From the NCBI GenBank assembly GCA_030295235.1, contig AP026128.1, positions 1,302,001 through 1,366,000 on the forward strand: a stretch of DNA of 64,000 nucleotides, given 5' to 3'. Positions 1 through 64,000 of the stretch are shown one piece after another. The notes beneath the pieces are model-generated. The model ran no database searches. It was not told where the DNA came from and saw only the letters and a program-made list of their open reading frames with translations. Source of the stretch: Fistulifera solaris. Its lineage: Eukaryota > Bacillariophyta > Bacillariophyceae > Naviculales > Stauroneidaceae. The stretch's first letter is position 1. The number at the start of each line of letters is the position of its first letter. A program made the translations under genes and the position numbers.

Positions 1-2413
1 CATATCCTTATTATTAATGTTGTCATGCAGTGCGACCGAACATCTGCGATCGAAGAAAAGAACGTCGGAAAAGGCTGTAAGGAGAAAACTCTCATCTCAT
101 CCATCGTCGGTCGAAGAGGCAAATAATGGTTTCATAGATCGAAAAATCACTTTAATCAAAAACTGGATTGCGAATCGTGAGCGGGCTGCTGTGAGGTCAC
201 AAACTGACAGCTCACTTCACGATATCAATGCCGGCTTGTTTGTATTCGCAAATCCTGAATTCTTCGACACGGCGGATTTTGCTGGATTGGGTGGATTACC
301 CATTGAATCTTCTTTCGAAGCACAAAAGAACGCTTTTCTTACAAATAGCTCCGAATTTATGAGCTCTATTGAGATCTTCGAAACCATAGGTACTGACTTT
401 GGTAACTATAATACACCTGGACTAGGAAAGTACGGACCCGATGGCGTAACCAAAACGTTTGGAGGAGACTGGGATTTTGTCCTTACCTTTCTGTCTCCAA
501 TACTTTACCACTTCATTGACAGGACGGATGTTCTGACCACTGATATGCGTTGGGCTTTACTTCGACAGGGCACCGTCGATGGTGATGTTCCGTATTCAGG
601 AAACTCGCTTGCTTACCTCGAAGCCAATTTGTTCTTCTTCCGATTCAAACCTCTTCTCAATGTTCGCGCCAGAATGATAGAAACCGAAAATCATATTTTG
701 CAAATCTACACATGGAAGTATTTGATCAACAATTACGTCCGTTACATCGCCCTACTCGATCCTTCGGATGAGCGCTACGATCCACGGGTCGCTCAATTGT
801 ACGCCAATAATCCGGATCAATACAACAACAGTCCCGAGCTGGTGGATTTGATGCTACAGATGACTGGTATCATATTATACAGAGACTTGTTTGAGACGAA
901 CTCTAAGCCCTATGAAGCCTACTCGGTTTTACCTTTGCTGATATTGTACTCATACGTCGACAAGTTGTTCCCCGAAGACGAAAACAACCAGAAGATAAAA
1001 ACAGCCACTCAAAACGCGCTCGATTATCTGGCAGCGAAGTTCACCTTTCAAACGTTTGAAGGTAAACGAGTTGCCCCGATGCGACGGAACTGGAGTGCTC
1101 GAAAGATATTGGGTTTCTATGAAAACGATCACATACCGACAATGTTCGCAGTCCTTTCGGGTGTCAATTTCTTCCCAATGCCATCAGAGATTTTTTATCA
1201 TCGTCGAGAAGGTGTGACGATGCAGACAGCTCTGCTGGACTATAGACTGCCTGCAGAGATCCTCGATTACATGGTCGACCGCCACGACGGATTCTGGGCA
1301 AGAATGCAGTCAAGTTATTATTCGGACCACTTTCATATATCATATGATGTCAGCCTTTTCGCGAACAAACCACCTCCAGTTCCGGATCCTAGTCCAGCGA
1401 CTTTTTTCCAAAACGATGGCAGTATCTATAGGTCTGGCATCTTCCGACCACTCCCACAGGTCTATTTTGGGACCGACGACTTTCTGAACTCCGCGGGCGG
1501 TTGTGGCCAAGATTTCTTCGAATTCGAAGCCCCGCTTCGATTTCTTCCGATTGAAATACAAAAAATATCTGACTTGCGTACCATTGCCAAGCCCAACGTG
1601 CTGCTGAACAGAGGTGATTACCGATTCTACGACGATAATGTGACCCAACTGGAAGAGGATTATCTTGTCATGCGTGGCGAAGTGGATCCTTCGATGAGCA
1701 AGAACCTAAACACGTACAAAAGCTTCACCTTTGGGTATTTGAGAGGGAGCCGCGGATCCGATAAGTATAAAGAGTGGCCCATGACCGTACCTCGCGACTG
1801 GGAAAGTTCCTTGGCTCATTCCTTTTCCATCAACCGCGCAAACTTCCGCATCTATGACTTTACAAATTCAACCGAAACCCATCCCATGTCTGGCTATTAT
1901 TTGATTACCGCAAAGGTCAGTAAACTGCCGATCGGACGCGACCTTCGCACCGTGGCACGGGGCTTTTGGGAAATTGTTCCTGCGCGCATGTATGTTTCAG
2001 TAGACGCACTGACGACTAGTGTGCGTCGGAAGAATCCAAGTCCCCATTTCAGCCAAAGCATTCTTTTACCGTACAAGTACGTCTTGGCGACGACAGGGGA
2101 AAAAATTAAGATCGACGCACGTGCTGGAGGCTATGGCCCCCAGAGATGCAGCGCAATCCGTGCCATCTGGAGTCGCGATGGACGAAAACAGAACTTAGAT
2201 AAGTATCATTTTGATACTTTGAGCTTAAGAAAGATGGAAGACATTGGAATTCTCGACGTTTGGGAAATTGATTCAAGTTATACGATCGGAAACAAAATAG
2301 TTAGCGCACCAGGAGACGGCCGTGTTTTCGTTAAAAACAAGCACCGTGGATCGAGTATTGAGATTGATGGAAGCGACTATCGAAATCCTAAACGGCAGGT
2401 TGTTGCGTTGTGA
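1..2413 (+). CDS. Large secreted protein of unknown function, tandem copy 1 (5' end cut by window)
   Basis: The reading frame is open back to base 2. The residues before the first ATG at base 17 (ISLLL) continue a hydrophobic stretch that ends in SCSA, so the true start and most of the signal peptide probably lie outside the window. About 800 residues are visible and no family is recognised. Seen: a helix-rich N-terminal half with GGDWDF near residue 150 and TENH near residue 225, a Pro- and aromatic-rich middle, and a C-terminal part ending in a basic tail. An alpha/alpha-toroid plus beta-domain layout, as in some polysaccharide lyases, is a guess from this pattern only. A close paralogue follows in tandem at 3166, and the duplication includes a 3' flanking block (2450-2495 resembles 5640-5680). 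The protein is probably exported or enters the secretory pathway. Confidence 0.8.
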   Translation, partial: ISLLLMLSCSATEHLRSKKRTSEKAVRRKLSSHPSSVEEANNGFIDRKITLIKNWIANRERAAVRSQTDSSLHDINAGLFVFANPEFFDTADFAGLGGLPIESSFEAQKNAFLTNSSEFMSSIEIFETIGTDFGNYNTPGLGKYGPDGVTKTFGGDWDFVLTFLSPILYHFIDRTDVLTTDMRWALLRQGTVDGDVPYSGNSLAYLEANLFFFRFKPLLNVRARMIETENHILQIYTWKYLINNYVRYIALLDPSDERYDPRVAQLYANNPDQYNNSPELVDLMLQMTGIILYRDLFETNSKPYEAYSVLPLLILYSYVDKLFPEDENNQKIKTATQNALDYLAAKFTFQTFEGKRVAPMRRNWSARKILGFYENDHIPTMFAVLSGVNFFPMPSEIFYHRREGVTMQTALLDYRLPAEILDYMVDRHDGFWARMQSSYYSDHFHISYDVSLFANKPPPVPDPSPATFFQNDGSIYRSGIFRPLPQVYFGTDDFLNSAGGCGQDFFEFEAPLRFLPIEIQKISDLRTIAKPNVLLNRGDYRFYDDNVTQLEEDYLVMRGEVDPSMSKNLNTYKSFTFGYLRGSRGSDKYKEWPMTVPRDWESSLAHSFSINRANFRIYDFTNSTETHPMSGYYLITAKVSKLPIGRDLRTVARGFWEIVPARMYVSVDALTTSVRRKNPSPHFSQSILLPYKYVLATTGEKIKIDARAGGYGPQRCSAIRAIWSRDGRKQNLDKYHFDTLSLRKMEDIGILDVWEIDSSYTIGNKIVSAPGDGRVFVKNKHRGSSIEIDGSDYRNPKRQVVAL

Positions 2414-3165
2414 TATCGTTGTTGTAAAGGCTGAATTTCCGAAGCACACCTTCCTTTTAAATTTAATAGGTTGTTGTCTTTCCAGTCCTTATTATGCGGC
2501 TTCGATGAATTGAACTCGCTTCATTTCATGTGGATGAATCATCGTACAGAATTCAAATCTAATATCGCGATAAACATCTAGCAACAAATAATCACATTAC
2601 TATAGTAAAATGTCTCACTCGCGTCGACACCAAGACAACACAATCGTAAAAGGAAGAATCGAATTCCTGATTGTCATCAAAGAATGAATCGTCATTGCGA
2701 TGATCGATTCAGCATTGCTAATATGCTTATTGTGTCATAACACTCGTGACTCGTGACTCATCGTTTGATCAGCGACTGAAGAGAAGACACTCGCGCCTCG
2801 CTCCATTGACAATAACATGGAAAGTAAGTCTTAGAACGACGACTAATGACCAAAGCCCAGTAATCACAAAACAGCATAGGGGTGAAATGTACTCGGGTGG
2901 CACGTCGACGTTTATTTGAGTAAGACTCTTCAATAACCATACTGTAACGCATAACCGTCGTAAAAAGCTGTAACCTTATACAAAACAGAACAAAACAGAG
3001 CGAACGAGCGCATTATAACGACGAAAAGGCTTTATCGCTCACAGAACGAGAACCAGATAATGATTACCAGGTATATTCATTCTTCTTTCATTCGATCCGA
3101 GATCACCGCGAGCTTCATGAATTGTAGAATTATAGCTTAGACTAGTACCACTGATAAAGAAAGAC
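2414..3165. other. Intergenic region between the tandem secreted-protein genes
   Basis: No coding signal is supported. The first 90 bases are duplicated after the second gene and look like a shared 3' untranslated region. A TACCAGGTA word lies near 3065, about 100 bases before the second gene's start. Confidence 0.5.
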
Positions 3166-5600
3166 ATGAAGCTCGGAATCTCTGTGTTAACCATCACACC
3201 AGTGCTTTGCACAAGTAGTGCAACAGAGCATCTGCGATCTTTGAATCGACCGTCGGAAGAGGCTGCAAGAAGAAACCTTGCCTCTCATCCATCCTCTGTC
3301 GAAGAGGCAAATAATGGCTTTATCGATCGAAAAGTCACTTTGATTAAGAACTGGATTGCGAATCGTGAGCGGGCTGCTGTGAGGTCACAAACTGATAGTT
3401 CACTTCACGATATCAATGCCGGTTTCTTTGTCTTTGCTAACGCGGATCTGTTCGACACGAACGATTTTGCTAGCTTGGGTGGATTACCCGAAGATTCTTC
3501 CTTCGATCAGCAAAAGATGCGTTCCTCAGAAATGTTTCCGAGTTTGTAAGCTCCATTGAAATCTTTGAGACCGTAGGTACAGACTTTGGGAGTTTTGATA
3601 CGCCTGGAGTAGGAAAGTACGAACCTGATGGCGTAACGAAAACCTTTGGTGGTGACTGGGACTTTGTCCTTACCTTTCTGTCTCCAACACTCTACCAGTA
3701 CGTCAACAGAACCGACCTGCTAAGCATAGACATGCGTTGGGCTTTACTTCGACAGGGCACCGTCGACGGTGAAATTCCTTATTCAGGAAACTCCCTCGCT
3801 TACCTTGAAGCCAATTTGTTCTTTTTCCGATTCAAACCTCTCATGAAGGTCCGTGTCAGAATGATAGAAACTGAAAACCACATATTACAAATCTACACCT
3901 GGAAGTATTTGATCAACAATTACGTCCGTTACATCGCCCTACTCGATCCTTCGGATGAGCGCTACGATCCACGGGTCGCTGAGTTATATACCAATAATTC
4001 GGATCATTACAACAATAGTCCCGAGCTGGTGGATGTGGTTTTACAAATGATTGGCATCATTTTACACAACGATTTGTTTGAAACCAATTCGAAGCCGTAT
4101 GAAGCCTATTCCGTATTATCATTGCTGTTATTGTACTCCTACGCCGACAGGTTATTTCCTGACGACGAAAACAACCAGAAGGTAAAAACAGCCGCTCACA
4201 ATGCACTCGACTTTTTAGCAGTGAAATTTGCCTTTCAAACGTTTCAAGGCAAGCGCATATCCCCCATGAGACGGAATTGGAGTGATAGGAACATTTTGGG
4301 TTTCTATGAAAACGACCACCTGCCCACCATGTACGCGGCTCTTTCGGGTGTCAACTTCTTCCCGATGCCGACAGAAAGTTTTTACTTTCTCAGGGAAGGA
4401 ATGACCATACTGACAGCTCTGATGGACTATAGATTACCTGAGGAGATTCACGATTACATGCTCGACCGTCACGACGGGTTTTGGGCACGGATGCAGTCAA
4501 GCTATTACACAGATCACTTCCATCTTTCGTATAATGCAAGCTTTCTCGCGAATCGTCCAACCCCGGTTCCGGATCCTAGTCCAGCTACCTATTTCAAAGA
4601 AGATGGCAGTGTTTACAAGTCTGGCGTTTTCAGACCCATACCGCAAGTTTACTTCGGAACTAACGACTTCCTAAACTCCGCGGGCGGGTGTGGCCGGGAC
4701 TTCTTGAAGATAGAGGCCCCACTTCGATTCCTTCCGTTCGAAATTGAAACCCTGTCCGATTTGCGCGCGGTTTCCAAGCCCAACATATTGATCAATAGAC
4801 CGGATTATAGCTATTACGCCGATAATATTACGTTGCTGGAGGAGGACTACCTTATCATGCGTGGCGAAGCGGATCCTTCAATGAGCAAGAACCTGAACAC
4901 GTACAAAAGTTTCACCTTCGGCTATTTGAGAGGGAAACATGATTCCGACAAGTATAAAGAGTGGCCTATGACCGTTCCTCGAGACTGGAACAGTTCCTTG
5001 GCCCTTTCCTTTTCCATCAACCGCGCGAATTTCCGCATTTATGACTTTTCGAAATCAGTTGAAACCCATCCAATGCACGGATATTATGTGATTACGGCGA
5101 AGGTCAGCAAACTGCCTGTCGGACGCGATCTTCGTAGCGTGGCTAGAGGCTTCTGGGAAATTGTACCTGCCCGCATGTATGAAACAGTTGAAGCACTTGC
5201 TTCGTATGTGCGTCGAAAGAATCCAAGCTCATTTTTCAGCAAAAATATAATTTTTCCATACAAGTACGTCTTGGCAACGACAGGAGAGAAAATCAAAATC
5301 GACGCACGTGCTGGGGGCGTTGGCGACGAAAGATGCAGCGCATTTCGGGCAATCTGGGGCCCCGATGGACGAAGAAGGAACTTGAAGGAGTATCACTTTG
5401 ATACTTTAAGCCTGGAAAAGATGGAAGACATAGGGCTTGTCGATGTTTGGGAGATTGATTCCAATTATATGATTGGCAACAAAATAGCCAGCGCACCAGG
5501 AGATGGTCGTCTCTTCGTTAAAAACAGACATATTGGGTCGAGCATCGAGATTGATGGGAGTGACTATAGAAATCCAAAGCGAAAAATTGTCCCGTTGTGA
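3166..5600 (+). CDS. Large secreted protein of unknown function, tandem copy 2 (reading frame broken once)
   Basis: This is a close paralogue of the gene at 1-2413, alignable from the signal peptide to the C-terminus. The start at 3166 gives a clear N-terminal signal peptide (MKLGISVLTITPVL, then Ala-rich cleavage region), which supports secretion and supports the view that copy 1 has lost its start to the window edge. The frame breaks at the A4 run 3512-3515; downstream the same paralogous sequence continues one frame back to 5600. The total length, 2435 bases, is one short of a multiple of three, so one missing base explains it. The downstream part stays free of stops for more than 600 codons and keeps close similarity to copy 1, which argues against an old pseudogene. 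Function unknown. Confidence 0.75.
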
Positions 5601-5687
5601 TATCGCTGCAGTCAAAACAGGAAATTCGAAGTGCACCTTTTCGTTAACTTTAGTAGGTTGTTGTCTTTCCAGTCCTTAAGTGTTTTC

Positions 5688-6974
5688 TCATTGTCCCAGA
5701 TATCGCGTATGATTGTCACCTGCGGCGATTCGGAAATCACGAAGAATGGGCTTTGTTGAATTGAACTCAGTCCTCTTGGTGTGAATGAACCGTCCCCAAT
5801 TCGAATTCAGCTCCCCGACAAACACTTGAGAACGAATCATGACCTCCAAGTCAACAATCGCGTCGATCGTCATGTTGTAACGCGCGTGACAATCGGGTTC
5901 GGTATTCATGTGACCGGACTGCAAACGCTGATTCGCCAACAAATGAAACGTCCAAGGAGTTGCCGTCAGCTGTTCTATTTCGTCTCGAATTGTCACTGGA
6001 TCATCCGTAGCGATGTACACAAGCGATGGATCTTGACCGGGATGGAGTTGAGCGACGTACGCTTCGAGGGGAATGTAATTGGGGTGATTGCGCGGATCGG
6101 TTTCCCCCCGTGAGGCCCAGTAGTTTCGTACCATCGCTGCCGCTTCGCGTTTTAATTTGTCGCCCCGTCGAATATGTAAAGCGGTATAGCTCTGCGGCAG
6201 GTTAAATGTTTGCAGATGATGGGCGATGAGGGGTTGTAAGAAGGGTTGCCACTGGATACGAGGCGCTAACAAGGCTGCCACCCCCAACCACGGGTCGTCG
6301 TCTTGCTGATGTTCTTGTATTTGTTGAAACCAGTCAATTTGTGTTGATGTCACGCCACCAATGGACGATACCCATTGCGTATAATTCATTTGTTGTGATG
6401 TTTCATGCAATCGCTGTAAGTATTGCCGTCGTAACCTTCTCCCGCCACTGACCATGACAGAAACATCATCACACGTGAGGTTGACAAAGTCATTTGTCGA
6501 AGAGGACAGTAAGCGTGTCCATTCGGAATGATTGAACGGACAGAGTGCACTTGCACAAGCATGAGAGCGAGAAGACGGAACATCTAGTATCTGTGACAAG
6601 CCCGTCGAAAGATGTTCGGCATCAGGAGAGCAACCAAAGATAGGGCGCGTCGTTGATTCGGTTACAGGATCCCATACAATGAGTGTCCGGTGAAAGGTCG
6701 CCGCGACATGTAAAGCCAATATATAATTTTGTAATTGCGAGCAAATGCCGTTGTTAGAAATATCGTGGGGAAGGTACAAGAATAACTGCGAGCAGTCCGG
6801 CCGTGATGCCTTTGCGAGTGAATCAATGTCCTTGCTAGTTTGTGGGCGAATAATCGGAGACACATTCGTTTCCGAGAAGAAGAATTGCAAAGAGATGATT
6901 GAGATGAAAGCAAATGTTGCCATAAAAGAGGAGATTACATGAAGCGATGCCTTTTGGCAGCAAATAATCCTCAT
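5688..6974 (-). CDS. Type II membrane glycosyltransferase, GT23/fucosyltransferase-like
   Basis: The ATG at 6974 gives about 428 residues; the frame is open further up but only to a TTG. A single hydrophobic segment lies near residues 15-35, expected of a Golgi type II protein. Two motifs point to the alpha-1,6-fucosyltransferase (FUT8/NodZ) fold: ALHIRRGDK near residue 270, where family members have a conserved basic HxRRxD/GD segment that contacts GDP-fucose, and a C-terminal block with YIATDDP followed by DLEVM and GELNSNWGRF, matching the family's nucleotide-binding end. Cys-rich patches precede the motif. It is inferred to transfer fucose or a related sugar to secreted glycans; the acceptor cannot be told. 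It converges on the secreted-protein pair. Confidence 0.7.
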   Translation of the reverse strand: MRIICCQKASLHVISSFMATFAFISIISLQFFFSETNVSPIIRPQTSKDIDSLAKASRPDCSQLFLYLPHDISNNGICSQLQNYILALHVAATFHRTLIVWDPVTESTTRPIFGCSPDAEHLSTGLSQILDVPSSRSHACASALCPFNHSEWTRLLSSSTNDFVNLTCDDVSVMVSGGRRLRRQYLQRLHETSQQMNYTQWVSSIGGVTSTQIDWFQQIQEHQQDDDPWLGVAALLAPRIQWQPFLQPLIAHHLQTFNLPQSYTALHIRRGDKLKREAAAMVRNYWASRGETDPRNHPNYIPLEAYVAQLHPGQDPSLVYIATDDPVTIRDEIEQLTATPWTFHLLANQRLQSGHMNTEPDCHARYNMTIDAIVDLEVMIRSQVFVGELNSNWGRFIHTKRTEFNSTKPILRDFRIAAGDNHTRYLGQ

Positions 6975-7380
6975 GGCAATGTGCGCTGCTGTCGAGAGAA
7001 ATTTGATCGACCTTCTTTGACTTTGCTGATTCAAAGCATCCTTAAATAATTTTTAAAACAACGGCGTATCAGAAATGCTGTTAAACGTTGTTTGTCTTCT
7101 CAAGTTTGACGATGTCGAGTAAAAGCAGCGCAATGAACGCAGAGTGTTTTTTGGTTCAAAATATCAACGCAAAAAAGCTCGCGCAGTGCTTTCCGTCATC
7201 AGTCATCATGCATCGCGGTCATCGTCGCGATCAAGATTTACGGGACTGAAATTTGACTGACGCGCGTAATGGCGAAAGATACAGTCTCTCTATGGGAATT
7301 AACACTGTAACCAGGTAACCAGGTACCTTCATGACAACAAACGAAGGTCGATATCGAACAATCGATTGCAAGACGTAAGA

Positions 7381-7473
7381 AGCATAAAAGATGCAGCGCT
7401 TCGAATGTCTACGTGATTTCACGTAGCTCTCGTAGGGAAATTTATCGACAGAGGGGGTACCCGGACATTGGGT
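7381..7473 (+). repeat. Dispersed CTACGTGA-palindrome repeat, copy 1
   Basis: The block runs from GCATAAAAGATGCAGCG through ATGTCTACGTGA, TCACGTAG and GGGAAATTTATCG to GAGGGGGTACCCGG. The central arms CTACGTGA and TCACGTAG can pair. The same order of blocks is found at four other places in this window. Confidence 0.7.
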
Positions 7474-7599
7474 TATTTTGATCATACCATTTTTCGCGTC
7501 GTTTGAGCACCCATGTCAACAGTCTTGTGCCCAACATCGCTTTTGCGAGCCAAGAAACAATATTCGACTTTGGTTGACAGCAAAAAAAGGAAACAGTGG

Positions 7600-7680
7600 A
7601 GAGATAAAACGCTGCCAGTGGCTACGCGTAACTTACGTGACCGCCGTAGGAAATTTATCTCTGTAGGGTAACCCGGATAA
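7600..7680 (+). repeat. Dispersed CTACGTGA-palindrome repeat, copy 2 (diverged)
   Basis: It shares the order GGCTACGCGTAA, TTACGTGA, CGTAGGAAATTTATC and GGGTAACCCGGA with copy 1, and its similarity continues into the GCCATACTACCA flank. Confidence 0.55.
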
Positions 7681-7870
7681 TGCGTTTTTCGCCATACTAC
7701 CAGGTAATAACGACAAGCCGCGAAAACACACGCGACGACGACGATGATGGTGATGATCATGCATCCCGCATCGTCGCGTTCTCGTCGTTGTCGTTCTCGT
7801 CTTTTGCCCATAATGATGATCTTAATGATGATTAATAACTCGGTTGATTTGTATTTCGGTTCTACGTTGC

Positions 7871-7920
7871 TTTCTTCAAATGTCTACGTAGTTTTCACGT
7901 AGCGCTCGTTGGGAAATCCC
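7871..7920 (+). repeat. Dispersed CTACGTGA-palindrome repeat, copy 3 (short)
   Basis: It contains TTCAAATGTCTACGTAG, TTTTCACGTAGCGCTCGT and GGGAAAT in the same order and spacing as copy 1. Confidence 0.6.
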
Positions 7921-8036
7921 ACATAAAAGAACATCCAGGAATCAGTTCTATAGCGGTCTACTTCGACAAGAGTAGATCCCTACGACGGATAGGACTTCAT
8001 ATGTTATTTGTTTACTTTTACAGCTCTTACCTGTGA

Positions 8037-8056
8037 ATGAATGAAGAACGCGCTGG
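8037..8056 (+). pseudogene. Possible relic of a Pin1-type isomerase first exon
   Basis: ATG followed by GAA GAA CGC GCT G and then a GTATGTTT donor-like sequence closely resembles the 19-base first exon and donor of the isomerase gene at 12607. An ACAG acceptor-like site follows near 8107, but no isomerase coding sequence follows it. It may be a relic of a partial duplication or a chance match. Confidence 0.3.
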
Positions 8057-8147
8057 TATGTTTCCGGAAGCTGCTTTTGTTTGTTTTCGTCGTTCAATTC
8101 CCTGCACAGACGAGTTTCGAAATTTCTTATTACTCACTATGGTTTCT

Positions 8148-9956
8148 TTATCTTTTCTCTACCGTTATCTTTTCCTCGCTCACGCTTTCAGTCGTCGATG
8201 CTTCTTGCGGAGTGACTGCTGGAGTTACGCTCATGAAGCTTCCGTTTTCGCTACGCTGCTTATCGATGGTGGAAGTAAGCGCCAAGTTGTATTCCATGCA
8301 ATCATGAACCGACTCGAATAAGGTAGATGCCCCAGCAAACCACGTGCGCAAACTTCCCTGACGCCTCATGAGCTTGACAGGAAATCCCTTGTTCAATCCC
8401 TCCTGTGTCCAGTGTTGAAAATAGGGCCACACTTTCTGCTCATGGACTTCGACGTCTTTGAAACCGGCTGCCTTCAAATCCTTTAGCAGCGTATCCTCTA
8501 ACTCCTGGCGGTATTCTGTCGTGTTGGGGCGAGCCTCTTCCACGTATTGGTAGGAGATCAAGAAGTCGCGATCACGGGTTCCGACATCTTCTGGAAAGAA
8601 TATCTTGGCAGAGTTCCGAACGGTCATGAGGCGGGCCTGCTTTTGGGGATTTAGCGAAGTTGTCCACGAGGAAATGGCTACCGGATCTGTAGAATGCTCG
8701 CACGAAAACAAGGTGGTAATAAGGTTGGAACGATCATGAAGTCCATCGAAGATTTCCTTTTCTTCAGGTCTTGCATCCAAGAATTGCAAGGCGTCTTTCA
8801 GGTTGCAGGTGATGACACAAAAGTCATAGTCATACTTGTTGCCGTCCTTGGCAGTGATCACAACTCCGTCATCCGAACGCTCCATCTTTGATATCTCGAA
8901 ACCTTCTTTCACATTGATGCGGCCAGAATTGTTGATCCACTCCCAATACTGTACGAATCCGTTCCGCAGAATACTGGCAGGCTGCTTCACCATGCGCAAC
9001 TTGGTCGCCAAGAATCCTTCAATTTCGGCAGGTGAATTCCACCATAAACCGTACAAGGCAGGAACGCGGTCGATGTAGCCATAGCCTTGAACAGTATTGG
9101 CGAGAGAAATGGCAGGAATTAGGTCATCAAATCCATTCTTGATGAGCCACGCCTTGAGATCCATATTGGTTGCACTGATGATATCATCGATGGGTTGGGA
9201 AAAGAGGCTATCATGTTTCCGGATAAAGCGAAGCATGTCAACAGCCACAGCAAGCTCGGAAGCAAAGTCCGGAAGAAGGCGGAAAGGGAATTTCTTTTTC
9301 TTGCTTGAAATGAGCCAGTCTGTCTGTGTGATGGGTTCTTTGTCCGTGTAATCGGTATAGACGTGACGTTCCGGAACAGGAATCTCCTCAAAGAAAACGT
9401 TTCCCGTTGCTGCCGCAATTCGACGTAGTTCTTGGTACTTGTACGGAATTGTATAGCACGTTCCGAACTCTTGAGGCACTTCCTTTTCGTAAATATACTC
9501 GGTGAACGATTTTCCAGCGATACGAACATCTTTTTCCAACACAGTAACATGCTGAAAGCCGAGTTCATTGAGTTTGAAAGCCATGTGCAAACCCGCGGGC
9601 CCTGCGCCGACAATCGCAATCTTGTCGGTAACTTGTGGAGTGTATTCCGGATCCAACAATTCTTCCCACTTATTGAACCTTTGTGCCTTCGATGGGACAT
9701 AGCCTTCATTCAGCTTCTTGAGCTCTTCTTGTTTCTTCTTAAGCTCCAAGCCTTTCTCTACTCCCTTTCGAACCATAAAAAGAGAGGTCTTGGAGACTTG
9801 AAACGTGGTGTGAGGCAAGAGAGCCGAGTTCCTTTCTCCCAGAAAAGAACTTGTTGTCTGGGTCGAAGGGTGTGGTGGGGAAACCACAAAAGCGGCACCT
9901 GTATCCCATGTCGCTAGGAGACCTGCGATGGATAGAGTAAGAGATAAGTGTTTCAT
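8148..9956 (-). CDS. FAD-dependent oxidoreductase (amine-oxidase-like), secreted or plastid-targeted
   Basis: The ATG at 9956 is preferred over the longer open frame because it places a hydrophobic signal peptide at the N-terminus followed by GAAF, a diatom plastid-import cleavage motif. About 602 residues follow. The dinucleotide-binding fold is plain: KIAIVGAGPAGLHMAF near residue 110 (GxGxxG) and an acidic VLEKD at the end of the second strand. The remainder resembles the flavin amine oxidase/NAD(P)-binding Rossmann group, ending with an FAD-contact-like region around WFAGASTLFESVHDC. The substrate is unknown; polyunsaturated fatty acid isomerases and phytoene-desaturase-like enzymes are alternatives. 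A relative lies head-to-head at 10602, suggesting an inverted duplication of an ancestral gene. Confidence 0.75.
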   Translation of the reverse strand: MKHLSLTLSIAGLLATWDTGAAFVVSPPHPSTQTTSSFLGERNSALLPHTTFQVSKTSLFMVRKGVEKGLELKKKQEELKKLNEGYVPSKAQRFNKWEELLDPEYTPQVTDKIAIVGAGPAGLHMAFKLNELGFQHVTVLEKDVRIAGKSFTEYIYEKEVPQEFGTCYTIPYKYQELRRIAAATGNVFFEEIPVPERHVYTDYTDKEPITQTDWLISSKKKKFPFRLLPDFASELAVAVDMLRFIRKHDSLFSQPIDDIISATNMDLKAWLIKNGFDDLIPAISLANTVQGYGYIDRVPALYGLWWNSPAEIEGFLATKLRMVKQPASILRNGFVQYWEWINNSGRINVKEGFEISKMERSDDGVVITAKDGNKYDYDFCVITCNLKDALQFLDARPEEKEIFDGLHDRSNLITTLFSCEHSTDPVAISSWTTSLNPQKQARLMTVRNSAKIFFPEDVGTRDRDFLISYQYVEEARPNTTEYRQELEDTLLKDLKAAGFKDVEVHEQKVWPYFQHWTQEGLNKGFPVKLMRRQGSLRTWFAGASTLFESVHDCMEYNLALTSTIDKQRSENGSFMSVTPAVTPQEASTTESVSEEKITVEKR

Positions 9957-10601
9957 TGGATAATCTTTTGCTTCCTGTCTTTTTGTGTCGTGTCGGAAGA
10001 GATGACAAAGTATCTTTGATCTTTGCCTCGTTGGCAGCTCAAAAGCGAAAACAACCAAAAACGGCATGCATTTTTGCACTGGACTCTAAAACATGGACGC
10101 TATAGAGCGAGTCGTCCTGCATAAGACACCAATCTATACAATTAGTACACAAATAGAGATACAACTGAATGACATTACATTCACGGATTCACTCCTGCAG
10201 TAGTTTGTTATGACGAGCTTCAATCTCCAAAATATGTCAAAGCTACAGAACACAAAACATAGAAAAAGGTACAAGGCGGAAGTATCTGAGAATAAGTCCA
10301 GACACAAGCGAATAACGTTCAAGGTTGAAGCCCATGGATCTTTTTTATTTTTTAATAAATTCTAAATTCTGGATCTTGCATGTTGCATCTTGCATCCTGC
10401 AAGACTGCACACTGCACACCAGCAACGACCGGTTGTTGTTTGTTGCTCACTGGATCTGTGAATCCTGCATGGAGCTTTTCCTAATTCACGGTCACAAAGC
10501 ACGTGGGCTGAAAACGTAGTGGCTAACTGATTTCGCCCGAAATTTTTTCAGCAAAATCTCATTTTTAAAAAGTCTCACTGGATCGACACCTCATTTTTAA
10601 C
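9957..10601. other. Shared upstream region of two divergent FAD oxidoreductase genes
   Basis: About 645 bases separate the two starts. Seen: a run of short TTGCATC/TTGCATG/CCTGCA words at about 10375-10425 and AT-rich stretches. No gene or clear regulatory element can be supported. Confidence 0.5.
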
Positions 10602-12129
10602 ATGACGCTCTTAACGCACCAGTATGCTCTATCGCTATTCGGCCTTCTCTCGGCCTCTTTGCTCTGGACTTCAGGAGCCTTCCAACCCAGCTTTCCTCGT
10701 CTTCCTACTCGTTCTTCTTTTCCAATCGATAATCATTTTGGAATGAAGACAAGACGCTTGATGACCGCGAGTGTTGCAGACTGGAGTCCTCCTTCCAAGG
10801 ATCAAAGCATCGGAATCATTGGCGGCGGCCCTTCGGGCATCGCTGCTGCTTGGTTCCTGATGAAAAAAGGATATTCGGATGTGACCGTTCTGGAAGGAGC
10901 GGACGAAGTGGGCGGCAAATGCCTCACAGTGAATTACACCGACTCCAAGGGAATCACCAACAACTACGAACTAGGTGCCGAGTACATCACTTACGCCTAC
11001 GAAACCTTGTTCGAGTTTATGGATGAAGTCGGAGAGAAATGGGTCCCAGCAGGAGGAATCGAAGTCATTTTGGGCGGGGGCAAGTTCATCGAAGCACTGA
11101 AATACAGTCCGATTCTCAAGGTTCTTCCGGCAGCGATCAAGTATCTCTTTATTCTCATCAAGTATCGCAACATCATTTCCAACCCAAGTAATGCAGGCAT
11201 TGCAGCGATTCCATTCCTTTCCCAAAGTTCCGACGAATTCATCGAGAAAGAGGGGCTACAGGCTCTCAAGCCGATCTTCTTAGTTCGACAATTTGGATAT
11301 GGACCTTTCCCTCAGTTTCCTACCATCAATTTGCTTCGAACTGTACCTTTGCCCACACTGCTCCGTTCGCTTGGTGAACAGATCCCGGTTGTCAAAAATT
11401 TCTTCAAGCGTCCGATTGCGGCCTTGGCTGTTGACGGTACACAAGGGTTGTTCAAAAGATGGCAGTCTCGCTCAACGAGAAGAAGGCCGCCGCTGGTCAG
11501 TCCGTTGATGCCGTTTTAGTGGGACAAAAGGTCACAACAATGACACGAAAGAATGACAAGATTCTTGTCGACACCGCCTCTGGCAAACAGCACACGTTCG
11601 ACAAAGTCATTTGTGCTATTCCTCCGGATTATGTGGAAAAGCTTTTCAAATTTCCCGAAGAAGAGAGCAAATTGATGAAGATGATTGGTTACGATCCATA
11701 CTTTGTGGCCTGCATCGATCCGGACTACAACTTGGAGCGTGCCTACTACCAGAATCTTGAAACTCTCGAGGATGATCCGGTGCAGTTCAGCAAGCGATGG
11801 ACGGATAGTCCTATCGTCGCTTACGGCTACAACTGGAAGACTGCCGAGAAGGTCTTGAACAAGAAGAACCTCGAAAAGCTTTATTGTGAATTGTCGAATT
11901 ATTGCAAGAACAACATGAATATTAATTCTTTTTCCTTTTGCCAAATCCGGCTTTGTGGGAAACATACCATCCCAACGTCCCGATTGAAGCATATCAAGAT
12001 GGATATTACGACAAACTAGAAGCTATTCAGGGAAAGTATGGCTTGTATCTGACGGGGGACGGTATGGCCGCCGAAAGTATGGAATACAGCTGCAAGTACT
12101 CGAAACAACTGATTGATCGTTTCTTTTGA
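10602..12129 (+). CDS. FAD-dependent oxidoreductase, secreted or plastid-targeted (frame broken twice)
   Basis: The ATG at 10602 begins a signal peptide followed by TSGAF, a diatom plastid motif. The Rossmann motif IGIIGGGPSGIAAAWF lies near residue 70 and is followed by VLEGADEVGGKC, typical of flavin amine oxidases. The reading frame shifts back one base at the A4 run 11454-11457 and again at the T5 run 11929-11933, and the last part ends with a GLYLTGDGMA segment like the family's C-terminal FAD contact. The total length, 1528 bases, is two short of a multiple of three, matching two missing bases. All three frame segments carry consecutive parts of one family, so a recent or artefactual break is likely. 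It is a divergent relative of the gene at 8148. Confidence 0.65.
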
Positions 12130-12606
12130 GGGTTGCTCACAGGGAGGACAAGCAGCAAAATTAGCAAAAACATAGAACGTAAGGCTAGCTGTCATTATTT
12201 GATTCTTTGTTGGTGGTTATAATAAGCTTTGTAAACACATAAAGTTGGCACAAGCGGCCGAGCCTAAATCTATTACAGTACGCTCAGATTTTCTGGAGAA
12301 GTAAAAATACCACACCCCCAGATTTTCTGTAAACTTCAAAATACCAATCGCCCAGATTTTCTGGACACGTCAAAATACCAATCGCCCAGATTTTCTGGAG
12401 ACGTCGAAATACCAATCGCCCAGATTTTCTGGACAAGTCAAAATACCACACTACTAGATTTTCTGGACACGTGAAAACATAACTCGCCCAGATTTTTACA
12501 AATACCGCAAACTGCAATAATCAAAATCCACCCAAAAACATTGCATTCGATCTTTGAATGTCTTTTACCTGTAACTAATTGGTAATCGTTGTTATACTTC
12601 TACAGG
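12130..12606. promoter_or_regulatory. Region upstream of the Pin1-type isomerase, containing a 34-bp tandem array
   Basis: The stretch between the oxidoreductase stop and the isomerase start is mostly filled by the 34-bp repeat array at 12281-12510. About 95 bases separate the array from the ATG. A regulatory role is inferred from position only. Confidence 0.4.
12281..12510 (+). repeat. 34-bp tandem array A1 (seven units)
   Basis: The word AGATTTT begins at 12286, 12320, 12354, 12388, 12422, 12456 and 12490, exactly 34 bases apart each time. The unit contains CCCAGATTTTCTGGACACGT followed by CAAAATACCAATCG; the last unit is truncated. There are no unique spacers, so this is not CRISPR. The array reads in the same direction as the downstream isomerase gene. 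Confidence 0.9.
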
Positions 12607-13069
12607 ATGAGTGAAGTACGCGCTGGTACGTTTACCGGTTATCTTTGTGTCGAGTTATTTGTTTGCACGGCCTATGAAAGATAGTTTTCTTAATTGACAA
12701 CAATGCCATTCTTACACAATTGAATCACGTTTCTCTCTGTACAGCACATTTGCTGATCAAACACACGGGAAGTCGTAATCCTGTTTCGAGACGAACGGGT
12801 CAGACGGTCACACTCACTCCTGCAGAAGCACAAAAGAACTGGAATCGTATCAACAAGCTCTTCTGCAGAACGGATTATCGCAATTCCCCGAGTACGCCAA
12901 ACAGCGTTCCGATTGCAGTTCGTATCAGAATGGGGGTGATTTGGGGTTATTCGGACGTGGGGCTATGCAAAAACCCTTTGAGGAAGCAGCATTTGCTTTA
13001 GAGCCCGGACAAATGAGTGGCATTGTGTCGACGGATAGTGGATATCATTTAGTGTATCGTATTGAATAA
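12607..13069 (+). CDS. PIN1: Pin1-type parvulin peptidyl-prolyl isomerase (two exons, one frame break)
   Basis: Exon 1 is only 19 bases (12607-12625, MSEVRA and one base), followed by a 119-base intron with GTACGT and ACAG borders; exon 2 is 12745-13069. Joined, the protein reads AAHLLIKHTGSRNPVSRR, the typical parvulin start with the basic loop that in Pin1 binds phospho-Ser/Thr-Pro. The C-terminal half contains SDCSS, GGDLGLFGRG, MQKPFEEAAFAL, GQMSG and TDSGYHLV, all classic parvulin blocks. The frame breaks at the A4 run 12832-12835; the joined length, 344 bases, is one short of a multiple of three. There is no WW domain, as in plant Pin1. It converges on the topoisomerase gene. Confidence 0.85.
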
Positions 13070-13266
13070 TGGACTAAGCATGGATGCTCATGAATGCGTA
13101 AATCAGTTAATGAAATACTCTAAAGAGCGACTTTGCAAAATTGTTTTTAAGTTCTATTTCTACGTCTCTTTCTCTTTGATTCACAATGCATCTGTTTCTG
13201 GCGGCACAATTCCCTCTTCCTTCCAATTACCTCAATATTTAAAGAGCCGGGCAACTTACTTTGAGT

Positions 13267-16052
13267 TCATCTTCCGTCGCCACTTCGGTTGCGCGGTGTT
13301 CCTCGACCGCCTCGACCATTCATCATGTTCGCGTGAGTCCATCCTCCTCGTCCACCACCACGGCCGCGTTGCGTTCCTCGACCGCGACCTGTGGAGGCAG
13401 CACGATAATTGTTTGGAGCTCGTGCCAGCACTTGATTCGGTTGTGGTAACGATATTTCCATTTCGCGACGAAACGAGGTATCACACAGAATGCAGGTTGT
13501 CACGAAAGATCCCAAATGCGGTGGCACACTCCCACGTTTCCACGTAAACTTCATTTTCAACACCAAATGACCTGGACTCGAACAGGTCGCACAAAGGCCA
13601 TCTGCATTCTCATTTGAAGTAACATCCAGCACTGTCACTTGTTCACACTCTTTGGGCAACCAAATGGAATAGGGACACCGATCACCGCGCTGAAAATGAG
13701 TACAGGACACTACGTAACCACGCGACGTTTTGCGCAAGGTTACACTTTGGGTCGGATTGCCTTGACTGGCACAAAGGGGCAATGGAACACGGTCACGTCG
13801 GGTGTCCCAAGCGACAATGAACATTCCGTGTTTGTGCAATTCAAGCAGCGGAAATCGGGAGCATGACCCGGTGGAGGATTTGAAAAACAATGAGGACAAA
13901 CAGAGTACCCACTCCCCGTATAACCATCCCCGGTAGTAATTTGGACCACCTGATACTGACACAAGGGACAAATAAATGGTTGATTTTGTGCATCTCGTTT
14001 CGGTTGTGGAATTCCGCGCGGCAATGCCCAAGTCTGTGAGCAAGTTGTGCAATGCAGCATCTTTCGTGTCACTCGCCCTTGTATGCTGTGTTTTAATGCC
14101 ATAGGATGACGACACGCCCCACATAAAGTGAACTGCTGTTGCACAACAGTACTCGTTTCCCCGAGCGATTGATAATGCCGCGCCACGGCACGATCAAGTA
14201 AATGAGCTTCTTGAACCGCGGTTCGATAGCACTGTTGCATTTTCTCCAACAACCGAAGAACCACTTCTTCCGCAGTCTTCTGACCCGCCGCAATTAGATT
14301 GCATTCCGCTTCCGTTTCGCGTCGTAGATCCGGTTTATTCAATTGATATCCCATACTGTTGTACCCTTCCACCAAGGCAATGCCCAATTGAGTCGGCGAG
14401 AATTTCAAGTTGCCGTCTTTTATTGCGTATTCTCTATCTTGAATGGTGGCAATGTGTTGAGCAATCGTAGCATCCGTTCCAATACCGTGGCGATCCATCA
14501 AAGAGATCAGCTCTACTTCAGATAGAGGTGAGGGCGGCGTAGTACGGCCTTCTTTCATTGTCAAGGATGTGGGCCGTATCCGACTTCCGACTGGTAAGGA
14601 TGGTAGTTCTCCTTGTCCTGTAGACCAACGTTCCCATGGACGATAGGCATCAAGCCAGTTACGTTCTAAAACCATAAGACCCGTAGCTTGAAATTCCTCT
14701 TCTCCCATGCGAACAACTAATTGTGTTTCCCGCCCTACCGCATCTCGAGAACAGCAGGCCAAATAATGCTTCACGACCAGTTCATATACTCGTCGCTGCT
14801 GAGGGTTGCCAATGGAAGCGGGATCTACAGCCTTGCAGGGTGTAATGGGCGGATGTGCTTGATCGTCGTTCGGACCAGCACGCGGATTTTGGAAATGTCC
14901 TGGTTGTAGCAATCGCTGCGCCGACTCTCCCATTTCTCCTGGAATGGTTGCCAGTTGTTCCAAGAGCGGTCGATGTTGGAATTCGGGACGAAAGCGTTCT
15001 GTTTCTGTTCTCGGGTAGGAAATGTATCCTTGTTGATACAGTTCTTCCGCCGCCGTCATCAACTGCTCACTGCTAATCTGCAGGAAACGACTCGCTCGTT
15101 TTTGCAACTCTACCGTCGCCAGCGGAACCGGACGCCATTTGTGCTTTGGCCGACCATTTGCAGATACAACAATAGCTTCTTGTGCATCGAGACAGGCTTC
15201 GTATAATATGAGTGTGGTGAGTTGATCGTACAGTCGAGTACGCTTCCACTGAAAAATGATGGGTCGAGCATTCGCCTCGTCTGCCGTCAGGGTCAATTCT
15301 AAAAACCAAAAATCTTCCGGTACAAAGGTTTGTATTCTGGCCCATCGCTCTACTACGAAACCCAAAGTAGGAAATTGACAGGGCCCGTACGAAACAACCC
15401 CTTCTGTCGGCAAGACAAATTGTCGTTGCAATCGTTTGGTTTGAAAGCGCGTAAAGGCCGCTCCAACTCGTAAATCTAATTCCATTCTCGCCTGTACTGC
15501 CTTGACATGATATTCATTAAGTCTTCCCAGTGATCGCAACGCGGATTGTATTTCTTGCGGCAGAACTGTACTGAAGCGAGCTCGATAAATTGGCATTTGT
15601 GGATGTACTTGCAACAGTACGGTGCGCACTTCATCCCCAATGGCTTCCCCTTCTCGATCGCAATCGAGCCATAATATACACGCTTGTACTTCCCGCGCCA
15701 GTTGTTGTAAATTGCGGAAGATCGGTTGCATATCTTCTTTGTATTGTGTTTCTAAAGGAACTTGCGGTGTTAAAAGAACACTCGGATCGCATTTACTCCA
15801 TCCGTACGCTTCCGGGAAATCGATACTTGCTAAATGCCCGCGTACACTCGTTGTAATCATAGTATGTGATGCAATAGGACCGTCTAATCGCACACCGTTG
15901 CCTTGTTGGAATATTTGAGGAAAATCGACACGTTCGTGACGAAAGACTTGAATGTTGTGATTTCTTTGCATATCACTTTGACGTCCAAAGACTTGCGCTA
16001 AAGAGCGAGCGACGCTGGGTTTCTCGGCTACATTTAATACTTTGATAGTCAT
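13267..16052 (-). CDS. TOP3A: DNA topoisomerase III (type IA) with zinc fingers and RGG tail (one frame break)
   Basis: The N-terminus (VLNVAEKPSVAR) and DCDREGEAIGDE near residue 130 form the metal-binding TOPRIM domain. EGVVSYGPCQFPTLGF and ISYPRTETERF follow, the latter holding the catalytic tyrosine near residue 350. C4 zinc modules (CGAC...CTTC and CPLCQ...CPHC) precede a further Cys-rich block resembling a GRF finger, and the protein ends in a Gly/Arg-rich tail (GRGRGTQRGRGGGRGG). The frame breaks by one missing base around 13773-13779 (CCCC/TTT on the coding strand), and the total of 2786 bases is one short of a multiple of three. In the family this enzyme works with RecQ helicase and RMI1 to unlink crossed DNA strands. 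It is divergent from the coiled-coil gene at 16484. Confidence 0.9.
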
Positions 16053-16483
16053 TCTCGTAAATGAGAAGCAAAGCTGTAAAAGAATCGCAAGAATAAGGGG
16101 ACTTTCGAGTGCCCTTTACCTTTACAAGTACCAGGTACCAGGTACTTTCTCTTTTGATCTCGTCATCGTGCATCGTGCATCGTGCGGATCGAAAACTTGG
16201 ATCGAATGAGGCGCACCGAAAACAAATGACGGACCGGTACACGAAAGAGCTATGGTTTTTGAAGGACGTTTTTCAGATAATAGTGTGGTTTCTCATTTCC
16301 GTTGTGCTGCGCCGGACACTCGAAAAACTTTTTTGCCGCCGCGCGCCGTCGCACCTTTCGTGCTGTGTGCGGCGGTTGAGAGAGCAACATTGCAACGCAA
16401 AGTGCTCGTAAAACTATCCATCATTCATCATTCTATCGGTTTCAACTGAGTTTTCACAATCATTTATTACAACAATTAACAGC
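16053..16483. promoter_or_regulatory. Bidirectional promoter region between topoisomerase III and coiled-coil gene
   Basis: About 430 bases lie between two divergent starts. It contains GTAC-CAG-GTAC-CAG-GTAC at 16128-16145, 76 bases upstream of the topoisomerase ATG, and a CATCGTGCATCGTGCATCGTGC run near 16160. The promoter role is inferred from gene orientation. Confidence 0.4.
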
Positions 16484-18130
16484 ATGGGAACTCCCTTGAC
16501 TGGGATACTAACCAATACAGTGAGTCACGACGAAGACGATGCAGTCGAAAGGATCGCGAATCATCATCAGCAGCAAGAGCAATTGAATGCGCAAACGCCC
16601 GATGATATTGCGTCGACACCGCAACATAAACAACGAACAGCAGAAGATGATGATGCCAGTCTTCCTTCAGTTCCTTCTCTGCCTTCACCATATTCTCCGC
16701 CGTCGCATTCATTAATGAGTGCAACAGAAGAATGGATGATGCGACGTCGTTCTCGTACGAATGCAACAGATAGTTTGAATTATCACAGAAAGACTCAGAC
16801 AAAGAATCACAATCAGACTGCAAACAACAATGACAACAAACCACCCGATCTTATTCATACAACATCTTCATCATGGCACGAAGACGACGATGATGAAGAT
16901 GAAGAAGATCCGATTCTCATGCAACAAAAACAAACTTTACAAAAACAAAAAGCAGAATGTCAAAAACTATCCAAAGAAAATCATGAATTGAAACACCAAC
17001 TGCAGAAGCAGACGCATACTCTGCTACAGCGATCGCGGGATCATGAACAAAGACAAAAGGCACTGCAACAAAAATGGCAATCCGCACTCTTGCAATTGGA
17101 TAAAGCCAAAGCTATGAATCATGAATTGAAAACGAATTTTCAAAAGCAACTGCAACAGGTACAAGTACAAGCCGATGATTGGCAACAACAGTATCAACAA
17201 TTGCAAGAACAGCATCAACAGCAGCAGTCGCGAAGAGGAAAACATGTCAAAGAGCCCGTGGATGCGGCCTGTCAAACCGATATCATTCCAGCAACCACGC
17301 GATCCCCACAGAACGCGGTGGCGTGTCAAACGGAATCACCGAAATACGCTTGTAGCAGCATTGCGTGTCAGACAGATGAGATACCTGCAGTACCAGCAAT
17401 CGACGCAGGAACACAGACGGATCCCACGCAATTTGCTTCGACATTGGAAGAACGGTTGGGTCGAATTCGAGATGCGGCCGAACGAGCTGCGTTAGTTCAA
17501 GAACACCAGACGGCATTACAGCAACTGCAAACAACTCACGATGAAGAAATGGAGCGCGTGGAGAAACGGCACGAGGCCGCCTTGGCCCAAGTAGTGCAAC
17601 AGGCGCGACAGCATGTTCAAGAACAAGTGACGGAGTATCAACAAAAGCTGGAACAACAACACGCTACAAAGTTGGCGGCTTTGGAAGCCAAGCATCAAGC
17701 CGAACTATTTCGTGTACGTCTTTCTTTTGTCCCTTTTCGATATGACGTTGGCTAACCTCACACTGTGACTTTGCAGATTCGACAGGAATACGAAAAAAGT
17801 GCCAACGTCGCAGAGGAAGTCATGCGAGCAGCCGTATCCGAGGCCAATACCACAGCTCAACAATTGCAACGCGAAATGGAAGCACGCGCCGCTCTAGAGA
17901 AGCAACTAGAACAAATTCAAAGGCAACAACATGATCACTCGCACGAGCGACAATTGCTGCTTTCCATTCAAGAAGAATGCAATGCCATTTTCAATCGACA
18001 GCGTGGTGTTATTTCGTCGAAGCCAGCTGCTGTTTCGCCTCTGAAAAAGTCAGAGTCCACGACATGGGCAGAAGCGGATCGTACCTTGGGTGATTTGGAA
18101 GCATTGGTGGCGTCCTTGACTAAGAAATAG
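16484..18130 (+). CDS. Coiled-coil protein of unknown function (two exons)
   Basis: Exon 1 spans 16484-17713 and exon 2 17777-18130; the 63-base intron has GTACGT and TTGCAG borders and is phase 0, giving about 527 residues. The first 120 residues are Ser/Pro/Asn-rich and acidic (DDDDEDEED near residue 135). Most of the rest is a long Gln/Glu/Lys-rich heptad-like coiled coil. Between residues 255 and 310 there are four spaced copies of an A-C/G-QTD/E motif (AACQTD, VACQTE, IACQTD, DAGTQTD), resembling the short dynein-light-chain-type TQT motifs. Binding of a light chain or cytoskeletal partner is an inference. The C-terminal end is another coiled coil. Confidence 0.75.
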
Positions 18131-18249
18131 ACTATAGGCACACATCATTTTGTCGAAGTATGAATGGACTTAAACGTGCAACGCAATGGGAGTTTAGAGC
18201 GATGTGGAAACTGGAAATAAAGTAACTAATACATCTGGCTTATCCCCGC

Positions 18250-19317
18250 TTAGTTAGACTCGCTGGAAATCAAAACATCCAATACTTTTTCGCGACCGTT
18301 TTCTTCCTGCCACAAATCGAAGATTCGGATCGAATCCACAATCTGTTTCTGGTCGACCTTGGAAATAGTTCCAAAAGTAGCACTGAAGGGCATCGTCATG
18401 TAAGCGTAAGTACCAGCCGTAAGAACTTGTTGCGCTAGAATGAAGCGTGCGTACTGCAGTGCAATGGACTCACTAGGAGGACCGCGTACGTTGACACGAG
18501 CTTGTGGGAATCTCTTTTGTAAGTATAGTTGCAAAGCGTAGACTAAAATTGCGCAGCGACTTTTCTCATCTTGAAAGTCCTGGATGACGATACCGATCGA
18601 AGATGCCGCGTCTGAAATTAGGTCAGCCAAGGGAGCGAAGCGAGCATATCCATAGTTGAGATGAGGAGTCTTTTCCAGAATATCTCCACAGCGGAAATGA
18701 ACAGCGACATCGTCCACTTCTACTTCCGGAACCAGGGGAGACGAAGACACCACACCAGTCTGCAGCTGGCGATCAATATTGGTTGCGGACGAATGGGCAG
18801 ATACCCCTACCAGAGAAAGCGCCATGCGCCGAAGATCGTTGCGCAAATCTTCCAAGGTAGAACCTTCCAAAAACCAAACAGGCTTACAAGCGACCTCACG
18901 ATTTATATCCCATGCCGTTTGTGCTTCAAACGTCCCCATCGCCCAAGGGAGAATCAAATTGTGCTTCGTGTCCGCAGCATCAATACATTCCATTTGAAGT
19001 TCTACATATCCGATGAGGCTCGCGGCTCTGCGTAGATTGTACACGAACAGCAGCCATTTGCCTGTACTGAAGTTGGAATGATCGTGTAGATCTTGACAAT
19101 GGAATGAGTAGCGTACTCGTAGCGGCACGTGGGACACATCATTCCTTTCACGCAAGTCGCGACAAAGGATGAGCTGACTGTTGTGAAAGAACTCTTGAAT
19201 ATGCTCTTCCGCGTGATCTGGGTTATAGGTTAAATGTAAAGCTTCTTTAGGACTCAACGACGCAGAAGCAAACGTCTTAATAATCTTGGTAGAAACAAGG
19301 AAGAAAACATGCTTCAT
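18250..19317 (-). CDS. Secreted glycosyltransferase-like protein
   Basis: The ATG at 19317 gives 355 residues starting with a hydrophobic signal or anchor (MKHVFFLVSTKIIKTFASA). The open frame extends upstream only to a TTG. VDDVAVHFRCGDIL near residue 215 resembles the HxRxGD segment of fucosyltransferase-like GT-B enzymes, and a C-terminal SIALQYARFILAQQVLTAG followed by SATFG resembles the nucleotide-sugar-binding end in which a conserved Ser/Gly block occurs. It shares this architecture with the gene at 5688 but not close similarity. The donor and acceptor are unknown. It converges with the coiled-coil gene. Confidence 0.55.
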   Translation of the reverse strand: MKHVFFLVSTKIIKTFASASLSPKEALHLTYNPDHAEEHIQEFFHNSQLILCRDLRERNDVSHVPLRVRYSFHCQDLHDHSNFSTGKWLLFVYNLRRAASLIGYVELQMECIDAADTKHNLILPWAMGTFEAQTAWDINREVACKPVWFLEGSTLEDLRNDLRRMALSLVGVSAHSSATNIDRQLQTGVVSSSPLVPEVEVDDVAVHFRCGDILEKTPHLNYGYARFAPLADLISDAASSIGIVIQDFQDEKSRCAILVYALQLYLQKRFPQARVNVRGPPSESIALQYARFILAQQVLTAGTYAYMTMPFSATFGTISKVDQKQIVDSIRIFDLWQEENGREKVLDVLISSESN

Positions 19318-21242
19318 TGCAAGTTCACCTTGCGTAGAAACTAACACGATCACCAGGGGAATCACCAGTATCAAGATTACCTGGAAGCAAAGAGCTTCTT
19401 GCGTAGTAAGTTATCATCATCCTGCGTTGCTTATGGTAAAACTAGAAAACAATATTATGGCTGGTACGGTAGAAAGCAACGTAAATGATCAATGGCTTGA
19501 TTGACGATACGGAAGATATTGAGTACCAGTAATCGCAGTAATCAGGATTATTCCACGGGCGCACGGGCGACAGAAGACAGAAGACTGAACAGTGGCATCA
19601 GCACTTGTCGGAGTTCGATACAAAGTACAATTCAAAGACGACAAGAGGGACGAGGGACGAGAGACACACGAGACACGAGAGACACGACGACTACTGACTA
19701 CTGACTACTGACTACGTAGTAGGTAGTATTTGGTAACGGTCAACGGTCAAAGGTCACCTGTTACCGGTCTGGTCATACCGTTAAATAAAAAATTAATTAT
19801 GGTTGATGGACGAGAAAAACCGTCGCCCGTCGCCTCTGAGCTGTGAGCTGTGAGAATACTACGTACCTAGTCCCAGTAAGTAGCATGTAATATGTAAGAT
19901 GTAAGCCTTTGCTGTTTACTGCTAATTTTATGCGTTACGCCTCAGTAATCAGTGATTAGTGACCTTTTAATTAATAACGTAATTATTGGACACAGTCACA
20001 GGTTCAATAAAGAATTCCCTATTGTCAATACCGGAGAATACTTGTCCTTGCTGCACGCCGCCGCGGGCTGTTAATTGATACAAAAGAAAGATGAGAGGAT
20101 AGAGGATAGAGGATGTACTTGTAATGCAATGTGTGCTTCGCAGAACAGTATTTCACAAGAGGTACGTACGACTGTGATGGGCAAGATTCGCCGTCATGGG
20201 TCGCCATAAACGTAAAACCTGTAAGAACGCAGCACGCAGCACGCAGCATCGGCTGGGTGAGACAGTCTAATTATTAACGAACACAACGAATATAATTGAA
20301 CGTACCTTCCACCATGGTGCAGGCGCAACAATTTCCACCATTCGTGGTGGAAATGACGATGATGGTCGTTTGGGAAAACGATCGGAGTTCTTTTCGCCAG
20401 TCTTCTTCATGTTCCTAGCTTTGTTGTATTAGTTTGACGCACTTACCAGGTACCGCCGGAAATTGTTTTTGCCGCTTTTTAGGGCTCATAGCCTGTATTT
20501 TTACACCAACTACGAGGGAAAGCTTCGACTCTGTTTCTAAAGACAGATTAAGCAACGCGTGTAGTGTAGTGGGTAGTCGAAAGATGTTCGACTGTCAAGT
20601 GTCAAGACGATGAAGAAATTTTCTTTGTTTTGAAAATGGGGCAAACAGACCCGAAAATGGAGAGAGAACCCCCTCCTCCCGAGTACTGTACCAGTACCGG
20701 TACCGTACCGGTACTTAACTTGTGCCCCCTCAGCCGATAAATTTCCTTACCAAGCCTACGTGAAACTCACGTAGACTTTCAAAGTGTTGCATCTTTCATC
20801 CTGTTTTGCTTTTTGAGCGGATGATTCATGTCGTATTTTGCGTACGGTAACGACAGACTATAATGTTGGAGTGAGAAATGATGCTATTTGTGGCAAGCGG
20901 ACCCGAAAATGGAGAGGTCGAGATAACACAAAGTACGGGTTCCTTCAGCGTCAGCCCATAATTTTCCGAACCATACCAGGTAGCCCCACCGGTACCATAG
21001 AATTTCGGCTCCACCACGTGCGTACCACGTACGCGTATCACATCACATACCTCTTTTTCCTTGCATTTCCTCGACAAAAAGACAAAAGAGAATTGATCGA
21101 CTAGTAATTCTACATTCGACCTGGTAGTATTTACGTTTTGGTGTTGTACGTAATTTATTTCTTGATTTGGCTGCGTTTCGTCTCGATTGCCGAAGTTGCG
21201 ATTCGGCTGGTCTTTCTTTGAGTTCTCTCTTTGATCACCAGA
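19318..21242. other. Long intergenic region with short-period runs and dispersed repeats
   Basis: No gene is supported in 1.9 kb. Seen: short-period runs at about 19645-19720 (GACGAG, GACACGA, TGACTAC units), a cluster of six GTAC tetramers at about 20683-20715, TACCAGGTA near 20449 and 20968, copy 4 of the CTACGTGA-palindrome repeat, and a local duplication of GACCCGAAAATGGAGAG at about 20648 and 20900. Confidence 0.55.
20721..20810 (-). repeat. Dispersed CTACGTGA-palindrome repeat, copy 4 (inverted)
   Basis: Read on the minus strand it follows the same order as copy 1: GAAAGATGCAACACTTTGAA, GTCTACGTGA, TTTCACGTAG, GGAAATTTATCGGC, GAGGGGGCAC. A more diverged partial copy may follow near 20955. 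Confidence 0.7.
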
Positions 21243-21737
21243 ATGAATGGCAATTGGATGATCTTAGTGTCTCTCGCTCTGCGGGTGTTTTCGTACACGA
21301 CGCAATTGCGACGGCGACCCAAATTTATTCTACGCTCACAAGAATCCTCCGAGGAAGAAGGAACTAGCACGATGACCGACCGATTCAAATTTCAAGTAAA
21401 TGCTTTATTAGGCATGTATGACCCAATCGGAGATCCGGAACAAGACACGGAACATTCCACGGCACACAATTTAGCCGGAGCTCTTTTGCAATTTCCGGCT
21501 CCATTTATTTTTACTGTCGTGGGTCGGACTATGGGAGAGAATCGTAGCGAATATACCGAACTCGTACAAAGGATAGTGCGAGAGGAGACGGGCGACGACG
21601 CGATGGTGTGTGACGTTGTTCCTCGAGGGAGTCAATTCACCAAAGTGACGTGTACGGCGACTGTCGACAGTGCGGAGGTGATATCGTCGGTACACGAGGC
21701 ATTGGGAGCTCTCGAAGCTACCGTGATGAAATTTTGA
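21243..21737 (+). CDS. DUF493 (YbeD-like) family protein with N-terminal targeting region
   Basis: The ATG at 21243 gives 164 residues. The N-terminal 45 residues begin with a hydrophobic stretch and basic residues (MNGNWMILVSLALRVFSY, then RRRPKF), consistent with organelle targeting. The remaining 120 residues match the small ferredoxin-like alpha/beta fold of DUF493/YbeD: LLQFPAPFIFTVVGR starts the domain, then a VQRIVREE helix and a TKVTCTATVDSAEVISSVHEAL end. Bacterial members may have a regulatory, ACT-like role; the function in algae is not established. An internal Met at 21372 would give only the domain. Confidence 0.7.
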   Translation: MNGNWMILVSLALRVFSYTTQLRRRPKFILRSQESSEEEGTSTMTDRFKFQVNALLGMYDPIGDPEQDTEHSTAHNLAGALLQFPAPFIFTVVGRTMGENRSEYTELVQRIVREETGDDAMVCDVVPRGSQFTKVTCTATVDSAEVISSVHEALGALEATVMKF

Positions 21738-22255
21738 GTGCCATTCAGAGAGAAGGATGATCGCTTTCGCATTCATCGCAACAAAAATGCAAGGTAGCTA
21801 GTGATTCAATGGGCGATCTTGGCTGCAAAGGATATTTTTTTAAAAAAGCACGTCAATTCAGCGCCTTTCTTGGCACCCAACAAATTCTGACGGCGACATT
21901 GAATTAATGAACGTACTTACTGTGAGTAGTGCAGTGATTTCTCTAGGTTATGACGTTGATGTGAATGCTATGCGCTTGACCTCAAGAGCTTGCTCAAACG
22001 AGGAAGACATTCTGAACAAGGAGAAAATATAATACTAGAGTGACTTTAGCCTTGGCACTGACTTGTATCTTGTTCCTTGTACGGAGTATTCATGAATTCA
22101 TGTTTTTGTTGCTGCTGTGCGCACGTTTCGCGCGGTAGATATAAACTCCACCCATCATCGTCAACATCAATTATTGATTCCTGTAATAAAAGGCCCCATA
22201 AATATAGAACGAAAGGACAAGGAAAGCGTTCTTATATTTCTTTTTGCCCTTGATT
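21738..22255. other. Intergenic region
   Basis: No gene is seen. A TACGGAGTA word lies at about 22080 and AT-rich sequence surrounds it. Confidence 0.5.
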
Positions 22256-23509
22256 ATGAAAGAACCTTGTATCGAAATCACACGACAATTGAAAGGCCAT
22301 ACCGACGCGATCAACTGCTTGGATGTTCAATCTTCTTCGTCGACTGCTTTGTTGCTCTCAGGATCGGAGGACGGAACGGCCCGTATTTGGGACATTCGTT
22401 CTTCTCAATCATCTACAGCTACATCCCAAGCCTGTTGTACGGCACAAGGTCCTGTCACAGCCGTCGCTTGGGATACACACGATGACAAAGCATATTTCAT
22501 TGCCACTGAAACAGTGCTTTCTTGGTATGATTTGCGCATGCAACGGTCCATACAAATATTTGAAAGCATTGACGAAATTAATCAAATCATTGTAGCTTCT
22601 CCGTCTAGTAATCGACTTCCGCTTGAACAAAAACAGAAGAAACACCACAAAAAGAACAAAAAAGCTGCTGCTGTTGACTCGAAAATAATACCGACCATGG
22701 CGTGCGCGGATGACACGGGTCAAGTGAATATGTGGAGGCATCATCGCAACAGACGACCGGAAAACAGCATCACTGACGGATCGTGTACGAGTCTTTCGTT
22801 TCAACAGTGTCGAACGCTACAGCATAATGCCGATACGTTGGTTTTGTCCTGTGCGTTGGATGAACAGGACAAATATTTGGTCACCGGTACCTCGGATTGC
22901 TGTGTTCGCATATGGTCTTGGACGACGGGGCAACTCTTGTCCCAATCCAGTGTCACAGCAGTGCAACAAGAACAATCGCAATTGTGCAATCCACCGATGA
23001 TACATTCCTTGACATGGATGCCGTCTTTTCCTTGCTTTGTTGCCGGTTGTGGGGATGGGAGTTTGGCGATTGGCAATACCCAAGGTGTATGGCTGTCGCG
23101 TGTCGATATGGCGCACGGAGCCGCGATAGCTGCGTGTTGCCCATTTGCTGCCAAAGAATGGGGATGTTTGGCGTCAACGGGGAATGATGGACGCATCGTC
23201 TTATGGGATATGCAATCCTTATTGTGGTCTTTCAAGTCCAATGCTAGGAATGATGATCGAAAACCGTCTACGTCCTGTCGAGAATGGCTGTTTGGAAGTG
23301 ACCCAAACAGTTCTATCAAGCATGAACAAGAAATCTCGACGTTAAACGATGCGATGGAGTCGTGGAGTCTGCAACAAGAACCGCAAACACTCTTGGCGTG
23401 GGATCATGGAAAGAAACCCAATGATATGGTGCATGCTTCAGAGACGGCACTGCTGCTTGCGGATATATCGCCCGACATTACCATGTACACAATTCGACCG
23501 GGATCTTGA
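22256..23509 (+). CDS. WD40-repeat protein (WDR89-like)
   Basis: The ATG at 22256 gives 417 residues. WD40 repeats are recognisable from GH/WD pairs: GHTDAINCLDV...DGTARIWDIR near residue 20-50, a VTAVAWDT segment near 75, KYLVTGTSDCCVRIWSW near 210, then SLTWMPSFPCFVAGCGDGSL, and LASTGNDGRIVLWDM near 320. A basic insert at about 130-145 (KKHHKKNKKAA) resembles a nuclear or nucleolar signal. The overall order resembles WDR89, a little-studied conserved family; other WD40 families cannot be excluded. Long A runs in this gene (A5 and A6 near 22650-22665) are in frame, in contrast to the frame breaks at A4 runs elsewhere. Confidence 0.8.
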   Translation: MKEPCIEITRQLKGHTDAINCLDVQSSSSTALLLSGSEDGTARIWDIRSSQSSTATSQACCTAQGPVTAVAWDTHDDKAYFIATETVLSWYDLRMQRSIQIFESIDEINQIIVASPSSNRLPLEQKQKKHHKKNKKAAAVDSKIIPTMACADDTGQVNMWRHHRNRRPENSITDGSCTSLSFQQCRTLQHNADTLVLSCALDEQDKYLVTGTSDCCVRIWSWTTGQLLSQSSVTAVQQEQSQLCNPPMIHSLTWMPSFPCFVAGCGDGSLAIGNTQGVWLSRVDMAHGAAIAACCPFAAKEWGCLASTGNDGRIVLWDMQSLLWSFKSNARNDDRKPSTSCREWLFGSDPNSSIKHEQEISTLNDAMESWSLQQEPQTLLAWDHGKKPNDMVHASETALLLADISPDITMYTIRPGS

Positions 23510-23571
23510 ACTATGAATGAATAGACTTGTGAAGGGAAATAAAGGGCTATGCTAGAAAAAGTATTGTATTT

Positions 23572-24005
23572 TTAGATAGTCGTTCGTCCTATTCCGTCAC
23601 CTCCCGAAACAACTACATCGGCAGCTTCCTCCTTGACAACCTTCACTTTCTTCTTTTCGGCTTTTCCTGTTTGACAGGCGATGCCGGTAAACCCGCTCGC
23701 ATCCTTCGCTTTCGTTCTTGTACTTGTCGACACAATTCTTCCGCTCGTTCGTACGATAAGACACCGTAGTTGACACACCATTCTTGAGCCATGAACGAAT
23801 CGGGTCGTTGCTGTAAGAGTGTTTCATAAAAAACGCGATCACCGAATCCTGCGGAATAGAACAGAAGAGAAGAAAAACAAGCATCAGCGATGAAGCAATT
23901 TAGAGCTCATTGCCAAATATTTTTTTGTCGCTTTGACTTTAACATACCCGGAGTCGGTGTAGGAAATTTCTGTCCCGGTTTCAAATCCGTTCCGTTGTCT
24001 GTCAT
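23572..24005 (-). CDS. Small conserved protein of unknown function (two exons, one frame break)
   Basis: Exon 1 is 23948-24005 (MTDNGTDLKPGQKFPTPTPG) and exon 2 is 23572-23848; the 99-base intron has GTATGT and CCGCAG borders. Joining gives TPTPGFGDRVFYETLLQQ and then MAQEWCVNYGVLSYERAEEL, a compact helical region, followed by a Lys-rich and acidic tail. The frame breaks in the tail at the A4 run on the coding strand (23662-23665); the joined 335 bases are one short of a multiple of three. The helical part looks conserved in style but the family is not named here. It is divergent from the zinc-finger gene at 24709. Confidence 0.6.
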
Positions 24006-24708
24006 TCTGAGTGAAGGTCAATTGAGTTAAAGGAGAATTAATTTATACCAGGTAATGGAGAACGGACGAAGTTTGCTCTCGTGTGGTTTTTTTTTGTCCT
24101 GTGTCGTCCGCCATGGTCGCTCTCACACGACACGCACGACGTCCGTCGTGTTTTCATGAAGCGGCTCGAGCGACGATGGCGATAGAATAATCTTATTGTA
24201 CTTTTACTATGAAACAAAATGTAGGTTGTGGGTTCCACGACTGGATTTCAGCCATGAGGCAGTCTTTGATTTTCGTGTTTAAGCCGATGTTCCGTCTCTC
24301 TCTTCGTGAAAAAGATGAATTGAATGATCTAACATTCACAGATGATAAATTATTTATCTGCAATCAGAAAAGTATTCGTAATAGACTCCGATCTTTATTA
24401 TTTACGTCAACACGTCTTCCCGACCTATCCTATATATTTCTACTATAGACCAAAGTGTTGATTTGCGGAGTATTTTCTCGACTGACATTCAGTCAAAAGA
24501 CTAAGGGCATATAAGGCTAAGGTTAACGTAGAGATAAGAAAAGAGGACGGTCGTACAGACGTGAGAGGGCGTTTTCTTCCATCCGTCTTTATTATTCATT
24601 CGTCGCCTACAAAAAGCATCACATGCAATCGAACGAACAAACCTTTGTTTAGTTTCATTATCTCTTTCTCTATTCTCCTTTTACGACAAACTTATACTCT
24701 ACACGAGA
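24006..24708. promoter_or_regulatory. Bidirectional upstream region
   Basis: This lies between two divergent starts. A TACCAGGTA word lies near 24046, about 40 bases upstream of the minus-strand gene. No gene is supported within it. Confidence 0.35.
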
Positions 24709-25069
24709 ATGGGAGGATTAACCGCCAAAAAGAAAGGAATCCGTTCAAAAAGAAACAATACAAACGCAAAGTATGGTTGTGTCATCGTGATAAAGATGTC
24801 GATCAAATTCAAGACGAGATAGAAAAGGGAATGCACAGTGAAAAACCAACATTTGATGACGAATTGCCGGGAGGAGGACAGTTCTATTGTGTCGAGACAG
24901 GAAAGCATTTCATCAACAGCGAAGCCTTGGAGAAACACAAAAGACCAAATTCTTTAAACGAAGACTGAAGCAACTGCAAGAAGAGAAATATACGCAACAA
25001 ACGGCGGAATGGGCCGGTGGTATGACGAAAGAAGTATTGCCCCCGGCGCATCCGGACTTACAGAAATAA
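24709..25069 (+). CDS. ZNF593/Bud20-like ribosome-biogenesis protein with degenerate zinc finger (two frame breaks)
   Basis: The ATG at 24709 begins MGGLTAKK. After a frame break at the A5 run 24727-24731 the protein continues with a basic region, CHRDKDVDQIQDEIEKG, then DELPGGGQFYC, HFINSEALEKH and, after a second break at the A4 run 24939-24942, FKRRLKQLQEEKYTQQTAEW and AGGM. This order matches human ZNF593 and yeast Bud20 (DLDQI, DLPGGG, C2H2 finger, RRLKQL, YTQEEAE.AAGM), shuttling factors of 60S ribosome export. The length, 361 bases, is two short of a multiple of three. Where family members have CxxC and a second His, this protein has CVET and Phe, so two of four zinc ligands appear replaced. 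Confidence 0.75.
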
Positions 25070-25699
25070 GATTTTAGAAAGGATATGTGTCTTGTCATCG
25101 TGGCAGGATGTGTTTCATAGGAAAATAGGGTGTGTGTGGGCTTGCTATAGAGAGTCATCGTTTTTGTAATCAGTGAAAGAGTGGTTGATTCATTTTAGCA
25201 ACAGTTATAAGGATCCAGACGACGTTTGATGTAGGTCGACTGCAATTCTTTGATTGACGACTCTAGAAAGCTCATTCCAACTTACCAACTAGCGAAATTT
25301 GCTTCATGATTAAATTCCTATTTATATCAAGTACCAGTAGTAATAAAATTCAAATTCTTTTGACAATAGTAAAGTTTGAAATGCACCACCTCTCTCCTTT
25401 GAACTTGTCAGCATCAAAAATCCGTTCTTTGTTTTCATTTGCCCAGCTTTTCTGTAAACTTAACTACCCACGTGAAATATCACATGCCCACATTTTCGGG
25501 ACACGTGAAAAACCTCCTGCCAACAATGTCGGGACACGTGAAAAAAATCAAAAAAGCACATTCCCACACTTTCTGGCAACGTGAAAATTACACACACCCA
25601 GCAATAAATCACCGCACATAAACATTTTTTCAGCAGGTTCTTCGAGTGCCTCGTCAAAGGAGAAGAGGACAAGTATAGTTTTAGTACAATCCTGCAAAC
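25070..25699. promoter_or_regulatory. Region upstream of aconitase X, containing an array of CCCACATTTTC repeats
   Basis: No gene is seen. The repeat array at 25440-25610 ends about 90 bases before the aconitase X ATG. A regulatory role is inferred from position only. Confidence 0.4.
25440..25610 (+). repeat. Tandem array A2 (about five diverged units)
   Basis: Units start near 25445, 25490, 25523, 25566 and 25600. They contain CCCACATTTTCGGGACACGT, CCAACAATGTCGGGACACGT and CCCACACTTTCTGGCAACGT, each followed by GAAAA. Unit spacing is 33-34 in two steps and 43-45 in the others. The core and the direction match array A1, and the array points toward the aconitase X gene. Confidence 0.75.
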
Positions 25700-27846
25700 A
25701 TGAAGTCACCTTCTTCATTACTCTCGCTGCGGAGTCAAGTTTTGGTGCCCTGTAATACCTTAAATGCTGCCTCTTCGTCCTCATCAACAGCAGCAGCACC
25801 GCTTCTCGTTAGTGACGTTGGGTTGTCCTTTTGGGGCGGAATTGACCCGATGACATCGCAAATTGTCGATACACAACATCCCCTGCACGGACAGTACGTA
25901 CACGACAAAATATTGTGCATTCCGTCGGGACGAGGTTCTTGCACGGCATCACAAGTCTTGTTGCAACTCATTTTGAATCACAAAGCACCCAAAGCTATTG
26001 TTTTGCGTCAGAATGATCCTCTGGTGGCAGTCGGGGCGCTCGTCGCACAACATGTGTTTCAAACGGATGACGATTATTTGCAAATTCCTACAATTGTCAA
26101 CATTGGTGTCGACGGATTTGCGCAGTTGTTGAAGTGTGAAGGCAACGTATTCGGACAAATTGATTCGCGTGGAAGAACGACAGCGCTGCTGGTGGCGTCG
26201 GATTCTGATTTGCTCGCAAGCGATAGTATGAACGATCGTACTTGGACGATAAATGAGCAATCGGTGACTGATGACCAAGCCGAACCAAATTGGACAGATT
26301 ATGAACAAGAAAGATGGAATCAAGCAAAAACGGGAGCGGAACGGCTGGCGCTGCAAATCATGTATCAGTATGCTCGGATTGCTATGATGGACGATTCATC
26401 ATCCATTTTAGATTCGGAGGGACCATCGTATGTCTCTGTATCGCGTGCTCACATTGTACGTAAATTGAACCTTATCACTTGCTGCTATGAGTTGTCGTTT
26501 TATGGAATACCGACGGCTAATTTACTTACTCATCTCTGAACATTCGTGTTCCTTGCCATCTAGGACGCATGTACCTACATCGGATCGGGCAGTCTCGCTT
26601 TGGTAAAACGGTTCGTCGAAAAAGGTGGTCAAGTTCGAATACCTACAACGTTGAATGCGGTCTCGACTGATCGAAGACAGTGGCAACAATTGGGCGTCCC
26701 TTCTCAATATGCACACAATGCCAATGCCTTGGGCGATGCCTACCTGCAATTGAATTGTCAACCAACATTCACGTGTGCACCTTATCTTTTGCTGTCGCCG
26801 TCCTCGGAACCGGCCACATATGAAGCGGAAGACTGGGTTTGGGGAGAATCCAATGCCGTCGTATATGCCAACTCGGTTCTTGGAGCGCGAACGAACAAGA
26901 CAGCTGATTATCTCGATTTGTGCGGGGCACTAACTGGGATTGTTCCGAGAACTGGAATGCATTGTCCCGAACAGCGTGTACCGATGGTGATACTCGATGC
27001 CACAGCATTGATTGAGCAATCGTACATGGATCGCTGGGAGTCATCTTTATTCTTTGCCCTGTTGGGACATGCATGCGGGACGTTGAGCGATGGAGCTGTG
27101 CCTTTGTTGGTAGGCTTGGAGCAGTAGCTGATCAAATCACTCGCGATGATTTGAAAACCTTTTGCGCTGCCTTCGGAACAACCGGCTCATCTCCATTGGT
27201 TCATATTGCTGGCGTCACAGCGGAAGCAAAAGATCTCGAGCGAGTTGTACAGCCGTGGAAAGAATCAATTCTGGAGAAGGGAGGAAATCCAATTGTCGAA
27301 GTGACTGCTCACTTTATGGAGAAAACATACATTTCACTGAATTCAAGTGATACGAATGGGCAGAAAGTGGACCTGATTGCATTGGGGAACCCCCATTTGT
27401 CGGTATCGGAATGCCAAACTTTAGTTGATTTGATTACGAAGACGGATCAAAATGAAGAAAGAAGTTCTCAAGTCCGCATTATGGCATGTATCTCACGTGC
27501 CGTTCAAGCTCAGGCTGCAGAAAAAGGTTTGATCGAACCCTTGCAGAACTTCGGAATCGAATTTATTAATGATACTTGCTGGTGTATGCTTTTGGATCCT
27601 CCTGTGATACCAGCTGCCCCAGAAGCTACTATATTGACGAACAGCGGAAAATATGCACATTACGGACCCGGTCTCACGCAGCGCAAGTACAAAATTGGAA
27701 GTACAGCAGATTGCATTAGCGCGGCCCAGACCGGCGTATTTCGTCCCTCTCTTCGTGAATTTCATACAAATGCGCAACAGCAACTTCGTCGACCGCAAAG
27801 AGTCCTTTTGCTTGCTTTCCGCTTTGTGTCTCGTTCATTGCGTTGA
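25700..27846 (+). CDS. Aconitase X, fused small and large domains (two exons, one frame break)
   Basis: Exon 1 is 25700-26455 and exon 2 26564-27846; the 108-base intron has GTACGT and ATCTAG borders. The first 240 residues hold the small DUF126 swivel domain (SFWGGIDPMTSQIVD, then IPSGRGSCTASQVL, then APKAIVLRQNDPLVAVGAL). Exon 2 starts the large DUF521 domain with DACTYIGSGSLALV and continues through LGDAYLQLNCQPTFTCAPYLL, ESNAVVYANSVLGARTN and ILTNSGKYAHYGPG near the end. The frame breaks once near 27118-27122, and the joined length is one base short of a multiple of three. Known aconitase X enzymes dehydrate hydroxyproline isomers or phosphomevalonate; which applies here cannot be told. 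Bacteria often encode the domains separately. Confidence 0.85.
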
Positions 27847-28448
27847 TCTCAAGAAGCGGGTAAGGCACCACCGCAGTGTATGGGTGATCAAAGTGATATT
27901 TATTATACATGCCATGGCTATGACACCGTTGCATGTTCGTGGATTATAATCAAAGCGCCGTCAGATTCGACGGGCAAATTGACAACAAAGTGAGTTTCGC
28001 CTTCCGACAGGTCGAAATTCTTTTTATTCGAAGTCTGGTTACTGCTTAGCCACATCTCCGCTACCAATTCATCCAATGTCAACAATGATGTTGACAAAGG
28101 AAAGTGTGCAAGATAGACTATTACGATTTGAACTGATACATCACTGTTGCTTCTTATCGCCCTTCGCATCACTAAGCAGTATCTGGAACCAATCAGCATC
28201 GTTTTTTTCGACGTGGAGCTGAGCTCACCAGCGCACCGTTCACCAGCTGCTGCTTTATTTGCTGGTCAATAGTTCATCGGTTGAGGCATCTTCTCAATCT
28301 TGAAATCTTGTCGACCCGTCGCACTTTGCATGACGACGAATGCTTTAACAACCATAGCTTGTCATAGTCGAATGAACTTTGCCGTGCCTCGTTTCATTAC
28401 TTGTAATAAGCCATTTTTGCATTGACCGGAATTATGTTTATTCGTGAG
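27847..28448. other. Intergenic region
   Basis: Nothing is recognised between aconitase X and the convergent sulfurtransferase gene. Confidence 0.5.
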
Positions 28449-28590
28449 AAATTCTACCGTTCGCGCCATTAGTCACTTAAAGACAGAGGCTTTACTTTGG
28501 GAAGATCAGGATATGCTTTAAATTCTACCGTTCGCGCCATTAGTCACTTAAAGACAGAGGCTTTACTTTGGGAAGATCAGGATATGCTTT
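28449..28590. repeat. 71-bp direct tandem duplication over the sulfurtransferase 3' end
   Basis: The block starting AAATTCTACCGTTCGCGCC at 28449-28519 is repeated without visible change at 28520-28590. The second copy contains the stop and last codons of the sulfurtransferase gene; the first lies in its 3' flank. The apparent identity suggests a recent event or an assembly slip. Confidence 0.9.
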
Positions 28591-29496
28591 CCACTCTTGC
28601 CAGCTTCCATCGTAAACAGACATTGCCTCACGTCTCCCGCATTCGTACAAAGCGAGATAAATGGTACAGGCTGAAACGCCACTGCCACAAGTACAAATGA
28701 TTTCTTGCGACTCGTCAAGGGGATCCACGCCAATCTCTTGAAAACGATTCTTCAAATTTTCTTTCAACTTCACCGTATCACTTATGCTACTGTATGGCAA
28801 ATGTATAGCACCGGGCATATGCCCATCTTTCTCAAAGCTAGAACCTCGAGCATCCAATATAACAGTGTCTTGCCGACCGACAACGCGCTCCATCATATCG
28901 AGATCAACCACTTGTTGAGCCCGTTCCTGTAATAGGGAAGGTTGCTGTTTCACTTTGAGTTCATCCCGACGAACGGTCGTAACGGGATGCGTTTCTACAA
29001 CTCCTCCGCCTTGCATCCACTCGTTTAAACCAGCCTCGAGAATCGATACTTGCGTATGACCCAATGAGCGAAATGTAAACCAGACGCGCGGCAAAAACCA
29101 CGACCCTTTCTGTCCGTATAAAATCACATGGTCTAAAGTAGGGCGAATCTGGTGGTGTTCCATCCAGGCCTCTAATAGAGCACCAGATGGTAGCATGTGC
29201 GACAGTGACGACGCATTGTCACAAATGTCATCGATATCAAAATATACGCCGCCAGGAATTCGCGGACCTTCCTCAAACGACTTTCGCGGATCTAAATCTC
29301 CTTTGTGATACCAAGTTGCATCTACGAATCGCGCAGCTCCTTGTTTCTGGATTGCCTCTTCCAAAGACATCCGAGCAGGGACGTTCGCGTGTAGTAACAA
29401 TGACTGTATCTGAGTCTGCCTTCTCGCCGGGGAAAGAAATGCCACCGGTAAACTAAAGAATGACTGTAGGACGATACACAAAAGTGATTTCTTCAT
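28540..29496 (-). CDS. 3-mercaptopyruvate sulfurtransferase-like (two-domain rhodanese), secretory or plastid-targeted
   Basis: The ATG at 29496 gives a signal peptide ending PVAF, a diatom plastid-type motif; a Met nine codons upstream is possible. The N-terminal inactive rhodanese domain has VDATWYHKGDLDPRKSF and ARFVDATW. The C-terminal domain has VILDARGSSFEKDGHMPGAIHLPY and the catalytic loop CGSGVSA, which matches mercaptopyruvate sulfurtransferases (CGSGVTA) better than thiosulfate sulfurtransferases (CRKGVTA). The enzyme moves sulfane sulfur from mercaptopyruvate to thiol acceptors. Length (about 318 residues) is usual for the family. Its 3' end lies in a 71-bp tandem duplication. Confidence 0.85.
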   Translation of the reverse strand: MKKSLLCIVLQSFFSLPVAFLSPARRQTQIQSLLLHANVPARMSLEEAIQKQGAARFVDATWYHKGDLDPRKSFEEGPRIPGGVYFDIDDICDNASSLSHMLPSGALLEAWMEHHQIRPTLDHVILYGQKGSWFLPRVWFTFRSLGHTQVSILEAGLNEWMQGGGVVETHPVTTVRRDELKVKQQPSLLQERAQQVVDLDMMERVVGRQDTVILDARGSSFEKDGHMPGAIHLPYSSISDTVKLKENLKNRFQEIGVDPLDESQEIICTCGSGVSACTIYLALYECGRREAMSVYDGSWQEWKAYPDLPKVKPLSLSD

Positions 29497-29541
29497 TATA
29501 TCATAGCAACCAAACAACAGCATTCACAACACAAACTATTA

Positions 29542-29759
29542 CTCCCTCTGTTCGGAAAAAAAAAAAGAGGTAGGACATTTTTGGGTACTGATTTATTTTT
29601 CTCAAAATTCAATGCAATGCTAACAAATTTAGGGTTGTTAAAAAGCTTAAAATGAGTAGTTTCTATCTATATATTTATATTATTTTGAAATTGATTTTAA
29701 AAAGGCGAAAATCGAGTACCAAAAAATGTCCTACCTCTTTTTTTTCTGAACGGAGGGAG
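29542..29759. mobile_element. Stowaway-like MITE with TA target duplication
   Basis: The element is about 218 bases with terminal inverted repeats of about 45 bases. It starts CTCCCTCTGTTCGG and ends CTGAACGGAGGGAG; inner parts GAGGTAGGACATTTTT and AAAAAATGTCCTACCTC also pair. TA lies on both sides (29540-29541 and 29760-29761). The CTCCCTCCGTTC-type ends and TA target match Stowaway MITEs of the Tc1/mariner group. It has no coding capacity. The A and T runs in the arms differ slightly in length. Confidence 0.9.
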
Positions 29760-29817
29760 TAGTTGACAAGCTACGTAGTAGTTGATTGTTGTCGGCTATT
29801 ATGAGCCAACTCCCGGT

Positions 29818-29900
29818 GACCCCTTCGCCGATAAATTTCCCTACGATATCTACGTGAATACAACGTAGACATTCAAGGCATTGTATCTGTCAGGCTTTAT
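29818..29900 (-). repeat. Dispersed CTACGTGA-palindrome repeat, copy 5 (inverted)
   Basis: On the minus strand it reads TTGAATGTCTACGTTG, ATTCACGTAGATATCGTAG, GGAAATTTATCGGCGAAGG, the same order as copies 1 and 4. Confidence 0.7.
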
Positions 29901-30470
29901 GTGTAAAATGCCATTTTGATACTCCAGGGGTATCAATAACTTCTAATTGCATGAAATATCCATGTCGGCGAAAGCGGTGATATCACTGGTGCACCATAGA
30001 CTTGAAGAAAGATAGTATCGCAACTGCGCGATATCCGGGTAAAAAGGGTAATCACGTAGACATGCGACACTATGCTGAATTTAAGTGTTCCACTGATTTA
30101 GCTCAACTACTGTCAACTCCCATCTATAAAAAGGATGCATTCTTTTTAATAAAAATAAATGACATTGAGGATCGCACCCGTTATTGCAATTGACGTCAAG
30201 GATTGACGAGGAGGTCCTGGTAAGATGCTTAGGTCTACTTGTACTATCATGTAGATTGTAGATTACTTTTTGAATACCGCACTATGTACGACTCAAAATT
30301 TGCAGTCCCGGATATTATCTACAAACTACAAACTTTAAGGCTACAGAAGATAGCAGTGGAGACGGGAGCTGCCCTCGGTTTACTCCCACGCTAATGGTTG
30401 CATCACTGTCGTTTCTCTTACGAAACGGCGTAAGAATTCCTTCGATTGCTTTGTGAACTCTGCCGCATAT

Positions 30471-31406
30471 CTACGATTCCATCAGACTGGGGCCCTTTAC
30501 TCGTTCACTTCTTCGCCGTGACACACCAGATAAAAGGCTTTGTGATTCAGAGTACTTCATATGATTTCCGGCTGTGCCTCCATACCCCGGTGACGACATC
30601 GACGTGTTGATTTGCTCCGCAAGTTCTTCTTCTTCCTCGTCGTCCTCGTCCTCAACTGTAGTCACACGAGGACCGAAACGTAGTAATACCATCAAAAGCG
30701 CTACCGTAAAAGAAGCAGCGTGATATAGCCCTCCACCACAAGCGATACCCACGGCTGCACTCATCCATATCGACGCGGCCGTCGTCAAACCATGAACAAT
30801 CGGCTGCCCTCCACTTCCTTCACGCAGCGGTTCTTTGAAAATCATACCAGCTCCCAAAAACCCGACTCCTGACGGAATAGCCGCACTCACACGACTGGAA
30901 TCCCATCCTTGTGGTCCATCGCGAAACGCTAATGTCGAGCCGCAAGTGAATAAACAAGAAGCGAGCGACACCAAAGCCATGGTCCGGATACCGGCAGGAC
31001 GATCGGCTTGACGACGTTCCCAGCCAATGGCACCGCCGAGTATACAAGACACTAACAGTCGTCGTGCATAGAAGATTTCTTCGCGGGTAAAATAGAGTAA
31101 TTTGGGACTACGGAAGATACTGACACAAGGATCGTATCGATAATCCGGATTGGGATATTCTTTCGATTCTCCTTGCCAATTGCAATTGATTTCCATGAAT
31201 GGTTCAAATACAGCCAAAAAGAAGACAGTAGCACAATAGAAAACCGCGGCTGCGCAAGAAAATGACGCGGTGTCATTGGTGAATGTTGAGCAAAAGCACA
31301 AACAATTTTCTTCACAGATCTTACCCGCATAAAACAGCGCTTTGCTGTAAGTTAGCTCTGTAAAGTATGCATGTCGTCGGTTCATATTTCTGGGGCTGTC
31401 AGTCAT
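30471..31406 (-). CDS. MgtC/SapB family membrane protein
   Basis: The ATG at 31406 gives 311 residues. The family's conserved core is clear: LGGAIGWERRQADRPAGIRTMALV near residue 130-155, SGVGFLGAGMIF near 200, and HGLTTAASIWMSAAVGIACG near 225, each within predicted membrane helices. An extra N-terminal hydrophobic segment precedes it, and the C-terminal tail is hydrophilic with an acidic run (EDEDDEEEEE) and basic end. Bacterial relatives relate to magnesium homeostasis and membrane ATPase control; the eukaryotic role and location are unknown. A gene like this may be of bacterial origin, but its composition does not stand out from its neighbours. Confidence 0.85.
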   Translation of the reverse strand: MTDSPRNMNRRHAYFTELTYSKALFYAGKICEENCLCFCSTFTNDTASFSCAAAVFYCATVFFLAVFEPFMEINCNWQGESKEYPNPDYRYDPCVSIFRSPKLLYFTREEIFYARRLLVSCILGGAIGWERRQADRPAGIRTMALVSLASCLFTCGSTLAFRDGPQGWDSSRVSAAIPSGVGFLGAGMIFKEPLREGSGGQPIVHGLTTAASIWMSAAVGIACGGGLYHAASFTVALLMVLLRFGPRVTTVEDEDDEEEEELAEQINTSMSSPGYGGTAGNHMKYSESQSLLSGVSRRRSERVKGPSLMES

Positions 31407-32125
31407 GTCATGCAAATCGAATGCAAATGATAATTAATTATAAAAGGGAGAAGAGTTAAGTTCATATTGTTTGCAACGAGTGATGATATTTTTGTATTTT
31501 TGTGGAAGAGATGCGTAGACTACTTCAGTTATAAAAATAATAAAAATCAGTCACGTGTAATAACGTCGCAACGAGTTCAATATCCTTTAACCTTACTAAG
31601 GTTACGGAGTATCTTGTTGAGGCCTTCGTACTACTTTGTATAAAAGCAAAACGACAAAGAGGTTGTTTTCCGTTGAATTCTTTAAGTCAACATGTTCCGC
31701 GTTCTCATTTCCTACTTGAAAGTACTAAGAGATTCCATTGGGCATTGGGCCTTGTGTCTTGTGTGTTCACCTACAAGCTACAAGTAGAGTGGTTTTAATC
31801 GTTAAAGTTCGACATCCCATTTTTGGTTGACGTTCGTTGAAAGCTGAAAGGGTCTTCGGGTCTTTTTCTTTACCAGTCAACACTACGGATCGCAGCAGGC
31901 TGTTGGCTGTTTGCTCTTGAAAAATGAGCCACATTAGTGTAAACTAAAGTCAGAAAGCAGCATTACCTTATTAAAAGGAAGAAGCAATTCGAACGGCAGC
32001 TTCCGCTCCGCTATTAATCCGATCAAACAACATTTCAAAAGGCCTTGCCATTCCAACTCAAGCCCTCTCTATTTTCGATTACAAGCATTTTGTCTTCTCT
32101 CTGTTAAGAGACGCAAACAATCACC
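31407..32125. promoter_or_regulatory. Bidirectional upstream region of MgtC-like and LRR genes
   Basis: About 720 bases without a gene between divergent starts. A TACGGAGTA word lies at about 31603. Pyrimidine-rich sequence precedes the LRR gene's ATG. Confidence 0.4.
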
Positions 32126-32704
32126 ATGACTGCAATTGAAATTTCCAACAAAAGAGTTACCTTCTCGAAGGCTCTTTCGGAGCTGGAAGCCGCCGATAAT
32201 CTTACGTCGCTCAAGTTGGAGCAAGTAACCTTCTTCGGCTCCGAACAAGACATGCGCCGTTTCAGTGGTTTCCTCCGCGGTCACCCAACGCTGGAAACCA
32301 TTCACTTTCATCAAGTCAAGGTCGGAAACGCCAATTTTGATTTGACGTTGATTGTTTCTCAAATCTTGATTTCCGTACGATCCTTGAAAGACTTTACGCT
32401 CGATGGATGTGACTTCAAGCCTGCTGCACTCATTTGCCTCGCTTACCGACCTTCGCTCGTCAACTTGGCGTTGCGCAATTGCAATCTCAGTGACACGGAT
32501 GCCGAGATCTTGGCCAAGTCGATCCCCGCCGGCTCTCTGGAAAGTATCGACTTGACTGGCAACAACATGTCCGATTTGGGACGCCATGCGTTCTCTACCA
32601 TCATCAAGAACAACAATGTCTTGGTGAACTCGATCTCCTTCGGGGCGAGTATCAAGTCTACCGATGGATTGGAAGCTAAGAAAGCTTCGGCAATTGCTGC
32701 CTAA
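32126..32704 (+). CDS. Small leucine-rich-repeat protein (RNI type)
   Basis: The ATG at 32126 gives 192 residues. Several repeats of the ribonuclease-inhibitor type are visible: LTSLKLEQVTFFG, LETIHFHQVKVG, LKDFTLDGCDF, LVNLALRNCNLSDTDAEILA and LESIDLTGNNMSDLGRHAF, with about 26-29 residues per repeat. No signal peptide or catalytic domain is seen, so a cytosolic protein-binding role is likely. The codon choice looks more biased to C-ending codons (AAG, GTC) than in many neighbours, which may mean strong expression. Confidence 0.75.
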   Translation: MTAIEISNKRVTFSKALSELEAADNLTSLKLEQVTFFGSEQDMRRFSGFLRGHPTLETIHFHQVKVGNANFDLTLIVSQILISVRSLKDFTLDGCDFKPAALICLAYRPSLVNLALRNCNLSDTDAEILAKSIPAGSLESIDLTGNNMSDLGRHAFSTIIKNNNVLVNSISFGASIKSTDGLEAKKASAIAA

Positions 32705-32805
32705 TGCTGAGCCATCTTCAAAAAGAAAGTGTACCGAATGGTCATCGAGTAATTCATTTGCATACTTAAAAGAATTTCATTTAAAACAGCTTATCAAAGT
32801 AGTCA

Positions 32806-35214
32806 TTACCGAGTTGAAATATCTAAACAAGTAGCGGCCAATTCGATACTTCTTGAAATGTGAAGTACGGAATAGCGATTGTCCAGTCCCAAAACATACT
32901 GTAATAACTCCAGGCGCAAACATGGCGAGTGCATTCGTTGCAGCATACCATGAATGGCATACAACATGTGCATTCCAGTAAAGTCATTTGCACTAATGGC
33001 TTCTCGAAGTTGCGATGCGAATGCTTTGCGATTCGCTATGGCCTTGTTGCTCACAAACGCCATGAATTTGCTGTTCTGAGCGGTCGCTATCTTCAGATCT
33101 CCTTGTGCAGTCCTCTGATCGTGCCAAGACGAAATGCGGAACGCCACATTGTGTTCGCCATGATCGATCCATTCTTCAATCGCATCAATGGACTCGTGAA
33201 TGCGTCGCAACGCACTTCCATCTTGTATCACGCGCAACACTTGCGCTGCACCCAAGACAGCCAGTAATCCGTCTGAGTTCGTCGCACTCCGTAAGCGATC
33301 TGTGTCAAGCGCGGGAGGAAGAGATGGACTAATAGTAGATGCATTTGAAGCAGGTGCTTCTTTCCCGGTGGCACGTTTTACAATATTCATATCTCGTTCC
33401 CACGTTTCTGGTTCTTGGGGTACCCTAGTCGAGTCTTCCTTTTCCAACACATGGCGATGCATCGGTTCATCTTGTCGTATAAGATGAGGCTTCTGGAATG
33501 TTTTGGCCTTATCGGCTGTCTTCTGATCGTCGTCTAGTTCCTTTCTGCGGGAAGACACAAGAGAATACAGGAGAAGTAGCTGACGGGACGTATGATAATC
33601 TCCGGCGCGAAGTGCCGAAGAAAGACCCTCATTGACAAAGTCCTGCAACCGATGACTTTTCTGTCTCATTTCCTGATCAGATTCTGATTGCTCTTGGTCA
33701 ATTTGTTGATCGGTTTGCATCATCATCTGTAGGATATGCGCTAAAGATTCATCGGTAGCACCGAAACCACCCGCAATGTGCGCTAACTCCTCCGGGGTCA
33801 ATAACCTTTGTATGTTGTCGTCTAACTCAAGCAGTTCTTCCACTTTTTGTTGAAACGAATCGGGTTCGGTCAAACGTAACGTTGTGCGGTAAGCAATAGT
33901 CTGGTTTTGAAATGGATTGAGCTTACTCGATGCATCTTTCCACAATTCGTCTTGTAATTCATGTGTCAATACTTGCACTCCGTGCTCGGGGGTCACGAGT
34001 AAGAGTGGAATATCTTTCATTGCAGGCTCTTCCTGGAAGACATGTATAAGTCGCGCTTTTGTTCTCAACATGGTAATCAAATGTCCATAGCTCGGTAGAC
34101 GAACAAACAAAGCCACAGGAAGACCAATGCCGTGTTCTAACGAACTTTCTTTCGAACTGTGCGTGCCTCCCACGCGAATATAGACTTCATTGTAAGGGAC
34201 GGTATGAATTCCGGTTGCTCGTTTCGTTCCAATAAAGACTGGATCGTCGCTCCCGGCCAGGCAGTATTCTCGATTGTATTGCCGCAAAATCTGAAACGAC
34301 ACCAAGGACTCTTGACGACCATGGGTGAGATGACCATGGGAATCGATATTGAATTCCGTCTTGGCCGAGTATCCTGCCGGCCACGCCCACGTCTCGGTTC
34401 TCGTGATGGAATCGTTTTCTAGCAATGTGTCCTGGAATGAGGGAAGTTCGAAAACGACTCCCACTGTATATTGTGTCGGTGATCCATAACACCTCATCTT
34501 CTTTCCGGAAGGCGGGAGCAACGAAGTACTGGAATAAAAGCTGTTGTAAAGATAGCTATCATGCGGTGCCCGATCATCATGTGCGGTGGGAAAATTATGC
34601 TTTGACAATTGTGGTGTACGAAATCGCTGTAAAAATTGTGTCCATTCCGTGTTTTTGATAGTCTTGACGACACATTGTTGCTTTTCGAATAAATGAAGTA
34701 CATGCTGCTCCGATAATGATAGTTTGCTGAGCGTATACGAGTTGCCGCTGCTTTGTTGCTCATCTAGCAGCGGTGCAAAGACATCATCATAGCCATACGT
34801 TAGCGAAGGCAAGGGAGCAATCGCGGGTGCCAAGATATCACCACCAGTGGAAGACATTGTATAACTTGTCTCGGACGAATGCGTGGAATCACCGCTCAAT
34901 TCATCAGTGATTGTAGATGGAGTGGTTGTTGCCCTTGATTTATTTCCTGTGTTCGGCGGCAAGGGCGCGAGAAAATCGTCCTCTTTGAATTCATTTCCAT
35001 CACTGGATTCCGCTAATGATGATTCAGCGTGCTGCATAGTAATATGATTGCGAAAAACAATGCTACGTGCCGATGCATGATAGAGCAGAATCGGTGCTTC
35101 TAATGCTCTTGAACTGGTGACGGAAGAAAGTGAATTACTTCGACTGCGGTTGTTGTGATGAGATGACAAGGAATTGCTTCGACTGCGGCTCGGACGATGC
35201 GTAGAAAATACCAT
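32806..35214 (-). CDS. Large hydrophilic protein of unknown function
   Basis: The ATG at 35214 gives 802 residues with no interruption. The N-terminus has a duplicated RSRSNSLSS motif (residues about 10-30), mirrored by a direct repeat of about 35 bases in the DNA. Residues 60-170 are low complexity with acidic patches. A middle part (residues about 215-420) looks globular (YTVGVVFELPSFQD, SFQILRQYNREYCLAG, VYIRVGG, PVALFVRLPSYGHLI). The C-terminal 350 residues look helical with Gln/Glu-rich stretches. No family is recognised. The phospho-acceptor-like RS/SNS repeats suggest kinase control, which is inference. Confidence 0.75.
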   Translation of the reverse strand: MVFSTHRPSRSRSNSLSSHHNNRSRSNSLSSVTSSRALEAPILLYHASARSIVFRNHITMQHAESSLAESSDGNEFKEDDFLAPLPPNTGNKSRATTTPSTITDELSGDSTHSSETSYTMSSTGGDILAPAIAPLPSLTYGYDDVFAPLLDEQQSSGNSYTLSKLSLSEQHVLHLFEKQQCVVKTIKNTEWTQFLQRFRTPQLSKHNFPTAHDDRAPHDSYLYNSFYSSTSLLPPSGKKMRCYGSPTQYTVGVVFELPSFQDTLLENDSITRTETWAWPAGYSAKTEFNIDSHGHLTHGRQESLVSFQILRQYNREYCLAGSDDPVFIGTKRATGIHTVPYNEVYIRVGGTHSSKESSLEHGIGLPVALFVRLPSYGHLITMLRTKARLIHVFQEEPAMKDIPLLLVTPEHGVQVLTHELQDELWKDASSKLNPFQNQTIAYRTTLRLTEPDSFQQKVEELLELDDNIQRLLTPEELAHIAGGFGATDESLAHILQMMMQTDQQIDQEQSESDQEMRQKSHRLQDFVNEGLSSALRAGDYHTSRQLLLLYSLVSSRRKELDDDQKTADKAKTFQKPHLIRQDEPMHRHVLEKEDSTRVPQEPETWERDMNIVKRATGKEAPASNASTISPSLPPALDTDRLRSATNSDGLLAVLGAAQVLRVIQDGSALRRIHESIDAIEEWIDHGEHNVAFRISSWHDQRTAQGDLKIATAQNSKFMAFVSNKAIANRKAFASQLREAISANDFTGMHMLYAIHGMLQRMHSPCLRLELLQYVLGLDNRYSVLHISRSIELAATCLDISTR

Positions 35215-35895
35215 TGTTTACTCGTTGTTGATCTTGTTGACGTTGTCGATAATTGCAATTAATTGCAGGGTGAAAAGTATAATTGGATGTAACATGATGT
35301 GAAAAGATAAAAGATCTGCGTTACAGGAGGTGTCAAACGTGGAACAGGAACCCATTCTTCGGAGAATCGCGATTCTCCGTATACTGTTCGTTGCACACTC
35401 ATCGCGTGCCGCAGAAGGTAGCGATCGTGACTGATTTACTTCAGTCGTGGTGAAAAAGGACAACACTTTTGTCTATAGTAAATACAGAAATATTGGGACC
35501 GTAAATACTTTCTACGTCATGAATCGTCGCTGCATTGCAAAAACTGCTCAATGCTGCAATCTTTTCAAAGACAATATTCACATCTTTTAAAGTAGCAGAA
35601 TCATTTGGAAAATAGGTAGCAGTGTTGCTGGAAAAAATAATGGTTCACTGCAATGATCGTGACTGAAAAGTTGCAGTCGTGGAGAAAATGGACAACAGTT
35701 TGCGGCTATAGTCGAGAATAACCGCAACCTCCTTTGTCGTAGTCGCTTGTCGCGCGCCGCCTTCCATTTTTTTATTGCATTGCATCGATCGCACAAACGC
35801 ATCGATTGATATTCATTCTTAATAAAATTCGTCATTTACTAGCAAATACTAGCGCTTTCTGCTTATCGATAATCAACAATAAACGGCTATTAGTT
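35215..35895. promoter_or_regulatory. Bidirectional upstream region
   Basis: No gene is supported between the divergent starts at 35214 and 35896. A loose duplication is seen: CGTGACTG, TTTCAGTCGTGGTGAAAA...GACAAC near 35425-35465 and again as CGTGACTGAAAAGTTGCAGTCGTGGAGAAAATGGACAAC near 35657-35697. Confidence 0.4.
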
Positions 35896-36547
35896 ATGCT
35901 GTCGACGCGCGTGTTGCTTCCTACAATACTACGATCGACGACTCGTTTACAACCTCGGTCCTGGCAAGTTCCCCACAATGCTAATACGTTTGCTTCATCT
36001 TCCGCTCCTTCTTTCTCGTCATTCTCACCACTCGGTTGGTGGCAGAATCGACAAGAGAACAAAGAAGCGGAAAAATACAAACAACGCGTATTACAAATGA
36101 GCCAACAAGAGACTTGGACGTTGCAAGATTTGCATGCCGAAGTACAAGAAGCCGCCAATAGTTGGCTTGCGAAAATGTCACAAACGAAAGAAGCAGAAAT
36201 GGCGCAACAAATGAATCAAACACTCATTGGATTGATGCAAGTTGTGGGAACAGATGCGGATTTAGAGCGTTTGGAAGGCATCACGCGAGCGGAGAAATTA
36301 AAAGCAGCGGTAGCAGCCAAAGTCACCGTCGAAGATATTGCGACGGTCATTGAACAATTCAGTTCCATGACACTTATGCACAAAGTCTTACGACATCGAC
36401 ATTTGGAAGGAAAACCAATTCCTACGTCGGCGGAAGCGATGCAAACGGTCTTACAGGCCGAAGGACCCAATTTTTGACCAAGCAGCAAAGAGTAAATTGC
36501 AACGCAAACAAGTGCAGCGCATGAAAAAGGCTATTCGTGGGCGTTAA
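35896..36547 (+). CDS. Mitochondrial-type protein with SRP54 M-domain-like region (one frame break)
   Basis: The ATG at 35896 starts an Arg/Ser-rich, acid-poor N-terminus (MLSTRVLLPTILRSTTRL) typical of a mitochondrial presequence. The body is helical and Met/Gln-rich; a block with ITRAEKLKAAVAAKVTVED followed by IATVIEQFSSMTLMHKVLR resembles the end of the SRP54/Ffh M domain, where an ARG-type start and an LLKQFxxM helix occur. The frame ends early after the T5 run 36471-36475; one frame over, the sequence continues with a basic tail ending KKAIRGR and a stop at 36547. The length, 652 bases, is one more than a multiple of three, fitting one extra T. The M-domain assignment is tentative. Confidence 0.55.
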
Positions 36548-36673
36548 ACTTAAAGTCTCACTCAATAAACGTTCGAGCTTATTCGAATACGTATAAAGTC
36601 TAATTCATTATTGCAAGATTACGAATGCTACTCCCATAGCCCTACACATCCTTTCGCCACTTTCCTCGCTCAT

Positions 36674-37524
36674 TTAAGTTCCCTTGGTAGGGAGAGTGAA
36701 GCGTCCGCCACTCTTCTTCGACTTGAAGTAATAATAGAAAAAGTCAACGTACAATAAGGTCTGCAATACACCGCAAATGTAGACCACCCAATGATGCTGA
36801 TAATGCGCTTCAAAATTGGCTCGATAGATCCAATTGAGAATGTACAAGAATCGGTAAGCACCCATGAAGAAAATGTAATTTCCCGTCAAGTTTTCTACTT
36901 CGCGATAACGCTGCAATACAATCAACTGCGGCAAAATGGCAATACTCTCCAAATAAATGGAAAACGTCCATAACAGTTCGATGAAGGAAAATCCGGAGAT
37001 TCCCGACCCAATCAAATGAGTCGCCGACGCCAAAACCGCACACGGAGCGACCGCAAACTGCCAATACAAGAACGAATCTTGCGATTTGTCGTACGTCGAT
37101 TTGATGGGTTCCTGAAATTTGATGGTGTAAATGATGGAAGCTGTACTGGCAATGTAAAGGATCTTCATGATCGAATTGTACAAGCTGTAAAAGGTAGTAA
37201 AGAGATCCAAGTACCGCGTCAAGAAGACGATCAAGAAGAGTTCGTGCGTGCGCACCGAAATGCCTGAATGAAGAAGAAGCACAAACGACAAAAAGGGGAA
37301 ATGTGAGACATACGAGATGTGTATCGCCATTAACGAAACACAAACATATCTTTGAAAATTGATGTTGCTGTTGAACTCTCTCCTTCTCTTTTCTCTTTTA
37401 TGACTAAAACCACACATGACTGCATACCTTGCGCATTCTTGGCGACGCGAAGTCGCAACAACAAGACCAGAATGCTAAAGACATGTGACATGTCTCCAGC
37501 GAGACGAAAAATGTTCATGCTCAT
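36674..37524 (-). CDS. ERD2: ER lumen protein retaining receptor (KDEL receptor, two exons)
   Basis: Exon 1 is 37428-37524 (MNIFRLAGDMSHVFSILVLLLRL; the Met two codons upstream is also possible) and exon 2 36674-37263, with a 164-base intron (GTATGC and TTCAG borders). Joined: KNAQGISVRTHELFLIVFLTRYLDLFTTF, a signature of ERD2, then seven membrane segments including TFSIYLESIAILPQL, GNYIFFMGAYRFLYILNWIYR, and a Lys-rich C-terminus typical for Golgi-to-ER recycling. The joined length is an exact multiple of three (687). It binds HDEL/KDEL-type tails in the Golgi and returns ER proteins. Confidence 0.95.
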
Positions 37525-38026
37525 TCTGCAAATAAGATTTCTTTGACAATGAAAGCTCTCTTTCTCCCTCTTTTATTCCCCACAACAAAGAGCTGCGAAA
37601 ATGACAGTCCTTTGCCTTTTGCTTTCGCAACCAAAAGCAAACAAGTCTATTGTTTTGTCGCTCGTCGTTTTGTCATTCTCCGCAACGCGCGCAAAATCGC
37701 TACGCCGATGATCCTCTGCGGCTTTTACGAATGACCGTTGGCTGCGTGTCCAGCTCACATTTATTATTATAGTAAAAACCTGACAGTGCACGAAAAAGAA
37801 GTCGCGTGCAGTGAGGTAATCGTCTGACCGTACTTCCGTCACATTCATCGCCAAGAAAAACGTGACCTCGCCTCAACTCGTCGCATCTGCATCGCGAAGA
37901 GAGCATTTTTCATTTTCTTGCAAAAGTGAAGACTAGACCTACCCTTATCTTGATTTCTATTCCGTACGCGCCGTTATCTAGATATTATTCACGTCTCTAT
38001 CGATTATTCGTTCGAATTTGCGGAAA
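37525..38026. promoter_or_regulatory. Bidirectional upstream region of KDEL receptor and methyltransferase genes
   Basis: About 500 bases between divergent starts; nothing else is recognised. Confidence 0.35.
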
Positions 38027-38892
38027 ATGAGCAGCACCGAAACAGTAGCAGAAAACAGAATATACAACGATGCTATTGACAAAGAAGAAATCATAGACGA
38101 CTGGCAGTTGGATATGAATTTTCACGTCTTCTCGAAACATACACGGCAAACAATATCGGCACAGGATACTTTGGTACATCTGGAGTGTGTGGAGCAGCTA
38201 ACTCCTGTGGATATGATGAATTTGGCCAATGGAGAACACGATGCCACCGGTCATTGTGTCTGGATGGGGGCCTTCCTTTTACTCGATGCACTCGGTGTGC
38301 TATTACAAGAGTGCTTTACTGGAAAAAGAATATTAGAACTGGGTTGTGGCACTGGGATTGGTGGTATTGGTTTAATGTGTGCTCACGAAAAGAACGACGA
38401 CCGAGCTATGTCTTGTTGACCGACGCAGATCCAGACGCGTTACAAGTATGCCAACGCAACTGTCAGCAACACAATCAGCTTTCAGAAAACAAATACGATA
38501 TAAAAGAGTTAACGTGGGGAGAGCCGTTGTCGCCCGAGAATTTGAATGCATCGTTTGATACTACTTTGGCGACGGATGTATTGTACGACATTGCGTTACT
38601 ACCACCTCTGTTTCAAACCGCGCATTCGGCCCTGAAAGCAAATGGTCTTTTTGTTTTGTCACATGTACCCCGAGCTTGTTATAGTTCCCAGCATCCGCCA
38701 GTCGATGATTTGGATCAGTATATTATCGATCAGGCAACACACAATGGCTTTCTGTTGCATCGGCACATCTTTCCCAATCAACTTCCGAGGGAGTTCCGCA
38801 CGAAAGAGTCCTTGAATGAATCGGTTTCATTAACTGATATGCAAGAAGTGGGTGCTTCCCTTTTTGTCTTTCGTAAAGCACCGGAGAAATAA
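38027..38892 (+). CDS. SAM-dependent methyltransferase, METTL21/family-16-like (one frame break)
   Basis: The ATG at 38027 is preferred over an upstream TTG. Motif I is RILELGCGTGIGGIGLMCA near residue 105-120; after a frame break at the A4 run 38388-38391 the protein continues with motif II VLLTDADPDALQVCQRNC and then TLATDVLYDIALLPPLFQT and GLFVLSHVPR. This series is typical of the lysine methyltransferase group 16 (METTL21, METTL22, EEF2KMT types), in which D-V-x-Y replaces the DPPY motif. The substrate is probably a protein lysine, by family. Length, 866 bases, is one short of a multiple of three. Confidence 0.75.
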
Positions 38893-39263
38893 GTAGGAGT
38901 ATAAAGGATGGAAGCAATGGTTTGTTATCGATTATCGTTCATTGAATAGAGGTCGGGTTTTGTTTTGAAACGGACACAACGGACTAGAAAGTGTCACAGC
39001 GCCAAACCAATGCTAAGAAAGTTTTGTCCTATACATGACGATGCACAAAACAGTAGATTTTCCTAAAAATCCTAAATATTTATTCCTAATTTTCCTGAAA
39101 TTACTTTTTGAGAGCATAAACAAACAACAAAAAACGCGACGAAAAAGCGTCGCACGAAGAGACAACTCTTTTGTTATCATCATTCATCCTCTATTCCAAT
39201 CATTTAATCTACTTTCGTCTGATCGTATTATTTCAAAACCTCAATTCAACTGTTCTCCACACA

Positions 39264-39656
39264 ATGAAGCGCTCGAATACGCCCAATTCATCGAATAAAG
39301 GCAATAATAACAACAGACCGTCGCATTACTCGTCATATCAACAAGGCACTTATTATGCCGCCGAGCAAACAAAGACACTGGAAGATTCTCACAAAGCATT
39401 TCATGAAGCCGATCAAACCGCCGCTGCTGTGTTGCAGCAAATGACGAATCAACGAAGTCAACTAAAAGATGCACACGAGAACGTATGGGATATGCGAATA
39501 GCAACGGAACAGGCCAAACGTGAATTGCAAGAGTTACAAGTCAAATATCGACAAAAGAAACATCGATTGTATACGATGATTGGCATTTTGGCGTTCACAG
39601 ATATCGTACTGTTTCTACGGCTTGTTCATTGTCACGGAAATTTCTATTGTTTATAA
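39264..39656 (+). CDS. Tail-anchored Qb-SNARE (Vti1/membrin-like)
   Basis: The ATG at 39264 gives 130 residues. After a Ser/Asn-rich head, residues 35-95 form a SNARE-like coiled coil (LEDSHKAFHEADQTAAAVLQ, then a central Gln in MTNQRSQLKDAHENVW), consistent with a Qb layer-zero Gln. A single C-terminal membrane segment (MIGILAFTDIVLFLRLV) ends the protein, as in tail-anchored SNAREs. It lacks the N-terminal three-helix domain of full Vti1, being short, so either an upstream exon is missed or it is a reduced SNARE. Expected in Golgi or endosome fusion. Confidence 0.65.
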   Translation: MKRSNTPNSSNKGNNNNRPSHYSSYQQGTYYAAEQTKTLEDSHKAFHEADQTAAAVLQQMTNQRSQLKDAHENVWDMRIATEQAKRELQELQVKYRQKKHRLYTMIGILAFTDIVLFLRLVHCHGNFYCL

Positions 39657-39723
39657 AGAAAAATGAGTGATAAATGCGTCACATCAATAATTTTAGTTAG
39701 TGCCTATTAACTGCCGTTGTTCA

Positions 39724-40918
39724 CTAAAAGAACCTATGCATGGGCACATAAATCGCCAAACTCAATAGCATCGCTCCTCCCAAACTGATCACAGCATACA
39801 GCCAATTCGAGGGAGGATCATGACAATGAATTTCTTTGATCCACGTTGACACTGTCGATAAGCTCCCGAGAAAGCCAGTCGTCCATGGAGACATATCTAT
39901 ACTCTGTATCTCCAGTCCTGTTATTACCGCTAAGAGCATGCATGCTGTCCAGTTGGCTATCAATGTACCACGCATCGGTGTCTCGGCTGTATTGTAGTGA
40001 ATTGACAAGAAGTATCTTGTTAGAGCACCGCCTGGAGCTGTCCATGCCAATGGAGCCAAAGTAGTAATAAATGCCGCACTATTCGTTGTGGTGAAGGTCA
40101 ACGAGAACAGCAGGAGTCCGCACGCCAATAGAGTAGGCGGGATGAGCCATATTTCACGAGGAAACGTGGTTTGCTTCCGGCTCGCATTCGTGTCACTGCT
40201 GTTGCGATGCGTACTACTGTGATCGTCGTTTTGTTCGTTACTGCCATCGCTCAATCTTACAAGGGTCGAAAGAGCTGTCCCCAAGACGAAACTGCCATAA
40301 GCTCCAAACGTTCCGAGAATATAGCCAACTATTGCCATGGCAATGTCTCCTTCTTCCAACATTGTCACCATTTGCATATTCCACGACGAGACTATTGCCA
40401 GAGAAATGTAAGATAAGTGTGATACGATGGATAAAGAGAAGCACCCTTGAATACGTACAAGTCGTGAGAGATCCACAAAATCCGACTTGCCAGGCTTGGC
40501 AATAAGGAACTGTATCATGATTCTGATGCAATAAAACACCCATTAAAAAGCTTCCGAATAGATTTGCCGGCAAATCCACAAACAACGCGGACTGCGAAGA
40601 CGTGACACAAGCGGTAGATTGTTGATGCGATACCGCAGGGGAATTGTCGCATTGCAGGTAGTAGGCTAAAGAAGCACGAGTGGACGCACCCAAAAAGGCA
40701 CAAATGGAAATAGCGTACAATAACCAGAACGTCGTGTAATAGGACGAAGGAGAAGAAGTCGTTTCTTCTGGAACATTCTCAATTGTGTCGTCTTCAGAAA
40801 CTGACGGCTGCATCATATTCTCATTAACATTCTCGTGCAGCTCATCCTGATGATAAAGATGAGGATTTGTTTCTTGACGTTCGTGAACGGATGACGGGCT
40901 TTGATCTATGTTCAACAT
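39724..40918 (-). CDS. FEX: Two-domain fluoride exporter (FEX/CrcB family, two exons)
   Basis: Exon 1 is 40459-40918 and exon 2 39724-40391; the 67-base intron has GTACGTA and ATAG borders. The joined length is an exact multiple of three (376 codons). The first Fluc domain shows FLGASTRASLAYYL, LPANLFGSFLMGVLL and GFCGSLTTFSSWNMQM; the second shows APLAWTAPGGALTRYFLS, GTLIANWTACMLL and GFLGSLSTVSTWIKE. The paired domains joined by a linker are the eukaryotic FEX design, giving an export channel for fluoride in the plasma membrane. The open frame extends upstream of 40918 only to a TTG. Its 5' side holds a very large palindromic repeat array. Confidence 0.85.
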
Positions 40919-42367
40919 CCAATGCGCTTCACCTGCCCCGTAAATCACATGAGCTACATGTAAAGCTACGAGAACAATGGTGTTGTGATCGAAAAGAACC
41001 GATTGCAAAAATTTTTTCTTCTGGAATCATCGCTGTTTTGTGTCTTACAGAGATTCTGTGCAAGTTTTGGAAAATAATTCTGGAATCTGTTTTGGGTCAT
41101 ACAGAGATTCTGAGGAAGTTCCAGAAATTCTGGAATCGCTGTTGTGTATCATACAGATATTCTGTGAACCTCCAGAGATACTGAAATCCCTGTTTTGTGT
41201 TTTGTGTCATGCAGAGATTCTTGTGGACGTTCCAGAAATTCTGGAATCGCTGTTTTGTGTCATACCATTTCGCGGTCGGGTCATACAGAGATTCTGTGGA
41301 CGTTCCAGAAGTTCTGGAATAATCGCTGTTTTGTGTCATGCAGTGATTCTGTGGATGATCCAAAAATTCTGGAATCGGTGTTTTGGGTAAGACAGAGATT
41401 CTTTGAACGTTCCTGAAATTCTGGAATCGCTGTTTTGTGTCATACAGCATTTTTGCGGTCGTTCCAGAAATTCTGGAATCGCTGGGTTGCGTCATGCAAA
41501 GATTCTGTGAACTTCCAGAAATTCTGGAATAATCGCTGTTTTGTGTCATGCAGTGATTTCTGTGGATGATCCAAAAATTCTGGAATCGGTGATTTGGGTA
41601 AAACAGAGATTCTTTGAACGTTCATGAAATTCTGGAATCGCTGTTTTGTGTCATACAGCATTTTGCGGTCGTTCCAGAAATTCTGGAATCGCTGGGTTGC
41701 GTCATGCAAAGATTCTGTGAACTTGCAGAAATTCTGGAATCGGTGGTTTGGGTCATTCGAGATTATACAGAATATCTGTTAGATCAAAATCATCGCCTCC
41801 GGAAATTGAGGAATGTAGGAAGAATTTCTGTAAGCAAATAATTACCTGTTCCAGAATTTCTGGAACATACACAGATTTTCTGTAAGATCAAACTCATTCT
41901 TCCAGAATTTCTGGAACTAAGACAGAATCCCTGTAAGATTATTATCACTGTCTCCAGAACTCCTGGAGCGTAAAAATGATTATTTCTGAAGGAACATAGA
42001 GGCCGCTAATCTACATCCTGTAGTGAATGTGGGGCAAAAAGCGTGATTGCATATTATAACCTTACCCTTACTCCGTACAGCGTGCGTTGTGTCTACTACC
42101 AGTATTGTGCTCGTGACTCGCGAGCTCATGATTGAATTTACGCCGACTGACGCACCGCGCGCTATGCGACGCTTCTTCTTTGTTTCTGTTGATGGTTTTG
42201 GGAGGAGGCGAGAATGATTCATTCGTCATCAAACAATAGACTAGCCCAAGTCTACATTTCAGTACTTACCTTTCAACTAGCTCTATCGCTGTTCCGAGAT
42301 AGCGGCGAGACAAAAAGTAAAGGAAGAAGAAGCGACGGAAGAATTCACTCGACGGCCTCTCATTCAC
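40919..42367. promoter_or_regulatory. Divergent upstream region of the fluoride exporter and AsnRS genes, filled by a tandem array
   Basis: A 1-kb repeat array (41010-41975) starts about 100 bases from the exporter ATG and ends about 390 bases from the AsnRS ATG. A TACTCCGTA word lies near 42069. Open frames seen within the array are repeat translations and not genes. Confidence 0.5.
41010..41975 (-). repeat. Palindromic tandem array A3 (about 17 units, mostly 51-52 bp)
   Basis: The word CTGGAAT or a variant recurs at 41021, 41080, 41130, 41181, 41241, 41314, 41369, 41421, 41473, 41524, 41580, 41632, 41683, 41734, and after a degenerate gap at 41860, 41911 and 41963. Most units hold two palindromes: TTCCAGAAATTCTGGAA and CAGAGATTCTGTG. 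On the minus strand the unit reads CCAGAATTTCTGGAACGTC, the same core and direction, relative to the adjacent gene, as arrays A1, A2 and A4. The 17-bp perfect palindrome could form a cruciform. Confidence 0.9.
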
Positions 42368-43978
42368 ATGTTGCTGCTGCCATCGCGTGTCGTTTTTCCA
42401 ATGGGAATTATCTTCTTGGGGACGATGCATCGCTTGATACGCACCGCTGTTTCTTTCTCGGTTCCTCCTGTTTCGAGTAGTCGAAGACTGGTGACTACGA
42501 CATCTACAACACGCCTCTTTTCGACCACTCCGGGAACCTCCACTTTAGCTTCATTTGCGCCCCGTATCAAAACAGTAGATGCTAAAGAACCCACTGATTC
42601 AGACATCACTATCAAAGGATGGGTGAGAACTATTCGCAAACAAAAGACGCTCGCCTTTGCTCAAGTTAATGATGGAAGTAATTTGGGAGGTATACAATGT
42701 GTCTTGAATTTCGACCAATTGGATGAAGCCAGTCAAGCTGCAATCGACCAAGTAACGACTGGATGTGCTGTTCAAATCACCGGTCCACTTGTTCCGTCGC
42801 AAGGTGGTCAGCAAGCTGTCGAAGTCGCCGCCAAAACACTCCGTGTCGTCGGATTGTGTCCGGCCGATACTTATCCACTGGCTAAGAAACGTCATTCCTT
42901 GGAATACTTGCGCAGTATTGCCCATTTGCGGCCCCGTACCAATACTATTGCGGCGGTCGCCCGTGTTCGCTCGCAACTGGCAGCCGCCATTCATTCCTTC
43001 TTTCAATCGCAAAACTTTGTCTATGTGCAGACACCCTTGATTACGGCCAGTGATTGTGAAGGAGCCGGTGAACTCTTTCGTGTGACAACCTTGGATTTGG
43101 AACAAGAATTGCCGCGCTTGAACAATACCGACCGTACCGTAGATTACAGTCAGGATTTTTTCGGCAAACCCGCGTTCTTAACGGTGAGCGGGCAGTTAGG
43201 TGGTGAAACTCACGCTTGTGCGTTAGGTGATATCTATACCTTCGGACCAACGTTCCGGGCTGAGAACAGTCAAACTACCCGCCATTTGGCAGAATTTCAC
43301 ATGGTAGAACCGGAAATGGCCTTTGCGGATTTGCAAACGGCCATGGAGAATGCCGAACAACTGTTGAAGTACACAGTGTCGCATGTGTTGAAGAATTGCC
43401 AGGAAGATTTGACGTTCTTTTCGTCGTTCTATGACAAGGAATTGTTGGATCGATTGCAAAAGTTGGTCGATCAGCCCTTTGCACGTGTTTCGTACCGTGA
43501 AGCGATTGCGTATTTGCAAGAAGAAATTGCCAAGGATCCCTCCAAGTGGCAATACCCGCATGTTGAATTCGGTACGGATCTTGCCACCGAACACGAACGT
43601 TGGTTAGCGGAAACCAAGTTTGAGTCTTGCGTCTTTGTGTACAACTATCCCGCCGCCATAAAAGCGTTTTACATGCGCGCCAACGATGAAGACAATGGTG
43701 AAACAGTGAATGCTATGGACTTGTTGGTTCCCGGCGTCGGCGAGCTGGTGGGTGGCAGTCAACGAGAAGAGCGCTTGGATGTCCTCGAACAGAAGTTGCG
43801 CGACAATAATTTGAACTTGGACGATTATTGGTGGTACTTGGATTTGCGTCGGTACGGAAGTGTCCCTCATGCGGGCTACGGCTTGGGCTTTGAACGGTTG
43901 GTACAGTATGTGACGGGTATTGAGAATATCCGCGAAGCCATAGCTTTTCCGCGGTATCCCGGCAATGCGGAGTTCTAA
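42368..43978 (+). CDS. Asparaginyl-tRNA synthetase, organellar/bacterial type
   Basis: The frame from 42368 is intact for 536 residues. The N-terminal 60 residues are Ser/Thr/Arg-rich and suit plastid or mitochondrial targeting; Met codons at 42401 and 42425 are alternative starts. An OB-fold anticodon domain ([19 protein letters not shown]) comes first. Class II motif 1 lies near [18 protein letters not shown], motif 2 is [21 protein letters not shown], and motif 3 is [15 protein letters not shown] followed by FPRYPG. The class IIb features and GELFRVT/SGQLGGE segments fit AsnRS rather than AspRS. It charges tRNA-Asn in organelles. Confidence 0.9.
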
Positions 43979-44428
43979 GAAGGGAACTATGAGTTGAACA
44001 AATCGACTATGAGGAGAACTAGATGTTTTGTTTGTTCTGGCTATTTTTATGCAGGATCTTACGACGATTCACTTTGTCACACCTGGTAGCGTTTAGAATC
44101 GTAGATTGTTTATCCAAAATCTTGCTCCCATATGTTACGAGTATTTTCAATTTTTATATGATAGATCAATCTGCTTTGATCTTGTTTTAAATTACTGGTT
44201 CAAGAGAGCCTAAAAGGCATGAGGGCACAGTATTTCCCAAGACATTCTTCGTTCGAGATCCTCCGGGACTGAAGACGAGGTGAGTCACAGCATGTTGCGC
44301 CTACACGTTATGGCTATAGTGCCACTTAAACAGTAACCTTATTGTATCAATCGGGCTCACATGCGACAAAAAATTAGAAGCATTTTGTTGACGATGAGGA
44401 TTCTCATTTACAAAATCAAATTACAACA
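43979..44428. other. Intergenic region
   Basis: Nothing specific is recognised in these 450 bases between two same-strand genes; AT-rich sequence precedes the reductase ATG. Confidence 0.5.
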
Positions 44429-45265
44429 ATGACTGAGTCTTCTGTTCTTCCTCAAATAGCACCTCCTCTCTCTCTACTAGAACCGTGGACGTTACAGGGA
44501 CGCCATTACGTTGTAACTGGAGGAGCTGCGGGAATCGGTTGGGCTGTTGTGCAAGCTTTACTAGCGCACGGAGCATCGACTGTCTTATTTTGTTCGCGAA
44601 GTCCCGTCGATCTCTCTGAATTGCAAAAGACCTACCCTGATGCAACAATCTATCATGTTGTTGCTGATGTTTCGACGGAAGAAGGACGATTGTTACTTAC
44701 AGAAGCAATTACAAATAAGTTGACTTTTTTACACGGTTTAATCTCGAATGTCGGAACCAATGTTCGGAAATCATTTGAAGCGCAAACAGCGGAAGAATAT
44801 CACACAATGCTTCGCACTAACGTAGATTCGGCTTATTTTCTCTCAAAATCCTTGTCGCCTTTATTCATTTCAGGATCGACAATCGTACACGTTTCCTCAG
44901 CCGCCGGTGTACAAAGTTCCGGAACAGGAATTGCCTACGGACTCAGTAAAGCGGCCTTACACGGATTGACGCGCGGCTTGGCGTGTGAATGGGCACATCG
45001 AGGCATTCGTGTCAACGCGGTCGCTCCTTGGATGACCATGACACCTTTATTAGAAAAAGCCATTGAAGAGAATCCGAATCAACTCGACAAGGTCAAGGAA
45101 TGGACTCCTATGCACCGTCTAGCGGAAGCCAAGGAAGTGGCAGCGCCAGTTGTATTCTTGTGTTTACCGGCGAGTTCTTACATTACAGGACAAATCCTGG
45201 GAGTTGATGGAGGATTGACGGCACAAGGTTTTGCGGGGCCATGTGTTGATAGTACGGGAATCTAA
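44429..45265 (+). CDS. Short-chain dehydrogenase/reductase (tropinone-reductase-like)
   Basis: The ATG at 44429 gives 278 residues. The classical SDR features are complete: cofactor motif [13 protein letters not shown] (TGxxxGxG) near residue 30, NVG in LISNVGTN near 108, catalytic Ser in [15 protein letters not shown] near 150, and [11 protein letters not shown] (YxxxK) near 165. The C-terminal [19 protein letters not shown] and [15 protein letters not shown] are typical of tropinone reductase-like members. The Arg after the first strand (CSRSP) suggests NADPH. The substrate is not known. Confidence 0.9.
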
Positions 45266-45322
45266 AAGGTAAATAATGAGACATCATATGACTCCCTATC
45301 TTTTCAATAGCTTATTGTATTA

Positions 45323-46630
45323 CTAATTTGAGGGTCTCACGTTGACAAATGAATCCTCTACAATTGGATCGGGAACGCAAATGTCACCAACTACTTCCGA
45401 CCCCTCACACCAAGATTGCGATACAGCTTGATCCAACAAACGATGAATAGCCGCATGCAATGCTGTACGTTTCTTTTCATCCAAAGGCCACAACAAAGCT
45501 AAAGCATTCCAAGCCGGTTGTGCATGCAACAATAGATAAGTGTTTTCGGGATTTTGTTGATAGGAATAAAATCCCAAAGTGACCGATGTCGCCAAACGAC
45601 AAGCAATCAATAAAGGTATGGCTCGTCGTTCGGCTTCTGACAATTGCGTGACGCTATGATATCCACGCAAGACAGCGGCCGCCGCCGAAAAACCTCGTTG
45701 CGATTTTCCGTACGAGGATAACATGGCATACGCCATGCATATGGCGACATCTGCGGCGCGCCAAGTTTCGACGGCATCACCATAATCAATTACACCCGTG
45801 ACGCGACATTGCTCATCACAGAGAATATTCGCATCATTCAAGTCATTGTGACACACTCCAACGGGCAACGTTTGTTGGAAATCCGGTAATTGAGCTGAAA
45901 ATACATCCAGAATCGACAAAATTCGAGCTTGTTTGTCGTCGGCTGTGGGCAGATACTGTATCACAAAGGGATGAATATCCAGAACATGCCGAAGATTCCA
46001 GATGTGATAGCGTTGCGCTGCCTTTTTCCATGGAGCATCCTTCTCGGCATGTTGTTGAGGAAACGCGACATCGAATGCTCGATGCAAATGTCCTAAATAA
46101 GAACCCGTGAGAAGGAGTGTTTCGACGGGCAAGAAGAGAATTGTCGACATGGGTCGTCCCGGAACCCACGATAAGAGACGACAACACAGCATCTGGGGCG
46201 AATGTTGCTCCGAAACGACGGACAAGGAAGCGGAGATAACTGTTGGTGTAGAATTGTTGGGATTTTCAAGTAAGTTTTTGGCCCTTTCGACCGGTAGATT
46301 GGAGGTAATATGAGGCTCCGGACGCAAAGCTTCCATAAGAGCATTCTGAAAGGCAATACAAGACGTTTCGGCATCTTGGAGGAATTGTTTTGATTCAACA
46401 CCATTGTGTATCTTGAATAGATAGAGCGTATCATCCAGTTGCACTTTATAATTCGCATCATCGTACGAGTCAAGCTGTTGTAGGACTCGGTATGTTTGGG
46501 CCGTGAAGTGCTGTCGAAGAAGCTCTTCTACTGCTTCCAGAGAAACTGACGGTACAAGAAGCTTTCGCCATTCTTCTTCAGTTCGTTCTGCGTCGCTTTT
46601 CCTGTTGTTATCACCGGAATTGGGGGACAT
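45323..46630 (-). CDS. Hydroxylysine-kinase-like phosphotransferase (APH family)
   Basis: The ATG at 46630 gives 435 residues with an intact frame. The N-terminal lobe holds LDSYDDANYKVQ, closely resembling the LDSYDDxNF segment of human hydroxylysine kinase, and LFKIHNG with the ATP-contacting Lys. The catalytic loop is CHNDLNDANIL and the metal-binding motif VIDYGDAVETW. This order is typical of APH-fold kinases; HYKK uses GTP to phosphorylate 5-hydroxylysine. The N-terminal resemblance makes HYKK-type the best guess, but choline or homoserine-type kinases are possible. An array of 34-bp repeats lies 210 bases upstream. Confidence 0.75.
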   Translation of the reverse strand: MSPNSGDNNRKSDAERTEEEWRKLLVPSVSLEAVEELLRQHFTAQTYRVLQQLDSYDDANYKVQLDDTLYLFKIHNGVESKQFLQDAETSCIAFQNALMEALRPEPHITSNLPVERAKNLLENPNNSTPTVISASLSVVSEQHSPQMLCCRLLSWVPGRPMSTILFLPVETLLLTGSYLGHLHRAFDVAFPQQHAEKDAPWKKAAQRYHIWNLRHVLDIHPFVIQYLPTADDKQARILSILDVFSAQLPDFQQTLPVGVCHNDLNDANILCDEQCRVTGVIDYGDAVETWRAADVAICMAYAMLSSYGKSQRGFSAAAAVLRGYHSVTQLSEAERRAIPLLIACRLATSVTLGFYSYQQNPENTYLLLHAQPAWNALALLWPLDEKKRTALHAAIHRLLDQAVSQSWCEGSEVVGDICVPDPIVEDSFVNVRPSN

Positions 46631-46837
46631 TTTCTATCTTGTAGCTTCAATTCAGAAAAATATGCAGATCGTTACGTGATAAGTAACAAAAATCTTGAAT
46701 TCGTTGAGCGAGCGTTCTATTTGGATGTGATATTTGTAAGCGATTGAATCATCATTGATTGAAGATTGATGATGCAACAACAGGCTTTGTAGATAACAAA
46801 AGTGCTGCAAAAATGAAAATGCGACGATTTTTTGACG

Positions 46838-46932
46838 TCTCCAGAAAATGTGGGAGTGTGATGTTTCCTCGTCCCCAGAAAATGTGGGCGCGTCATATTA
46901 TCACGCCTCCAGAAAATGTGGAAGCGTGGTAA
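46838..46932 (-). repeat. 34-bp tandem array A4 (three units)
   Basis: CCAGAAAATG begins at 46841, 46875 and 46909, exactly 34 bases apart. On the minus strand the units read CCCACATTTTCTGGAGACGT, CCCACATTTTCTGGGGACGA and TCCACATTTTCTGGAGGCGT. Both the period and the core match array A1, 34 kb away, and the direction is again toward the adjacent gene's start. Confidence 0.9.
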
Positions 46933-47170
46933 TAAAAAAAGTACGGAGTTAGTCTTTACATTGGCTTACGCAGTGCTACAGTGCAAACTTGGTAAGGAAA
47001 ATATTTCATTTGAATTTTCGGCGTGCATTTGAAATGCTGCCTCAACACTTTGATTATGAATTATAATAGTTAGTTGAAGTTTAAGCAAGCTAACTGAGCG
47101 AACGAATTTAGATAAAAATCTGGCTCGGTACAGTAATACTACAGCTGGTGTCCGACCGTCTCAACACCAA

Positions 47171-47597
47171 GTAGCCCTCGTAGAACATGTACCAGAAAAT
47201 TTCTCCCGTGTAATTTTACGTACAAAATGCCCATTTTTCATACCCTTTTTCTATTTCACCAGTAACTCGTATGAATAATATTTTTATATAGATAAATTCA
47301 GAATTTTACAAGGAACAACAAAATAGGGGGATGTCCACGAGATTGGCATTACCTGTGAAATGACAGGAATCCAAGTTTCAACCTCTGTAGCTCCGGAAGT
47401 AATGCCAATCTCGTGGACATCCCCCTACTTTGTTGCTCCTTGTAAAATTGTGAATTTATCTGTATAAAATGATTATTCATACGAACTATTGGTGAAATGA
47501 ATAAAGGGTCTGAAAAATGGGCATTTTGTACGGAGTACGTAAATTTACACGGCAGAAATTTTCTGGTACCGGGTACATGTTCTACGAGGGCCTACTT
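47171..47597. mobile_element. Foldback (hairpin MITE-like) element with long inverted arms
   Basis: The left arm is 47171-47352 and the right arm about 47399-47597, with a 46-base centre. The outer ends are AAGTAGCCCTCGTAGAACAT and its complement, and the inner ends ATGTCCACGAGATTGGCATT and its complement. The arms pair almost throughout but differ by two 7-bp insertions in the right arm, plus single changes. It has no coding capacity. No clear target duplication is seen, so the family is unassigned. Confidence 0.85.
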
Positions 47598-48045
47598 TGT
47601 TTTATAGGAAACACGGACAAATTCTTATAAAAATGATCCGCAACAATAAGATCATGGAGTCCTGCGTTGAAGTCCAGAACGAATCTACATGCCTCCATTG
47701 AATTGATTTACAAATCAGCTGCAGGGCTTGGTACAGTAACTTTTTAAAAAAAAGTTAAAGGACCTTTCAGACTGGTAGAGCCAACGGAAAATAGGAATCA
47801 TTCAAAATCTGCGATCCTTTATATTTTCTGTTGTCTATAGAATTGTAGCTGCTGCTTCACATCTTGCGATGATTAGTCAGCTATATGAAAGAACGTTGAA
47901 GAGCACACACTTATCACAACAATCCAGTCATTTACACAATCCCTTTTCTTCCGACCATAATTCATTTTGTTCTGATCGACAAAATGGGGAACTTCTTAGC
48001 TTGTCGACATCTACAGAATACAGGCAACTCGATCTCACAAGCTCA

Positions 48046-48543
48046 TTATTGCGCTACATGACTCGCTGACTGCAAAAACTCCACCATGGCTTTCAACTGC
48101 ACTAATTCTTCATCGTCGTCTTCGTGATCCGGATCATCTAATATTTCTTGCAACTCGGCCTGCTTTGCCTCTAATGCAGTTTGTTGTTCTTGATTGCGCT
48201 GATAAAGAAGTGCTGGTTGTTTTTGTAGAAGTATTTGTGCTGCGGGGACCGTTGTAGCATGATGCAAAGCCGTATCTCCGTCATGATCTGTAGCATCGAC
48301 GCGGACTTGCGGTTGCTGCAACAACCATTCCATAACTGATATTTGACCGTAGGAAGCAGCCGCTTGTAACAATGTGTAGCCATTCTCATCAGCACAATCG
48401 GGAGTTTGTTGCAAAGTACGCAAACAGTCTTGTAGTATGGTCAAATAACCTTCCGATGCAGCACTCCACAAGGTCGAAGGATCATCCAAGGGCCAATCGG
48501 GTGTGTTGTTGTTTACACTGGGGCGTCCTAAGCCGAACGACAT
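48046..48543 (-). CDS. Ankyrin-repeat protein
   Basis: The ATG at 48543 gives 165 residues. Ankyrin repeats are visible: LWSAASEGYLTILQDCLRTL near residue 25, NGYTLLQAAASYGQISVMEWLL near 55, and HDGDTALHHATTVPAAQILL near 85. A coiled-coil-like, Glu/Gln-rich and acidic C-terminus (LEAKQAELQEILDD, DHEDDDEE) follows. The layout resembles small diatom and yeast (YAR1-type) ankyrin proteins; YAR1 is a ribosomal protein S3 chaperone with a similar acidic tail, but this identity is only suggestive. Confidence 0.75.
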   Translation of the reverse strand: MSFGLGRPSVNNNTPDWPLDDPSTLWSAASEGYLTILQDCLRTLQQTPDCADENGYTLLQAAASYGQISVMEWLLQQPQVRVDATDHDGDTALHHATTVPAAQILLQKQPALLYQRNQEQQTALEAKQAELQEILDDPDHEDDDEELVQLKAMVEFLQSASHVAQ

Positions 48544-48960
48544 TTCTTTGTAATTTGTTGAATAGAATAGTGTTTGATGAACGAAGGGAAAGGAAGAACG
48601 GATAGGGCAGCTATAAGGTTACTTTTATTGAGCTTGTTGCTCGTAAAGCGTTTGTTGCTGTTCTTTACGGAGTACTATTAGACTACGTATTTATTTGCGG
48701 CGAAAATGATGGGTGCGGAGTGCGGAGTGCGGAGAATGAATCGAGGCGGACGACTGTTGGACGAAAGGCATTCGTGACTGCTATTATGAGACCGTTGAAC
48801 CGTGAATGCGACTCCGTCCACGTCAGAGAGATCGATATCGATCTGCTCGTCGCGCCATTTTTCTCATTAAACCGACGTTTGTGGTTCTCTATCATTTCTT
48901 CAGTTCATAATCAATGCTGTTTAACCCTTCTACCTCCTCCATCTTTCGTTTAAAGAAAAG
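48544..48960. promoter_or_regulatory. Bidirectional upstream region
   Basis: About 415 bases between divergent starts. A TACGGAGTA word lies near 48667 and a GGTGCGGAGTGCGGAGTGCGG run near 48713. No gene is supported. Confidence 0.4.
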
Positions 48961-50445
48961 ATGCGGGGCGTTGCAATAATCTGGCTGCTATCAAGCTACT
49001 ACTTAATATCACTCACGTCTTACGAACTGCCAACGAAGCCTTCTATTTCATTGGCATCACTGCAGCGACTCAATCAAGTCACTTCTGCTACACAAGCACA
49101 GCAAATACTACAACAAGCGACACAAGACAGCCCAAATCGTCTCTTTGCATCGATACAAATACCTGCTGGTGCGAGTAGCCGAGGAATTTCCGATGGGGAT
49201 TTGGCCATTCAGACACGGCTTGTCAACAAACAGTATTCGATCGAAGAACTCTGTTTTGATGCCGTATCGGGGCACCGCGATGCGAATCGAGCATCCTGGG
49301 CTGTGGTTTGTATCATGACTGCTAGTGTTTCATCGACGATATTGGTACAAAGTATCACAGTCGGACCGGAAATTCTGCGTTTTGTTGTGGCTTGGTGTAC
49401 TTGTTTTGCCCCCTTGTTCTTCGCTGGATACGGAATTGCGCGAACGGAACAATTGCAGGCGGTCTTGGCCAATGTACAACGCCAGCTCTTTCCTTCTTAT
49501 CGGAAACGGTTACTGCAGCATGAAGCTGGTCATTTTCTCATGGGGCATTTGTTAGGATGGCCGATACAGAATTATCAATTGGAGGCTGGATTGCAACAAG
49601 CGGTGCTATTTTATCCGTTGGCGGATGAGTTTGTCGGAGTTACACGGGCACAGCAACTTGGATTTGATAGCAATAGGAAGCAAAGAGATGAGACATCACT
49701 AGAAGAGCAGAGGGAAGCGAGTGCTCCATTTTACAGTCCTCAAGGTCGTGGTCGACGAGAGTTGTTCGAACAATCTGTCTTTCGTAAGAGCACCAACAAG
49801 GACGACAAGGACCAGAAACGACAAGAATTTTCACGCTTACCCAAACTTCAAGATCCTACGACTGTATGGCCGTACAAAGGATTCTCCGATGCTGTTTTGG
49901 ATCAGATTACTGTTGTAAGTGTAGCGGGCGTTTGTGCCGAGCTATTGCTGACGGGCAGTGCAGAAGGAGGTGTTGCCGATTTACAACAGTTAACCGTCAT
50001 TTTAAAAGAAGCTTCGGCTGAAACTCTCACGGAACGTGATGTGCGAAACAAAATACGGTATGCACTAGGATTCACAATGAGTCAGTTGCGAAGACATCTG
50101 GGGGTTTTGGATGCACTTGCTGAGGCTATGGATGAAGGCAAGAGTGTAGCTGACTGTGTTTATGTGATGGAGACATGTTCGAATGTTAATGGCCAAACAC
50201 TGACTGTTCCAGATTATGAGTTGCAGCGACGGCGGGCATATCGGGAGGCTAATTGGTTAGAACGGGCTCTCTTAGGAGAAAACAAACATTTAGATGTCGA
50301 CGAAAACCGATTCGTGCAAGGCAAGGGCGGAGGTTCGCGGAAGCAAACCGTTCGACTCACAGGAGACGATCCCCTATATCTTGCGCTCGCAATTTCGTTT
50401 TGCTTCTTTGTTTGGGCCAGCAATGGTGGACTGTCTTTACACTAG
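48961..50445 (+). CDS. M41-like zinc protease lacking an AAA domain, probably plastid
   Basis: The ATG at 48961 gives 494 residues. A hydrophobic N-terminal signal (IIWLLSSYYLISLTS) suits secretory or plastid entry. Two hydrophobic segments lie near residues 120-170. LLQHEAGHFLMGHLLGWP near residue 180 carries HEAGH, the zinc site of FtsH/M41 peptidases, and VVSVAGVCAELLLTGSAEGGVAD with DLQQL near 325 matches the family region that provides the third ligand. No Walker motifs are present, so it is not a full FtsH. Plants have plastid proteins with this reduced layout. A C-terminal membrane segment (LYLALAISFCFFVWA) ends the protein. Confidence 0.8.
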   Translation: MRGVAIIWLLSSYYLISLTSYELPTKPSISLASLQRLNQVTSATQAQQILQQATQDSPNRLFASIQIPAGASSRGISDGDLAIQTRLVNKQYSIEELCFDAVSGHRDANRASWAVVCIMTASVSSTILVQSITVGPEILRFVVAWCTCFAPLFFAGYGIARTEQLQAVLANVQRQLFPSYRKRLLQHEAGHFLMGHLLGWPIQNYQLEAGLQQAVLFYPLADEFVGVTRAQQLGFDSNRKQRDETSLEEQREASAPFYSPQGRGRRELFEQSVFRKSTNKDDKDQKRQEFSRLPKLQDPTTVWPYKGFSDAVLDQITVVSVAGVCAELLLTGSAEGGVADLQQLTVILKEASAETLTERDVRNKIRYALGFTMSQLRRHLGVLDALAEAMDEGKSVADCVYVMETCSNVNGQTLTVPDYELQRRRAYREANWLERALLGENKHLDVDENRFVQGKGGGSRKQTVRLTGDDPLYLALAISFCFFVWASNGGLSLH

Positions 50446-50534
50446 AGAAAGAAAGGAAAGAACTACACATGCCAGAAGCTACGACAAAACTACATCGCTA
50501 CGTTGAATTTATATTCTTGATTGGCAATAAGCAT

Positions 50535-52710
50535 TTACTTTTGGATGATGGTGAGAATCTTGTTGGTGCGGGCCTTGATAAAGTGTTCACGAACAACGTT
50601 CCACTCGTTCATTTTGTCTCCCTCGTCAATCAGAAGAGAAACCCAGCATCGCTCTTGTTGTCGAGGTAGCGGTTCACGATCTTTGGAGCCCTTGTAGTTA
50701 CGATTGATATGAGGTAGACTACGGTCTTCGGCGACCTGCAATCCAAGTGACAGCTGCACAAAGATCGGGAGACGCGACGGTTGACTCTCGGTTTCCGCTG
50801 CAGATTCACTGTGATCAAGATTGGGAATCATTGGACAACCAAGGCTTGTTGAAGCGTCCGAATCCTGGTATTTCATATCGGCGAAGCCTTTCCAGATTGT
50901 CTTTGTGGGGCTGTCGATGTCGTTCAACTGATACTCACCGTCAATACTAGGGACCGGAGTTTTCTTGTCGGTCACTTCGCGTCCTCTATTGACTGGCCAT
51001 TCCCAACGCAACCAATGCTGTTTCTGAAGCTCGAACCGTTCTTTCAGTTGCTCCTTCTTCTCATCTAACAATTGCAAGGACTCGTACCGATCCTTCATGT
51101 TGCTCATGAGTTCGGTTTGCAGAACCTCGAGACGATGCTTCAGCATGTCGGTTCCGAGGTAGAATGCATCCCCGTCATGAGAACGGATCATGGTAAAATG
51201 ATCAATCGAATCAAATGCGGATGGCTTGACAGGACGGTCGTTTTCTTCGCGTTTGAGAGAACGCTTCCAACGAAATCGCTTGGCTTGCTGGGGTGTGCAC
51301 ATTTCGACACTTGCTTCGTCGATGTTGAACCACAACGCCACTCCGCGCACAGTAGGATCCTCATCCGGCCCGAACGCTATCTCTCGCACCAGAATGTGTT
51401 CATCTTTGTGGGATCGATATTCCGAAATCGGAATTTCATGAACCACAAGGTTCTTGACAGAGAAGGCTCGCTTTTGAAGCACCATACAAAGCTCTTCGTA
51501 AATGACATGCTGCGGACGGTACTTGTACTGCCACTCGGGAGAGGAACCGCGCATTTGCAACGCAACTTGTAGCTTGACGATTGCATGGACCGCTTTCTTT
51601 TGACGTCGACTGTCGACCCATCCGTTCTTGACGTAATTTATGTTGCACACGAGCTTGTAATAGTCACTCCAATTCTCGTTGACCATGCTGAACTGATGGC
51701 CGAACGGGTGTCCCATCAAGATGTGATTCTGGCGCTTTTGATTGAGAGCTTCGACGTTGATATCGGTAGCCATGGTATTCCCTTGTGTCTCAGTCTGTGG
51801 TAACCACGAGTGATAGGTTCCGCCGACCCTAGGATCGTGAATACTCGTACAGCGTTTACCGAAAGGACTGCGTCGATAGTCGAGAGTGAGTTGAGGTATA
51901 AAAGATGCTTACAGAACAGCTGGCCTCGTGATATTAAAGTTCTTACCATGAACCCGTGGAGATCCAAGTAAAGCACGGCTTAATGCGATACGTATCTTTA
52001 TCCACCAACCCAGCTTCATGCAAATCCCACAGTTTGGTCATTTGCAATTCTTCTTCTCCGTGCGCATAAGTACATTCTGTTGCAAGCAAGTCAAGAAAGA
52101 GTCAAGTGAGTGCGAATACGCAACAAATACAAGCAATCATCAAGCTATTTTGCTTTCACTTACCCGAACCGAACGGACACATTTTTCCGTTCATGTAATG
52201 GATGCACATTTCTGTTTTAATCCGAGTCTTCCGATTCAATTCATCATCTGTGGTAGTGGTGGTCGCGACTTGTTTGAACGGCGATTTCTTTCCGAGGGGA
52301 CTTTTGAGTCGCGGCGAAGCACGAAACGTGCTGTTGCCTGGACTACAACTCCAACGCATCATCCCGAACGAATCATCTCCCCATGACTCGGATACTGTAT
52401 CTTCTGTGACGAGACTTCGCATGGAAGGGGACGTTGTTCCGTTCTTATGATAAACGGGAGGCGTATAACGACCCGCTGTATTGCGTTCCTCTTTGATGGG
52501 TACAAAATCGTACGGAGAACGGGGTTGCGGAGTGCTCCAACCTCGCGAAACGACTGTAACAGGACTGGTCATTCCATCTTCTCCAGTATGAGGAATTTCA
52601 ATGCATTGTATGCTCGGTGATTGTGTGCGGGAACGGGACGGGATAGGACGACGAATGTGAAGAGGGGATTGATGATTCTTCGATGATTGTTGCGGACGAT
52701 ACGGTAACAT
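50535..52710 (-). CDS. Tandem CCCH zinc-finger protein (TIS11/tristetraprolin-like, three exons)
   Basis: Exons are 52164-52710, 51947-52076 and 50535-51867; the introns (87 and 79 bases) have GTAAGT/ACAG and GTAAGA/GCAG borders. The joined length is exactly 2010 bases, 669 residues. Finger 1 is [20 protein letters not shown] with lead-in RIKTEM; finger 2 is [20 protein letters not shown] with lead-in YRIKP. Both obey C-x8-C-x5-C-x3-H, the RNA-binding type that in TIS11 proteins recognises AU-rich 3' ends and promotes decay. The linker is 28 residues rather than 18. The Ser/Pro-rich N-terminus and a 410-residue C-terminal part ([11 protein letters not shown]-like and coiled-coil regions) are unassigned. 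The ATG at 52710 is used; the open frame above has only a GTG. Confidence 0.85.
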
Positions 52711-53258
52711 GTTACGGCTTTCTGTGCACAGACGAAAGAGTATTGCTTGTTGTATCGATAAACAAGTGAAGAGAAACAAACAGGAGGCACAATACACTCT
52801 TAAATGAAATGCTTTGTCTCTCGAGGAAGTGAGAACCTGTTTGTGATGATGAATGAGAAAGTAAAAAGGAGTTTGTTGGATGCAATTCTCGTTCTTGGGT
52901 GGCACAACGAAAACAAGACGCTCCCATACGCCAGTTTCGAATCTTATCTACTTTGTACGTTAGGCTAACTTTCTACTATAACGATTAATGTTAGTTTAAG
53001 CATGGTCATTTCACAGTTGCAGTCACGCGAAAAACGTTATACACTTGATACAATACTGTAGAACGAGAATTGAACACCGCTTCAACCTTTCTTGGCAATA
53101 GAGTGTTGCATCTGTGATCTTTGCAAATGATCCTCATCCCTTGTCGTGGCTCCTTTATGCACCGCAAAAATAGAAACAGTCGAGACGAGGCGCATTGACT
53201 TGCAAGTGAAGCTACAGTTATCTCATATATATTAACAATAAACAACAACAACTACACC
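52711..53258. promoter_or_regulatory. Bidirectional upstream region
   Basis: About 550 bases between divergent starts of the CCCH protein and a membrane protein. Nothing specific is recognised. Confidence 0.35.
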
Positions 53259-54725
53259 ATGATACAAAGAATTCAGTTACAGTTAAAGCAGTTGTGGTAC
53301 AAAATAATGGGACCTACAACAAAGCACTTTGAATTGGAAGTTTATTTATGGCTCGCGTCGCTACTTTTCACCATTTCCAGCTGGCAAGGTCTTTACAAAG
53401 GTTTTCCTCCTTTGCGACTATTACTCATTGTAGGAATTGCTTCATTGCGGCCTCTTTTCTCAAGGTGGTTTATATCACATTACAATCCTCGTTTACTGTC
53501 AGCGGGGCATGTCATGGAAGTTACAGAAGTTACTCCGCCGACACTCCTCTCAATTTACTGGACACGTTATTGGCCTCAATGGATGCCGCCATTGCCAGCT
53601 TTCGCTACTTTGCTTCCCATTTCGGTATTACTACTTCATATGAAAGCTTTTTGGAATTTGGAAGAGAAAGGGGATACTATTTCGTGGAATTTATTAGCCA
53701 TGGAGCATCGACCGGATTCAAATTTGCCTGGCCCGGCTGGCTTTTACTCGACCGAACGTCCTGATTGGCGACATGTATTCTTTTATTTCACGGTTGGAGG
53801 TATTATGGGAAGTATTCTGGTCTTTGGAAGACTTTTTCCGCCGTTACCGGATTTTGTGGCCGGCTCCACTGTCTATCAAACCATCAAATCAACCTATCCG
53901 AAACAAACTTCATCGCCTTCGACAATCACCGGTCCCGAACGTTTTCGTCCCGTCACTAACTGCGATCGACTGGATCTTCATTTGAAGCTACTCGCACTTC
54001 GGTTACTCGAAACCGTTTGCGTGTGTGGGTGGCTTCCTCGATCGGAATGGATGTTGCGATTCCTTCGTCAACGAAACACCATGATTGGCTTGGAATACTT
54101 TTTATTTTTTGCGGGTATCACAGAACCGCGTCGCAAAGATATACCCGAACCGCTGTCGGATTCGTTTTCGGCCGTGTGGAGTTATGCGAGTCTTGTCTCG
54201 GCGACGGTGTTTTTACTAGTGGCACAGTCTCTGTTGACCGATCGCTCTTATCTTTCGACTCTGGCATTTTGGTCGACTGAATGGAAACTCACAGAATCTC
54301 AGCAACAACCACAGCAAGCTTCACTTTGGGACGCTCGACACAAATACAAACCGGGTGATGTTTGTGTCTACAACAATCTTACGTACCAGGCTGTGTTACA
54401 CCATCCGCAAGGTCCACCTATGCGACGGTCAACACGGTGGATGAATTGGCTGTATGAGTGGTTGCAGGCCGAAGTAGGACACGGTGTGATGCATTCCCGC
54501 ATTTGGTCTGAATTGCTACGCATTCAATCTATCTTGGTGATGGTTTTTCTCGCGCTTTGGTGTTTCGCGTCTTCTTCCTGGAGCAGTGGCTTGGGAACGG
54601 CCTTCTTAGCACACTTGGTGGTGTGGTATGGCTTGGTGCAAGTGGGTTCCACCGATTACGTTGCGTTACAGAAACTGGCGACGGAAGTCCAAGTGACTTC
54701 CGAAATTGCGTTAAAAGTGTCATGA
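53259..54725 (+). CDS. Multi-pass membrane protein of unknown function
   Basis: The ATG at 53259 gives 488 residues with an intact frame. Hydrophobic segments lie near residues 27-45, 52-68, 112-130, 173-195, 315-335, 430-450 and 455-470. A hydrophilic loop near residues 360-385 contains WDARHKYKPGDVCVYNN and LTYQAVLHH, which resembles the small aromatic chitin-binding (CBM5/12) module W...Y..GD.V.Y.G..Y.A, so a luminal or external carbohydrate contact is possible by inference. No transporter or enzyme family is recognised. Confidence 0.7.
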   Translation: MIQRIQLQLKQLWYKIMGPTTKHFELEVYLWLASLLFTISSWQGLYKGFPPLRLLLIVGIASLRPLFSRWFISHYNPRLLSAGHVMEVTEVTPPTLLSIYWTRYWPQWMPPLPAFATLLPISVLLLHMKAFWNLEEKGDTISWNLLAMEHRPDSNLPGPAGFYSTERPDWRHVFFYFTVGGIMGSILVFGRLFPPLPDFVAGSTVYQTIKSTYPKQTSSPSTITGPERFRPVTNCDRLDLHLKLLALRLLETVCVCGWLPRSEWMLRFLRQRNTMIGLEYFLFFAGITEPRRKDIPEPLSDSFSAVWSYASLVSATVFLLVAQSLLTDRSYLSTLAFWSTEWKLTESQQQPQQASLWDARHKYKPGDVCVYNNLTYQAVLHHPQGPPMRRSTRWMNWLYEWLQAEVGHGVMHSRIWSELLRIQSILVMVFLALWCFASSSWSSGLGTAFLAHLVVWYGLVQVGSTDYVALQKLATEVQVTSEIALKVS

Positions 54726-54917
54726 CACGTGGGTAGTTAAATAAAGGGAACCATACGTTACGTTTTATTAGAGAGCAAGAGGCTATCCTAATGATAGTGC
54801 GCTCTTGATTTATAGTACATTGATTTGACGAGCTGCTGAAAAGAATCAAGTGTTTCGATTCGACTAAGAAGAGCCAACACAAGTTGAAATCTTTTCCTTG
54901 GTTTAAACGGACTCACT

Positions 54918-55316
54918 TTACTTGGCTTGTTCTAACGACTTCAATCGCTCCATAGCCTTTTCGTACTTGTCTTTCCATTCATCCAGTTCGTCTTCCAATT
55001 CATTGATTCTCGATCGAATTCGCTGACGACTCGCTGCAGCACTCTCTCGATTGCGAACTCGTCGAGCTTCCCGTCGCCATGCGGCAAGTTGATCTTTGTT
55101 CATCGGTACGGAAGGATCATAACGAACTTGTGTTTTCTTTTTGCCTTTGTTGTGATGAGGAGGCGCGTCATCGGCTTTGCGCTTCTTGGGTTCACTCGAG
55201 TCCGTTTCTGTTTCCATTTCGTTGTCGCCCTCGTCACGTTGTGATGTAATGATGGCTTTACGACGTTTGCGAGCTTCCGCTGGATCTGTCTTTTTTGTAT
55301 CCTTATCGTCCTTCAT
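54918..55316 (-). CDS. bZIP transcription factor 1
   Basis: The ATG at 55316 gives 132 residues. After an acidic and basic low-complexity head, the basic region is WRREARRVRNRESAAASRQR (residues about 80-100), containing N-x7-R as in bZIP factors, followed by a leucine-zipper-like heptad run (INELEDELDEWKDKYEKAME, then LKSLEQ). It is preceded by VRYDPSVPMNKDQLAAW, a block shared with the neighbouring bZIP. It is expected to bind ACGT-core DNA as a dimer. It lies head-to-head with the paralogue at 55829. Confidence 0.9.
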   Translation of the reverse strand: MKDDKDTKKTDPAEARKRRKAIITSQRDEGDNEMETETDSSEPKKRKADDAPPHHNKGKKKTQVRYDPSVPMNKDQLAAWRREARRVRNRESAAASRQRIRSRINELEDELDEWKDKYEKAMERLKSLEQAK

Positions 55317-55828
55317 TTTCCTTTAAATAATGAAATGCGTGGGTTGAAAATGTGAAGAAAGACACAACTGCAAAGAATGCGCCGTCTGTAACTATCTTCT
55401 TTCGTCGAAGAAAGTAGTTCAACAACTCAATCCGTGCAACACGCGGAAGTCCTCCTTGCCTTACACGTTGAATGCAATGGATGTCAAAAGTAGTGTCGCT
55501 GCTCGCTGCTGTGTCCGAAATTTTGATGGCTGTTTTTCGGCGAAGCAATACTGACGTAGCGGTACTGAAAACGACGAGAACGTCAGAGTGACGTTCATGC
55601 TCCTCGCGCGAGCGCTGCGCGGAAAAAATTGCCGCGTGGCATTTTGACAGTTTTCTTTGACATCTTCTTTCGCCGGTTTGCTACGTCACGCTCTACTATC
55701 CGTCATAATGTAAGCGAATCGTGTTGCAGACCCGCACCTTTTTTCTTCTTCCACCTCCTTTTTCATTTTCATCGAAAGAACCGTTCAATAGTCATACTTT
55801 TTCATTGCTTTCATCAGAAGTGAGAGAC
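55317..55828. promoter_or_regulatory. Shared upstream region of two divergent bZIP genes
   Basis: About 510 bases separate the starts. TGACGTAG near 55552 and GTCAGAGTGACGTTCATG near 55583 carry the ACGT/TGACGT core that bZIP factors bind, so self-regulation is possible, which is inference. Confidence 0.4.
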
Positions 55829-56750
55829 ATGCGATTATCGACTCCTCTCGATACTGACACACTTGCTCCTACCGCTGTTCGTAAACGGCGTATTGAAATG
55901 CGCCAACTGCAGCGGTTTGGAAGTGAGGACGACTTCAAGTCCTCCAACAGGAAGCGCGTCCGTTACGATGACTCGCTTTCGAGCTCGAGTAGTACGAGCG
56001 GTGACGAGGAATCTTCTTCTGCGGGAAATACTTCGATTCGAGGATACAAGAAGCATGCTCGGTACGTTCCGGAAGTCCCCATGACGAAAGCAGAGCTTTC
56101 GGCTTGGCGGAAAAGAGGCACGTCGGGTTCGCAATCGTGAAAGTGCGGCGGCGTCTCGACAAAAGACGCGTTCGCGCATTGAAGAGCTCGAAGGGGAAGT
56201 CGACAAACTTCAGGAGAAGTATTTGCAGGCGCTACAGCGGATTGCGGATCTAGAAAATGGTGTTCGAGGTAGTTTTACCCCGGCGACATTGTATCAAGAC
56301 ATGATGAAGCATTTGGGTCATATTAGTACTCCTGCAGCCGATGTGTTCGTCCAGCCAGAACTCTCTGTCACCGTTTCTCCTCCACAGTCACCGCGCTCGG
56401 AACCACTTTTCATTTCGGAGGATCTCAATCAGCCGCAGCACATGGATATGTTCTCACGATCAACTGACGTTTGATTCGTGGACTATTAATGGTTGTTTAC
56501 AACCAACTTTTAACATTTCCTTCCAGCAGTGAAGACCTGCCATGATGCTGCACCTTCTGACTTGAGTCCTCTTGATTTGATTGGTTCATCCGATGTTGCA
56601 TTGACGGTCGACGAGAATCGAGTTTCGGAACCTTCTCCGTTGGATACCACACACATCGCGTTGAGTGATATGCACGATTATGAACTTGGGGAATTTCTAT
56701 GTGAAGCTTTTGCGGAACACGATGCGGAAGACACTTTGAACATTCTTTGA
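55829..56750 (+). CDS. bZIP transcription factor 2 (one frame break, one probable intron)
   Basis: The ATG at 55829 starts MRLSTPLDTD. A Ser/Asp/Glu-rich region precedes ARYVPEVPMTKAELSAWRK. The frame breaks at the A4 run 56111-56114; with one A fewer it continues EARRVRNRESAAASRQKTR and SRIEELEGEVDKLQEKYLQA, the bZIP basic region and zipper, almost the same as in the gene at 54918. An intron from 56469 (GTTTGA) to about 56534 restores frame into an acidic C-terminal region ending DTLNIL at 56750; the more typical acceptor at 56526 would give an immediate stop. Exon sum is 856 bases, one above a multiple of three. The acidic tail may activate transcription. Confidence 0.75.
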
Positions 56751-57045
56751 CGTTACAGACGTTTGTGTGTCTTGCCAGCTTCTTCGTGTAGATGTATCCG
56801 ACGACTTTCATCCGCTTTTCGTTGTCCGAAAACAAATCACTGAAGAACACTTGCATAGTAACCAAGTTAGTTTATTTTAAGAAGTATCAATCTCTAGAAT
56901 TTTTAATACGTGCATTGTGCAAATTGTATAGGTTCGATCCACTCTGCGATATTGTTCTTGTTGATCAAAAACCAGCGGGATAGTTCAGGTCTAGGAGTTA
57001 GATTGTCGACCAGTCATTGATTGTTGCTAACTGCTTGGCAAGTTG

Positions 57046-58892
57046 TTAAGCTTCGAAAAACCTTCTTGACCTTGGTGTCTTCTTGGTCGCCACGACCGCA
57101 GGAACTTCAAATAGCTTCGGGGTCTTCAATTCGCTCTTGATCGCGGCGTGAATCTCGCTTTCAATTTCTTTCACCGCATGTGCTGTGGCGCCGTAAAATA
57201 TTGATCCACGTTTCACACATTGTCGGAGATTTGAAACGTACGACTCAGCGACAGACCGCATCGTACTTGTATCCATTACCGTTGCCTTGTGAACCGGTTC
57301 GTCACTTGTTGTTTGCGTTTGAGCGTTTCTAGCCGCAATCAAGTGTTGAACGAAACTAGCCCGTACAACTTGTGAGCTATGGACCTTTTCCGGGTCTAGT
57401 GCCTCGTGCTTTTCCTGGTTTTCTGTCGGTGCGAGGCCAGTTAAACTCTCAGATAAGCATTCGATTTGCTTTTTTACTTCCTGTATTCCTTGCATTGTCT
57501 TAGTCTCTGCGGTTCGAATTTCTTGTACAAACTCCTCTTTACTCAATTCCAGCGCAGTATCGATTTCTGTACGAATTTGTTCGATCGCTTCCTCACTCAA
57601 ATGTTGGATTGTTGTGTCGTCAGGATTCAAGTGGGCCGAACTAGCAACCGGGTTCATCTCCTCTGTTCTCTCAGTCCGAACTACGTCCTGTCGCTCAAAG
57701 GAAGTGATTTCGTCTCGTTCCTGTACTGTATCGGTGGAAAGAAGATTATCAGCATGTTGGAAGTTTGGTGCTTCATTCAACGGACCCGGGCAATGAAGAG
57801 TCTCACTTATCGGGTCATCGACTTGTTGATAAGTATTAGAGTTTCTCAATGTGTCAACGATGTAATCATCCTGTATTCCGCAGTGCTCTTGCAACACGTT
57901 GGTCTCGAGATTTTGATGATATGAGTCTGCATCAATATATACAGCCTCTTGTCGGTGTTCGTCCTCTTTCATAGTTGTAACGGCCTCCGAAAGTATTTGG
58001 ATAATCAGGTTGCGTGGCAAAGTCACTTTGAAGATACTCATCCTAGAATCGACATCGGCAATGACACCCTGCATCAATCCAACGATGTTCATCGGCAGCC
58101 GAAAGTGAAAAATCTCCGCATTTTTGGCGTCACTATTCCATTGCGATGGTTGCTTATCAACATCATCATTTGATAAACTCGATACTGCTACTTCTCGCGT
58201 TTCAGGTACCGCAAAAGGTTCCAGAAAGGAAGAGTCGATGGGAATGTGGTTTACGAATGGCGATTTGTGATGGGGTGTCGGACTTGATCCCCAAAAATCT
58301 GATGGCGTTGGACGCCCCCAAACATCGTTGGCCATGAGATACGCTCCATCTTGCGGTATTTGATACTCTGCGCCGTGTCCAATTTTGGTAAGATCCTCTC
58401 GATACGGATCAATTCTACGTGCCTGTCGAAAGAACTCCGGATCAGGTGCCGATCCCAACAAGTCCGACGCTCTTCCGATCCGGGGAAACTCCATAGTATA
58501 CCTTGACGAGCAAGAAATCTCCTCTTCAGTCGATTTGCCATCTGAGTTTGATGTGAAAAATTGATGCAGTGCTTCTGTAATGATCGCATCCACGACTGAG
58601 TGCGGCAAATTCCATGGTAAAGGGCATCCTCTGGTGGAACGGATTCCAGCAGCATTCGTTTTACGAGGTGATGTGACAGAGATATTGAAACAGACTGCCT
58701 CTCTTCTTCCTGCTCCAAGTCATCTGATGGCTGAAATTTCACTAGCACAGGATCTAGTGATGCGAATAATCCCGAAGACGAATGAAAGCGGATCTGAAAT
58801 GTGTGTTGTTGTTTGATCGAGCTCTTTAGGGAAAATGGTGTCACCCAAGCCCCGACGGAGGCAACGAACAACCCTGAAATTGCACTCCTCAT
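57046..58892 (-). CDS. Secretory or plastid-targeted protein of unknown function (one frame break)
   Basis: The ATG at 58892 begins a signal peptide (MRSAISGLFVASVGAWVTPF) with an AW site like diatom plastid-import motifs, then a Ser-rich transit-like region. The frame shifts back one base near 58613-58620 and continues LPHSVVDAIITEALHQFF and on to 57046; the total of 1847 bases is one short of a multiple of three. The protein is about 615 residues, acidic and Glu/Ser/Thr-rich. Near residue 390-430 a coiled-coil-like region (IRTEIDTALELSKEEFVQEI) occurs. The C-terminal 60 residues are more conserved-looking (YVSNLRQCVKRGSIFYGATA, then HAVKEIESEIHAAIKSELKT). No family is recognised. Confidence 0.65.
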
Positions 58893-59395
58893 TGCACTTC
58901 TTCTTTAGAAAGTCCAAACGAAGACCCGAGAAACTTTAATAAAAAGTTACTAGAAGGCTTTCTATTCGAAGATATGCTTTTCGCACCTCGTTGTGATGAC
59001 AATGAATGTGCATCAACCATCGCATCTCATCGCGAACATGTGGAAAAAGAGGGATGTGTTTTGAGTTTTCGCATCCGTGATCGCATCATCTGTTTCTGCC
59101 TTTACATCTACTCATTTGCTGTCGGATCGCGATTGAGGAAAAGATTCTGTGTATACTTTGGACAAAAGTGTAGTAGCGTTTCAACGCAAGAAGTTTTGTC
59201 ACGAGAACTGAGGACTGCGTAACTGCAACTACCCCCAGGTACCATCGCCATCACGCCTACTACATGTTGAAAGAAGATCCAATTATCATTTAGTCCTAGT
59301 CTGTGGCTTGGCAGCTTCTCTTCCCGATACTAAGCTTGTCTTTGACTGCTAATACTCGTTAGTATCATGGATCGGAAGACCGAGTCACCACCTTC
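58893..59395. other. Intergenic region
   Basis: This lies between two minus-strand genes. No gene or repeat is recognised. Confidence 0.45.
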
Positions 59396-59806
59396 CTAGA
59401 AGCACATGTCAAAGAGACCTCCACCTCCACTCGAGGGCTTCGAAACAGTCAAAGTAAGTTTTTGCTGACCACCCGTGCAATGGCCACCTCCATAGACAGA
59501 ACATCCGTAATAGTATGTATTGCCTTCAGACAATCCCGTCAGCTCGCAAGTGCTATCTGACAGCTGCGGGCAGATCTCAGTCGCCCCAGTAAAGTCGCAG
59601 TTATCGTGGGCAGTTTTATCCGCAAACTTCATCACATTGTGGGAACCAGTCCAAGTGAGCGTCACCGGCAATTTGTCGCTTGAAACGGTCTTTTTCTTAG
59701 CAACGCCGTCGTTCGACCACGGAATTTCGACGGCAACAAGCGAAGGTACGGTTGCCATCAAGGTTGTCAAGGCGAGCAAGGACAGATACATCGAAGTGAT
59801 CTTCAT
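59396..59806 (-). CDS. Small secreted cupredoxin-like protein
   Basis: The ATG at 59806 gives 136 residues with a clear signal peptide (MKITSMYLSLLALTTLMAT, cleavage near SLVAVE). The domain has LTWTGSHNVMKF, CDFTGA and TYYYGCSVYGGGHCTGGQ. This is the phytocyanin/plastocyanin-type pattern: His in HNV, then Cys, His and a Gln or Met as the other copper ligands (C-x6-H-x4-Q here). Two further Cys (in CDF and TCEL) may form a disulfide. It probably is an exported blue copper protein or electron carrier; copper binding is inferred. A Gly-rich tail precedes the stop. Confidence 0.75.
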   Translation of the reverse strand: MKITSMYLSLLALTTLMATVPSLVAVEIPWSNDGVAKKKTVSSDKLPVTLTWTGSHNVMKFADKTAHDNCDFTGATEICPQLSDSTCELTGLSEGNTYYYGCSVYGGGHCTGGQQKLTLTVSKPSSGGGGLFDMCF

Positions 59807-60848
59807 ATTTAAGTGGGGAAGCAAGAGCAATGAAGTAAAAGGAAATGGTTTCCAAGTCGAAAAAGTGAAAAAAATGGAAAGATCGCTTTGCAGCAAGATG
59901 ATTCGTTTCTGCCTGTCAAAAGTGCAGGAAAAAAGATCTCTCTTGCTTGACCCGCTGCTACGTGTCACGTTACCTTGTGTCCGGATTGTGGCTCGCCAAG
60001 AACATTGTCCAACATAAGATTCCATAGTCGTGATGTCGGAATTTGTTCGAAGTTCTTTAGTCGGTAAAAATTCATTTACAGTATCGGTAAGGTTTTTTTT
60101 AAATATGCTTTATACGGAGTAATGCGCTTTGCCTCCAGATCTTATTCAAGTCACGTAAAAAGCATTGATTAGACTAACTTTTTATATTAAAAACTAAAAT
60201 AAAAAATGATTATTGATTTCAGCACGACTACACGAGGTAAGGCCTAAGGATATCGGTTACGCCTGATTACTTTTACATGTCGTCAGGAAATAAATCTGCG
60301 TTCACCTAAGGTTTGGAATTTTCGACGGAGAAGCCGTACTGCAAGTCGCAGGCAATATTTCACTCTTCTACCTTCTACCGGGTAACGGGTAAAGTAAATG
60401 GAGTGGAAGCTAATTGTGAGATAATGAAGAAGCCGTTCTCGTCTCTTTGGTCGTTTGAGTGTTGCAAGGAAAAAAAGAAAAAAAGATCAGTCACTGGTCT
60501 TAGTCACGGTCACAGACCTGGAGTTGAAACCGAAAGAACAATTCTCCCACAAATGAAGGATGACCGCTTTATAAATTGTATATAATCATAAGTAGCAGTG
60601 TGCGTCAGAAAGTCATGCGGTCATTTAACCAAGATTTCAAGATATTGAAAGGAATTCGCTCGGAGAAATTACGACGTCGAAGTATAATGGAGATTGTACC
60701 GACATCAGCAACAAAAGCACTAGCAATGAACGACGAACGGCCAAGAACCAAAACATGGCATCCATGTTGTTGCGTCAAAAGCGATTATTATTTCTTTCAT
60801 TGCTTCATTTTTAAAGGGTAAACGAAGTCTTAGCTTCTCACTTCATCA
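59807..60848. other. Intergenic region between cupredoxin and kinase genes
   Basis: About 1 kb between divergent starts without a supported gene. A TACGGAGTA word lies near 60114. Confidence 0.5.
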
Positions 60849-62048
60849 ATGGAACGGCGACGCAGTAACGACAACGTTGCTTTATCTCAGCCAAATTACA
60901 GAGAGCCTGAGCAATCAAATCCCGATTTCGAACTCGATCCTCGAAATGCTCGGCGCTTGATCCGTGCTGCTGAAAAGACATTGCCACCGGCTATTGTCAA
61001 AGCGGACGCATCATCTGGCAGTTACAGGCGACAGGATATCAAAGTTGGAAAGGTTCTCGGAATTGGGGGATTCGGTCACGTAAGCGAAGTTCTTTCGATG
61101 AAAGGCTCGAATGACATGTTGGTCATGAAGACACTCGTGCCGCACAAAAACGCGGAGCATGCATTGTTTGCCTGTCATCACATCGCAATGGAAAAGTATA
61201 TTCTAAGCCAATTGGATCATCCCAACATCATCCGTCTCCGTGGAAGCAACAAGGGCGGTTTGAGTGCCATCGCTGAAACAGCTCGAATGGACGCTTGTTT
61301 CTTGCTTCTAGATCGTCTGCCAGAAACACTATCGGATCGCATTGAGCATTGGCAGCGACAGCAGGCGAAACCGAAACGCCGACGAAGTTTTACACAATCA
61401 CTTTCTGCGTTGGTGATTTCGAGAAAGAGCTTCGCGCAGGACCCTGACATCTTTCGCGAAAAACTAGGAATCATGATTCAAATCGCGTCGGCGTTGGAAC
61501 ATCTTCATTCCAAGCGCATCATTCTCAGAGATTTAAAACCGGTAAGTATCTTTCAACACGTCAACATTATTGTTTCTCGTCTTTCTTTTGTCTCACTTTC
61601 GATGTCAACGAAAAAGGATAACGTTGGATTCGATATGAAGGAACGACGCGTCGTCAAGCTCTTTGACTTTGGAATGGCAGAGCCACTCCCTGAAAATGTT
61701 GATTTAGAGAAAACGCACGATTTGGCCGGCAGAGTGGGGACGACACGATATATGGCGACAGAGGTTCTTCGAGAGGAACCGTACAATGTCAAGGCTGATG
61801 TTTTCTCATTTTCTTTGGTTGTGTGGGAAATCTTGACTTTGGAACGTCCCCATGAGCGTTCCAGTCCTGATGCTTCTGTCTTCGGTGAACGCCCGAAGAT
61901 TCCGAAGGAATGGCCTTCAGCTTTGAAACGAATTCTCCAACGCGGCTGGTCCGATGATCTTGAGACGCGGCCTTCGATGATTGAATTCAGATTGGTTCTC
62001 GAGGACTTGAAGCGTCAAGCTGATGAAGAGTCTGATGAAGAGCTTTAA
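60849..62048 (+). CDS. Protein kinase (two exons, in-frame 75-base intron)
   Basis: The ATG at 60849 gives 375 residues after removing an intron at 61542-61616 (GTAAGT and AAAAAG borders). That intron is a multiple of three and has no stop, so it could be retained in frame. The kinase domain begins near residue 57: GKVLGIGGFGHVSEVL (glycine loop), LVMKTLV (ATP-binding Lys), ILRDLKPDN (catalytic loop with Leu in place of the HRD His), LFDFGMAEP (DFG), and TTRYMATEVLREEPYNVKAD for the activation segment end. It resembles the tyrosine-kinase-like group. A long insert of about 40 basic residues near 180-220 (KPKRRRSFTQSLSALVISRK) lies in the C-lobe. Targets are unknown. Confidence 0.85.
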   Translation: MERRRSNDNVALSQPNYREPEQSNPDFELDPRNARRLIRAAEKTLPPAIVKADASSGSYRRQDIKVGKVLGIGGFGHVSEVLSMKGSNDMLVMKTLVPHKNAEHALFACHHIAMEKYILSQLDHPNIIRLRGSNKGGLSAIAETARMDACFLLLDRLPETLSDRIEHWQRQQAKPKRRRSFTQSLSALVISRKSFAQDPDIFREKLGIMIQIASALEHLHSKRIILRDLKPVSIFQHVNIIVSRLSFVSLSMSTKKDNVGFDMKERRVVKLFDFGMAEPLPENVDLEKTHDLAGRVGTTRYMATEVLREEPYNVKADVFSFSLVVWEILTLERPHERSSPDASVFGERPKIPKEWPSALKRILQRGWSDDLETRPSMIEFRLVLEDLKRQADEESDEEL

Positions 62049-62139
62049 GTAGTGCATACTATTAGGTAGAAAACACAGCAGCTAATAAAATAATTACTTC
62101 CATTTTGCCGATACGTAGAGCTAATTTATTATTATCTTG

Positions 62140-62833
62140 TTACCATGCTCGCTGACCTTGAGACGCCGCTACGTAAACTGGCTCGGGCATAGGAACTCCC
62201 TGCGGTTCCGAACCTTTCGTTTGCGATTGAGGGCCTTTGTAGGGCAGGAAGTTGGGACCTTTTAACTTGTTTTCACTCTCTTGTTTCGACGAAGCCGAAA
62301 GAGCATCCAAGTAACTCAGATACATGGCAGCTGCTTCCGCCTTTGACTCGATTGGCTCTCCCCTGCGCAGGAGGCAAGCTAGCAAAGATTTCTTGTTTAC
62401 GGCGTTCCGCCATCGAGGGAGTCCCGATGAGCCAGTCATCTCCTCTCTTGTGAATGACAGGTGCATACGTTCCGATTTGAACCGTCTCCAAAACGTCGGC
62501 AGGTAGCAACCACGTTGGAGGTTTGTAAGGGGAATCAGCCATAGCCAAAAGTCGCAACATGTTGGTAACGGCGATAGAAGGATAAATTCGAGGAGGGCCG
62601 TCGTGCGTTCGTCGTCCATCTTTATCGGATCGGCCGATTTTGTGAGAGGTAATAACATCGGCGGGATAGAAAGAAGGATTCTTGGAAGATCTCTCATAGT
62701 CGAAATTGTCTCCTACTTTAAGAAATTCATGTAGCGCGAACGATTTCTGCGACGATCTGATTTCCTGATTCATAAAGGCAGCAACGCTGCTAAAAGACGA
62801 AACGGCGAAAGCGGTGAAAAGAAGTCGGAACAT
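62140..62833 (-). CDS. Plastid-targeted protein of unknown function (one frame break)
   Basis: The ATG at 62833 gives a signal peptide ending SVAAF, a classical diatom plastid motif. About 230 residues follow. A central region (YPSIAVTNMLRLLAMADS, PPTWLLPADVLETVQIGTYA) looks folded. The frame breaks at the G4 run on the coding strand (62360-62363); with one G fewer it continues GEPIESKAEAAAMYLSYLDA and ends with a Pro/Gln-rich tail. The length, 694 bases, is one more than a multiple of three. No family is recognised; a role in the plastid is inferred from targeting. Confidence 0.65.
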
Positions 62834-63442
62834 CTTGATGATTTTCTTGATAATAACCTCGATCGATTCTTGCTGACAAGTGTTGTGAATAGCTTAATTG
62901 AAGCTTGATTGCACACGCAAGAGTCTTCAACTTGTTATTGAAATAACAAAACAGGTGAACCTTTGAAAGATCTTGTGCTTGTTGGCTGCTGTCGACTGTC
63001 GATCGAAGTGCGCTTTCGTGATGCTTGCGTGATGGGTGGCCGGGTTCGCTTGCTGGATCCAAAACCGTTGCGGAGTTTCATTTTATTCAGAAATCGAAGC
63101 AGATGTTGCTAGGAACGAAACGTGTTCCGTCTACTCATTTTGAGTGAGGTTAGTTGCACCGGTACTGCAAGACGTAATTTACTTAACGGACTTAAGTCGG
63201 TCGCTGAAAACGACTTGATTCAAATGTGTGACGTGTGACGACGTGTGACACGCCACAGGGAATAAGGAATCATCATCCGTGAGCAACTTCAAAAACTCCG
63301 GATCCTACAAGCTAAGGTGCGTTCTATATTCCTTTAAAAACTTGTTTCATTCTACTGCAGTTTACGCAACAATCAACGTATAAAAAGTAGCCTAGATATG
63401 TAATTTAAATGCTCGACCATTTAACCAACTCATGGTAAAAGC
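62834..63442. other. Intergenic region
   Basis: Nothing is recognised except a GTGTGACGTGTGACGACGTGTGACACG run near 63225-63250. Confidence 0.45.
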
Positions 63443-63996
63443 TCATTGCCGATCCTGCAACAGTAGTTCCTTCAGAGTGAATAAGGCCATCTCTCGAACC
63501 TTTGTTGATGTTAGCTTGTCTTTTTCTGTTTCGTCCTCTTCATTGTCTGGTGTTTCGACTTTTAACAGAGCGATGTCTTGCGTCTCACTCGCACTCAGTT
63601 GTTCGTTTGTATCCAATGATTCGCTTTTATCCGTCGGTTCGCTGAGGCCGTTGCTCGAACTTTTAGCAACTTCGGCGACATTTTGAACGGAATCATCTTC
63701 TGTGACTCCAAAAGAATGTCCAAGAGTTTCTCTGTCGAAGGTGTGGCACTGTCACTCTTACCGTTGTGTAAACTTGTCACATCATCAACCGTGCGTTCCC
63801 CGTGATGACGATCCCCATTGACAAATGATGTTCCTTCTACCCCATTCAGCTTAGCAAGAACGGAAGAAGGATCGGCGAGATATTGACTGACCGTCTCGTC
63901 CGTCAACTGATCAGAACCATCGGGGCTCCCTGTAAACAAGTATTGCAAAAGTTCCTTAGTTGATGATTTGGCATTGATGGGTGCCGTGGATTCCAT
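63443..63996 (-). CDS. Hydrophilic protein of unknown function (one frame break; may extend beyond window)
   Basis: An ATG lies at 63996, four bases from the window end, and may or may not be the real start. The N-terminal 105 residues include STKELLQYLFTGSPDGSD and TPSTEKLLDILL, two loosely similar leucine-containing helices. The frame breaks at a T4 run on the coding strand (+ strand A4, 63710-63713); one frame back, the sequence continues DDSVQNVAEVAKSSSNGLSE and ends with a conserved-looking STKVREMALFTLKELLLQD. The length, 554 bases, is one short of a multiple of three. Acidic and Ser/Thr-rich throughout; no family recognised. Confidence 0.55.
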
Positions 63997-64000
63997 CGTT

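What the first reader, a model, noticed from the sequence alone, without database searches (positions are those of the whole stretch)
12281..46932. A tandem-repeat family placed 5' of four unrelated genes, always in the same orientation
Arrays at 12281-12510, 25440-25610, 41010-41975 and 46838-46932 share the core CCAGAnTTTCTGGAnACGTC (the first two bases of some units read CCCA). Seen directly: each array lies 5' of one gene (Pin1-type isomerase +, aconitase X +, fluoride exporter -, hydroxylysine-kinase-like -), with the nearest unit about 90-210 bases from the ATG, and in all four the core reads in the direction of that gene. Each array sits in a gap whose other side is a gene 3' end, except the exporter array, which is also in a divergent gap but lies closest to the exporter. 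Four of four in the same relative orientation has a one-in-eight chance by luck, so it is suggestive, not proof; the 5' position adds to it. A promoter-linked repeat family that spreads or expands in place is the inference. No such system is known to me in diatoms.
Basis: partly seen in the sequence, partly recalled or inferred. Interest (0 to 1): 0.78.

Follow-up and report, generated by a model that had tools for sequence, protein, structure and literature searches.

The report
Palindrome-cored repeat arrays near gene starts
Thousands of short repeat units built on one near-palindromic DNA word lie in tandem arrays between the genes of a likely diatom genome, mostly beside gene starts in the loci sampled and in only some of its paired gene copies, where they likely act as clusters of protein-binding sites that change quickly.

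Summary
The four arrays are real. Their core belongs to a genome-wide family: 3020 unit matches at up to 3 mismatches against 16 for the reversed control. A sister 52-bp family has 1146 exact 15-mers against 0.

The 5' placement holds modestly: 58 of 74 neighbouring gene ends are 5' ends (65% expected), and 0 of 29 fully typed gaps are convergent (14% expected). At the loosest gene-call setting it is borderline (58 of 76, p = 0.051).

Every gene region looked up has a diverged second copy. Of nine 34-bp arrays, four have an array at the homoeologous position by my criterion, five counting a worn one. The core is better conserved than the spacer. Neighbouring genes show no common function.

Best reading: fast-turnover clusters of orientation-free binding sites, likely HSF- or bZIP-type. 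Binding and effects on expression are untested.

The parts
12281..12510 (+). 34-bp array (6-7 units CGCCCAGATTTTCTGGACACGTCAAAATACCAAT) upstream of a parvulin-type isomerase gene
   Evidence: absent from the homoeolog on C14
12607..13069 (+). parvulin/Pin1-type isomerase gene (ATG 12607 by eye; Rotamase domain in 12779-13066)
25440..25610 (+). worn 33-34-bp array (2-3 recognisable units) upstream of aconitase X
   Evidence: four worn cores also at the homoeolog
25700..27846 (+). aconitase X gene (ATG by eye)
   Evidence: Pfam PF01989 and PF04412
41003..41775 (-). 52-bp (210-bp higher-order) array, cores reading toward the CrcB-type exporter gene
41790..41985 (+). end piece of the same array with cores reading the other way, toward the Asn-tRNA synthetase gene
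39724..41026 (-). CrcB-type fluoride exporter gene (two overlapping frames with CRCB domains)
42281..43978 (+). asparaginyl-tRNA synthetase gene on the other side of the 52-bp array
46829..46932 (-). 34-bp array, 3 units, upstream of the kinase-like gene
   Evidence: absent from the homoeolog
45323..46630 (-). APH/choline-kinase-like (hydroxylysine-kinase-like) gene, ATG at 46630 by eye

Best explanation
These arrays are dispersed intergenic minisatellites, mostly beside gene starts in the loci sampled, that likely work as clusters of orientation-independent transcription-factor binding sites. Each well-kept unit holds the near-palindrome CCAGAnTTTCTGG followed by an ACGT word; this is seen directly. 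Predicted: a dimeric factor, or an HSF-like and bZIP-like pair, binds each unit; copy number sets how much factor gathers at the promoter; slippage and unequal exchange make arrays grow, shrink, flip or vanish, so the two homoeologous copies of a gene can differ in this input. Shown: genome-wide abundance, a modest 5'-side excess, stronger conservation of the core than the spacer, presence or absence and one flip between homoeologs. Inferred: binding, effect on transcription, and the mutational mechanism.
For: Abundance: 1554+1466 matches against 5+11 for the reversed control; 536+610 exact CCAGAAATTCTGGAA against 0. Placement: 58 of 74 neighbouring gene ends are 5' ends against 65% for random window points, convergent gaps 0 of 29 against 14%. 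Two families with different unit length and spacer share the core plus ACGT words. Homoeologs: arrays at 4 of 6 homoeologous upstream regions outside the window, probability 0.0025 if 12% of gaps held an array and 0.017 if 20% did; the 12% is my rough figure. In the window, the aconitase X homoeolog keeps four worn cores (by eye and by a 13-base core scan), though it fails my 24-base array criterion. Candidate binders: 151 exon-level matches to the HSF DNA-binding domain (both homoeologs and some broken frames included). Oomycete HSFs bind TTC/GAA pairs with 0, 1 or 2 spacer bases (PMC11267843, passages). TGACGT/C is a target of diatom PtbZIP11 (PMC11142338, passages).
Against: The 5' excess is modest, borderline at the loosest gene-call setting (58 of 76, p = 0.051; convergent 1 of 31, p = 0.075), and its null comes from one 64-kb window. 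Within tandem gaps the array is nearer the gene start in 9 of 13 against 49% expected, not significant. Neighbouring genes show no common function, so no regulon is seen. By the strict criterion 5 of 9 homoeologous positions have no array, so it is not needed there; 4 of 9 has probability 0.016 at 12% and 0.086 at 20%. Where arrays are shared, at least one flank also aligns (74-82%), so persistence can be plain descent. The core is not a canonical heat shock element: GAA and TTC are 1 base apart, not 2. No binding or expression data exist here.
Confidence: 0.42

Rival explanations
1. Neutral minisatellites: two old repeat families that expand and contract in intergenic DNA; the 5' excess only reflects that intergenic space at gene starts is longer and more tolerant.
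For: Random non-coding points in the window are already 65-67% 5'-facing. The 5' excess is borderline at one of three settings. No common gene function. Gain or loss and a flip between homoeologs. No significant orientation constraint.
Against: The core is better conserved than the spacer after reciprocal selection of units; 5' excess at p about 0.01-0.03 and 0 of 29 convergent gaps at the two stricter settings; two families with unlike spacers share one core.
Confidence: 0.38
2. Mobile or template-driven elements: the arrays are spread by a transposon-like or recombination-driven process that prefers open promoter chromatin, and the core is the recognition site of that machinery.
For: Near-consensus units at many unrelated loci; a length difference close to the array length at L006/L087, if a 27-bp flank match there is homologous.
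Against: With arrays masked, an all-against-all comparison of loci finds no element shared beside the arrays in general: only a ~220-bp repeat in six loci and the window at 35.4 kb, and a few pairwise matches. Copy number runs from 2 to 29.
Confidence: 0.13
3. Promoter-linked repeat with gene-bound orientation.
For: The three clean window cases; tandem gaps lean this way at every setting (9:4, 8:5, 7:4); counting only the gene downstream of the array, 33 of 40 are in the same direction.
Against: The upstream neighbour is nearly as often a 5' end pointing away (25 of 34), so that count mostly reflects divergent gaps. None of the tandem counts is significant. Flip between L017 and L088. Mixed orientation in the 41-kb array.
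Confidence: 0.07

Closest known systems
Variable tandem repeats in promoters (yeast: Vinces et al. 2009, as reviewed in PMC3899988, passages read)
   Same: tandem units in promoters that vary quickly; some human examples are arrays of transcription-factor sites
   Different: here two related families with one shared near-palindromic core recur at an estimated hundreds of unrelated loci; an effect on expression is not shown
Heat shock elements (nTTCnnGAAn arrays)
   Same: TTCnnGAA dimers occur inside the 52-bp family (TTCCAGAA, TTCTGGAA); HSF-domain matches are numerous in this genome
   Different: the central GAA and TTC are separated by 1 base, units are 33-52 bp apart, and an ACGT word is attached
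Diatom CO2/cAMP-responsive bZIP sites (TGACGT/C, PtbZIP11; PMC11142338, passages read)
   Same: part of the 34-bp units carry ACGTCA, the reverse complement of TGACGT
   Different: the sites are in long arrays with a second core and next to genes with no evident CO2 link
Local duplication of binding sites (Drosophila; PMC3188502, abstract and section list seen)
   Same: neighbouring binding sites formed by local sequence duplication
   Different: there, pairs of neighbouring sites within regulatory modules; here long regular arrays of one family genome-wide

Membership tests
Promoter tandem repeats (minisatellites) | tandem units over 10 nt | tested here: met
   periods 33-34 and 52 bp
Promoter tandem repeats (minisatellites) | located upstream of genes more than expected | tested here: met
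   58 of 74 gene ends against 65% (p 0.009), 51 of 66 against 66% (p 0.03); borderline at the loosest setting, 58 of 76 against 67% (p 0.051)
Promoter tandem repeats (minisatellites) | copy-number or presence variation between close relatives | tested here: met
   no array at 4 of 9 homoeologous positions, 5 of 9 by the strict criterion
Promoter tandem repeats (minisatellites) | repeat number changes expression | not testable with these tools
   no expression data held
Heat shock elements | contiguous inverted nGAAn units with 2-base gaps | tested here: not met
   core reads GAA-n-TTC with 1 base between; only outer TTCnnGAA pairs of the 52-bp family fit
Heat shock elements | bound by an HSF | not testable with these tools
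   HSF domain matches are numerous, binding unknown
bZIP CO2-responsive elements | TGACGT/C word | tested here: inconclusive
   the C of ACGTCA is kept in 58% of core-selected units when the search asked for it and 43% when it did not, so only part of the units carry it
Transposable element / MITE | shared element sequence beyond the array | tested here: not met
   masked all-against-all comparison of 55 unique loci plus the window shows no flank shared in general; a ~220-bp repeat occurs in six of the loci
   5 of 13 tandem gaps opposite, 8 of 16 in divergent gaps, flip at L017/L088; a weak bias is not excluded

The most novel reading that the evidence does not exclude
A diatom has turned one composite binding site into a self-expanding promoter currency: a small set of palindrome-cored minisatellites that arises, flips and disappears at hundreds of unrelated promoters, recruiting members of a hugely expanded HSF family (with bZIP partners), and setting which homoeologous copy of a gene is used after hybridisation.
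Probability: 0.2. Interest if true: 0.8.

Novelty: new variant of a known kind. Interest (0 to 1): 0.55.

Why it matters
Promoter tandem repeats are known to tune expression gene by gene. Here one family recurs at an estimated hundreds of loci (inferred from 3020 unit matches) in a genome where all seven gene regions I looked up have a diverged second copy, with arrays present in one copy and absent, worn or flipped in the other. That is a natural experiment: homoeologous pairs with and without arrays can be compared in one nucleus. In F. solaris, to which this genome may belong, subgenome-biased expression is common and promoter motifs have been proposed as a cause (PMC5935921, passages read); such arrays would be a concrete, testable candidate.

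Tried and rejected
Orientation bias: looked strong at first (20 of 22 downstream genes in the same direction), but that counted only the downstream neighbour and gaps are mostly divergent; it was not significant in tandem gaps or when both neighbours were counted.

Absence from convergent gaps as proof of promoter targeting: weakened, since convergent gaps are only about 13-14% of random points in the window, and one convergent case in 31 appears at the loosest setting.

Transposon reading: no generally shared flanks. Regulon reading: 50 of the 72 distinct flanking frames were scanned; 27 have a Pfam match at E up to 1e-5 (one, TPR_12, below its curated cut-off). No family is the top match twice, but three are 2-oxoglutarate/Fe(II)-oxygenase-like (2OG-FeII_Oxy, PhyH, Gig2-like; kinship recalled) and three are DNA-repair families (Rad10/ERCC1, Ku, EME1/MUS81); these small groups were not tested for excess. 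Viral link: the exact pattern has 0 matches in viral contigs (near relatives of this genome may be left out there).

Literature: searches for diatom with promoter tandem repeats or minisatellites, TGACGT, heat shock elements, palindromic intergenic repeats, CCAGAA, and Fistulifera promoter repeats. In the listings and abstract starts I saw nothing on this family; one search listed no paper. Absence from that library is not absence from print.

Selection caveats: array loci came from matches at up to 1 mismatch, so young arrays are over-represented. Nine of 56 loci had no 34-bp array by my criterion (most hold 52-bp-type cores, some single or widely spaced units) and were dropped from the 34-bp counts. 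The six homoeolog tests were picked for a clear coding segment beside the array, not at random. Gene ends come from a home-made coding-potential scan trained on window frames and then on all loci, not from an annotation. In one search six loci were counted twice; one search repeats that test without the duplicates.

Full report
What was checked. The window is C13:1302001-1366000 of a 51.7-Mb, 61-contig genome. For the Asn-tRNA synthetase, the best matches that carry an organism name are diatoms (for example Seminavis robusta, 75% identity). All seven gene regions I looked up have a diverged second copy on a partner contig: aconitase X 88%, and six others 82-95%. Paired contigs and base composition fit the allodiploid Fistulifera solaris (PMC5935921, passages; GC here), but I did not prove the species.

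The repeats. The 34-bp family has the unit CCCAGATTTTCTGGAnACGTCAAAATACCAnnC, mostly spaced 31-34 bp, in arrays of 2 to 29 units. The sister family has 52-bp units and ~206-217-bp higher-order repeats and uses the palindrome CCAGAAATTCTGG, often flanked by ACGT words. Genome-wide there are 3020 matches to the 34-bp core at up to 3 mismatches against 16 for the reversed pattern, and 1146 exact copies of CCAGAAATTCTGGAA against 0. Four of 47 34-bp loci also hold three or more 11-mer palindromes CAGAA(A/T)TTCTG.

Is the core special? Because units were found by their core, core conservation is biased upward. I therefore also found units by their spacer. Spacer-selected units (149 in 41 loci) keep 0.90 bit per core site; core-selected units (453 in 58 loci) keep only 0.41 bit per spacer site. 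The bootstrap 95% range of the difference, resampling loci, is 0.29-0.72. So the core appears to be held more tightly than the rest of the unit.

Where do arrays sit? Of 56 loci outside the window, 47 hold a 34-bp array by my criterion. At the middle gene-call setting, 74 neighbouring gene ends within 1.4 kb could be typed: 58 are 5' ends and 16 are 3' ends, against 65% for random non-coding window points (p = 0.009). Stricter: 51 of 66 against 66% (p = 0.03). Loosest: 58 of 76 against 67% (p = 0.051). Convergent gaps: 0 of 29 and 0 of 25 against 14% (p = 0.013, 0.023), and 1 of 31 against 13% at the loosest setting (p = 0.075). The preference for gene starts is therefore likely real but modest. 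Neighbours are not fully independent, and the null rests on one window.

Is orientation fixed? No. Tandem gaps, the only fully informative ones, are 8 same and 5 opposite (p = 0.29; stricter 7 and 4; loosest 9 and 4, p = 0.13). In divergent gaps the array is nearer the gene it points at in 8 of 16 (stricter 4 of 14). L017 (C33) and its homoeolog L088 (C32) carry arrays at the same position upstream of the same gene, reading in opposite directions. The 41-kb array in the window is itself of mixed direction. A near-palindromic core fits a lack of orientation constraint.

Homoeologs. Of the window's three 34-bp arrays, the aconitase X copy on C14 keeps four cores within about 120 bases at up to 2 mismatches but fails my 24-base array criterion, while the isomerase and kinase copies have none. 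The exporter gap on C14 is split by an extra gene, with palindromic repeats on both sides of it. Outside the window, arrays occur at the homoeologous position for L004, L017, L059 and L071 and not for L006 and L057. Total for the 34-bp type: 4 of 9 by the strict criterion, 5 of 9 with aconitase X. At L006/L087 the distance between aligned flanks differs by about 169 bp, close to the array length of 160 bp, if a 27-bp match there is homologous; the global alignment shows no clean break. At L057/L089 the site without the array carries other sequence.

What it is not. With arrays masked, loci share no flanking element in general; six of them and the window at 35.4 kb share a ~220-bp repeat, and a few pairs match, so there is no sign of a transposon body tied to the arrays. 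Fifty flanking reading frames scanned against Pfam give 27 matches of many kinds, so there is no obvious regulon; small groups (three oxygenase-like, three DNA-repair) were not tested.

Mechanism. I judge it most likely (0.42) that units are binding sites for a dimeric factor. HSF-like proteins are the lead candidate, because HSF DNA-binding-domain matches are numerous (151 at exon level; that diatoms have expanded HSF families is recalled) and stramenopile HSFs accept varied TTC/GAA spacings (PMC11267843, passages). The ACGT word is bZIP-like; TGACGT/C is a known diatom bZIP target (PMC11142338, passages). Neutral minisatellites remain a serious rival (0.38).

Novelty. Promoter tandem repeats are a known kind (PMC3899988, passages). 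New here, as far as my searches show, are the shared near-palindromic core across two families, the genome-wide scale, and the presence, absence or flip between homoeologs.

Noticed in passing
genome-wide; window 24480 (5-base spacer) and 35429, 35661 (8-base spacer); L034:4017, L038:1824, L089:813: A third dispersed palindrome, GACTG-N5-CAGTC: 1743 copies against 27 for the reversed control, in places spaced about 220 bp in tandem (for example C1:905236-906131). It sits in the gap of three of the four homoeologous copies that lack the 34-bp array (L034, L038, L089, not L087), but also in several loci that have one (for example L006, L013, L025).
   Followed up: partly
window 47174-47591: Long nested inverted repeat (134-nt arms at 90%, plus 35 and 20 nt), foldback or MITE-like, between the kinase-gene array and the next gene.
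   Followed up: no
window 12741-13066 and L034:4276-4611: The parvulin-type isomerase frame breaks between its first part and its Rotamase domain at about 12830-12845, and the homoeolog shows the same break. Recoding, a tiny intron or a shared assembly artefact are all open.
   Followed up: partly
L036:3971 to L037 about 880: An extra minus-strand gene, Na/phosphate-cotransporter-like by eye (not scanned), lies in the C14 gap that corresponds to the window's 41-kb array gap.
   Followed up: no
L082 (C17:1121001-1123400): A 34-bp array lies about 0.9 kb upstream of an HSF DNA-binding-domain match at C17:1123166, a possible self-regulated candidate binder.
   Followed up: no
L044 and L045 (C3:672k and C3:815k): Similar regions (81% over 354 bp) on the same contig, each with a 34-bp array on the same side and in the same direction relative to the shared sequence.
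   Followed up: no
window 28449-28590: A perfect 71-bp tandem duplication.
   Followed up: no
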